Origin: Belnapia moabensis DSM 16746
GTDB taxonomy: Bacteria; Pseudomonadota; Alphaproteobacteria; Acetobacterales; Acetobacteraceae
Assembly (NCBI RefSeq): GCF_000745835.1
Contig: NZ_JQKB01000046.1
Span: forward strand, 1 to 42,084
Direction: 5' to 3'
DNA: 42,084 nucleotides
Positions 1 through 42,084 of the stretch are shown one piece after another. Each line of letters opens with the position of its first letter. Within the stretch, counting starts at the first letter, position 1. Under the pieces are notes generated by a model, which saw nothing but the letters and a program-made list of their open reading frames with translations, searched no databases and had not been told where the DNA came from. The position numbers were made by a program, and so were the translations under genes.

Positions 1-551
1 GATCTCTATGGCGCTGGCGGCGACGCACTTCTCACGCGCAACTTCCTCCAGGCGGGCGGGGAAGGTTTTTTAAAATTCTCGATGGCGTCTTCCGCCTGCG
101 CATGATGGCGAGGACGTGCCGAGAGCTTGCGGTAGCCAAGGGCCCGCACCTCGCGGCTCATGGTCTGCTTGGCGGCCGTGACCCGGTGCTCCTCCCACAG
201 CCACTGGCAGAGATCGACCAGCCGCCACCGCACCACGCCATGGATGGCCGGTATCGGGCCGCTCTCGAGCACCGCCGCCAGAGCCGCACGATGCGTGCTG
301 CTCAACCGCGATGCCTGGCCCAGCGCCTTACGGTCAATCAGCCCAGCCGGACCCTCGGCATTGAACCGAACAACCCAGTCCCGGACGATCTGCACCGTCA
401 CCCCGCCGATCCGGGCGGCCTCCGTGCGCGACACTCCGTCGTAAATGGCTGCCAAGGCCAACAGGCGACGTGCCTGGGCCGCATCCTTGGTCCGTCGAGC
501 CGCAGCACGAAGCCCAGCCGCGTCAAAGTCAGCTCGGAGTGGGATGGGCAT
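1..551 (-). CDS. IS630-family transposase, 5' part with frameshift site, cut by window edge
   Basis: The gene reads leftward from an ATG at 551. The first ~165 residues form the helix-turn-helix DNA-binding region typical of IS630/Tc1-mariner transposases (residues ~40-60, around SRTEAARIGGVTVQIVRDWV), then a second HTH-like segment ending in ENFKK. The zero frame stops at position 6. Just before this, the minus strand carries T4-A6 (around 66-76); a -1 slip there continues as TFPARLEEVA to the window edge, which is the conserved entry into the IS630 DDE domain. Many IS630 elements use such a slippage site, so I read this as one gene expressed by frameshifting rather than as a broken gene. 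The catalytic DDE domain lies outside the window. Family call is firm; whether slippage occurs is inference. Confidence 0.85.
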
Positions 552-865
552 GGCGAAGCTCCCCTGTTCGCCACGTTGAATCAGAGCGCCGTCGTCCCGG
601 GAATCCCCAGCGAGTCACGCTCTCCGAGACTTGGTATAACTGGATCGAAGCATAGGGTAGTCGGGCGAAATCCGCTGCGAGCCACAAGTTCGGGGCGCTG
701 CAATGAGACAGATGTGAGACATTTGAGCAGATTCCGGCTCATGCCTCAAACACGTGCGAACACGAGGCACCGCCTTGGATTGCGCGTTGAGACAACGCCG
801 AAATGCCCGGCACACGGCGTCTCATCTTCCGCCTGCACTCTGGAGAGCGGACGAGACGGTCGTCG
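552..865. other. Intergenic stretch with no recognisable gene
   Basis: This stretch lies between the start of the IS630 transposase and the 3' end of the M41-like peptidase gene. It must hold the outer end of the IS630 element within roughly the first 50-100 bases, but the other terminus is outside the window, so the end cannot be fixed by matching inverted repeats. No convincing reading frame, RNA gene or terminator was seen. Confidence 0.5.
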
Positions 866-1924
866 TCAGCCGGTGCGTGGCGCGGCAGGCAGCAGGGGCG
901 GTGCTGGGCGGGCTGGCGGTATTCCATCCGATCGCGGCGGAAGGCTACCTGCCCGGACGGCCATCGCCAGTGGGGGCCAGTGGAGCATCCAGTCGGTCGG
1001 CCCGGGTGACGGGCGGCCGAAGTGTCGTCTAACGATCGCATCGACTTCGGCCCAACCCAATCGGAGCTCAAGACTCACGGTTCGCGCTAACTCTTGGATC
1101 GCATCCCATGCCGCGCGGCCTCGTACGAAGGCTTGAGCCAGCCGGCGAGCACGGGCCGCCATGGCGATGCCCTCCGGCCAATCGGCGATATCGGTCTCAA
1201 TCAGGGCCCAATCTCCCTCGCCACCCCCACCGTGAAGGATGCTTTCCGCATCGAGCCGCCAGTAGCGCCGGATGGGCTGTTCCCCCGGGCGTCGGAGGAT
1301 GTACCGCCGTGTGTGCCCCGCATCCGCTAACGGACCGGCGTAGGCGCAGAACATCTCCATCTCGGTAGCTGCGCGACCACGGGCCAGCGCCTCCGCGTCT
1401 CCTGCCGCCGCCCGCGCAAGCCAGTCCCGCCGTGGCGGTACCAGGGCGAAGCCCGACACAGCACCCGCCGTCATCGCTATTGGCCCGTCCTCCGGGTTGA
1501 ACGGTGGTTCCCTCCTGGAACACACCCGGATTTCGCCGAAAGGGACGCCTACATACCAGTGGGCCACAGCGTGGCCAGCCTCGTGGATGCACGTGTCCAT
1601 CCGGGCCTTGTGCCCCCACCGTCCCACGGACCTCGGCAGGGGTACTTCGCTAGGCATGGATGCGGCGGTTGTATCCTGCTCGGCAGGGGTATCGGGGGCA
1701 CAAGTCACTGCCGCGGCCCGCTGCGCCTCCTGCTCCACATAGATGTCAGCCATTATACGAGCGAGCCCCGGTGGCCCCATGCAAGCAACGATCTGGAGGC
1801 GTCGCAGTCGTGCCTCTTGCTCTGAAAAATCTGCTGGGTCTTTCCAGGAGAAGGTCCGTGCCTCAGGCGATTCGGCCCTGGCCGGATCGAGGCGGGCGGG
1901 GGCGGGCGGTTGGCGCTCAGTCAT
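866..1924 (-). CDS. M41-like zinc metallopeptidase without an ATPase domain
   Basis: A 352-residue protein with the zinc-binding motif HEAGH at residues 114-118 in the context CIHEAGHAVAHWYVG, which resembles the peptidase domain of FtsH (M41). A later segment (FCAYAGPLADAG, then a Gly/Asp stretch and a long helical region) sits where M41 enzymes carry their helical part and third metal ligand. FtsH has a membrane anchor and AAA+ module in front; here the first 100 residues are Pro/Ala-rich with no P-loop and no membrane segment. The start ATG overlaps the stop of the upstream RHH/HTH gene (ATGA, 1921-1924), so the two are translationally coupled. The likely role is cleavage of a specific protein, perhaps a repressor or host factor, by analogy with HEXXH proteases on mobile elements; that is inference. 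Confidence 0.6.
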   Translation of the reverse strand: MTERQPPAPARLDPARAESPEARTFSWKDPADFSEQEARLRRLQIVACMGPPGLARIMADIYVEQEAQRAAAVTCAPDTPAEQDTTAASMPSEVPLPRSVGRWGHKARMDTCIHEAGHAVAHWYVGVPFGEIRVCSRREPPFNPEDGPIAMTAGAVSGFALVPPRRDWLARAAAGDAEALARGRAATEMEMFCAYAGPLADAGHTRRYILRRPGEQPIRRYWRLDAESILHGGGGEGDWALIETDIADWPEGIAMAARARRLAQAFVRGRAAWDAIQELARTVSLELRLGWAEVDAIVRRHFGRPSPGPTDWMLHWPPLAMAVRAGSLPPRSDGIPPARPAPPLLPAAPRTG

Positions 1925-2757
1925 CGACCTGCCGCTCCAGGCGGTGTTGCGTCAAAGAGGTCCGCCTGCTGGCTAGAGCGCCAGCGTCTCACTGAACTTG
2001 GCGGTGTAGCTGGCGACCGCCTTGGGTGCCCGCTCGTCGCCCGACCCTGCGAGTTTGGGGACGCACTGCTGTGGTCTGTCCCTGTGCGGGGTGCCCAATG
2101 CTCGGAGGTGGACGCCGAAACCGAAGCAGGGTTTGGTCCGCTGGGCGTCGGCTGCGCAGTCCGTTTGGCTATGTAACGGTAGACCGATGCCCGGCTCACC
2201 CCGGTGGCAGCGGCGATTACCTCGGGTCGCATTCCTGCCATGGCCAGCGCGGCGACGCGGTCCACAAGCGCCGCCCGCGAAGAGGAGTGCTCCGCGCTGC
2301 TCATCAGCCTAGGGGCAGCAGGCCTGGATTTCGGCCGCATTCGCCTCTCGAGAACCTCTAGACGCTCTAGAATGTCGGAGATTGGATAGGCTTCGGTATG
2401 GGAGAGCTGCGGCGATTCCAGCTGCTCCAACCGCCGCAAGTGCGCGTGGAGCGCGTCTACGACGAGGCGACCAACCGTTAGCCCGCGCGCACTGGCCGCG
2501 GCGGAGATTGCTTTGGTCAGATCCTCCGGAACGCCGCTAACCAGCCACGTCTCTACCACGGTTCCGCTCCTCTCATATGGCTCGAAGATCGTTCTGGACT
2601 TTTTGGCAGACACCGGTCTGTTGCCATGACCGGCAGTTGCTATCCGCGACGACGTCATCGATGGATGCTGACCCAGGCCAGCGTCCCGCCACCCTCCTGC
2701 CGCCACGACAGGCCGGCCTCGCCAAGGCGGGCGAGATGTGTCGCGTGTCGCGATCAC
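1921..2757 (-). CDS. Ribbon-helix-helix plus helix-turn-helix DNA-binding protein
   Basis: 278 residues from a GTG at 2757, chosen because AGGAG lies about 6 bases upstream (minus-strand AGGAGACGTTGTG). Residues ~68-110 look like a ribbon-helix-helix domain (VETWLVSGVPEDL, then two helices ending in LHAHLRRLE). A short leucine-rich coiled coil follows (ILERLEVLERRM). Residues ~163-200 form a second DNA-binding unit, a resolvase/Tet-like HTH (MRPEVIAAATGVSRASVYRY). The tail is Ser/Pro-rich and probably disordered. Two different DNA-binding domains in one chain suggest a regulator or a DNA-organising protein of the element. It sits between the AAA+ ATPase gene and the M41-like peptidase gene and overlaps the latter by 4 bases. 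Specific target unknown. Confidence 0.7.
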   Translation of the reverse strand: MIATRDTSRPPWRGRPVVAAGGWRDAGLGQHPSMTSSRIATAGHGNRPVSAKKSRTIFEPYERSGTVVETWLVSGVPEDLTKAISAAASARGLTVGRLVVDALHAHLRRLEQLESPQLSHTEAYPISDILERLEVLERRMRPKSRPAAPRLMSSAEHSSSRAALVDRVAALAMAGMRPEVIAAATGVSRASVYRYIAKRTAQPTPSGPNPASVSASTSEHWAPRTGTDHSSASPNSQGRATSGHPRRSPATPPSSVRRWRSSQQADLFDATPPGAAGR

Positions 2758-2824
2758 AACGTCTCCTACGCCGCGGCTACCGTTTCTGGGGGTGTCTCAA
2801 CAGCGTCATCAGCGTCACGCGCCG

Positions 2825-4420
2825 CTACAGCGTCATGCCATCTTGAATTGGGGTGTGACGCTGTGACGCTGATGACGCTTCTCGCCCGCCTGCAGCAGAG
2901 ATGGAGACGAGGCGAGCGGTGCTCGTCCGCGTTTGTGCCACCTCCACCCCGGCACGCCGGAGCGCGGGCGCCACTCGTCTCAAATGCCCCGAAAGGCGTG
3001 CGGAGTCCTTCGGCCAGCCCCGTTCGCGCTGGCGCTCTTGAGGTGTGTCCCGATTTATCGCGGCAAGTAGTTCGCTTGCGGTTCCGGACCAGCCGCCGTT
3101 CTGCTCCGCCAGACCCTGCACCGCCACCGCGACGGGATCGGCCTCGATCACGCCGGCGACTGTCCCGACCCGGTTCTGCTCCAGCGCATCCAGCATGTCG
3201 TTGGTCGTCCAGCCGAACGCCGGGGCCGCAGCGCAGGCGATCTTGGCAAAGTCCGCCATACGGGGCAGCCGCGGCAGGTGCAGGCGGGGTGCATCCTTCA
3301 GCGCCAGTGCCAGCCCATCCAGCAGCAGCGCCAACATGCCGGGTGCGGCGGCGTCGAAGTTCTGCCAGATCTCCGCTTCCGTCCGCCGCGCCGCGTCCGG
3401 GATCGATGGCAGTGTCAGGGCGATCGCCCTATCGGCCAAGTCACCTCGGGTCAGCAACGAAGGAATGCCGTTCAGCAGGACCGGGTTGCAGACGTAGACA
3501 ACGAACTCGCCGCCATTCGTGCCGAGTTGCCGCTCGCCAAAGCCGCCGCCGGTGGCCACGCGACAGAGTGCGTCGGCCATCTCGGACGATAGGGCGCTTA
3601 GATTGTCGAGTGCGACCAGCCGGCCGTTGGTGGCGGCGACGCGGAGGTCGCGCTCCTCCCGCGGCACAGCGCGCACATCGGCGCGGTTCGGGTCGACCAA
3701 TCGGCGTAGTACCCTGCAGAACGTGGATTTTGCACTACCCTGCTCACCGTCTACCGCGAGCACAGGATATGGACCGTTGGGGTGCAGCGCTGCCACCAGC
3801 CACGCCACAACCAGTCGGAAGTCATGCTCCGAACCGAAGTTCAGCAGGCTACGAAATGCCTGCAGGGCACACGGCGACCGCACAGGCTCCGGCATTGCCT
3901 TCATGCCAGAGGGGCGCAGCAGAGGCACGTCTGCCCCACCCACGAGCTGCCAGGTCTCAGGAGTGATCCGCACCAGACGCCAGTCCGGCCCGCCAAGGTC
4001 TAGCCACACCTCGTTGCCCTCGCCGCGGCACAAGCGCGGGCGCGGCTCGCGCTTTGCTCCGCGGAGCGCGAGCGCCTCGAAAGCGCCCAGGGCGTCATTA
4101 AGTGAGTGCTGAGACGCCGAGCCAGGCCGCGTGCCGCCTCCCTTTGTTGCTGCCGGGTGAGCGTCCCCGTAGAGCAACAGGACGAGGTTACGAAAGTCGC
4201 GCGAGCGGACCGGATAGCGCTCGATGCGTCCCTCGTTTGGTATGGTGACAAAGGCCTCCCCGGACGAGTCGCGCCAGAACGTGGCGCCGGCGTCGAGCAC
4301 CACCGCAATGATCTTCTCGCTCTTAGTCTCCAGCGGAGACTTATCTTGGCCCTGCACCACTGCCATGTGCGGATCAATCTCCACTGTGTCGCACACGGGG
4401 AAACTGTTAGTTGAGGCCAT
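2825..4420 (-). CDS. Phage/satellite-type AAA+ ATPase (primase-helicase component)
   Basis: 531 residues from the ATG at 4420 (MASTNSF); the open frame extends further upstream, but this start overlaps the end of the Toprim gene by 14 bases. The first ~200 residues form an alpha/beta region of unknown function. A Walker A motif GEQGSAKST lies near residue 223 and a Walker B-like LVALDNLS near 267, followed by a conserved segment with LCRVATGGGF, a VYVCNPVLLNGI sensor-1-like strand and TRGDLADRAIAL. This layout is common in ATP-binding proteins of prophages and phage satellites encoded next to a Toprim/primase gene, where they are thought to act in replication initiation or unwinding. No polymerase or nuclease motif was seen. 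The family role is known only by context; exact activity is inference. Confidence 0.8.
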   Translation of the reverse strand: MASTNSFPVCDTVEIDPHMAVVQGQDKSPLETKSEKIIAVVLDAGATFWRDSSGEAFVTIPNEGRIERYPVRSRDFRNLVLLLYGDAHPAATKGGGTRPGSASQHSLNDALGAFEALALRGAKREPRPRLCRGEGNEVWLDLGGPDWRLVRITPETWQLVGGADVPLLRPSGMKAMPEPVRSPCALQAFRSLLNFGSEHDFRLVVAWLVAALHPNGPYPVLAVDGEQGSAKSTFCRVLRRLVDPNRADVRAVPREERDLRVAATNGRLVALDNLSALSSEMADALCRVATGGGFGERQLGTNGGEFVVYVCNPVLLNGIPSLLTRGDLADRAIALTLPSIPDAARRTEAEIWQNFDAAAPGMLALLLDGLALALKDAPRLHLPRLPRMADFAKIACAAAPAFGWTTNDMLDALEQNRVGTVAGVIEADPVAVAVQGLAEQNGGWSGTASELLAAINRDTPQERQRERGWPKDSARLSGHLRRVAPALRRAGVEVAQTRTSTARLVSISAAGGREASSASQRHTPIQDGMTL

Positions 4421-4946
4421 GCTGCACCCCCACCGAGGCAGCGATGCCACAAGCCGAGAGGTCGGTGCTCGGGTTGTCAGGCGTGGCGACGTGCACAGGG
4501 CGACTCTCGGCCCGCCAACGACGGGCTGCTTCCCACGCAGGGTGCTGGCCAGCTTCGTTGTGATCGGCGGCGATGACCGCGGTCCGCACAGCCGCCGGCA
4601 GCGCAAGCCGCTTGATCAAGTTGCTGGCGGAGATGGCCGACCAAGCAGGCGCCCCGAGCAACCGGCCAGCGGAGAGAGCGTCGCATGTTCCGCGGCACGT
4701 CCTGTGGAGCGTCGCGGGAATGGGCACGGCAGGAACGTTGCGGCCAGCGGCTACCGCGTGCTTGAAGTAAGTGAGGTGCGACCTCGCCAAGCCACACGGC
4801 TTTGCCACCGTGCGCTTCGCCATTGTGGCACGGCTACCGATGGTCGGGCGCTGAGAACGCCATGCGAGTGAACGGTGCTGCCGGCGGCACGCGAACGGCA
4901 CGGCGCCACCGGCACCGCCAAGCGAGCGAATAATTAATTCGATCAT
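4407..4946 (-). CDS. Toprim-domain primase fragment with degenerate N-terminus
   Basis: 179 residues, ATG at 4946 preceded by GAGGAG about 9 bases upstream. The second half matches the Toprim fold of phage/plasmid primases: CDALSAGRLLGAPAW, then VIAADHNEAGQ near residue 122, then WEAARRWRAE. The usual acidic D-x-D reads D-H-N here, so a metal-binding Asp appears replaced. The first ~80 residues are basic and do not show the CHC2-type zinc finger expected before Toprim, and no other frame supplies it clearly. The gene may be a truncated or decaying primase, or a stand-alone Toprim domain working with the ATPase encoded immediately downstream (14-base overlap). Confidence 0.55.
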   Translation of the reverse strand: MIELIIRSLGGAGGAVPFACRRQHRSLAWRSQRPTIGSRATMAKRTVAKPCGLARSHLTYFKHAVAAGRNVPAVPIPATLHRTCRGTCDALSAGRLLGAPAWSAISASNLIKRLALPAAVRTAVIAADHNEAGQHPAWEAARRWRAESRPVHVATPDNPSTDLSACGIAASVGVQHGLN

Positions 4947-5082
4947 AATGCTGCGCTCCTCAGAGCGCGGCTAGCAGCGGCGGCGCGGAGCACGCCCATA
5001 GCAGCGCTTCCGGCCGACCTGTCATCGACCAGCTGTCCGCAGGGACACCCGCAACCCGCCCGGCCGTGCCGCGCGGGTTGCG

Positions 5083-5352
5083 TTATGCGAAGATTGGGCG
5101 GCGCTTCCGTGCCAGTTCGGCGGCACGGTCAGGGTGCGTCCGTTCGGCCAGCCAGGCCTCACAATCTGTCAGCCGGTACAGGATACGGCGCGGTCCGACC
5201 CTGACGAAGGGCGGCCCCTCGCCGATTAGGCGCCAGCGCTCGATCGTGCGCTCGGACAACTTGTAGCGCTTAGCGATCTCGCTTTGTGTCAAGTACTCAC
5301 TGACCACCGCTGGTCCATGCGGTTCTGCGTGCTGCAACTTTGAATGGGGCAT
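5083..5352 (-). CDS. AlpA/excisionase-like MerR-type HTH regulator
   Basis: 89 residues. Residues ~19-72 form a MerR-like winged helix of the AlpA/excisionase (HTH_17) type: YLTQSEIAKRYKLSERTIER, then a Gly-Pro turn with a VGPRRILYR wing and a final helix DCEAWLAERT. Proteins of this size usually act as directionality factors for a tyrosine integrase or as activators of early genes in satellites and integrative elements. It is the first gene of the minus-strand block 5352-866, upstream of the Toprim and AAA+ genes, and a tyrosine integrase gene lies at 6716-7681. A GTG at codon 16 is an alternative start. The function as excisionase or regulator is inference from family and position. Confidence 0.8.
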   Translation of the reverse strand: MPHSKLQHAEPHGPAVVSEYLTQSEIAKRYKLSERTIERWRLIGEGPPFVRVGPRRILYRLTDCEAWLAERTHPDRAAELARKRRPIFA

Positions 5353-5490
5353 GGATGTCTCGTGCGCGGCGCCCGAAGTCGCCGGAGGAAGTTGCTGCCT
5401 TGCGCGGGTGTATGTTGTCCGCCACGCGGCTTGGCTATAGACTTCACTCCGGCGGCTCCGTGCTGCCGCTTGATCCCAGTCAAGCTCTGG

Positions 5491-5561
5491 CCCCCGCCGT
5501 GTAGCAGCACGGCGGGGGCTTTCCCTGTTTGCAGGGAAAGCCCCCCAAGGGGTTTCCTTTT
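5491..5561 (+). promoter_or_regulatory. Three overlapping hairpins ending in a T-run (attenuator-like)
   Basis: Stem 1 pairs 5491-5501 (CCCCCGCCGTG) with 5508-5518, 11 bp. Stem 2 pairs 5514-5527 with 5532-5545, a perfect 14 bp with a TTTG loop. Stem 3 pairs 5535-5544 (GGAAA, bulged G, CCCC) with 5549-5557 and is followed by TTTT at 5558-5561, as in an intrinsic terminator read on the plus strand. Stem 2 shares GGGGG with stem 1 and shares its right arm with stem 3, so neighbouring stems exclude each other. Function is not known; a plus-strand attenuator, terminator or small structured RNA divergent from the AlpA-like gene is possible. Confidence 0.55.
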
Positions 5562-5940
5562 GGCCAAGTCAGCGATCTGCCTCATGGCCCCAGAGCTGAA
5601 CCAGAAAATGCCCCAGTTACGCTTTGTGCGCCATAAAGCATTTCTTCCGATCTTTCGAATTCTGTTGCCCTACAATGGCTTATAGGATCCTATTTTGAAT
5701 CCTATTCCTTATTTTCCAGTGCCTAACGTCCGGCGCCGGTGCGAGTGAATGGGGCTACGAACAAAAATTCACAAGCCTGCGAGGATTGAAGGCGGTCATC
5801 TCCAACTGAAAGCGAGCTTGGATTTAGACCACCCAAGACAGGTCACTGCGGGCAAGCCCGGCGCAGTTCACGGGTATCAGCTGGGCCACACCATCCACCA
5901 TCACCACAGGCAGGCGGCGATGCTCTGCTCTTCCTCCCAC
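5562..5940. other. Non-coding stretch, partly AT-rich
   Basis: No supported gene. Bases ~5630-5720 are clearly richer in A and T than the surroundings (for example TATAGGATCCTATTTTGAATC) and could hold promoter or integration-site sequence. It separates the minus-strand AlpA block from the plus-strand vapBC-integrase block and is a reasonable place to look for an attachment site of the integrase encoded at 6716-7681; no direct repeat was identified by eye. Confidence 0.4.
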
Positions 5941-5952
5941 ACGCCATTATGT

Positions 5953-5972
5953 ATGATAATATCTTTTATCAT
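5953..5972 (+). promoter_or_regulatory. Candidate vapBC operator overlapping a -10-like box
   Basis: A perfect inverted repeat ATGATAA (5953-5959) / TTATCAT (5966-5972) with a 6-base spacer lies 58 bases before the vapB ATG. The left arm overlaps GATAAT, a near-consensus -10 hexamer. VapB antitoxins usually repress their own operon by binding such palindromes, so this is a plausible autoregulatory site. No good -35 box is visible. Confidence 0.5.
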
Positions 5973-6030
5973 CCGTAGCGCTGGACCCGACGCCGCCCGC
6001 CCGGCTAGGCTTCGGCCAGGAGCCATCCCC

Positions 6031-6270
6031 ATGCCCGCCACCGTTCCCGTGACCCTCGAGGTCGAGCCCGACGTGGCGGCCGCGCTCGCAGACCCCGCCA
6101 CCCGCGAGCGGGTCGCGCGCCTGGTCAGCCGCGCCGTGCGGCCCGCCCCCTCGGCCGAGGCGCGCGCCGCAGCCGGCGAGACGCTCGCAGCCGAGTTCCG
6201 GGCGTTCCGCCGCGGCCGCAGCCTCGGCGGCCTCGATCCCAAGGCGCTCATCCGCGAAGGCCTGCGGTAA
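6031..6270 (+). CDS. vapB: VapB-type antitoxin
   Basis: 79 residues from the ATG at 6031, with AGGAG at about 6018-6022. The frame is open further upstream, but this start has the ribosome-binding site and gives the usual antitoxin length. The N-terminal half (VPVTLEVEPDVAAALAD, then a helix) fits a small DNA-binding antitoxin domain. The C-terminal half, with FRAFRRGRSLGGLDPKALIREG, resembles the toxin-wrapping tails of VapB-like proteins. It is followed 9 bases later by a PIN-domain toxin gene, the standard type II order. Expected role: neutralise the downstream RNase and repress the operon. Assignment rests mainly on the toxin partner. Confidence 0.75.
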   Translation: MPATVPVTLEVEPDVAAALADPATRERVARLVSRAVRPAPSAEARAAAGETLAAEFRAFRRGRSLGGLDPKALIREGLR

Positions 6271-6279
6271 GCCGCCACG

Positions 6280-6702
6280 ATGAGCCTCTGCGTGCTGGAT
6301 GCCTCGGCCACCTTCCCGTGGCTGTTCGAGGACGAGGCTTCGCCTGCGACCGACGCGCTGCTCGACCATGTGACGGAGCACGGCGCCGTCGTGCCGGCGC
6401 TGTGGTTCCTCGAATGCACGAACGGCCTCGCCATGGCGGAGCGGCGCGGCCGCATCGACGGCACGAGCCTAGTGGCGGCCGTCGCGCTGTTGCGGCGCCT
6501 GCCACTCGTCGTGGACGACGCGGCGCCGTCGCGTGCCCTCGACGCCGTGCTCGAGCTCGCGCGGACCCATCGCCTGACAGCCTACGACGCGGGCTATCTC
6601 GACCTGGCGCTCCGCCGCGGCCTGCCGCTGGCCACGAGCGACGCACCGCTGCGCGCCGCCGCCACGGCCGCCGGTGTCAGTCTGCTGACCATTGGCGCGT
6701 GA
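6280..6702 (+). CDS. vapC: VapC-type PIN-domain ribonuclease toxin
   Basis: 140 residues, the usual VapC length. The PIN catalytic acids are all in place: Asp7 (VLDASATF), Glu45 (LWFLECTNG), Asp103 (TAYDAGYLDLA) and Asp121 (PLATSDAPL). PIN toxins cleave tRNA or rRNA when released from the antitoxin. The gene starts 9 bases after vapB and ends 13 bases before the tyrosine integrase start, so toxin, antitoxin and integrase probably share a transcript. This would couple maintenance of the element to its recombinase. The protein looks intact. Confidence 0.9.
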   Translation: MSLCVLDASATFPWLFEDEASPATDALLDHVTEHGAVVPALWFLECTNGLAMAERRGRIDGTSLVAAVALLRRLPLVVDDAAPSRALDAVLELARTHRLTAYDAGYLDLALRRGLPLATSDAPLRAAATAAGVSLLTIGA

Positions 6703-6715
6703 GGGAGGGACCGGG

Positions 6716-7681
6716 ATGGCGCATGACCTGATCGACCTGGGTGCAGGATCCCCTGCCCTGCCCGCCCTCGTCGCCGCCAGCGGCGAGCGCGCGGGGCTAC
6801 GCTTCCTGGAGTTCTTCGCCGCCGCCATCCGCAACCCGCATACCCGGCGCGCCTACGGCCAGGCGGCGGGCGCCTTCCTGGACTGGTGCGCGGTCGCCGG
6901 TTTGCCGTCGCTCGCCGCGGTGCAGCCGCTGCACGTCGCCACGTGGATCGAGCTGCAGACCCGCGAGCACTCCGCCCCGACCGCGAAGCAGCGCCTGGCG
7001 GCGCTGCGCCACCTGTTCAACTGGCTGGTGACCGGCCAGGTGCTGCCGGCCAACCCGGCGGCCGCGGTGCGCGGGCCGCGGCACAGCGCCCTCAAGGGAA
7101 AGACGCCGGTGCTAGACGCGGCCGAGGCGCGCCTGCTGCTCGACAGCATCGACGTCGCCACGCCCGCCGGCCTGCGCGACCGGGCGCTGATCGCGCTCAT
7201 GGTCTACAGCTTCGCGCGGGTCGGCGCGGCCACGGCGATGCGGGTGGAGGACGTGTTCACCCAGAACCACCGACTCTGGGTGCGCTTACGCGAGAAAGGC
7301 GGCAAGCGGCACGAGATGCCATGCCACCACACCCTCGAGGCGTACCTGCACGCCTATCTCGACGGCACCGGCATCGGCGCCGATCCGAAGGGGCCGCTGT
7401 TCCGCACCCTTGGCCGCGGCACCGGGCGGCTGACGCGCACGGCACTGCCGCAGGCCAATGTCTACGCCATGGTCCAGCGCCGCGCCGCGGCGGCCGGTAT
7501 CGGCACCAGGATCGGCAACCACACCTTCCGGGCGACGGGGATCACCGCCTACCTAAAGAATGGCGGCACGCTCGAGAACGCCGCTGCCATGGCCAACCAT
7601 GCCAGCACCCGCACCACCCAGCTTTATGACAGGCGTCGAGACGAGATCAGCTTGGACGAGGTCGAGAGGATCAGGGTGTGA
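6716..7681 (+). CDS. Tyrosine recombinase/integrase
   Basis: 321 residues from the ATG at 6716, preceded by GAGGGAGGGA; a TTG start at 6692 is less likely. Residues ~30-110 form the SAM-like core-binding domain (FFAAAIRNPHTRRAYGQAA). The catalytic domain keeps the expected set: Arg168 (SFARVGAA), a Lys in EKGGK near 194, His269 and Arg272 (HTFR), His295 (MANHAS) and the nucleophile Tyr304 (QLYDRR). It therefore appears active. It follows vapC by 13 bases. XerC/D-like integrases of this type move integrative elements or resolve plasmid multimers; an excisionase-like gene is encoded at 5083-5352 on the other strand. Confidence 0.92.
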   Translation: MAHDLIDLGAGSPALPALVAASGERAGLRFLEFFAAAIRNPHTRRAYGQAAGAFLDWCAVAGLPSLAAVQPLHVATWIELQTREHSAPTAKQRLAALRHLFNWLVTGQVLPANPAAAVRGPRHSALKGKTPVLDAAEARLLLDSIDVATPAGLRDRALIALMVYSFARVGAATAMRVEDVFTQNHRLWVRLREKGGKRHEMPCHHTLEAYLHAYLDGTGIGADPKGPLFRTLGRGTGRLTRTALPQANVYAMVQRRAAAAGIGTRIGNHTFRATGITAYLKNGGTLENAAAMANHASTRTTQLYDRRRDEISLDEVERIRV

Positions 7682-7769
7682 CGGCGCAGAGCTCCAATCA
7701 GCCTCCTAGCATATTTTCTCAACTCTGACCCGAGCCGGATACGAGGTCGGGTCAAAGGAGTGGCGCTAT

Positions 7770-8111
7770 ATGCCGAAGCAAGCCCGAGAGATCATGTTGC
7801 AAGCCCTAGTCTCCTGCGTTCATGGCTACACCCCCGAGAATACAGAAGCCGCCAGTGACGCCGAACTCGAGTTTACAGACGGCACTCTACACGAGCTGGA
7901 AAAGCAGGGCTGGACCTTGGCTCCAGTCTCTGATCGGCAAGAGAGCGCGGAAGCGATGGTGAAGGCGCTGATCATCGCTCTTTACGGCGACGCTCCTGAA
8001 GACCTGGGAAACCCCGACTACAGCGACGCTGTCAGCCTGGGCAAGGACATCCTTGCCAAGCTGGCGAACCACGGTTGGACGCCGGTGCGGATCAGGAGCT
8101 CGAAAAGCTAG
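7770..8111 (+). CDS. Small protein with an internal tandem duplication, unknown function
   Basis: 113 residues, ATG at 7770 with a good AAAGGAG 9 bases upstream. I do not recognise a family. Residues ~7-53 and ~60-107 align with each other: both begin with a helix M-(L/V)-(Q/K)-A-L, carry Tyr/Gly and PE near position 15, and end in L..L...GWT. The protein thus looks like two copies of a ~48-residue acidic helical unit. No membrane segment or cysteine cluster. It lies between the integrase and the dual-OB/DUF488 operon and has its own start signals, so it may be cargo of either. Confidence 0.65.
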   Translation: MPKQAREIMLQALVSCVHGYTPENTEAASDAELEFTDGTLHELEKQGWTLAPVSDRQESAEAMVKALIIALYGDAPEDLGNPDYSDAVSLGKDILAKLANHGWTPVRIRSSKS

Positions 8112-8308
8112 GTCCTGATCCTGCCTCTTTCCTGCAGCTTCACAATCTGAAAGGACAAGTTGGCAGACTGGGAATATATAGTTTTTTCAATGATATGTGG
8201 GCCAGCAAAAGTTAGTTTTGCACGTGCCTAGAGCATGATGAAGGGACGCCTGCAACCGAGGATGACTCTTGCAAATTAGCAACAATGCGGCGTTTATAGC
8301 CTTTTGCA
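8112..8308 (+). promoter_or_regulatory. AT-rich leader of the dual-OB/DUF488 operon
   Basis: This gap is markedly AT-rich between about 8165 and 8280 (for example ATATATAGTTTTTTCAATG), unlike the GC-rich genes on each side. It is the only upstream sequence available to the plus-strand operon starting at 8309/8324 and probably contains its promoter. No clear -35/-10 pair can be named with confidence. Confidence 0.4.
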
Positions 8309-8323
8309 GTGAGCCTAGGCCGA

Positions 8324-9973
8324 ATGACAGAAGGCATCCTCCTCTTCCAAATGCTCATTATCTCGACGATCTTGGTAACGCGAGTTGTTTCCAAGGAACA
8401 TGTCCTGGCAGCCTGTTGGGCTTGGACCCTCTTCACCCTCGTCGCCGTATTTGCCTCGGGATTGATGGTGCTGCAGCTTGTGGTCGTGTGGGGCGCCTAC
8501 ATGCTCCTGCGCCCGAAGGAAAGCGTCGGGTCTGAAACACCGAAAGAGGTGGCGAAGCAGGACGGGAAGTCTCCACCGCGCGCTCCCACCCCAGTTCCAA
8601 GGCAGATGGCTTCAGTAACCGAAGCCCGAGCTGTAGAGACGACTGCGACGCCGCAAACTTCGACCTTTGAATTTTCTCTGCAAAGTATCGACGGTGCCAT
8701 CTCGCGGCAGTCCGCGATCATTGAGGCGACGGGTGGATTGCGCCTCACCTTCTCTGTCGAGAGGCAGATGCTTGAGATGGCCCTGGAACGCGCTACGAGG
8801 CATCTGCAGCACGAAAGACATATCCAGTCCCTGGGAAAGGAGAGAGGAGAGGCGTACCGAAAAATCTACGAGGAGAATCGGGCGAAGATTTCCGCTGTTA
8901 TTGACTCCAAGCTGGAACCTAAGAGACCTCTCCCCGCGCACCCCGTCCCCGACTTCACGTTATCGCCGCGCTACGCGGACGACATCCACAGGGATGCAAT
9001 CGAGCAAAAAGTCGCACAGATCAAGGTGGAGCGCGATCAGTTCCGTTCTGGGCTCCTTCGGGAATTGCGGGCGAATGACCGGCTGCGCGAGAGATTCTGG
9101 GAAGAGTTGTCCAGGCTGGGACAGCCGCACATACAAGCGAGTCTCTATGATCTTTGGTTTGGTAGCTCGCCGAAATCCCCGAGGCTTGTACCGAGACTCA
9201 CGTGGGAACAGACGTTTGCGTCCGTCCAATCGGCCAAGCTCGGTGCAGCCGAGATCGACGGGCTCTTCGCGGCAGCATACGTCAAGCAAATCCTTTGCCT
9301 CGCCAACTCGCGGAAGACGGGGGGACGCTGCATTGCCGGGAAGGAGTGGGATGACGGATGCGCCGGCGCCTGGCTGCGCCCGGTCAGCGCGCGCTCCAGC
9401 CATGAGGTCTCGGACGCTGAGCGCCGATACGAAGGCGGCGGTGAGCCGGGGGTGCTAGACATCTTGCAGGTGCCCCTGCTCGATGCATGCCCTGACGGAT
9501 GGCAGCAGGAGAACTGGCGCCTGAACCCCGACGAATGCTGGAAGAAAACGGGACGGCTCGAGTGGCCGAAGCTCGCTGACTTCTGTGATCCAGTCGCGCC
9601 GCTCTGGCACAACGGGGACAGCACCTACTACGGGAAGAACGACGAGATCCCGCTGGAGCGCGCGAAGCTCCTCCGATCATCTCTGCGCCTCATCCACGCA
9701 CCGGCAGTCCGTCTGCGCGTGTTCCGGCCTGGAGAGGCGTTTGGAAACCCAAAGCTACGTGTGCAGGGGCTTTTCGAGCACGCGGGAGATAAGTATGCGC
9801 TTCGCGTTACGGACCCGGTCTACGAGCACCAGTTCCAGGCGAAGCGGGAGGGCTACTATGATCTGGGCGAGAGCTATCTGACGATCAGCATTGGCGAGCC
9901 GTACGAGAAGCGGCAGGCCTGCTACAAGCTAATCGCCGCCATCATCCCCCGTGACCCGGGCACAGCCGTATGA
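8324..9973 (+). CDS. Membrane-anchored protein with C-terminal dual-OB-like domain
   Basis: 549 residues from ATG 8324 (a GTG at 8309 adds five; a stop at 8297 blocks longer starts). The first ~65 residues contain two hydrophobic segments (ILLFQMLIISTILVTRVV and a longer one ending LVVVWGAYMLL), then a Pro-rich linker and a charged region (~125-270) likely to be coiled coil. From ~325 on, ILCLANSRKTGGRC, GAWLRPVSAR, a Glu/Arg/Tyr motif and LDILQVPLL match what I recall of the dual OB-fold (DuOB) domain often encoded beside DUF488 genes; that association is from memory. The stop overlaps the next start (ATGA), so it is coupled to the DUF488 pair. OB folds usually bind nucleic acid, so this could be a membrane-tethered sensor; that is inference. 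Confidence 0.65.
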   Translation: MTEGILLFQMLIISTILVTRVVSKEHVLAACWAWTLFTLVAVFASGLMVLQLVVVWGAYMLLRPKESVGSETPKEVAKQDGKSPPRAPTPVPRQMASVTEARAVETTATPQTSTFEFSLQSIDGAISRQSAIIEATGGLRLTFSVERQMLEMALERATRHLQHERHIQSLGKERGEAYRKIYEENRAKISAVIDSKLEPKRPLPAHPVPDFTLSPRYADDIHRDAIEQKVAQIKVERDQFRSGLLRELRANDRLRERFWEELSRLGQPHIQASLYDLWFGSSPKSPRLVPRLTWEQTFASVQSAKLGAAEIDGLFAAAYVKQILCLANSRKTGGRCIAGKEWDDGCAGAWLRPVSARSSHEVSDAERRYEGGGEPGVLDILQVPLLDACPDGWQQENWRLNPDECWKKTGRLEWPKLADFCDPVAPLWHNGDSTYYGKNDEIPLERAKLLRSSLRLIHAPAVRLRVFRPGEAFGNPKLRVQGLFEHAGDKYALRVTDPVYEHQFQAKREGYYDLGESYLTISIGEPYEKRQACYKLIAAIIPRDPGTAV

Positions 9974-10587
9974 GCGTAAAGCCGAAGTCTCTCCTGACCA
10001 TCGGGCATTCCAACCATCCGCTGGAGATGTTCCTAGCCTTGCTGAGACAGCATGGGGTGACGGCGGTGGCTGACGTTCGCTCAGCCCCGTTCAGCCGCTT
10101 CAACCCACAATATAATAAAGTGGAACTGGAGCGCGGCCTCAAGGCGGAAGGCATCCGCTACGTCTTCCTTGGGCGCGAGCTAGGCGCGCGTTCCGATGAT
10201 CCTGCCTGCTACGAGGGAGGACGCGTGCGGTACGCGCGCCTGGCCTGCACCGAGGCTTTTCGCCAGGGCATCGAGCGTTTGTGCCGCGGCGCTCTGGAGC
10301 ACCGCATCGTTTGCCTCTGCGCCGAGAAGGAACCGTTGGAATGTCATCGAACGCTACTCGTAGCCCGCGCGCTCGAGGCGGAGGGCGTTGAGGTGACTCA
10401 CATCCATGCCGATGGTGGCCTTGAGCCGAACACGATGGCAATGGAGCGGCTGCTCGACGTTACCGGCTTGCCGCGGGAGGATCTGTTCCGATCACGCGAG
10501 GAGCTAGTCGCTGAGGCCCTGGCGCGGCAGGAGGAGAAGGTCGCCTACGTGGACGAGAAGCTGGCCAACGATGCGGAGAACACCTGA
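9970..10587 (+). CDS. DUF488-family protein, first copy
   Basis: 205 residues. The start TIGHSNHPLEMFLALLRQHG, followed by VADVRSAPFSRFNPQYNK, is the signature of DUF488. The conserved Cys/Glu/Cys-His-Arg motif is present as CLCAEKEPLECHR (residues ~114-126). The biochemical role of DUF488 is not established; the conserved cysteines and acidic residue suggest an active or metal-binding site. It begins inside the stop of the dual-OB gene and ends with a one-base overlap (TGATG) with a second DUF488 gene, so the three are one translationally coupled operon. A C-terminal extension of ~45 residues, absent from the second copy, follows the core. Confidence 0.85.
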   Translation: MSVKPKSLLTIGHSNHPLEMFLALLRQHGVTAVADVRSAPFSRFNPQYNKVELERGLKAEGIRYVFLGRELGARSDDPACYEGGRVRYARLACTEAFRQGIERLCRGALEHRIVCLCAEKEPLECHRTLLVARALEAEGVEVTHIHADGGLEPNTMAMERLLDVTGLPREDLFRSREELVAEALARQEEKVAYVDEKLANDAENT

Positions 10588-11024
10588 TGCAGGTCTTCAC
10601 GATCGGCTTCACAAGAAAGACGGCAGAGAAATTCTTCGGCCTCCTCCGCGCGTCCGGAGCGAAGCGCGTCGTGGATGTGCGGCTCAACAATGTCTCGCAG
10701 CTCTCGGGCTTCGCCAAGAAGGATGACCTCGCGTACTTTCTGCGAGAAGTAGCAGCCATGGACTACGTGCACGTCCCCGAGCTCGCCCCGACGCAGGAGA
10801 TGCTGGCCACCTACAGGAAGCAGACTGGCGACTGGCCGCAATACGAGCGGCGCTTTCTCGGGCTGATGCGGGAACGCAGGATCCAGGAGAGTCTGCCCCG
10901 CTCTATCTTCGACGGCGGCTGTCTTCTGTGCAGCGAGGACGGGCCGCATCACTGTCACCGCCGCTTGGTCGCGGAGTACCTCCAGGAGCACTGGGGCGAC
11001 GTCACAGTGAGGCATCTCACCTGA
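10587..11024 (+). CDS. DUF488-family protein, second copy
   Basis: 145 residues, starting in the stop codon of the first DUF488 gene. It opens with FTIGFTRKTAEKFFGLLRASG and VVDVRLNN and retains the Cys/Glu/Cys-His-Arg motif (CLLCSEDGPHHCHRR, residues ~110-123). It is shorter than and clearly diverged from the first copy (low identity outside the motifs), so it is not a recent duplicate. Two different DUF488 proteins translated in coupled fashion suggest a heteromer. The operon ends here and faces the helicase-methyltransferase operon tail-to-tail across a decayed resolvase. Confidence 0.85.
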   Translation: MQVFTIGFTRKTAEKFFGLLRASGAKRVVDVRLNNVSQLSGFAKKDDLAYFLREVAAMDYVHVPELAPTQEMLATYRKQTGDWPQYERRFLGLMRERRIQESLPRSIFDGGCLLCSEDGPHHCHRRLVAEYLQEHWGDVTVRHLT

Positions 11025-11073
11025 AAGCAGGCGGCCGCCGCTGCTGGCTTGGGCGGCAGCCTCAGCCTAAGGC

Positions 11074-11782
11074 CTAGCCCTGACCCGCATCATGAGGTTG
11101 CCCGGCCGCCAGGACCACCCGTCGCACCTGGGCGGGCGACCAGCGTCGTCCACCGCGCGGCGCCGGCACACCTCGGGCCATGAGGGCCTCCGCGATCGCC
11201 GCGAGCGTGCCCGCACCCGCGCGTCGTGCCTGCTCGATGTATGGCGCGACCGCGGCGGCATGCCGGCGTGCTTTCTCGTGCTGGACCGCGTTTCACGACG
11301 CCGAGAGTGCCGCGCCGCCCATGAGTAGACGCGGATTGCCGAGCCGCACCCCCCCTCGCCTTCGCCGCAGCGAGCGCCGCCTACGTGCGCGCCGAGACCA
11401 GGCGCGCCTCCTCCTCGGCGACCGCGGCGAGGACGTGCACGGTGAGGCAGTTCACCATCGGCATGTCGGCGGCGACGAACTCGACGCCGCTCTCCATGAG
11501 GTTCGAGACGAAGGCGACGTTGCGGGCCAGGCGGTCGAGCCGGGCGATGACGAGCGTAGCGCGCAGCGCGCGGCAGGCCGCGAGCGTCGCAGCGAGCTGC
11601 GGCCGGTCCTTCTTCCTCCCGCTCTCCACCTCGACGTGCTCGGCAACGATGGAGCCGCGGCCGGCGGTATGGGCCGCGACGGCGGCGCGCTGCGCCTCGA
11701 GGCTTAGGCCGGAACGCCCCTGCCCGTCGGTCGAGACCCGGAGGTAGGCGATGAAGCGGGTGGGCGGCGCGGGGTCGGCCAT
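11074..11782 (-). pseudogene. Decayed serine resolvase/invertase
   Basis: Starting from ATG 11782, residues 1-133 are a good resolvase N-terminal domain: YLRVSTDGQGRSGLSLEAQR with the catalytic Ser, then VIARLDRLARN. An in-frame TAG stops it after LVSART. Beyond this, the normal continuation is still readable in broken form: AALAAAKARGG, a shift at a run of seven G, LGNPRLLMGGAALSAS, another stop (TGA), then a DNA-binding tail with TLAAIAEALMARGVPAPRGG and WSPAQVRRVV ending at TAG 11074. Two stops and a shift mean it is dead as a recombinase. It lies between the two convergent defence operons and may mark how they were joined. Confidence 0.85.
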
Positions 11783-11987
11783 GCTGCGATCGGAGCTTGA
11801 CCGGACCGTTTTTTCAACCCCAAACGACCGTTTGAGAGATTGTGAAGCCTTGAATGGACAAGCACTATTTGGAGCGACAATGGTTAGTTACCGGGGTAAA
11901 CGTAAGCGCCGAGTATGGTCCACTGGGGGGCCGGCGCTGCTCCGACGCGGATTGCCCCCCAATCGGCGCTGGGTGTGTTCCTCGGCG
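11783..11987. other. Spacer after the helicase operon
   Basis: No supported gene. The stretch contains ACCGTTTTTTCAACCCCAAA near 11806 and would hold the terminator of the minus-strand operon (whose last gene ends at 11988), but no strong hairpin with a T-run was found by eye. Reading frames here have no recognisable content. Confidence 0.35.
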
Positions 11988-14102
11988 TCAGCCTAGCCGG
12001 ATCAACATGGCGGCGCGCTTGGCCCTCGTCAGGGCCACGTAAATGAGCTTGCGCCTGTCCAGCGTATCGTCGGTCGGTCCGAGGTAACTGCTCGGCGCGA
12101 CGACAACGACGGCGTCGAACTCTAAGCCCTTCGCACGATGCATCGTCGCGACGCGCACGGCGTCGGGCGCATCGGAGTGGTTGTTCTGCGCCGAGATGGT
12201 GACGCACCTCACACCGGCTGACTGAAGCTGGTCCGCGACAGCGTCGCGGCCCTTCTCGCCTGCCGCGATGACGCAGATAGAGATCACATCACCGCCCACT
12301 TGGCCGCCCCTAAACCGCTCCACGAATCCGACAGCGTGGGCCGCAGCGGCCTCGAGGCCTTCAGCCGCGACCTCCAGCGGTGCAGGCCCGTGCGACAGAG
12401 ACTTGTAGAGGCGGCTCTCATCGTGTCCGTCGTCGAGGTCGTCGATTTCGCACCCTTCCAATAGCGCCACTGCGCGGCGCCGGATCTCATCGGTCGTGCG
12501 ATAGTTCAGGTACAGCTTCCGGGAGCGACCACGTATGTCGATCCCGCACTTGCTCATGGCTGCGCGGTGCCGGCTGTAGATACGCTGGTGTCCGTCGCCC
12601 ACGAAGAACAGGTCGTTGGCTCCTTTCGCAATCATCGCCCGAAGAAGTTTCAGGGCCTGCGGCCCAAAGTCCTGGGTCTCATCGACAACGATTGCGCTGT
12701 AGGCTCCCTCTTCTACCTGCACCCCCGTCAGCAACTCGGCCACTTCGCGGTAGGCGTCGTCGACCTCCTTCAACTTGCGGGAGGCGAGCTGGCCACGATA
12801 CTCCTCGAAAACCGGCCACACGGCGTCCCGTTTGGCGCGGCTTAACACCGCTGAACGGCCGGTTCGACGCGCCACCCGGTACTCGTCCAGTGTCGTGATA
12901 CCCTGGGCAAGTATCACCTGCTCGAGTTCCTGCTCGTAGAAGTCGTCCGACAGGTCGAGCTTCGTTTCGCGTACGGCCATTGCGGCCTGCCAAGCCTGCA
13001 GCGTTGCCTCCTGCCTGCGGTCGTAGACGATGCGGTGCTCGAGCTTGCGTGCGCGCATGAACCCGTGCACCCACGCGTCCAAATTCTTCACTTCGATCTT
13101 GGCCAGCGCCTCCGCGCCGGACAGCGTCCTGAGGTTCTGCTCGATGTCGCCGGCCAAGTTACGGGTGAAGGTAGTGAACAGTACCTTCTTACCCTCGGGC
13201 GTCCTATGCTCGGCGAGCCACTTGGCGCGGTGCATCGCGAGGACCGTCTTACCGGTTCCTGCTCCGCCGAGCACGCGTACCGGACCGCTCCTATCACCGC
13301 GCGCCAGCTTGCGCTGGGTTGGGTGAAGGAAGACGCGCCACTGCGCGAGCGGCGCGTTCATGATGGCGAGCATCGCCTCGTCGTCCTCGACGACCACGAA
13401 GCGCGACATCGACTCGGGGGTTGTCAGCGCGGTCGCAAAGTCCGCCGGGTCCACAACGCGGTCGACGCGAGTCTCGCGGTCGCTCAGCACCTGGCTTACG
13501 GTATCACCCGCTGCCACGAGGAACAGGCCCTCATAAGCTTCGACGGGCAATCGCCCCTGCATGGCGTCGAGTTGCTCCTCGGAGACAACGGTCCGCACTG
13601 CCCCGAGGGAGTCCTCAGGGACCCCGAGTCCGAGGAGATCGCCGTCGCTAAGCTTTGCAAAGAGCGGCTCTGCGGGCGTGCCAGCCGCAGGCGACACACT
13701 CATCGGCGCCGGCTGAGCGACTATGTCGGGGATGCCAGCGGGCGCTCGTTCTGGCACGCTCTCGAGGATCACCAGCTGCATTGCGCCGGTCACAGGATTG
13801 ACGGCTAGCTTGCGGTGCTCGGCCCAGCGATAGGCGTTGTCGTGGTGGTCAACGTAGAGCAGCACGTAGACGTCGCCGCTGTTCGGTTTGAACACGATCC
13901 CGCGCCAGTCGCGGTCGATCCGAACCGACTTCAGGTTCGGGTCGCGGGCGCCGTTGATTTTTTCATAGTTGATGCCTGGGCTGGTTGGGTCCGACTGGAA
14001 CTGGACAGCCCACTTCATCACCTTCGATTGGATGCTGGCCGGAAGCTTCGCTAACTGCAACAGGAAGTCCTGGGAAAGGGCTACCTTGGGCTTGAGGGTC
14101 AC
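11988..14102 (-). CDS. RelE/ParE-like domain fused to UvrD-type SF1 helicase
   Basis: 704 residues, GTG start at 14102, four bases after the stop of the giant helicase gene. Residues ~1-100 have a RelE/ParE toxin-like fold signature: LAKLPASIQSKVMKWAVQF, then INYEKINGARDPNLKSVRI and YVLLYVDHHDNAYRWAEHRK. The rest is a UvrD/REP-type ATPase: Walker A GGAGTGKTVLA near 280, Walker B/motif II VVDETQDF near 472, motif V TMHRAKGLEFDAVVV and motif VI YVALTRAK near the C-terminus. Such RelE-UvrD fusions exist widely; whether the toxin-like part still cuts RNA or only binds ribosomes or nucleic acid is unknown. It is the last gene of the four-gene operon 28583-11988 and likely contributes ssDNA translocation. 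Confidence 0.88.
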   Translation of the reverse strand: MTLKPKVALSQDFLLQLAKLPASIQSKVMKWAVQFQSDPTSPGINYEKINGARDPNLKSVRIDRDWRGIVFKPNSGDVYVLLYVDHHDNAYRWAEHRKLAVNPVTGAMQLVILESVPERAPAGIPDIVAQPAPMSVSPAAGTPAEPLFAKLSDGDLLGLGVPEDSLGAVRTVVSEEQLDAMQGRLPVEAYEGLFLVAAGDTVSQVLSDRETRVDRVVDPADFATALTTPESMSRFVVVEDDEAMLAIMNAPLAQWRVFLHPTQRKLARGDRSGPVRVLGGAGTGKTVLAMHRAKWLAEHRTPEGKKVLFTTFTRNLAGDIEQNLRTLSGAEALAKIEVKNLDAWVHGFMRARKLEHRIVYDRRQEATLQAWQAAMAVRETKLDLSDDFYEQELEQVILAQGITTLDEYRVARRTGRSAVLSRAKRDAVWPVFEEYRGQLASRKLKEVDDAYREVAELLTGVQVEEGAYSAIVVDETQDFGPQALKLLRAMIAKGANDLFFVGDGHQRIYSRHRAAMSKCGIDIRGRSRKLYLNYRTTDEIRRRAVALLEGCEIDDLDDGHDESRLYKSLSHGPAPLEVAAEGLEAAAAHAVGFVERFRGGQVGGDVISICVIAAGEKGRDAVADQLQSAGVRCVTISAQNNHSDAPDAVRVATMHRAKGLEFDAVVVVAPSSYLGPTDDTLDRRKLIYVALTRAKRAAMLIRLG

Positions 14103-14106
14103 GGCG

Positions 14107-17100
14107 TCAGTCCTCGTCGTTCTTCAGCGTCAATCCGAGGGCCGCGGAGGTCATCGTCTCCCAGGGTAGCCCCTCTCTTGTCCTCAGCGTATCGTTCAGC
14201 CGGACCACTCTCCACCCCGCCCGCTCCCAGTTCTCGGCGAGGTCGCCCTGGTCGGGCCGCAGCACCGCTAGCTTCTCGTCTGGCCAAGCCAGCTCGGCGT
14301 CTGCGGCGACGCGCCCCCTCTCGTCCGCCAACTCCATTCCCACCTCCGGTGGCGGCGCTCCCGCGAGGGCCAGCACTTGAAGGCCGTTTCTCAAAGCCCG
14401 TAGCGCCTGCTCTATGGCCTGCTGCCAGACAGCGCTGAGCGCGGGCTGCGCCGGAGGGCCCGCCGGCGCATTGGGCGCGCCGGCAGGGCCAGAGAAATGG
14501 TCGTAGTCGTGCCCGTCGAACCCGGACATCGTGGCAACGATGAAGCCCGGCAGGAACTGCATCGCGTTGGCGACCTGTAGCCATCGGCGCCAGCTGGCGT
14601 GGAGTGCCTCCTCGTCAGCCGCCACGGCCTCGTCAAGCACCGCGACGGCCGGCGCCACCCAAGGCCATGCGGCGGGCATCCCCTTCGCCAGCACCATTGG
14701 CCAGCTGCCGACCAAGGCAACAGGCCCGTTCGGCCGCGACATCATCGGTGCGTAACCGGTGCCAGGCTCGCGGATGTAAGGGGGGAGCTTTGGGAGGACC
14801 TGCGCGCGTTGGGCTTCGCATACGGCGCGGTCCTGCGAACTTGACGGGATCATGCGAAAGCCGAGCCCGGCAGCGTCGCGCTGCATAACGTCCAGCGAGT
14901 GGTCCCCGGTGGCCCCACCAGGGCCGATCGCCAGCCAATGCAGGAGGCGCGCAACCGCGTTCTGCGTGAACGCCTTCTCCTGCGGGCGGGGGATGCTGGC
15001 CGGTGCCCCTGCGCCGTCGTTCCTTGCCATCACCACCAGCGGGGACTCCAGGTCGGTAGTCAGGCTGCCGCCCAACGCTGCGGCAACGTCCTGGTGCGTT
15101 ACCGACCAGACCCAGTACCGCGCGCTAGCGAGGATGGCGCTGCGCTTCAGCGCGTCCTCCCGCAGCTTGCCCTTGTGGTAAGCCCACCCGTCGCAGAAGA
15201 TCGCAACTGGCCTGCGCCGGGAGCCGGCAGCCCAAGGCCAGAGGACGAAGTCCGGCTTGCTCGGCACGGACACGCCATCTTGGCCGCCGACCTCGACCTG
15301 CGGCTCGATGCGGTAGCGCTGACCGCCGACCTCCAGCACGTAGCCCGCCTTACCGTTTACGATGTCCTGCACAAGCTTGACGGGCGGAAGGCCGCCGACG
15401 CCGCCCAGCTTCTTCAGGCTCTGGACGAACCGCGCCTCGAGAACCGAGTCGAAATTCGGATTGATGTAGATGTCCGAGATCGTGTCGACCCGCACTAGGG
15501 AGCTCAGCGCCTCCAGCAGCTCGGACAGGACGGACTTAGCGGTCTCCCTGGAGACCAGCCCCATCTGTCTCCCAAGGCGATACTGGTAGAGGCAGCGATA
15601 GCAACCATCCTTCTCCGGGTCCTCGTTGCAGGAGCAGCCAGTAAGGGCCTCCAGGGCCATCCGTAGGACGTCACCCAGCGTCTTCGCGTCGTGCGCCAGC
15701 AGCTGGTGCAGGTAGCCTGTTCCGCCTGGAACGGAGTCGTAGAGCATCACGTAGTGCTTGCGGGGGCCGCCGTCCTTGCCCGGCTCGTCCTGCAGCACCA
15801 TGCGGATGTGGTCGACCTTGCCGCCGAAGCGCCGCTTCAGGCCCAGCTGTACGGCGGCCATGAAGGACTGGACCACTTGGTCGTCTACGCCGAGCTTTGT
15901 GTAAGGTATAAGGATGCGCAGCGCCTCGGACTCGAACTCGCGGTAGAGGTAGAGGCATTCCAGAAGGTTGCCGGGATCGTCGGTCCCGTGTTTGACACAA
16001 TCGAAGCTGTGGACATGGTCGGCCGCGCGGCCGCCGGAGCGGGCCGTCTTCTGGACTTTTCCGCAGTGCCGGCACAGCCTGAAGCCCGGACGCTCCGCCT
16101 TCCGGCCGGCGACCTTGAAGTCCACGCCGGGCCTCGCGAGCTCGCCGAAGTTGACGTCGCGGAACGCAGCGCGGGAAATGAACTCGAACCCGAACGGCGT
16201 GCCGCCCGTCGGTATCTGCCAGGCTTCCCGCACGTCGGTCGGAAGGAAGTCCGCCATTAACTGGCGGACGTAGTACTTGGGCTCCCGGTCCTCGCTGCTG
16301 TCGTCAATGCGCACCTCGGTATCGTTGCTGTTTGCGATCGCCTGGCGGAAGCGCAACAGGGTGCGCCTCTGCCCGCCGTCCGACCACATCGGATCGGCGC
16401 AGCGCGGACAGGTCGGGTGGATGTCCGGCTCGACTGCAAGGTTCTGCATGTGGTGGCAGCTCGGGCAGAAGCGCCAGTCCTCGGTCTTCGCCAGTGACAT
16501 GTTCACCTGGTCGACCTCGACCCGTCGCTGGTTTGCGTAGAAGCGATTCTCGGGCGCGAACTCGGACAGCGCTGACTGCGCGGGCCGCTCGTACTTCTGC
16601 GCGGCCAGGGTGACGTAGGCGCCCGGCCCCGGCTCGTCGCTGCCTCGCTTCCTCCACAGCACCGATTTCAGCTGGATCCCGGCCTCGGGGAAAGCGTAGT
16701 TCGGTATGAGGCCGGCATCCGTGAGCGTGCCCAGCAGGTCGCGCCCGTTTATCTCCGCGATCAGTTGGAGCATCTTGTCGCGCTCGCGCTCCAGGCCCTC
16801 GATCTCCTTCTGGGTCGCCTCGTCCTGTGGCCTTTGCTGGGCCTTCGCCCTGGCTTTATCGAGCTCCTCCCTCTTCGCCTTGTAGGATCGGCGCTCCTCC
16901 ACAAGTTCCTGCAGCACCTTAAGCAGGCGGGACCGCAGCCCGTCAGTTTCGCCCTGACCCTGCATGAAGTCCCAGAGGCGGCTACGCACGACGTCGCTGG
17001 CGTCGGGCCCGAGCAGACCGACGAACGCGTCAAAGAGCCGCTGCTCGTGCTTCAACACGTGGTCGGAGAAGAGGTACGGAAAACGGTCCTGCCTCGACTG

Positions 17101-20100
17101 GTCGACCGCGTCCAGCACGGGCGAGGTCTTCTCGGGAAGTGCCGCGGGGTTGCCCAGGGATGCGACCCAGTCGTCCATGCAGAAGGCGAACAGCTGGCGG
17201 CGCAACACCTCGGCGGCCTGGAGGAACACGCCCGGAGGCGCGACCTCGCCCACCATCATCTCCTCCGTCTCGGCGAAGAAGTAGAGGTCGTGCGGGCTGT
17301 TGCCGTCAGCCAGGGTGGTGCTCATCGCGTTGCCGTCGCGACGCCCTGCCCGGCCGACCCGCTGCAGGAAGCTGGCCTGGTTCGGCGGCACCGAGCACAG
17401 CAGCACCGACGACAGGTCGCCGATGTCCACGCCCATCTCCAGGGTGGGCGTCGCGGACAGCAGGTTCTCGTACCACGGCCTCGGCTGCCGGTCCTTGAAG
17501 CGCTGCTCGAGCGCCTCGCGCTCCTGCCGCTCCAGCAGGCCGGTGTGTTCCGCGGCGATCACGCGCCGGAGGTCCCCGCGGCTGAAGCGGCCTGCCCACC
17601 AGTCAGCAGCTCTGGGGATCAGCAATACGTACATTGCATCGACCGCGTCGAGGCAGGGAGCGCCTAATAGGCGCTCCGCGTCCTGCCTCGGGAGCGCGAG
17701 CTGACGCCTGCTACCCTCAGCGGCAACGAACGCTACGTCGGTATCGACCTCTAACGCCTCAGGGTTCAGTGCCAGCGTGTCCCCGAGGTGGTGTGCCGTG
17801 CGCACCAGGACGCCATCTTCTACAAGCTCTCGGAACGCCACGCGGTAAAGCTCCGCAGCCATCCCAGTCGCCATGAGCATCTGTCGGCCCAGGGCCGCCG
17901 CCGCCCACCTGTCGTACCACGTGGCACGGGTGTTGCCGGTGAGTTTGTCGAAGAAGCGATGCTGTCCAAGGGTGAGCAACACTGGGCGGGGCGTCTGCTC
18001 GCCCATCTTCGGCAGCCACTCGGCGCGGCCGGCCGACCTAGCAAAGCCAAAAACGTTCCCCTCGGCGGCGTACGTCCCCATCTCGGGATGCATGACGCCG
18101 CCCCGCTGCCGCATGTGCGCCAGGGTGCCCCAGAGCCACTGTGTCAGGACCCACAGTTCCAGACCCTGCGTCCCGAACTCCTCCCTGAACCGCGGAAGGA
18201 GCTTCTCGGCGACGGCCTCCACTCGCGCCCAGGGCACGGAGATTGTCACCTTGCCGATGCGCTCGAGCGTCCGCCCTCGTCGGCTCTGGTAAGTGAGGTC
18301 GCTGAACAGGTGCCAGAGCAGGCGCTTCTTCACCCTCTCGGGCAGCCGCGAGTTCTGGGGGAGCTGCCCGTGCTTCAGCAACCCTTCAGCCCAGTCGCGC
18401 TGCCAGGTCATGTCGGGCGCCAGGAACTCAGCGATCAGCGTCTCGGCGGGCAGGTTGAGCACCGAGCCCGGCTCGCCGAAGCGCCTTTCCACGAGAAGAA
18501 GAAACTCCGACCAGGGTATGCGGGACACCTGCAACTCATCAAGCACACGCGCCCAGGCGGTGCGGACGTTGTTCTGCCAGGTACGGGCTCCGAAGAAGCC
18601 GGCTCGGTGGGCGGCATCCTGCACGGAGTCCGAAAAGGCGATCAGTTTCTTGTCGTCGTTGAAGACGCTGGCCCAGCTCGCCTCCACCACCTGCGCGCCG
18701 AGCGTCGCACTCCGGGCGCCGAGCAGCAGCAACTCACCGCGCTCGCCGCAGCCGGGGCAGGTGTCGTCATGTCGGGTGAACTGCGCATTACCGGAGACCT
18801 GCGTCCGCTGCGCAGTCACTCGAAATACGGGCGCCACTTCGTGATGTGCGCAGGCGATGCAGGCCGCGTCGCCCGGCTGCACATTTCCGCAGGACACGCA
18901 GGCGTACTGGCTGATGCCCGCCACCTGTGAACGACCCACGCTGGTGGCCGGGTAAAGACGCGCTGCCTCAGGCCGACGACCAAACCAGGTGTTGTAGATT
19001 TCGTCGAGGTCTGTGGAGAGCTTGTTGCTGCCCTGGACAATCCGGGAGAGCCAACCTGTCGTGCGGCACTGCCTGCACTGCACCATTGGGAGGTAGACCC
19101 CGTCGCGGGCGCCCGGCAGGTCGCGCTCACTGCACAGGCGCACCTCCGCCGGATCCTTCGACAGCTTTGTTACCATACGACGGAGCTCGCGGACCCAGAG
19201 TTGCACGCGCAGCGTCACCAGGGGCTGGTTGCCGTCACGACGTGCCCAGGCGACCAGCACCAGCAGGGCGTCCACCACGCGCACTACTTGCTCGGTCGTG
19301 GCCGTGGGCATGCTCCGCGAGAAGGCGTCCGTGAGCGCGGCGTAGCTCACCACCCCGCCCTTCGTGACGCGCAGTAAGTTGACGAAGAGCTGGTGGCGCT
19401 TCAGCACTTCGCCTAGGACCCTGCGCCAGTCGTCGTGGAGCGTTTCGGTCTCGGCGGCCGGCTGCGCCAGCTCCGGGAAGAATAAACCGAACCAGGTACG
19501 GACGGCCGTCTGCGGCAACGCGTACTGCGTAGGTTCCAACGCGGCGTCGAGTTCTGGCCGCCAAATGAACATGTGGTCCACGGTCGCGTCGCCAAGGAAG
19601 GCGTCCACCGACAGGCGGCTCTCGGTGATCACCGCCTCGCGCGGGAACGGTACACCGAACACCTGTCGCGCATACTCGCGCAGCGGCTCGGTATTCGAAG
19701 CTCCACCCAACGTGGCGGAGGTGCCGCAACAAATCAGCTGGCCCCCGTCCATCTTCAGCCGCGCGCGCAGGCGCCGCAGCAGCAGCGCGAGGTCCGTTCC
19801 CTGCGCGCCGTCGAAGGTGTGCAGTTCGTCCACCACGACGTAGCGCAGTGTCGCCGGCCCGTTATGCGCCCAGAGCGGCTGGTCTCTCGGCCGCATCATT
19901 AGGTAATCGAGCATCTTGTAATTGGTCAGCAGCACGTCAGGCGGGTGCTTCCGCAGCGTCTCGCGGTCAGTGATCACACCCGTCGGCGTCATCACCATGC
20001 CCTGACCCGGCTTGCCGGCGTTGCCACCCACGTACAGGCCGACGCGCAGGCCGGCGAAGGCGGGCACCTTTGCCACCAGCTCCGCGATGCGTCGCGCCTG

Positions 20101-20523
20101 GTCGCTGGCAAGCGCGTTCATGGGGTAGATGACCAGCGCCTTGATTCCGGCCTCGCCCGCGGCGCGGGCGCGCCCGCAGTGGTCGAGGAGGGGAAAGAGG
20201 AAGCACTCCGTCTTGCCGCTGCCCGTGCCGGTGGCCACCAGCGTGCTGGCGCCAAGGTGCCGGCTGGAGAGGCGCAGCCACGCCTGTTCCTGGTGGCTGA
20301 AGGCGGGGTGCTCGGTCGCGAAGTTCTGGAAGAAGCCGCGTTTGGCAGTGCCCGTTGCGAAGGGCAGGCCCAACTGGACATAGGGACCCTTCAGCCAGGC
20401 GGCCTCGTCTTCCGCAAAGCGGGTCATCAGCCCGTGCAGGAAGGCGTCGGCGGGCTCGAAGCCAGCGACGAGGAACTGCTTCAATCCCGTGCGGATGTCG
20501 CGTGCGAGTAGCGACGGAAGCAT
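14107..20523 (-). CDS. Giant DEAD/DEAH helicase with DUF1998 cysteines and Vsr-like nuclease region
   Basis: 2138 residues; ATG 20523 has AAGGGGGA four bases upstream, 15 bases after the methyltransferase stop. Helicase core: Walker A ATGTGSGKTE near 99, IYPMNALASDQ, DExH box VVVDELHTFDGAQGTD near 233, motif III GTSATLGG, a long insertion with CxxC pairs, and motif VI QRVGRAGRRDG near 1059. A Lys/Glu-rich coiled coil follows (~1170-1250). The DUF1998-type cysteine cluster CSCNEDPEKDGCYRC lies near 1633. Near 1757-1800, KPDFVLWPW then VAIFCDGWAYH resembles Vsr/DUF559 PD-(D/E)XK nucleases, and near 2090 AELAWPDEKLAVL may be another nuclease-like remnant. Size and order recall DruE (Druantia), BrxHII, or a fusion of DrmA and DrmB (DISARM). 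Probably the main translocase of the defence locus. Confidence 0.85.
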   Translation of the reverse strand: MLPSLLARDIRTGLKQFLVAGFEPADAFLHGLMTRFAEDEAAWLKGPYVQLGLPFATGTAKRGFFQNFATEHPAFSHQEQAWLRLSSRHLGASTLVATGTGSGKTECFLFPLLDHCGRARAAGEAGIKALVIYPMNALASDQARRIAELVAKVPAFAGLRVGLYVGGNAGKPGQGMVMTPTGVITDRETLRKHPPDVLLTNYKMLDYLMMRPRDQPLWAHNGPATLRYVVVDELHTFDGAQGTDLALLLRRLRARLKMDGGQLICCGTSATLGGASNTEPLREYARQVFGVPFPREAVITESRLSVDAFLGDATVDHMFIWRPELDAALEPTQYALPQTAVRTWFGLFFPELAQPAAETETLHDDWRRVLGEVLKRHQLFVNLLRVTKGGVVSYAALTDAFSRSMPTATTEQVVRVVDALLVLVAWARRDGNQPLVTLRVQLWVRELRRMVTKLSKDPAEVRLCSERDLPGARDGVYLPMVQCRQCRTTGWLSRIVQGSNKLSTDLDEIYNTWFGRRPEAARLYPATSVGRSQVAGISQYACVSCGNVQPGDAACIACAHHEVAPVFRVTAQRTQVSGNAQFTRHDDTCPGCGERGELLLLGARSATLGAQVVEASWASVFNDDKKLIAFSDSVQDAAHRAGFFGARTWQNNVRTAWARVLDELQVSRIPWSEFLLLVERRFGEPGSVLNLPAETLIAEFLAPDMTWQRDWAEGLLKHGQLPQNSRLPERVKKRLLWHLFSDLTYQSRRGRTLERIGKVTISVPWARVEAVAEKLLPRFREEFGTQGLELWVLTQWLWGTLAHMRQRGGVMHPEMGTYAAEGNVFGFARSAGRAEWLPKMGEQTPRPVLLTLGQHRFFDKLTGNTRATWYDRWAAAALGRQMLMATGMAAELYRVAFRELVEDGVLVRTAHHLGDTLALNPEALEVDTDVAFVAAEGSRRQLALPRQDAERLLGAPCLDAVDAMYVLLIPRAADWWAGRFSRGDLRRVIAAEHTGLLERQEREALEQRFKDRQPRPWYENLLSATPTLEMGVDIGDLSSVLLCSVPPNQASFLQRVGRAGRRDGNAMSTTLADGNSPHDLYFFAETEEMMVGEVAPPGVFLQAAEVLRRQLFAFCMDDWVASLGNPAALPEKTSPVLDAVDQSRQDRFPYLFSDHVLKHEQRLFDAFVGLLGPDASDVVRSRLWDFMQGQGETDGLRSRLLKVLQELVEERRSYKAKREELDKARAKAQQRPQDEATQKEIEGLERERDKMLQLIAEINGRDLLGTLTDAGLIPNYAFPEAGIQLKSVLWRKRGSDEPGPGAYVTLAAQKYERPAQSALSEFAPENRFYANQRRVEVDQVNMSLAKTEDWRFCPSCHHMQNLAVEPDIHPTCPRCADPMWSDGGQRRTLLRFRQAIANSNDTEVRIDDSSEDREPKYYVRQLMADFLPTDVREAWQIPTGGTPFGFEFISRAAFRDVNFGELARPGVDFKVAGRKAERPGFRLCRHCGKVQKTARSGGRAADHVHSFDCVKHGTDDPGNLLECLYLYREFESEALRILIPYTKLGVDDQVVQSFMAAVQLGLKRRFGGKVDHIRMVLQDEPGKDGGPRKHYVMLYDSVPGGTGYLHQLLAHDAKTLGDVLRMALEALTGCSCNEDPEKDGCYRCLYQYRLGRQMGLVSRETAKSVLSELLEALSSLVRVDTISDIYINPNFDSVLEARFVQSLKKLGGVGGLPPVKLVQDIVNGKAGYVLEVGGQRYRIEPQVEVGGQDGVSVPSKPDFVLWPWAAGSRRRPVAIFCDGWAYHKGKLREDALKRSAILASARYWVWSVTHQDVAAALGGSLTTDLESPLVVMARNDGAGAPASIPRPQEKAFTQNAVARLLHWLAIGPGGATGDHSLDVMQRDAAGLGFRMIPSSSQDRAVCEAQRAQVLPKLPPYIREPGTGYAPMMSRPNGPVALVGSWPMVLAKGMPAAWPWVAPAVAVLDEAVAADEEALHASWRRWLQVANAMQFLPGFIVATMSGFDGHDYDHFSGPAGAPNAPAGPPAQPALSAVWQQAIEQALRALRNGLQVLALAGAPPPEVGMELADERGRVAADAELAWPDEKLAVLRPDQGDLAENWERAGWRVVRLNDTLRTREGLPWETMTSAALGLTLKNDED

Positions 20524-20538
20524 GCGGTCCCCCTTCAG

Positions 20539-23500
20539 TCAGCTTTGCTGCGCTTGGAAGAAGGCCCAGGCGGTACGGTAGTCCGCCTCCCGGTCGGCGC
20601 GGGTGAAGGGCGCGACGTAGCTACGCTCCACCGTGCGCGGGCCGTCAGGCAGCGTGTCGTCGGCCACCCATTGAGTGACGATCGTGCCGTCAGGCACAAG
20701 GAATTCATCGTCTCTGTGCAGATCCTCCCAGCCGAAATTGCCTTCGCGGGCCCTGCCGTGCGGCGTGCGGATGCGTGTCCGCGGCGTCGTGCGACTGCCT
20801 TTGCGTGGCAGACCAATGCCGACGAGGCCCTTGCTGTTAGTGAAGACGATGCGGCCCTCGATGTCATACCAAGTGTCGCGCTCATACTGCTGCATAACCG
20901 GAAACTGCACGCGATAGATCAGCAGCAACTCGTCCAACGCGAGGCCAAGCGCCTGAGCTACAAGCACATCAATTTCGACTAGCGCCATACGGCGCGCGTA
21001 GTCGGCGCGCAGCGCGCAGCGACGCGTCCAGGTGCTGGTCAGATTGGACCAGAACTCTTGTGGCAACCGAGGATTGGAGGGCTGAGTCCAGCTTAATTCG
21101 GTGAAAGGAAGATCAAAAACCGACTCCCATATGTCACTGTATCGGGTCGTAAGGCAGTTTAAAGCCAGAGCCCGGGCTACCACTGCAGGATCCCAAGAAA
21201 TTGGTATGGGCAACTGACCGACGAGGGTGGAATTTGCGTGCCCCATGCCGGTAGATTTCACACGGTAATCAGTCACGACCGAATGTGACCACGCCAAAGC
21301 AGCACAAAGATCCCGCGGATTTCGAAACGCATGCGCAAGAACAGTGTTGACGTGCGCGCCTCCGGGCGCCACCAGCGCGCTGATATACGTCCGCTCGTTG
21401 GACGATACGATCATTTCACGGTTTACCATTCTGTAGTAGCTCGTGACGGGCCTTCTTTGACCATCTTTCGTGTCTCGCCAGGTGACGCGCGGAATGCGAG
21501 CCACGTAGGTCGCGCGGTCTTGCATCGGCCTGTAGTTCGTCCGTGCCATATAATCGTCGGGAAGGTCCAAAAGGTCGATTGCAGTGTAAGCGCCCCGAGT
21601 ATTTGATATTCGGTCTGGCGTCTTGCTAAACGGATTTGCCACGTAGAAATGAGGGCCACTCATTACTAAATCTTGAAGGCATTCAGGAAATCCTACATCT
21701 CCGGCAGCTCTCCGCACAATAGTACCATCTTTCTGACTGCCTGTTTCGTTCCAAAATTCTGTAGAAAACCAATCTTGGCCCAGATCAGATATGCGACGAG
21801 GCCAAAGCGCAAGCTTAGCCATAACGCTGCTCAGACTCTGCGCATGCAACCCTGGCAAGCGCGCATGACGCGCTGGAATATCCGGTGAACCGTAGAGCTG
21901 AGCAAACACCGCCAGTGCTTCGTCGTTCACGCGGACTATACGTTTGGCGTGACCTACCGTGTTCCAAGCCCCAGCAGCGTCCCGAATGCCTCCGACTTCG
22001 CCTGTTCCATCGTGCTGAAAGCAAGCATCGACCGTTTTCGGTGTGAAGAGATTAGAGATATGGTCAAAGTCTACTTCAGCACGTGGCGGACCGTAAATGT
22101 GCAAGCCGAAGCGTAGGCGGCCATGATCGTTCGTGCCCACGAAGAGCTGCAACTCATTCTGAAACTGAAAATGCGCCCGCAATCTCGGATAGAGCGCCGC
22201 GCGGAGATTCCCGCCTTTCGGGTCGTCGTAAGGTCCCTCGGGATGCAGCAGTCCAGAGATGCCGTGTTGAGAATTCAGACTCCAAGCTAGCGGCATAAAG
22301 CATTTGTAAAGATTCGCTTTCATTCCTTGAAGAAGTGAGTAGTTCTGCACCGCGTTTAGAAAGCTTTGCGTCCCCTCCGCTTCCTCCAGTTCGGACGTCC
22401 ATGCCTCGCGCAGCCCTGCGTGACAATGGAAAGCCTGGGCACGTAGCTTCGCTAGCTCGGAGGCGCTGACGTTCCGGATGGCAAATACTGGATCAGCCTC
22501 GCCGAGCACTCCCGCCTCGTTCCAGGCGACCTTCAACCATGGCGGGTTACCAAGAACGAGGTCGAAGCCGGCCCGATGGATCAGCACATCCGCAAAACAG
22601 AGCTCCCAATGCATGAAGCGACGCGCCGCGGCGATCGCTTCCACCTGCTTGACCCTCGGTAAGTGCTCTCGCATGCGGCTGATGCGCAGCTGACCGAAGC
22701 GGTCGTGCAGACGCGGCGGCTCAGTGACATGGCGTAGCGGCAGTTGGGTCTCGAGACCGGCAAGGGTGCCCTGGCGCTCGGGCACCAGCAGCGGGCCAGG
22801 GTTCTGCAGCAGTGGTTGGAGATCGAACTCCTGCTGCGGCGCGACGTCCACGACGTTGCCTTCCAGGATCGCGCCGACTTCCAACCACCAAGCCTCGCGG
22901 CTCGGCAGTTCAGCGCTCGCGGTGATCGGCCAGAACCACAGCGCGCACCAGTAATCCATCACCAGCTTCAGCCGGCGAAAGGGCGTGGCCAGGTCGCCAT
23001 CCTCGTTTAGCAGTCCCTGGCGCCGGATATCCTCCTTTTGCGCGCGGGTAAGCACGGGATGCGCTTGGTCCTGCGACTTCTTGGTGTGCGGCCAGATATC
23101 CAGCGCGTCCTCGGTGCGGGCGCGGTCGCGGGCGAGCGCGTTGATGTGCTCCTCCCACAGCTCCTCCACCCTAGAGCTGAGCTGCTGCAGCCGGGCTATC
23201 TCGTACGACTGCAGCGGCGCTGTGAAGGCGCGGCGCCACGCCTTCAGCTGCTCGAAGTGCTCCGGATAAAGCTTCTTCGCGTCCTTGTCGGTATAGTCGG
23301 CCATGCCGGGGTCGGGCAGCAGGAAATGCCAAATCTCGTCGGCATTACGCGGCGCATCGGCAGTGACGCGGCGGGGCGGCCCCTCGTGCCAGGCCGGCTT
23401 GGCGCCCCGCGTCAGGCTGCTCGCGTCGTAGACCTGCCGGCGCGCGCCGATCAGGCTGTTACCGGTAAAGAGCTGGTAGCCGAACCAGGGCACGCGCGCG

Positions 23501-25623
23501 GCCAGCGGGCGACCCTCGCCGTCGGTCTCGCCGTAGATGGCGTTGAGCCATATGGACACCTCCGCCAGCTCCACCGCGACGGGGTTGAGGTCCACACCGA
23601 ACACGTTCCGGGCGGCGAGGACCATGCGGACCTTCTGTAGTTCTTGCGCGAAGTCCTCATGCGGAACGCGGCGACGCAGCTCCTGCTGCTTGCGCTCGAG
23701 ATAGGCGTCGGCCAGCTGGTTGACTGCCTCGTTAATGAAGGCAGCGCTGCCCATGGCGGGCTCGCAGACCGTCAGAGTCAGGATGTCGTCGGCCTTCCGC
23801 ACGCGCTCGCTGTTGAGCAGTTCTTTCAGCGCGTACTTCACCAAGCACTGGGTCAGCACCTGAGGGGTGTAGTAGCTGGCGCTTTTCTCCCGGTCGCGGC
23901 CGGCGAGGCGGTAAATAAAGCTACCCTTATCGTGCTTCCTCAGCTTTTGGTGCCCGTTCTCGTCCAGGTCATAGACGCGCTCTTCTTCCCTGAATTCCTT
24001 GAGCCGGCGGGCTGGGACGAACCAAGCGTTCTCCAGCTTGTCGTCACCGTTCTGGCCCACCCGGCCGCGGCGAGAGGAGGGGGTGTCCTTGGCCTCGCCC
24101 TCCTCGTCGTCGCTCTCTGCTCCTTCCTCGCTCTCGTCCTCGCCGGTGGCTCGCCCCTTCTTTGGCGCGGGCTTCACCTCGTAAAGGTCCTCGGCTGCGA
24201 AGAAGCCGCGGTAGCTCAGTAGGGCCTCGTACACCGCGCCCAGCTGGTTGATGGAGAGCAACTGGTAGCTCACGCGGCCGCTGCGACGCCCCCGACCCTG
24301 GCCGCGGCTCAGCGACATCAGGCGGATCACGCGCTGCCACACATGGTTCGGAAAGCGCACCTTGTTGAGCAGCGGCAGGGCGGTGTCGTCGAACAGCCTG
24401 CTGTCGAGCGGCGCTAGAGCAAAGGTGTCCTTGGCGCCAGCCACGGAAGCGGCGAGCTGCTGGTTCGCCACTGTGAAACCACAGCCCCGGGATACAAGCG
24501 TAAACAGACGGCGCAGCGTCGCATCAAAGAAGAAGCCATCGTGCGCCTGTGGCGAGCTCAGCGGTTGAAGTTCCAGGTCGCGCAGGCTCTCCAGACTGTA
24601 GCCTTTGAGGTAGACCTCGCTCTTGCGGATGGGCACGTAGCCCAGTTCTGGCCGCGCCTCGATGTAGAACATGAAGAGCAGCCGGTAGACCATGCGGAGG
24701 CATTCGAGGCTGAGGTCCGAAGGGTCCAGCTGGTCCTTTCCGCTGAAGAAGCCCTTCTTTGCTTCCGCCGCCTTCTGGCGAAGCTGGACGGCGGCCTCGT
24801 TGCCGAGAAGCTCGATCGCCTCGCGCAGCGCGTACTTCAGGTCCTCGCTAACGCCGAAGGCATGCTTGTGCGCGTTCTCGTCCAGGCTCTCGAGGAGGCT
24901 GTTGCCCTCGCCCGGGGTCAGGCAGTCCTTGTGCAGCAAGGCCGCGCAGGCCTTGAGGGTGTCGGAATCCTTGCGGTCGAGGATCTCGGCCCAGTCGAAG
25001 CGTAGTGCGCGGTTGTTGGGCCACTTGTAGCGGTCCAGCAGCAGCCATTGGTCGAGGCCAACAAGAAGCACGTAGCGAGGCGGGTGCTCGGCACCGAAGA
25101 CCGCGTCCGAAAGCAGTTCTGCCCAGGGCTCGCCCTGCAAAGGCTGTGGTACCGCCTCGCCGGCGTAGTGAAGGGGCCTCAGCTCCTGGTCAAGCAGGTC
25201 CGAATCCTCAGCCCCCGGCTGATAGGCGGGGATGACGGCGAGGCGCGGGACCTGCAGGCGCCAGAACGGCACTGGAGATCCCGGGACCAGCTCGTGCGGG
25301 GTCGGCAGAGCCGTGGGGGCGGCGTAGCCGAGCGCCTGTAGCAGGCCGGCCTGCAGTTGCGAAAAGACGTCCCAGCGCTCTGCGCTGTCGCGCGCGCGCT
25401 GGATCTGGCCACGCAGGCTGAACCATTTCTGCGCCCAGGATTGCAGGCGCTTGAAAGGGGCTCGGTGTGCGTCATCCCCGGGGTGCTCCGCCTCGGCGGC
25501 CTCCCAGGCGTCGAGGCGCGCCTTGATGTCGCCCTTCAGGACCTCAGCCAGGTAGTGGTGGCTGTAGAACTCGTTCTCGTTGGTGATGCCAGCGAAGGTG
25601 TGGACGGCTTCGAGGACGGGCAT
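20539..25623 (-). CDS. Eco57I/PglX-like N6-adenine DNA methyltransferase
   Basis: 1694 residues from ATG 25623, two bases after the SNF2 stop; a longer in-frame start at 25719 would run into the SNF2 gene. The N-terminal ~450 residues resemble the regulatory/nuclease-like part of type IIG enzymes (RYVLLVGLDQWLLLDRY) without a visible PD-(D/E)XK triad. An acidic linker (~505-535) follows. The methyltransferase core has SASYYTPQVLTQCLVKYAL (~584), motif I LTVCEPAMGSAAF (~623), VFGVDLNPVAVELAEVSIW and motif IV LGNPPW (~1028). The remainder would be the target-recognition region. Bases ~21100-22470 are about 45-55 percent GC against ~70 percent elsewhere in the gene, suggesting replacement of that region. 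Expected to mark host DNA for self-recognition, as PglX or DrmMI do. Confidence 0.88.
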   Translation of the reverse strand: MPVLEAVHTFAGITNENEFYSHHYLAEVLKGDIKARLDAWEAAEAEHPGDDAHRAPFKRLQSWAQKWFSLRGQIQRARDSAERWDVFSQLQAGLLQALGYAAPTALPTPHELVPGSPVPFWRLQVPRLAVIPAYQPGAEDSDLLDQELRPLHYAGEAVPQPLQGEPWAELLSDAVFGAEHPPRYVLLVGLDQWLLLDRYKWPNNRALRFDWAEILDRKDSDTLKACAALLHKDCLTPGEGNSLLESLDENAHKHAFGVSEDLKYALREAIELLGNEAAVQLRQKAAEAKKGFFSGKDQLDPSDLSLECLRMVYRLLFMFYIEARPELGYVPIRKSEVYLKGYSLESLRDLELQPLSSPQAHDGFFFDATLRRLFTLVSRGCGFTVANQQLAASVAGAKDTFALAPLDSRLFDDTALPLLNKVRFPNHVWQRVIRLMSLSRGQGRGRRSGRVSYQLLSINQLGAVYEALLSYRGFFAAEDLYEVKPAPKKGRATGEDESEEGAESDDEEGEAKDTPSSRRGRVGQNGDDKLENAWFVPARRLKEFREEERVYDLDENGHQKLRKHDKGSFIYRLAGRDREKSASYYTPQVLTQCLVKYALKELLNSERVRKADDILTLTVCEPAMGSAAFINEAVNQLADAYLERKQQELRRRVPHEDFAQELQKVRMVLAARNVFGVDLNPVAVELAEVSIWLNAIYGETDGEGRPLAARVPWFGYQLFTGNSLIGARRQVYDASSLTRGAKPAWHEGPPRRVTADAPRNADEIWHFLLPDPGMADYTDKDAKKLYPEHFEQLKAWRRAFTAPLQSYEIARLQQLSSRVEELWEEHINALARDRARTEDALDIWPHTKKSQDQAHPVLTRAQKEDIRRQGLLNEDGDLATPFRRLKLVMDYWCALWFWPITASAELPSREAWWLEVGAILEGNVVDVAPQQEFDLQPLLQNPGPLLVPERQGTLAGLETQLPLRHVTEPPRLHDRFGQLRISRMREHLPRVKQVEAIAAARRFMHWELCFADVLIHRAGFDLVLGNPPWLKVAWNEAGVLGEADPVFAIRNVSASELAKLRAQAFHCHAGLREAWTSELEEAEGTQSFLNAVQNYSLLQGMKANLYKCFMPLAWSLNSQHGISGLLHPEGPYDDPKGGNLRAALYPRLRAHFQFQNELQLFVGTNDHGRLRFGLHIYGPPRAEVDFDHISNLFTPKTVDACFQHDGTGEVGGIRDAAGAWNTVGHAKRIVRVNDEALAVFAQLYGSPDIPARHARLPGLHAQSLSSVMAKLALWPRRISDLGQDWFSTEFWNETGSQKDGTIVRRAAGDVGFPECLQDLVMSGPHFYVANPFSKTPDRISNTRGAYTAIDLLDLPDDYMARTNYRPMQDRATYVARIPRVTWRDTKDGQRRPVTSYYRMVNREMIVSSNERTYISALVAPGGAHVNTVLAHAFRNPRDLCAALAWSHSVVTDYRVKSTGMGHANSTLVGQLPIPISWDPAVVARALALNCLTTRYSDIWESVFDLPFTELSWTQPSNPRLPQEFWSNLTSTWTRRCALRADYARRMALVEIDVLVAQALGLALDELLLIYRVQFPVMQQYERDTWYDIEGRIVFTNSKGLVGIGLPRKGSRTTPRTRIRTPHGRAREGNFGWEDLHRDDEFLVPDGTIVTQWVADDTLPDGPRTVERSYVAPFTRADREADYRTAWAFFQAQQS

Positions 25624-25625
25624 GG

Positions 25626-28583
25626 TCAGGCTGTCGCCTTCAGCGTGTTGGGATGAGCAACGGCCGCGAGCACCTGGATCCAGGGCTGCGGTTCCGTGGT
25701 GAGGGTGTCGTTCACCCATTGGCGGTACTCGTCAAAAACGCGGTTGATCTGCCGGCTCCGATGCTCGAAGCGACCCCGCTTGACCGTCTCGAGCTGTCGG
25801 TCGAGCTCCAGGCTCAGCTGCTCGATCTGCCGACCCTGCAGGCGCTTAAGGTCCCGGAGAGTGCCTTGGAGCCGCTCGTTCAGGCTCTCCGCAAACGCCC
25901 TCTGCTCCTTGACCATGTACGCACGCATCGCCTTCACGGCCAGCGGTAGGGCCCGCTGCATGCCATCCATGACGCGCTCCAGGCCGGGCGCCTCGCCAGG
26001 GTTGGGCAGCTTCCCGGCCTTGATGCCAGCGCGAGCCACGAAACCCTCGAAGGGCTCGAGTGCGAACCCGCCATCCGGGTCGGCGCCGATGCGTCGCGTG
26101 GCGACGCGCCAGTTCACAAGGAGCGGCTGTCCCTTCCGGTTCGGCACGAGGCTCATCAGGATGAAAGCCTGCTCATCCGGGTCCAGCCGGGGGCTCAGAA
26201 GGAGCGGCGCGCGGTGGCGGCCAAACTGCGTGAGCACCCGGTCGCCGAGCCACTCCATGATCGGGTGCTGAGGCCAGAGGTAGTGCAGCTGCGGCCAGGT
26301 ATCCTCCTCGGCTCGCGCTTGGCGCGCCGTCTCGATTGCGGCGGCCATCCGCTGGCGGTCGGCGCAGAGCGAATAGTAGTCGTTCTTGTCCTGAGCCTCG
26401 CGGGGTAGCTGGCGGAGCCGATCCTGGAGGTCGCGCGGGGCGGTGATGGTGATGAGGCGCTCCGCGTCGCGCGACTCCCACTGGCACACCGCTCCCCGCT
26501 GGTTCAGCTGGCTGAGGGCAGTCTTTGCATAGTGGTAGTCGTCCTCGAACAGGGACGCCGGCTCATCGATCTGCGCTAAGCTGTTGACCGATGCAGGCCC
26601 GGGCGCGTTGTCGGCCCCCGCGCCGCCACCGAACAGCTGCATGAGGAAGTCGCCCTCGTTGTCGCCGACGCGTGCTGCCGCATCGTCGAGCATCTGCTCG
26701 ACTCGCTCGGGCGCGAGGCTATCAGCCATGAAGCCGCTGACCTTCTCGGCTTCCTTATCCGGGTCGAACACGTTGAGGAAGGCGGAGGGGTCACCCAAGT
26801 TCAGGTTGGCCTGGTCGTCCTTCCTTTGCAGGATCTCGAGGATACGCAGGTCTCCGCGGACGCGTTCGTTCTGCGTCTCGGTGAAAAGGTAGACGATCTG
26901 TGGCTGGAGCTTCTGACCGTAGCGGTCCACCCGACCGTTGCGCTGCTGGAAGACCATGAGGGACCAGGGCAGGTCGAAGTGTACTAGCCGGTGGCAGAAG
27001 TAGTGCAGGTTCAGGCCCTCGCTGGCCACGTCGGAGCACAACAGCACGCGGATAGGGTCTTCGAGGCGGCCGAATCGCTCGACGAGCTGCTGCTGCTCGG
27101 TGTCCGCCAGCCCGCCGTGCAGGACCTCCAGTTGGCCCCGCCCGAGCTGCAAATCCTTCGTCAGCTGCTGCTGGAGCCACTTCAGCGTCTCTATGCGCTC
27201 CGAAAAGATGACGAGGCGATCGTGGGCTTCGTCCAGTTGCCAGCCGAACTCCGCTGACTGAAGGGTTCGCAGGAGCCGTTGGTATCTGGTGAAGGCACCG
27301 GACGACGAGACCTCGGTCAAGGCGACGAGTGCGGCGCGGAGAGCATCCAGTCCCTCCAACTCCGTCCGCTCGTCGTCGGTCGCGTCTTTTTTGGCGCTGA
27401 GCAAATCGATGCGGCGGCGCGTAGACTCGAGGGCGGCTGCCGGGCTGGAGAACAGCGCCTTCTGGAGGCCGACGCGTTGCAGCTCCTGTTGGCGTCCCGC
27501 CCTGTGTCGGCCGTTCTGGGTAAACGCCACGCCGAGCAGCGCACAGTACGCTGCCTCCTCCAGCGTGGAGGCTGCCTCACGCAGACAGGTCGTCTGCCGC
27601 TCCTGGAAATCGGCTTCAACCTGGTCACGGATGTCCTTCTTAAAGCGCCGGATCACCAGTCCCTTGCTGCTGAAGTCGTCGGGCCTGTAGTCGTCCGGGT
27701 CGGAAATCGCGGTCGGGTCGAGCAAGCTCATTAGGGACGCGAAGCTTCGCGCAGAGCCGTCGTGCGGCGTGGCCGACAGCAGGATGAGCGTGTCCGAGCG
27801 GGCGGACAGCAGCTTGGCGAGGCGGGCGCGACGCGACAGGCCGGACTCGCCGGCGCGCGCCGCGACGTTGTGGCACTCGTCGATGACGATGACGTCCCAC
27901 CAGGCGTTCTCGAGATAGTTGCGGTACTCGAGGTTGCTCTTGAGCGTGTCGACCGAGATGATGCTCCGATCAAAGTAGTTGAAGGGGTTGTGGTTGGCTG
28001 GGATCCGGTTGCGCATCCTCGCCAGGCCTACGGAGTCCAACCGCACCAGGGGGATGGAGAAGCGGCTCCACCACTCCTTCTGAAACTGAGTGAGCATCGC
28101 CTTCTGCGTGACCACCAGGATGCGCTTGCCGCGGCCGCGTTGGATCAGCTCGGTAGCGAGAATGCCAGCCTCCAACGTCTTGCCGAGGCCCACGGCGTCA
28201 GCGATCAGGATGCGCGCGCGCGGCTGGCGTAGGGACTGCAGGGCTGGGTCGAGCTGGTAGGGCACCAGGTTCATCACCCCTCGGTGTCCGAGGTGGATCC
28301 TGGCGTCGTTGGCGACGCTGCGGCGCCGCATGCTCTCGAGGTAGAGGACAGTCGCGTTGTAGGTGGAGCTCGCGTCGGGCACCAACTCGGTTTTGGCTGG
28401 GTCGAGAACCTCGACGTCATCCTCCAGAGTGGTCAGGAAGAGGGGGGAGTGGCCCCGTACAAGGTCGGAGACGCCGTCGCAGCTCAGCAGCCAGCCGCCG
28501 TCGGCGGCTGGGTCGACACGTCGGATGAGCCACTCCTCGTCGCGGATGACGACGCGAGAGCCGGGCGCGTAGGGCAGCAACAT
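25626..28583 (-). CDS. SNF2-type SF2 helicase (DrmD-like)
   Basis: 985 residues; ATG 28583 has AGGA five bases upstream. First gene of the four-gene operon. Motif I is ADAVGLGKTLEAG (~131), motif II VIVIDECHNVAAR (~236), motif III LLSATPHDG, and the C-terminal RecA lobe has CSDVASEGLNLH and motif VI FQQRNGRVDRYGQ (~548), the RapA/SNF2 style. A long C-terminal region (~650-985) ends in a charged helical segment (LNERLQGTLRDLKRLQGRQ). Length and layout are like DISARM DrmD, which is encoded with a methyltransferase in the same way. Its probable job is dsDNA translocation within the defence complex. No nuclease motif seen. Confidence 0.88.
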   Translation of the reverse strand: MLLPYAPGSRVVIRDEEWLIRRVDPAADGGWLLSCDGVSDLVRGHSPLFLTTLEDDVEVLDPAKTELVPDASSTYNATVLYLESMRRRSVANDARIHLGHRGVMNLVPYQLDPALQSLRQPRARILIADAVGLGKTLEAGILATELIQRGRGKRILVVTQKAMLTQFQKEWWSRFSIPLVRLDSVGLARMRNRIPANHNPFNYFDRSIISVDTLKSNLEYRNYLENAWWDVIVIDECHNVAARAGESGLSRRARLAKLLSARSDTLILLSATPHDGSARSFASLMSLLDPTAISDPDDYRPDDFSSKGLVIRRFKKDIRDQVEADFQERQTTCLREAASTLEEAAYCALLGVAFTQNGRHRAGRQQELQRVGLQKALFSSPAAALESTRRRIDLLSAKKDATDDERTELEGLDALRAALVALTEVSSSGAFTRYQRLLRTLQSAEFGWQLDEAHDRLVIFSERIETLKWLQQQLTKDLQLGRGQLEVLHGGLADTEQQQLVERFGRLEDPIRVLLCSDVASEGLNLHYFCHRLVHFDLPWSLMVFQQRNGRVDRYGQKLQPQIVYLFTETQNERVRGDLRILEILQRKDDQANLNLGDPSAFLNVFDPDKEAEKVSGFMADSLAPERVEQMLDDAAARVGDNEGDFLMQLFGGGAGADNAPGPASVNSLAQIDEPASLFEDDYHYAKTALSQLNQRGAVCQWESRDAERLITITAPRDLQDRLRQLPREAQDKNDYYSLCADRQRMAAAIETARQARAEEDTWPQLHYLWPQHPIMEWLGDRVLTQFGRHRAPLLLSPRLDPDEQAFILMSLVPNRKGQPLLVNWRVATRRIGADPDGGFALEPFEGFVARAGIKAGKLPNPGEAPGLERVMDGMQRALPLAVKAMRAYMVKEQRAFAESLNERLQGTLRDLKRLQGRQIEQLSLELDRQLETVKRGRFEHRSRQINRVFDEYRQWVNDTLTTEPQPWIQVLAAVAHPNTLKATA

Positions 28584-28786
28584 GACGTCCTAGGTTTGCT
28601 GTTTTAGGGGGCAGCTAAATTCCGAGGTGCCCACATTCAGGTGGTGGCCTTGGCTGGACCACCGCCTTTCCCGCCTTGGTCTCTGATGAGGGTCGCCTCG
28701 CACCCGCGAAGCAGGCGCACGGAGGTCCTCCGTCTTCATGGACACGAGCGGACCGCGCAGGCAAAGCCTCGCCGCACTCGCTGCCG
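28584..28786. other. Upstream region of the helicase-methyltransferase operon
   Basis: This gap must contain the promoter of the minus-strand operon starting at 28583. Overlapping open frames exist on both strands but none has a recognisable domain or good start signal. GTCAGG occurs in both orientations around 28796 and 28852 and an AT-rich patch (ACTATATAACGTAAT) lies at ~28857-28871. No regulator binding site can be assigned. Confidence 0.35.
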
Positions 28787-28992
28787 TCAGGCCCGATGTG
28801 GTCCCGCACACGCCCCCCCTCGCAGAGCCTGCACCGTTCCCCTGACGGTGCGAACAACTATATAACGTAATCTCCTAACAGGCGCACCTCGGAGCAGCGG
28901 GCCGCTGACCGCCTCTGCTACCCTCGTGCGCGGCCACCCCTCGCTACCCCCTGTCGAAGCGATTGCGGCGAGCCGTCGGTGCAGCGGCGTTA

Positions 28993-29986
28993 AGAGCATC
29001 TTGCTCTGTCGCCAGGCTCATGCGGGGGCACCGAGGCGGACGAGGCGCTGGAGGTTGTAGGTAAGTCCGCGAAGTAGCGCCTGGACGCGCTGCGTCGGAT
29101 CTAGCTTGGCGGTGAGCGCCTCGCCATGGCATCGCTTCACAACGGACATGACGGTCTCCACCTTCCACCTTTGACGGTAAGCGACGCGATCGGCTTCGAC
29201 GTCTGGCTTGCCGAGCCGCCGGACCATCTCCTGCCGCAGCGGCGTGGTTGCGACCACGCGGGCCGAGCGCCTCTTCTTGGCCGGGATCAGGCTGTCGACG
29301 CCGAGACCTTCGCGGCAGTGGCGGTGGTTGGCTTCGCTATCATAGCCTGCGTCTGCCAGGAGCTGCTCGAAGGGCATGCGGCTGGCCGCCGCGCTCGCCA
29401 GAGGCGGCAGGTCGGTGAAGTCGCCGCACGGGCCCGGCCTGACCCGCTGCGCCAACAGGATCTGGGGCGCGACCCACATGGCGAAGGCCCATTTCAGCCA
29501 GCCGCGCTGGCCCCGGTGCCGCTTCGCGCGCCACTCAAAGTAGCGGGACGTGTGTGCGAGGAAGAGACCGGTAGAGTCGAGCGCGATCTGGGACGCGCGC
29601 TCAGTACCCCCACGGGCGCGGCGGACGGTTTCATTCAGGGCCGCATCCAGCAGATCGGGGCCGGCATGCCGGCGGGCGAACCGCCATACCGTCGCATGGT
29701 CCGGGACAGCTCGGAGGCCGAGAAGGCGGCGGAGTTGGTCCGAGAGGCGGAGAAGATCCTCCAGGCCACGGTAGGTCAGCCGCAACCTCTCCCGCAGCAG
29801 GAGCAGGGCGAACAGGGACGCTGGCGCGTAGGTCGGGGTGGCGAAGCGGCTCGGGGTGGGGGCTACGCGGCGCGCCACCGTCACCGCGAGCTGGGCAAAA
29901 CGGAGCAGTTCATTGTCCATGATCCCCAAAGTGGGGCTTCAAGCCTTATCCTGCCCGGATAGGCTCGCGACAGAGCAAGATGCTCT
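28993..29986 (-). mobile_element. IS5-like insertion sequence, complete, perfect 20-bp ends
   Basis: The left end AGAGCATCTTGCTCTGTCGC (28993-29012) is the exact reverse complement of 29967-29986. The 994-bp element carries one transposase gene. Flanks read TTA on the left and AAG on the right, so no clean target duplication is visible, consistent with a deletion next to the element. It sits at the border between the defence locus and the replicon module. Confidence 0.9.
29018..29920 (-). CDS. IS5-like DDE transposase
   Basis: 300 residues from ATG 29920 (MDNELLRFAQLAV); a TTG nine bases upstream is also possible. N-terminal HTH-like region, then the DDE triad: Asp in IALDSTGLF (~115), Asp in LLADAGYDSEANHRH (~195) and Glu in RWKVETVMSVVKR (~260), the usual Y-(2)-R-(3)-E type of block. 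Intact and bounded by perfect terminal repeats, so the element is probably still mobile. Confidence 0.92.
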   Translation of the reverse strand: MDNELLRFAQLAVTVARRVAPTPSRFATPTYAPASLFALLLLRERLRLTYRGLEDLLRLSDQLRRLLGLRAVPDHATVWRFARRHAGPDLLDAALNETVRRARGGTERASQIALDSTGLFLAHTSRYFEWRAKRHRGQRGWLKWAFAMWVAPQILLAQRVRPGPCGDFTDLPPLASAAASRMPFEQLLADAGYDSEANHRHCREGLGVDSLIPAKKRRSARVVATTPLRQEMVRRLGKPDVEADRVAYRQRWKVETVMSVVKRCHGEALTAKLDPTQRVQALLRGLTYNLQRLVRLGAPA

Positions 29987-30169
29987 AAGCCAGTCTGGAG
30001 GCACCAGGCGGTGAAGTGGCGCCAGTCGCCGGCATAAACGCGACAGGTCTCGGCGGCATCGGCGCGGGCGATGTAACCGAGGGCGCCGCGCAGGGCCTGT
30101 TCGCCCTTCGGCGTCGGCCGCTCCGCAACGGCCGCCGTCGCCCCGACCAGGTCCGCGCCCACCGCGCCC

Positions 30170-30390
30170 TACCCTTCCCTACCGCCGGGTCGAGGCCTTC
30201 CAGTGGGACGTCGAGGCCAAGCCGGTCGGCGATCGCCTTGAGCGCCGTGACGTCGCCCTCGTGCCATTGCCAGCGGGTCAGCAGGCGGACCACCTCGACC
30301 GAGGGCAGGCCGGTTGAGGCGTCAATCGCCGCCGGTGTGGTGATGGCACGGTCCTCGAGATAGGTGTTGATGCTGTAGCGTAGGCGGATG
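30170..30390 (-). pseudogene. Remnant of a small gene upstream of the integrase relic
   Basis: The minus strand reads YLEDRAITTPAAIDASTG, then LPSVEVVRLLTRWQWHEGD and LKAIADRLGLDVPLEGL. This has the look of a short helical plasmid or integrase-accessory protein, but there is no good start codon and the frame runs on without a sensible end. It lies immediately upstream of the integrase start. Treat as a possible relic; no function known. Confidence 0.35.
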
Positions 30391-30684
30391 GCCTGTAGCC
30401 GGCTCCGCCTGATGATCCTTCCTCGTGGCCTCTGGCATGCCCCTGCCGTGTTGTGCGCCACGCGTCCGGCCGGTGAGCAGCCTAACCCCTTCGGTAGCTG
30501 TTTCCACTTGCGATAATACTCTTTCCCGCAAAGTAGCCCGGGGCGCCACAATTCTGGAAAACCGCGGCGGGAAAGCCGTCTGCCCGGATCTGGAAAGGCG
30601 GAGCCGAATGGCCGAGCTACTCGATCGCTACCGCCGGGGTGCAAACGCGGAGCGGCGGTCACTGCCGCACCGATTCGCAGTCTA

Positions 30685-30886
30685 GGCTGGACTTTGGGAG
30701 GAGATGGCAGGCCCGCCGTCCCCAGTTTCGCCTGAACTCTGGAAGGGATAGGCTGATCTTTGGTAGGAGGCACAAAAATCGCCATCCATAATGCATCAAT
30801 GGCTTATTGAGGATATCTACAGGACTTTGGTAGTCCATACTAGGTAAGAGACTAATAACTCTAGCTAGGCCTACCAAAGTCCAGCC
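30685..30886 (+). other. Replication origin with iterons
   Basis: Repeats of GGCTGGACTTTGGKAGGAG lie at 30685-30703, 30730-30748 (degenerate), 30751-30770 and 30819-30836 on the plus strand and 30871-30886 inverted. Between them the sequence is AT-rich (30775-30870). They precede a RepA gene, the standard arrangement of iteron plasmid origins, where RepA monomers bind the direct repeats and open the AT-rich DNA and dimers may repress repA through an inverted copy. Confidence 0.85.
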
Positions 30887-30946
30887 TGCTTGGCGCCGCC
30901 GGTTCTGGTAGAAGCAACAAAGGCTCATGAGAGGAGTCGGGAGCCG

Positions 30947-31894
30947 ATGGGCACCGTCCACCAACTCCTGCTCGATCTGGGCAAGGAAGGCGCGCTGAAG
31001 GCCGATGTAGACCGTCCGGTCATCGAGGCAGCAGCAGCCTATCTGACGGCCGAGGACAACGAAACCGGCTATCTCTACTCCGGTTGGGCGCAGGCAGCCT
31101 TGCCGCACAAACGCCTAGCTGACGATGCGCTGTGGCAGGTGAAAAACGACCGGGTGACGCTTGTGGTGCAGCCCGGCGTCCGCGTGGTCGAAGACGGCCC
31201 GCCGGTCTATGTGGGCGTGCCTTACGGCTCGCGGGCCCGTCTGATCCTGCTCTATCTGCAGTCAGAAGCGCTTCGCACCGGCTCGCGGGAAATCGAACTG
31301 GGCCGGTCACTCCATGCGTGGCTGCGGCGGCTCTCCATTCCCATTGGCGGCAAATCGATGCGCGACGTGCGCGACCAGGCCGAGCGCATCAGCCGGTGTC
31401 GCATGTCCTTCGAGATCAAGCAGGGCGCACGCACGGGGCTCGCCAACCAGCTAATTCTCGATAGCGCTATGTTCGAAGAGGACGGCGGGAAAAAAGGTTT
31501 GCAGTTCATCGAAACCGCCACGTTATCGCAAACCTTCTTTGAGCAACTAAAAAAGCATCCCGTACCGGTCGAAGAAGCTGCTGTCCGGCAGCTTGCCAAC
31601 AACTCGATGGCACTGGATGTCTATTGCTGGTTGGCCTACCGACTTCACTCACTGACTAGCCCGACGCCGGTTTCATGGCGGGCGCTCTATGCGCAGTTCG
31701 GCCAGGGGTACGGGCGGATAGACAACTTCTGCCGTAAGTTCCGGGGTATCCTGCATCTGGCGCTAGCGGTGTACCCAGAGGCACAGGTAAAGGTGGAAGA
31801 ACGCGGCGTCCTACTGAATCCCAGTCGCCCGCCGGTGGTCGGGAAAGGACCACGCCTGGCACTGGTGCCCACGCGCTCCCTGCTCAAGCTCTAG
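30947..31894 (+). CDS. repA: Plasmid replication initiator RepA
   Basis: 315 residues from ATG 30947 (MGTVHQLLLDLG); the frame is open back to 30890, but this start is the natural one for the family. The protein resembles the RepA initiators of alphaproteobacterial (notably Acetobacteraceae) plasmids: a conserved GVPYGSRARLILLYLQSEA segment followed by RSLHAWLRRLSIPIGGKS and a second winged-helix-like region with LANNSMALDVYCWLAYRLH. Tandem winged helices bind iterons, which flank the gene on both sides (30685-30886 and 31903-31921). It should start replication of this molecule. Intact. Confidence 0.88.
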   Translation: MGTVHQLLLDLGKEGALKADVDRPVIEAAAAYLTAEDNETGYLYSGWAQAALPHKRLADDALWQVKNDRVTLVVQPGVRVVEDGPPVYVGVPYGSRARLILLYLQSEALRTGSREIELGRSLHAWLRRLSIPIGGKSMRDVRDQAERISRCRMSFEIKQGARTGLANQLILDSAMFEEDGGKKGLQFIETATLSQTFFEQLKKHPVPVEEAAVRQLANNSMALDVYCWLAYRLHSLTSPTPVSWRALYAQFGQGYGRIDNFCRKFRGILHLALAVYPEAQVKVEERGVLLNPSRPPVVGKGPRLALVPTRSLLKL

Positions 31895-31902
31895 CCGTCC
31901 GG

Positions 31903-31921
31903 CTCCTCCCAAAGTCCAGCC
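31903..31921 (-). repeat. Downstream inverted iteron
   Basis: On the minus strand this reads GGCTGGACTTTGGGAGGAG, identical over 19 bases to the first iteron at 30685-30703. It lies 9 bases after the repA stop, so repA is bracketed by identical repeats in opposite orientation. It may serve as an extra RepA site or in plasmid handcuffing; that is inference. Confidence 0.85.
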
Positions 31922-32001
31922 CCACCGCAACCGTCTCCTAGCAGAGAAGTAGACTTTCCGCCGTGCGGCCTTGGCGCGGCTCCGAGGATCAGGAGGCGTC
32001 G

Positions 32002-32202
32002 ATGGCCGTGCTCAGCATCCTTGTCACGCTAGCCTTACTTCTGTTCGGCCTGCTGAGCCTCGCCTCTCCTTGGGCGTCAGAGGAGGATGTCATCACGTTG
32101 CCGGACGGGCACACAGGCCCGGGTGCGCCGCCCGCACGGATCGGACAGCAGATTTGCCGGGGGCGGCGGCGCCTGTTATCAGAAGCCCCTTCCCCCGCCT
32201 GA
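32002..32202 (+). CDS. Small membrane protein, unknown function
   Basis: 66 residues from ATG 32002 with an ideal AGGAGG five bases upstream. One hydrophobic segment (VLSILVTLALLLFGLLSLA, residues ~3-21) is followed by an acidic then basic soluble tail (ASEEDVITLPDG, later RGRRRLLSE). I do not recognise a family. A site AAGTAGACTT lies 45 bases before the start, so the RHH/ParA module may regulate it. It could be a plasmid-encoded toxin-like peptide, an entry-exclusion or a partition accessory protein; there is no direct evidence for any of these. Confidence 0.5.
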   Translation: MAVLSILVTLALLLFGLLSLASPWASEEDVITLPDGHTGPGAPPARIGQQICRGRRRLLSEAPSPA

Positions 32203-32258
32203 AATCGGTAAAGAATAGGCCAAGACGTAAAGTCTACTCCCCGCCTTGTAGAGAAGCC

Positions 32259-32561
32259 TCATTGCCCTCTCGGGCAGATTTCCGCCTTGCCGTGCTTGGC
32301 GAACAAGTCGTTGAAGGCCTCCGCGATCAGGTCGTGCATCGTCCGATCCAGCTCATTGGCCAGCCCCTTCAGCTGTCGCCGGACCTCCTTGGGGAAATGT
32401 GCGGTGATCGGGGCCGTCCCGTCGCGGCTGGGCTGGCGATAGGGTTGCTCGGCGGCCTCAGCCCGCTCCTGCCCGGCGCTCGATACCAGCGGCGGCTCGG
32501 ACCGGCGGCGGGTACTCCCGGCCTGCTCGGCGAGGGCGGCGGCAAGATCGGCCTTCTTCAC
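32259..32561 (-). CDS. Ribbon-helix-helix centromere-binding protein (ParB/ParG-type partner)
   Basis: 100 residues from a GTG at 32561. The first ~50 residues are polar and probably flexible; residues ~52-93 form a ribbon-helix-helix: the strand PITAHFPKEVRRQL, then LANELDRTMHDLIAEAFNDL. It is encoded just downstream of ParA. In type Ib partition systems such small RHH proteins (ParG, CopG-like) bind the centromere, stimulate the ParA ATPase through their flexible tail and repress the operon. A site GAGTAGACTT lies 25 bases upstream of the start, overlapping a TATAGA -10-like box, which suggests that the gene also has its own promoter under autoregulation. Confidence 0.75.
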   Translation of the reverse strand: MKKADLAAALAEQAGSTRRRSEPPLVSSAGQERAEAAEQPYRQPSRDGTAPITAHFPKEVRRQLKGLANELDRTMHDLIAEAFNDLFAKHGKAEICPRGQ

Positions 32562-32622
32562 GTGGTGGCTTCCCTACAATGCGCGGAGTAGACTTCTATA
32601 AGAGGAGAAAACCCGGCTTGGC

Positions 32623-33321
32623 TCAAGCGGAGGCCTTCGCCTTGGCGCGTTTGCTCGTCTCCGGCTTGGCGGATTGGCTTGAAGCTTGATTGCCAACAAG
32701 GCGCATAATCTCCAAGTAGACTTGTCTTACTTCCTCCGACGCGCGGCTTTTGCCGTCAAGTTCGAGGACGGACAGGCCGAGCGCCCCGGCGTCACCGAAG
32801 GCAGCCCGCTGACCGATGGTGTGAGCGCTCACGGCCACGCCCAAGTTCTCGATCGCCTGCCGTGCCTGTTCATGGCGACTGCCCTGTGCCGGTACGGCAG
32901 TCAGGACAGCGATCATGGGCGAAGCGTCCTTGCCGGTCCGCGCCGTGGCGACCAGCTCCAACGTATTGGGAATAGTTTCCAAATCGTACATTTGGGGACG
33001 GCAGGGCAGTACGATCACGTCGGCCAGCTTGGCGGCCGCCAGCGCCGCGTCCGCGGAACGGGGAGGCGTGTCGATCACGGCGAGCTGGATACCCCCTTCC
33101 TGCGCTTTCTGCAGGGCGTTCGCCAAGCGGGCGGGCTGGGCATCGATGACAATTGGGGATTCCGCCTTTCGCCGGTCGCCCCATTTGCAGGCGGTCGCCT
33201 GCGGGTCGAGGTCGATCAGCAGGGTCTCTTTGCCCGCCTCGACCCCGGCACAAGCCAGGGAGATCGAGAGGGTCGTTTTCAACGCGCCTCCCTTTTGCGA
33301 CAGCAGCGCCACAGTGATCAT
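32623..33321 (-). CDS. parA: ParA-type partition ATPase
   Basis: 232 residues from ATG 33321 (MITVALLSQKGG); longer in-frame starts lie within the operator region and are less likely. Deviant Walker A QKGGALKTT near the N-terminus, Walker A' LLIDLDPQATA and Walker B AVIDTPP identify a ParA/MinD-family ATPase without an N-terminal HTH, that is the small type Ib form. It works with the RHH protein encoded downstream to segregate the plasmid. GGAG lies about 13 bases before the start, and the RAGTAKACTT variant at 33322-33331 lies between them, so binding there would block translation initiation as well as transcription. Confidence 0.9.
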   Translation of the reverse strand: MITVALLSQKGGALKTTLSISLACAGVEAGKETLLIDLDPQATACKWGDRRKAESPIVIDAQPARLANALQKAQEGGIQLAVIDTPPRSADAALAAAKLADVIVLPCRPQMYDLETIPNTLELVATARTGKDASPMIAVLTAVPAQGSRHEQARQAIENLGVAVSAHTIGQRAAFGDAGALGLSVLELDGKSRASEEVRQVYLEIMRLVGNQASSQSAKPETSKRAKAKASA

Positions 33322-33651
33322 GAGTATACTTGTCTCCTTGGCTCGCTGGAGCATATCAGCCTTGGTGCACACTCTTAATTTCGGCTTGGTTCGTCAACGG
33401 AAAAGGAGCGGTGGAGGCGTGGTGCCAAGTAGACTTGTCGGCAAGCAGGGGTAGGGCGCCATCCTTGGACGGCGGTCCGTTCGTGCCTGCCAGGCAGCGC
33501 CCCGGATACTGTTTGCACACGTGGTGACTCAGATCATACGCCGGCTCATCAACCTTGTGGTTCTGTCAGCGTCGGTGCACTACGTCAGTCTCTCACGCTC
33601 CATAACCGCCCTTCCAGAGCTGGAGCAGTGACCTTGATTAGCAGTGCAGAT
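33322..33651. other. Upstream region of parA
   Basis: No supported gene. It contains the AAGTAGACTT site at 33427-33436 and the variant at 33322-33331, and should carry the par promoter. The part from ~33450 to 33650 shows nothing recognisable; the nuclease gene to its right ends at 33652. Confidence 0.45.
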
Positions 33652-34455
33652 CTACGAGAAGAGCTTATTGAACAGCTCCGGTTGGGCGTCGAGAAGGCGG
33701 CGAGCCATTTGGTTGGCGTAGAACATGTCGGGGCTCGCCTGCACGGGCAAGACGATCTCTGTATAGTCGGGCGCGTCCTTATTGAGGGTGAAGGTGACGA
33801 GCCCGACACCATGAATACTGCAGAGCGCCTTCAAGCGACCAAGATCATCTTCGCTGGTAGTACCCGGAACCACGATATAGCTCTTGTGAGAGAATAGCCG
33901 GTAAGCCACGGCCTGACCGAAGGCGACAACCGGCTGATTTGGATCGATCTTGATCTCCGCCGAGACGATCTGCGGTTCGAACTTAAGCAGGTCCTGTGTG
34001 CGGGGTTTGAGGATGCCGAGCACGTCGGGCGTGCCCCACTTGCCCTTTAGCACGCTGCCGCCGAGGGCGACCGCCACATTCACTGCCTCGGCGCCGACCG
34101 CGAGCCATTCGGCAAAACTGTCGTAGAAGTCCGACTCCAGGTAGGTGACCTTGCCGTGGCTAGAGGTCTGCACCTGCACCGGCTGGCTGGCGGAGGCTTG
34201 GTCCTGGGCGAGGGCGGGCGCCGCCTGGGCATCCTGATACTTCGTTAGCTGGTATGTTCCGCGAGCGACCTTGGTGATGCCAGGGGCTCCGCTGTTGAAG
34301 AGCGCCACGAGGGCGCCCTGAACGGAGTTCATCGGCGTTTCAGGGTCGGCGCTATGGATTTGCTTCAAGATGTCAGCCCAGCGAAGGCCCTGCGGCGCGT
34401 CTTCCAGCAACTCCCGAGCCTTAGCCTGAATCTGCTGCCGGTTGAGTTTCGCCAA
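33652..34455 (-). CDS. Winged-helix plus PD-(D/E)XK nuclease-like protein
   Basis: 267 residues from a TTG at 34455, chosen because GGAGG lies five bases upstream and the domain begins there; the open frame upstream of it is basic and Arg-rich, without domain character. Residues ~1-75 form a winged helix (RQQIQAKARELLEDAP, LRWADILKQIHS, then TKVARGTYQLTKY), similar to HARE-HTH-type domains. After a Gln/Ala-rich linker comes a nuclease-like core: GTPDVLG (~140) and VSAEIKID (~165), matching PD...ExK with the required spacing, then AFGQAVAYRLFSHKSYIVVP. This is the typical layout of an orphan restriction-like nuclease. Target and partners unknown; it lies next to the partition genes and has no methyltransferase beside it. 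Confidence 0.65.
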   Translation of the reverse strand: MAKLNRQQIQAKARELLEDAPQGLRWADILKQIHSADPETPMNSVQGALVALFNSGAPGITKVARGTYQLTKYQDAQAAPALAQDQASASQPVQVQTSSHGKVTYLESDFYDSFAEWLAVGAEAVNVAVALGGSVLKGKWGTPDVLGILKPRTQDLLKFEPQIVSAEIKIDPNQPVVAFGQAVAYRLFSHKSYIVVPGTTSEDDLGRLKALCSIHGVGLVTFTLNKDAPDYTEIVLPVQASPDMFYANQMARRLLDAQPELFNKLFS

Positions 34456-35142
34456 CGATGCCTCCGACCTTTGCGGCAGAGTGATTGCATGTGCGGCGAG
34501 TGATCGTCCAGAAGGGTTCCGCCCAGCAACTACGCTGCTTTCGAGCCGTCTCTGGCCGCCGTGAGGCCACCGCGCTGGTCGTGTTGCCTCTGGCTTCGCC
34601 CGTGTCTCCCGCACGCCGGCCCCGCGCCGCGGCTGGCCGTGGACTCTGAGGCGACTCTGGCCTTTCTGCTCGCCATCCTGGGCTAGCAGGCAGCACCCCT
34701 CTCCTCCGATAAGGCCGCTTTTGGGATCGGCGCCTCGCACTCGGCTCGGCCCCTAATACGCAATCCCGGCCTTTCTCTCGTGTTTCAAGGGGTGCCTGAT
34801 TTACAGCAGGGCTGGCCCAAGTCGCTGAGAAAGGAAGACTTTCGACGATTGCGGCAAGCTCCTACTCACTTGCGGTAAGCGGGCCTTATCGCATGTGTGG
34901 ACGTCCCCTGCGGGTCAAGGCGCATTTGCAACGCTGGCACCGAGAGCACGACTGCGGTCATATGTCCGGCCTTGTATGCAGCCGGCCTGGCCGCGGGCCC
35001 TGATGAGATGCGCAGAACGAGGAGCACTCGGGTAAGCGCGCTCGGGGGGCGCACTGCGATAAATGGTCTGTCTCGTCACCGGCTCACCGGTTTCTCGCTG
35101 TCATCGTCGCTTCAGCACCTTGGCCCTCGCCAACGCGGCACC
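34456..35142. other. Long intergenic stretch without a recognisable gene
   Basis: Between the nuclease start and the left end of the nested transposon I see no frame with a known domain. The Arg/Pro-rich frames here are typical of non-coding GC-rich DNA. It should contain the nuclease promoter. No repeat of the iteron or partition-site type was seen. Confidence 0.5.
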
Positions 35143-35532
35143 CTGAACGCGAAATAAGATGATCTTTCATGTCAGTTTCGATACGTAAGGCATTGTGCCG
35201 GCCGAGCCTCACTATTGTTGGGCCGATGTCTCGCACTAGCCTATGCAGCAATGCCGACCTGCCCCCGCCTTCCGCCCGCCGCATTCCCCGACCCAACCGC
35301 GGCGACGGCTGGAACACATTGGCCGACATCGAGGTCTGAGGTGGCTCCCATCGGTCGGACAGTTTGACGGCCTGGATAAGCTCGGTCCTGGTTGTCGTCA
35401 GGCCGCCAACTTCGTCACCTCGTTTGCCGCGTAGGCCTCGTCGGGGGTCTGCCCCGCCAAGGCGCTATGGGGACGTCCGGCATTGTACAACTCGACGGCT
35501 GAACGCCCACAGGACCACAGAACGGAGGCTGT

Positions 35533-36044
35533 TGTATCCGTGGCATCCCTGGAGCGGTCTCTCGGTCCACGTCCATGAGGTGACCGAGAGAGGACGCGGC
35601 ACTGCGTTGCGGTGCAGCCTCGATGGGGATGCTGGCCGATGCCTTGAGGTACCGGCCTGGATGTTCGAGCTAGAGGCGTGCGTGCCGCTGCGCCTCGCAT
35701 CCCAGCCGCAGGTCGGGGTTGGTGCGCTTTCCGCGCTGCAGCATTTGCTGGCGGAGGTCTCGGGCTGCAGGTCAATGGATGCCTCTGCCTTGCCTGCGGA
35801 GGGAGACTTCCCCGACCTGAATCGGGGAGAGGTCCATGCGACGCCACCGAGACCGCTGCCGGGGGACACCAGGGAGCCGGGTTCCACAACCCGATCTGTT
35901 CGCCCTGCCTCGGGTAGCAAGCGGCCTGGCCAGGACGGTCTGGCCGACGCTGCCCGAGGAAGTTCGGCGGAGCCTGACCGACCTACTGGCGCGCCTGTTC
36001 CTCGAGCACGAGGCCAGCGCGCGGCGCAGCGGAGGTCGCCATGA
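35533..36044 (+). CDS. DUF5372-like protein of the recombinase element, start uncertain
   Basis: The frame reads YPWHPWSGLSVHVHEVTERG, then ALRCSLDG, EVPAWMFELEACVPLRLAS and LSALQHLLAEVS. The opening (hydrophobic-His-Pro, later Val-Pro-x-Trp) is like DUF5372 proteins, which I recall being encoded before recombinases of this type. No ATG precedes the conserved part inside the element; a TTG at 35533 or a CTG nearby would have to be used, or the start was lost on insertion. The C-terminal half overlaps the next small gene in another frame and may not be meaningful. Function unknown. Confidence 0.5.
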
Positions 36045-36051
36045 GCGCTGA
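35836..36051 (+). CDS. Small protein upstream of the serine recombinase
   Basis: 71 residues from ATG 35836, with GGGGAGAGG about 7 bases upstream. The C-terminal half (LPEEVRRSLTDLLARLFLEH) is a plausible amphipathic helix pair; the protein ends in basic residues. Its last codons overlap the recombinase start (ATG 36041), so the two are coupled. Similar short proteins commonly precede this kind of recombinase; their role is unknown to me. Confidence 0.6.
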   Translation: MRRHRDRCRGTPGSRVPQPDLFALPRVASGLARTVWPTLPEEVRRSLTDLLARLFLEHEASARRSGGRHER

Positions 36052-37763
36052 CAAGATCAAGCCCCACCATCTGGCGCGCAAGGCGATCGTCTATGTGCGA
36101 CAGTCCTCCGCACATCAGGTGCTGCACAACCCCGAAACCCGAGCGCTGCAATACGCCATGCGCGACCGCCTCGCCGCGCTCGGCTGGTCGGAGATCGAGG
36201 TGATGGACGACGATCTCGGGCGTTCGGCCGCGGGCGGGGTCGCCCGCGCCGGCTTTGACCGGATGGTTGCCGAGGTCTGCCTCGGCAAGGTAGGGGCGGT
36301 GGCCGCGCGGGAAGTATCGCGCTTCGCTCGCAACAGCCGCGACTGGCAGCAGCTGATCGAGATGTGCCGGGTGGTGGACACGGTGCTGGTCGACCAGGAG
36401 GCGGTCTATGCCCCGCGCGACGGCAACGACCGGCTCCTGCTTGGGCTAAGGGTAGCTTGAACGAGTATGAGCTTGACCTGCTGCGGCAACGCTCGCTCGC
36501 GGCCCGCTACGCCAAGGCGCGGCGCGGCGCGGCGAGCTGGTGGTCACCGCCCCAGTTGGCTTCATCAAGGCCGGCGACCGGCTGGAGAAAGATCCGGACC
36601 GGCGGGTGCAGGAGGCGATCCGGCTGGTGTTCGACAAGGTGGCCGAACTCGGCAGCGCCCGCCAGGCGCTGTTGTGGTTCCACGAGCACGACCTCGCACT
36701 GCCGGCGCGGCACGGCGACGGCACCATCGTCTGGCGCAGGCCCTGTTACGGCAGCATCTACCGCATGGTGACAAACCCGGCCTACGGCGGCGCCTATGCC
36801 TATGGCCGGACAGGTGCGGCGGTGCGCTATGGTGGCGCGGGAGCCCGCGCTGGCATCTGCCGCAAGCCACGCGATGAGTGGCTGGCGTTGCGGCCCGGCG
36901 CGCACGAGGGCTACGTCGAGTGGGAGCGGGCGGAGGCGATCCGCGGTATGGTGAGCGACAACACCCCGACGAGCCGGCATCACGGCGCACCCAAGCATGG
37001 CGATGCCCTGCTCGTCGGGCTGCTGCGCTGCCGCCGTTGCGGGCGCAAGCTGACGCTCCGTTACACCGGAGCAGGGCATGACATCCCGCGCTACAGCTGC
37101 TGGCGCGGTTGGCTCGACAGCGGCGAGCCGCGCTGCATCGCGTTCGGCGGCCTCAGGGTCGACGACGCCATTGAGGTAGAACTCAGGAAGCGCATCGTCC
37201 GCACCGTGGTCCAGGAGGTGATCGCCGACCTCGACGAAGCTGCCGGCGAGATCGTGCTGCTGGTCCACTGGACGGGTGGGATCCACACCGAGTTGCGGTT
37301 GCCGCGGCGCCGGCGTGGTCAGCGCAACAGCACCTCGCCCGACATCATTGCCGCCGTTCGCCAGCTCGTCCTCATCGGACCCGACGACGTCATCGCCGGC
37401 ATGCTGAACCGCAGCGGGCTGAGGACCGGCCATGGCAACCGCTGGACCCGCGAGCGCGTGACGGCCCTACGCTCCCACCACGGAATCCCGGTCCATCGGC
37501 GCGTGCCCGAGAACAGGGCTCCCTGGCTCAATCTCAACAAGGCCGCAGCCCTCCTGCAAATCAGCCCGAAGACGCTGCGCCTGGCCGTGGAGGCCGGTTG
37601 GATCGAGGCCATGCATCCGCTCCCCGATGGACCCTGGATCTTCGATCGCGCCGTCCTGACCGGTCCTGCCGCCCTGGACCTCGTTAACCGAGCCAGGAGA
37701 AACCCGAACCACCCCACGGGATCACCTCCCGGCCAGGTGACCCTCCAGTTCTCAATGACATAG
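36041..37763 (+). pseudogene. Large serine recombinase with two frameshifts
   Basis: The start AIVYVRQSSAHQ carries the catalytic Ser, followed by VAAREVSRFARNSRDWQQL. The first frame ends early at 36460: a base is missing near 36449 (GGGCTAAGGG, where [14 protein letters not shown] needs one more base). A second shift lies near 36525-36535, where GCGGC is repeated once too often, before [15 protein letters not shown]. From there to 37763 the frame is clean and has the recombinase domain, a zinc ribbon ([11 protein letters not shown], later CWRG and CIAF) and an HTH ([16 protein letters not shown]). All domains are present, so decay is recent, or the shifts are sequencing errors in GC-rich DNA. 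Confidence 0.85.
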
Positions 37764-38553
37764 CGAGATGGGTGTTGTGATGCGAGGTAGTAGTAGCCGA
37801 TCCATTTTGACAGCCCGGCCCGCACCTCCGAGCCGGTCTCGAAGGCATGTAGGTAAACGCACTCGTACTTTAGGCTGCGCCAGAGCCGCTCGATGAAGAC
37901 ATTGTCCATCCAGCGGCCGCGACCGTCCATGGAGATCCGCACCCCGGCCTGCTGCAGCAGGCCGGTGAACCGCGGCGAGGTGAATTGGCTCCCCTAGTCG
38001 GTATTGAAGGTCTCCGGCTTCCCGTACCGCGCCAGGGCTTCCTCCAACACCTCGAGGCAGAACTCCACCTCCATGGTATTGGACACCCGCCAAGCCAGCA
38101 CCTTACGCGTCGCCCAATCCATCACCGCGACCAGGTAGGGAAAGCCGCGCCGCATTGGCAGGTAGGTGATGTCGGCGCACCAGACCTGATTTGGGCGGTC
38201 GATCACCAGATCCCGCAACAGATAGGGAAAGATCCGGTGCTCAGGGTTCGGCACCGTCGTCCGCGGCCGTTGGTAGATCGGCGTCAGCCCCATCTTCGCC
38301 ATGAGCCGCCGGATGCGCTTGCGGCCGACCACGTAGCCCTCGCGCCGCAGGTGCCGCGCCATCTGCCGCGAGCCGTACCAGGGCGTCTCCAGGAACTGCG
38401 TGTCGATCAGCCGCATCAGCTCGAGGTTCAGCGCCGTCTCGCCCGTGGGCCGGTGGTAGAACCCCGAACGGCTGATCGAGACCAGTTCGCACTGCCGCAC
38501 CACGGACAGCTGCTGGTGTTCTGGCTCGATCATCTGGCGCCGCCGCTCCAGGC

Positions 38554-38843
38554 TCATCGACCAGACGCTTTGGCCAAAAATCCCGTTCCACCACCAGTTG
38601 CCCGATCTTGGCGTGCAGCTTCTCAACATCCGCCTCGGCCGCCTTCGCGCTCTCCTGCGCCGCCGACTTGCCGGAGAACACCGCCGTCAGCCCTTCCATA
38701 GCCTGTCGCTTCCACTCGCCCACCATCGTCTGGTGAATGCCGTGCTTGGCCGCCAGCTGCGCCGTCGTCAGCTCACCTCGCAGCGCCTCCAGCGCCACCT
38801 TCGCCTTGAAATCCGCCGAATATCGCGTCCGCTTGCCCGTCAT
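38554..38843 (-). pseudogene. IS3 OrfA transposase, probably frameshifted at its 3' end
   Basis: ATG 38843, MTGKRTRYSADFKAKVALEA, the usual IS3 OrfA HTH (TTAQLAAKHGIHQTMVGEWKR) and a leucine-zipper-like helix (VEKLHAKIGQLVVERDF). In related elements the last codons read ERDFLAKASGR and stop over the OrfB start. Here a T-run of five (38576-38580 on the complementary strand) gives ERDFWPKRLV and runs on in another frame to 38241; six T would restore the normal end. This is either a one-base loss or the site used for OrfAB frameshifting. Confidence 0.7.
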
Positions 38844-39713
38844 CCGGGCCCGTCCTTCTCGCAGGCGAACCGAGCTTAACCACCTGTCCGAGATCCGGGG
38901 ACCATCTCAGTCTTTGTCTTCGCGGTCGAGGCAGAGTTGGAAGCCATGGACCGCGAGCGGGTGGGCCTACACCGCCGTGGCCGCAAGCCGGACCCCGCGC
39001 TGCGGCGGCGCCTGATCGGGCTGATCTGGACACTGACCTTCGGCGGCCTGCAGTGGCGCGTTGCCGGTTGGCTCTCGGGTATTCCCTTCACCACCCTGCA
39101 CAGCAGCTTCGCGCGCTGGACCCGCCTGGGCCTATGGCGTCGGCTGGCCGCCGTCTCGCGCTCGATTGGCGCCTGGCCCGCGGCGATGAGGTGCTGCCCT
39201 CGGCGGTGGTAGCCGACAGCCGTTCGCTCCGCTCGGCCCCGACCGCTTGGGTGCGCGGCATTGATGGCGGCAAATTGGTCAAAGGCGTGAAGCTGTTTGT
39301 CGTCTGCGACAAGCACGGCTCGCTGCTCGATCTCGAACTGCAGCCCGCCAACACGGACGACCGCACGCGCGTCCTGCCGATGCTGCCGCGACTGTCCGCG
39401 CTCGGCTTCCAAGGTAACCTTCTTGGCGACAGCGGCTTCAAGGGCGCGCCCTTCGCCGCGGCAGCGCTCGAGCATGACATCCACGTCTCTATCTCGCCGG
39501 GCGGCACGCGCGACGGGCGATTTCTGCCAAACGGAATCAGGTGGGTGGTGGAGCGGCTGTTTGCCTGGCTCAGCCGCTACCGGCGGCTCAACATCGTGTA
39601 CAACCGCGCCGCCGACCTCTTTGCCGGGCACGTCTGGATTGCGATGATCTCCATCATCGCGCGTCGACTCGTCGCCCAAATCCGGGCGCAGCAGGGCTTT
39701 TAATCGCGTACAG

Positions 39714-39760
39714 CTTCTTATCCAAGCCGCCAAACTGTCCAGCGAATGAAGACCACCTCA
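39714..39760 (+). mobile_element. Solitary IS3 terminal remnant
   Basis: CTTATCCAAGCCGCCAAACTGTCC followed by CCACCTCAG strongly resembles the OrfB-side end of the IS3 copy at 35337-35395 (read on the minus strand), with the TG...CA terminus preserved. No OrfB coding sequence adjoins it. It probably is the last piece of an older IS3 copy destroyed when the IS5-like element arrived. Confidence 0.6.
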
Positions 39761-39982
39761 GCCGGGGCTAGCTCAAAAGCCCGACGAGTTACGTAGCCTC
39801 AGCACCAAGGTTGGCGGCAGGACCATGACGAGGCCACCACCTTGTTGTTCGGGCCGCAATCTTGTGGTCCATTTCACGATCAGTGGCTCGATTGAAGGGC
39901 ATCGTTGAAATGGTCGGTAACAATGGCGTCAAAGTGATTTGAGAGCTCGTCCACAATCTCATTGCGCTAGGAGTCCACCTCG

Positions 39983-41491
39983 ATGACCCGCCGCCTTTAC
40001 CGCCGCGCTCTTGGCGCTATCGCCACCGCGACAACACTTGGTGCGTGCTCGACTACGCTTGAGGTGCATCCGATCCTGGCGACTGCATATGGCAGCGGGT
40101 CGCCGATGCAAGGCTGGGACTACAGCCTGCCTTTTGTGCAATACGAGATAATCGTGACACATCGGCTGCGCGGCTGCGTCGACGTCCCGGTCATCGCCAC
40201 CATTGTCAGCGCTACTCCGCGTTATCTGGAAGATCCCGTCCACCGCTACGCCATAGACCACACCAGTCTATCGCACGCGTTTAAAACATCCGAGCTTGCC
40301 ATCGAGCGGCATCCGAATGGTATGCTACAGCGGATAGGGGCTAAGGCAGACGATCGGACGGACGCGGTCCTGGTCAACACCGCGACCGCCGTGATTCAGA
40401 CAGCGATCACCATTGCACGCCTAACCTCTGGCGTACCCTCGCTGCCGAGGGAGCGCGCTGCTCCTCGCCGCGAGACCACGCCCGCATGTACGCAGGCCGC
40501 CAAGACGGCCTTGTTTAATATGCAACGAACACAGACAGCGCTCGAACGGGCCGCTAACCAGCTTCAGGAGGCTACAAGTAGATGGAACGCTGTGCGCGAA
40601 GCCGTCACGTTGGTCGGCACGCGCGCGGACGCTGCTACCCAGCGAGCCCTGATGGATACGGCCCAAGCACTTGCAGGGGCGAAGTTAGCGCAAGAGCGTG
40701 CGAGCACGGCTCACGTAAATGCACTCGATGCACTGACGGAAACGCGGACGCTCTATTGGCCGCCTAACGGCAGCACGTTTGCCGGGAAGCTGGAAGGATC
40801 CGAGCTCTCGGACGCCAAGCTGCAGATGTGGACCACAGGCAGTTTAATGCCCACTGGTACAGAGGTAAGTGTTCGGATCGAACGGGTACCACCCGAGCAG
40901 CACCAGTCTAGCAATGCTGCAGATGGATCAGCGGCAGCTTCGCCTGGGCGCGGGATAAGGTACCGTACGCCCTTGACCGGTGTGCTCGCTGCGACGGTTG
41001 GCAGCGCCACTGAAGCGAAGCTCCTTGCTCAGGGAGCAGTTCCTCAACTCGGCCAGATGATGGTGCTGCCGTTCACCAACGGCGCATTCCAGCAGAACAG
41101 CCTGTCAGCGACCTTCGCCGAGGATGGTAAGTTAGTGACCGCCAGCTACGGCGAGCTGGCGAGCCGCGCCGAACGGGCCAGCTCTGCCGCTGCTCAGCTG
41201 GCGTCGATGGGCCCCCAGGCGGTCGCTGACATCGCAGGCGCACGCAATTTCGGTGCACAGCAGGCGACAGCGCAAATCCGTGCGGAACGCGAGGTACTGC
41301 AAGCAGAGCAGGAACGACGCGTAGCGCGCGCGGCACTCGCTATCTCGCCTGAAGACCCATCAGAAAGACGGCGCAGGTTGCTCGAAGCGGACACGGCGCT
41401 TAAGAACGCAGAACGCCTCAACGTTGAGGCTGACATTGCACTACGAGAAGGTCAGCAGCGCATGGCAAGCGTGCCATCGGTAACTCGGTAG
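39983..41491 (+). CDS. Putative lipoprotein, unknown function
   Basis: 502 residues, ATG 39983, AGGAG about 11 bases upstream. A basic N-terminus and short hydrophobic stretch end in the lipobox TLGAC (Cys22), so export and lipid attachment are likely. Residues ~25-110 are a compact domain of unknown type. Two Ala/Gln/Glu-rich helical regions (~165-245 and ~395-490) are likely coiled coils. Between them, GRGIRYRTPLTGVLAATVG followed by LAQGAVPQLGQMMVLPF resembles the conserved patch of proteins of the DUF4831 kind, a weak match. It stands alone, outside the transposon cluster, and its role cannot be stated. Confidence 0.7.
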   Translation: MTRRLYRRALGAIATATTLGACSTTLEVHPILATAYGSGSPMQGWDYSLPFVQYEIIVTHRLRGCVDVPVIATIVSATPRYLEDPVHRYAIDHTSLSHAFKTSELAIERHPNGMLQRIGAKADDRTDAVLVNTATAVIQTAITIARLTSGVPSLPRERAAPRRETTPACTQAAKTALFNMQRTQTALERAANQLQEATSRWNAVREAVTLVGTRADAATQRALMDTAQALAGAKLAQERASTAHVNALDALTETRTLYWPPNGSTFAGKLEGSELSDAKLQMWTTGSLMPTGTEVSVRIERVPPEQHQSSNAADGSAAASPGRGIRYRTPLTGVLAATVGSATEAKLLAQGAVPQLGQMMVLPFTNGAFQQNSLSATFAEDGKLVTASYGELASRAERASSAAAQLASMGPQAVADIAGARNFGAQQATAQIRAEREVLQAEQERRVARAALAISPEDPSERRRRLLEADTALKNAERLNVEADIALREGQQRMASVPSVTR

Positions 41492-41797
41492 TCGCCTATG
41501 GCCAGGAAGCTATGCCTTCTCGCCAAGTACGTAGGCGAGCCCTTGCCGAAAATACCGCGGCCAGCCCCTTCATGGCTTGCCGCTTCCACTCGCCCACCAT
41601 CGTTTGGTGAAGGCGCAGTTCGACTTGGGTGTGGGGACGCGCAAATCTGACGACGGCTGACTATATCATGTTCTATGTCCAGCCTCGACTCTCGTCGTCT
41701 CAGCCATCTTGAAACCGCGATCCGGGGTACGCGTCGTGTCGGCCACACGGAAATCAGCTCTTGACGTTGGTCGGTATGCTTCGGGTGCGGTGGTCAG
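41492..41797. other. Intergenic region with an IS3 OrfA scrap
   Basis: Bases ~41562-41612 (including CGCTTCCACTCGCCCACCAT) match the IS3 OrfA region at 38691-38745 with only a few differences, in the same orientation. Nothing else of the element is left. The rest of this stretch shows no gene; it lies between the lipoprotein stop and the 3' end of the UPF0149-like gene, so terminators of both should be here. Confidence 0.6.
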
Positions 41798-42084
41798 CTA
41801 CACCGTGCGTTCGCGCCAGTAGCCGCGGATGGTGCGGACGGCCTCGGGGATGTGGTGGTAGGCCTGTGCGGCATGCGCCAGCTTGTCTGGCTGGCCCTGG
41901 AGTAGACGCTCGACTTCCTCAGTGGCGTCGCAGGTGATGATGGGCAGCATGAGGCCGACGAGGTCCTCGCGCTCGAGCATGGGCCGCCAAGCTGCTGGCC
42001 AGCGCTTAACCGCGAACATGAAGCCGGCGGCCCAGGGCTGGGCGATAACGGTGCCGTCGTCGGTGCGCAGATAGAGCGGCTGCC
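41798..42084 (-). CDS. UPF0149/YecA-like protein, C-terminal part only
   Basis: The minus strand reads in from the window edge: YLRTDDGTVIAQPWAAGFMF, then AVKRWPAAWRPMLEREDLVG and IPEAVRTIRGYWRERTV to the stop at 41798. The W-A-x-G-F-M.....R...W pattern is typical of UPF0149 (YecA/YgfB) proteins. The start lies beyond the window; an internal ATG at 42019 is probably not the true start because the conserved motif precedes it. Function of the family is poorly known. Confidence 0.7.
   Translation of the reverse strand, partial: QPLYLRTDDGTVIAQPWAAGFMFAVKRWPAAWRPMLEREDLVGLMLPIITCDATEEVERLLQGQPDKLAHAAQAYHHIPEAVRTIRGYWRERTV

Follow-up and report, generated by a model that had tools for sequence, protein, structure and literature searches.

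ARMADA Type II and PDC-M45 gene sets side by side in Belnapia moabensis, with a DuOB protein predicted to be membrane-anchored

The window analysed here, the whole stretch of 42,084 nucleotides from Belnapia moabensis DSM 16746 (contig NZ_JQKB01000046.1), contains two convergent operons, one on the plus strand (8324 to 11024) and one on the minus strand (28583 to 11988), whose genes overlap or almost touch (Table 1). This compact arrangement had been pointed out in a preliminary description of the locus, and all open reading frames (ORFs) named there lie where it placed them. The resolvase frame between the operons, which had been called dead, fits a remnant because its longer DNA matches are plasmid recombinase genes. 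The integrase, the IS transposase, RepA_C, the ParA-like ATPase and the recombinase pieces give the stretch plasmid and mobile-element features. DNA matches listed for positions 30000-42084 were mostly recombinases and IS elements, with plasmids of Novosphingobium, Roseomonas and Alloyangia represented; Bradyrhizobium was the commonest genus in the tally of these matches. When ten flanking ORFs were scanned with PADLOC, the sole match was a marginal one to mad1 (E=0.001).

Table 1. Features of the two operons and their surroundings.
Feature	Coordinates	Strand	Support or remark
Tyrosine integrase	6692-7681		
DuOB protein PDC-M45A with predicted N-terminal membrane anchor	8324..9973	+	PF22557 E=4e-64; PDC-M45A 284 bits
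Predicted two-helix membrane anchor, about residues 6-67 of DuOB protein	8324..8509	+	Hydropathy; Novosphingobium and Salipiger relatives; model helices 2-26 and 32-67
Putative helical linker, about residues 117-320 of DuOB protein	8657..9268	+	Model, low to middling confidence
DuOB domain, tandem OB folds	9284..9943	+	PF22557; high pLDDT; Foldseek to HIN-200 domains, CST, RPA
DUF488 protein, PDC-M45B	9970..10587	+	PF04343 E=3e-24; PDC-M45B 292 bits
DUF488-N3a (Pfam 'active subclade'), PDC-M45C	10587..11024	+	PF22751 E=2e-11; PDC-M45C 245 bits
Serine recombinase (resolvase) N-terminal fragment, 133 aa	11381..11782	-	PF00239 E=9e-22; between operons
ArmD: RelE-like N-terminus and GajB-like UvrD helicase, 704 aa	11988..14102	-	PF00580
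ArmC: YprA-like helicase, MZB/DUF1998, C-terminal Vsr-like region, 2138 aa	14107..20523	-	DEAD, MZB, Helicase_C; DruE 330 bits
ArmB: YeeA/PglX-like N6-adenine methyltransferase	20539..25623	-	PADLOC REase_MTase_IIG 814 bits; frame open to 25719 (1726 aa)
ArmA: BrxHII/DrmD-like SNF2 helicase, 985 aa	25626..28583	-	NF038317 E=4e-100, 337 bits vs cut-off 610
IS DDE transposase	29018-29929		Directly upstream of ArmA
RepA_C	30890-31894		
ParA-like ATPase	32623-33372		
Serine-recombinase pieces	36041-37763		

The minus-strand operon codes for three helicases and an N6-adenine methyltransferase, as had been recognized before: Pfam matches were obtained to UvrD (E=9e-22), MZB/DUF1998 (E=1e-12), SNF2 (E=7e-11) and Helicase_C (E=2e-15), and the methylase is of the IIG type. 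For ArmB, the ATG at 25623, which adjoins the ArmA stop, is a likelier start than the frame start at 25719. A preprint dated 2025-09-15 (PMC12458937) describes ARMADA Type II as a BrxHII-like helicase, a PglX-like methylase, a YprA-like helicase and a RelE-GajB helicase in strict order; according to the same text, deletion of any of these genes abolishes protection in E. coli, and mutations of ArmD D454 and ArmB G605 cause only partial loss. An E. coli plasmid (NZ_CP080067.1, locus L003) carries the same four genes in the same order as the Belnapia operon, and the proteins are collinear at 48% (ArmA), 50% (ArmB), 37% (ArmC) and 44% (ArmD) identity. Judged by gene content, order and collinearity of the sequences, the minus-strand operon is ARMADA Type II. 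The fourth protein had been described as RelE-UvrD: its UvrD part was confirmed by Pfam, while the RelE label follows from comparison of its sequence with the ArmD-like protein of E. coli and from the description in PMC12458937, there being no Pfam RelE match.

The proteins of the E. coli plasmid carry the mutated residues at the numbers given in PMC12458937, and all eight of these residues are identical in Belnapia. In the Walker A and B motifs, K135 and D235 of ArmA correspond to the published K136 and D236, K104 and D232 of ArmC to K110 and D234, and K285 and D474 of ArmD to K266 and D454; in ArmB, G657 and N1058 (numbered from the 1726-aa frame) correspond to G605 (GxG) and N971 (NPPW). 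With this residue-level tie to ARMADA Type II, the earlier claim of a new defence system is retired as far as the four-gene half is concerned. The C-terminal Vsr-like region of ArmC aligns with its relatives, including a PDFVL and a DG motif. The first acid of its ExDG-like motif (residues about 1755-1800) is replaced by F in Belnapia and in the E. coli plasmid copy and by Y in Microvirga; E is found only in genome G183. Cleavage by ArmC is therefore not certain. This replacement, together with the IS transposase gene directly upstream of ArmA, would suit an operon that has become a decayed passenger, whose frames remain intact while the nuclease is inactive or the genes are not expressed; we consider this very unlikely, given that all four frames are full-length, that every published residue is present and that the E. 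coli plasmid ArmC has the same F.

Relatives of ArmC at E<=1e-60 were found in only two of 385 genomes of the class, namely the genome of origin and G183. Searches of viral contigs gave no relative of ArmC and one short relative of DuOB. Some variation was seen among ARMADA II operons: an extra small ORF lies between ArmB and ArmC in some of them (13126-13974 in L129, 13376-13933 in L128), a WYL-domain gene precedes ArmA in Haematobacter and Martelella, and on a Tsukamurella plasmid (L131, 1-24173) ARMADA stands beside DUF1998 and helicase genes that, from their annotation, look DISARM-like.

The plus-strand operon had been described as coding for a membrane-anchored dual-OB protein and two DUF488 proteins, and this agrees with the match to PF22557, two DUF488 matches (the second Pfam match at E=4e-24) and two strongly hydrophobic stretches at the DuOB N-terminus. 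The DuOB frame is open from a GTG at 8309, and the ATG at 8324 agrees with the Novosphingobium relative. The order of PDC-M45, with DuOB (A), DUF488 (B) and DUF488-N3a (C) adjacent to each other, is found here. By these profile matches, the operon is PDC-M45, a catalogued and uncharacterised PADLOC candidate, here with a DuOB form that is predicted to be anchored.

In the open-licence literature, no paper was found under the name PDC-M45, for DUF488 together with 'dual OB', or for HIN-200 with phage terms. DuOB gave unrelated papers only, and none of the papers on DUF488 alone concerned phage defence by its title or the start of its abstract. A paper that describes Hma as Type-1 BR (PMC12839542) was not among the open-licence papers containing the word DUF488. 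M45 occurs in many phyla with no paper under its name in that literature and with no convincing relative of solved structure by sequence, and its putatively anchored form offers a concrete starting point for understanding the use of DUF488 proteins.

Sequence searches of solved structures gave no match for the DUF488 sets and one chance-level match for DuOB. Structure models were compared by Foldseek. With the whole 554-aa DuOB model as query, including its low-confidence part, human CST and the HIN2 domain of p202 ranked first and were the only two matches at E<=0.001. Among the 50 matches listed, 20 are labelled as a HIN domain or as IFI16; CST, RPA, SSB and telomere proteins also occur, and low in the list, at low probability, stand a few chance-like beta-barrels such as chains of GFP and of a norovirus capsid. 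By target-normalised TM-score, the best HIN domain reached 0.46 and the best SSB 0.50. The model supports a nucleic-acid-binding tandem OB protein; it does not support common descent with the structural matches. A role of DuOB on DNA is suggested by these tandem-OB matches and by a fusion of RecQ with DuOB (see below); against it stand the weakness of the Foldseek matches (the HIN score being the case in point) and the commonness of tandem OB folds. The M45C model (pLDDT 89.8) had no structural match at E<=0.001, so that the chemistry of the DUF488 proteins is a guess, and assignment of a DUF488 fold was dropped as no structural match was convincing.

Hydropathy, one structural model and three sequences predict a two-helix membrane anchor at the N-terminus of the Belnapia DuOB protein (residues 6-67; the model has helices at 2-26 and 32-67). 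Of 62 other DuOB frames measured, taken from the loci of the best 80 of 574 M45C relatives, 60 have at most 56 aa before the domain, too short for an anchor; four frames with a partial domain, L044 among them, were left out of this measurement. The two exceptions are L112, with 744 aa upstream and a hydropathy peak of 1.82 within a RecQ part, and L086, with a non-hydrophobic upstream stretch of 167 aa (peak 0.06). Relatives of the N-terminus are rare, with two plasmid records and none in phage records. In 385 class genomes and 398 phylum genomes (overlapping sets), it was found only in the genome of origin, apart from one weak match, L125. This match (E=1.4e-5) falls in the linker (residues 117-276); in L125, by eye, a DUF559-like region is joined to a single hydrophobic stretch and to the helical region. 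In Salipiger, the anchor relative is carried by a DUF559/MTES_1575 nuclease protein, and on a Novosphingobium plasmid the anchor ORF overlaps, in a different frame, a DarT ORF that is followed by a NADAR-DarT1 antitoxin ORF.

Co-occurrence of the two operons was examined from both sides. The DuOB alignment was too little conserved to serve as a genome query and the M45C alignment was used in its place; it yielded 574 relatives, the best 80 of which were kept as a sample of close relatives. ARMADA genes were scored with our own profiles at thresholds of 300 (ArmA), 200 (ArmB), 200 (ArmC) and 150 bits (ArmD), true ARMADA loci reaching at least 733, 1062, 898 and 484, respectively. Within the stretch covered, none of the 80 M45C loci had an ARMADA gene over threshold. 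Sub-threshold scores were 194 (L066) and 142 (L052), both from HmaA, as well as 71 and 25 for ArmA, 138 (L077) and 36 for ArmB, 62 (L082) for ArmC, and 53 and 30 for ArmD. The contigs are short: 68 of the 80 extend at least 2 kb downstream of M45C, but only 41 reach 5 kb in each direction; in Belnapia, ArmD follows about 1 kb downstream of M45C. Conversely, neither DuOB nor either DUF488 protein was found within the stretch covered of seven ARMADA loci (E. coli, Microvirga, G183, Nostoc, Haematobacter, Martelella and Tsukamurella), all of which extend at least 10 kb beyond ArmD, with Microvirga reaching only 0.4 kb before ArmA. Six of the seven came from 30 plasmid records, the other 24 being left out; 17 of the 30 are from Escherichia or Klebsiella, and three from Streptomyces are partial matches. 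Complete ARMADA sets without M45 occur in E. coli and Microvirga, and Agrobacterium, Rhodovastum and Allochromatium have complete M45 triples with no ARMADA close by.

We conclude from these sequence comparisons that the locus very probably consists of two independent modules, ARMADA Type II beside PDC-M45. The preliminary description had joined both operons in one system and had named their lack of co-occurrence elsewhere as the outcome that would speak against it; this is what the neighbourhood search found, and a single composite system was rejected on the counts of 0/80 and 0/7 within the stretches covered. The underlying reading, a modification-based system in which DuOB and the DUF488 proteins sense or execute for the helicases, could draw on the closeness of the two convergent operons, which are separated by no more than a recombinase remnant, and on the arrangement HmaB-DuOB-DUF488-DUF488-HmaC in other genomes. 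It is highly improbable in view of the two counts, of the opposed orientation of the operons and of the E. coli ARMADA, which, according to PMC12458937, works as a four-gene cluster. The spirit of that proposal survives in part: in some other genomes M45 does lie inside a methylase-helicase operon, that of Hma.

Among the best 80 of 574 M45C loci, 65 have DuOB by our own profiles and 61 have the ordered triple DuOB-M45B-M45C, in many phyla. Of the 19 loci lacking the ordered triple, several are truncated where the contig stops, and some, such as L076, L118 and L122, have M45C alone. In a Nitrospira MAG (L066, 1569-13809), HmaB and HmaC of a complete Hma operon (PADLOC scores of 1711, 1540 and 1138 bits) flank the triple. 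With Hma profiles built from this locus alone, HmaB before and HmaC after the triple were counted in five of the 80 loci (L043, L052, L058, L066 and L070), which makes a coupling of M45 to methylase-helicase systems plausible. In eight of the 80 loci, a frame with Schlafen AlbA_2 and RecG C-terminal domains (Pfam checked in three) ends beside or just inside the DuOB start. The gene upstream of DuOB in eight loci bears a pAgo label from PADLOC, which was rejected as Pfam gave Schlafen AlbA_2 and RecG C-terminal domains in three. L055 (7401-8666) and seven similar loci, in which this Schlafen AlbA_2/RecG C-terminal protein accompanies the triple, may represent a four-gene system. The PADLOC profile for M45B matched in 79 of 385 class genomes at E<=1e-12, a figure that is not a count of M45 since it includes many generic DUF488 proteins and two of 14 control genomes were also positive.

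Relatives of DUF488-N3a (M45C) were present in 123 plasmid records, three of which were examined. Lone DUF488 proteins, 57-58% identical to M45C of Belnapia, lie with formaldehyde-detoxification genes, uvrA and uvrB on an Enterobacter plasmid (L040, OW967365.1, 9158-12432), and with formaldehyde genes and replication-associated recombination protein A in Shinella (L041, NZ_CP132309.1, 12001-12432). Such neighbours fit repair as well as defence. In L112 (6446-9355), a full-length RecQ helicase is fused to a C-terminal DuOB and is followed by two DUF488 genes. From these neighbourhoods and the RecQ-DuOB fusion, M45 might be a module for repair or tolerance of DNA damage, with defence confined to the ARMADA half. 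We hold this to be rather unlikely, although it keeps a real chance of being right: full triples are found on plasmids near CBASS genes (Agrobacterium) and in a region of type III-B CRISPR (Allochromatium), as well as inside Hma and after the Schlafen-AlbA gene, and relatives of the Belnapia DuOB anchor are part of, or lie next to, effectors that attack DNA.

For the ARMADA half we propose that ArmB would place N6-methyl marks on self DNA, or would license assembly, that ArmA (SNF2) and ArmC (YprA helicase with the Vsr-like tail) would travel along incoming DNA that lacks these marks and would break it, and that ArmD would contribute a second motor and a RelE-like domain. Taken as a whole, we think these steps somewhat more probably right than wrong. 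The scheme for M45 is more tentative, its chances as a whole falling a little short of even: the tandem OB folds of DuOB may hold single-stranded or distorted DNA, on which, or on the nucleotides of which, DUF488-N3a and its DUF488 partner may act enzymatically, and the anchor may hold the complex to the inner membrane, the point of entry of phage DNA. A broader, speculative view, in our estimate improbable in its full form, would make M45 a plug-in DNA-sensing and DNA-modifying module in which DuOB, as a bacterial tandem-OB domain resembling in structure the HIN-200 DNA sensors of animal innate immunity, brings DUF488 enzymes to foreign DNA. Its triggers would differ between lineages, be it Hma, Schlafen-AlbA, RecQ or, in Belnapia, a portable membrane anchor shared with a DUF559 nuclease protein and found beside DarT. 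If so, the anchored M45 would attack phage DNA at the site of entry, ahead of ARMADA.

The preliminary description had read the genes as defence genes with their nearest kin among DISARM and Druantia types, which the PADLOC and family matches bear out. With DISARM the operon shares a homologous SNF2 helicase (DrmD) and a methylase (DrmMI); here, however, a single protein of 2138 aa combines the helicase with DUF1998, parts that DISARM divides between DrmA and a separate DrmB, and ArmA stays at 337 against the DrmD cut-off of 610. DISARM was rejected on its gene set, as DrmA with a separate DrmB and DrmC (PLD nuclease) was not found among the matches listed. Druantia resembles the operon through ArmC, whose best score against DruE models is 330 bits, but the partners of ArmC are a methylase and SNF2. 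As DruE with DruH or DruA-D was not found among the matches listed, Druantia was likewise rejected. In line with the earlier remark that DrmC, PglZ, BrxC and other Druantia genes are missing, neither the first three nor DruH or DruA-D were among the PADLOC matches listed for the eight operon proteins (at most 25 families for each of the four large ones) or in the ten flanking ORFs; separate Zorya or Druantia genes were also lacking from the scanned locus proteins, parts of ArmC matching DruE and, weakly, ZorE2. Hma (HmaABC) is connected through the M45 triples between HmaB and HmaC in other genomes, whereas the partners in Belnapia score as ARMADA/DISARM-type and HmaA is only one among the weaker matches of ArmA (174 bits). 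When the comparison with named systems that had been advised for the locus was run, the minus-strand half showed the gene set of ARMADA Type II and the plus-strand half PDC-M45A, B and C. ARMADA Type II is matched in its four genes, the order ArmA-B-C-D, domain content and all eight published motif residues; the Belnapia operon differs in its convergent M45 neighbour and in sequence, its proteins being 37-50% identical to those of the E. coli plasmid. PDC-M45 is matched by DuOB and two DUF488 proteins in the same order, the difference being the predicted N-terminal membrane anchor and helical region of the Belnapia DuOB protein. While the minus-strand half is already known, the putatively membrane-tethered M45 is a modest new variant.
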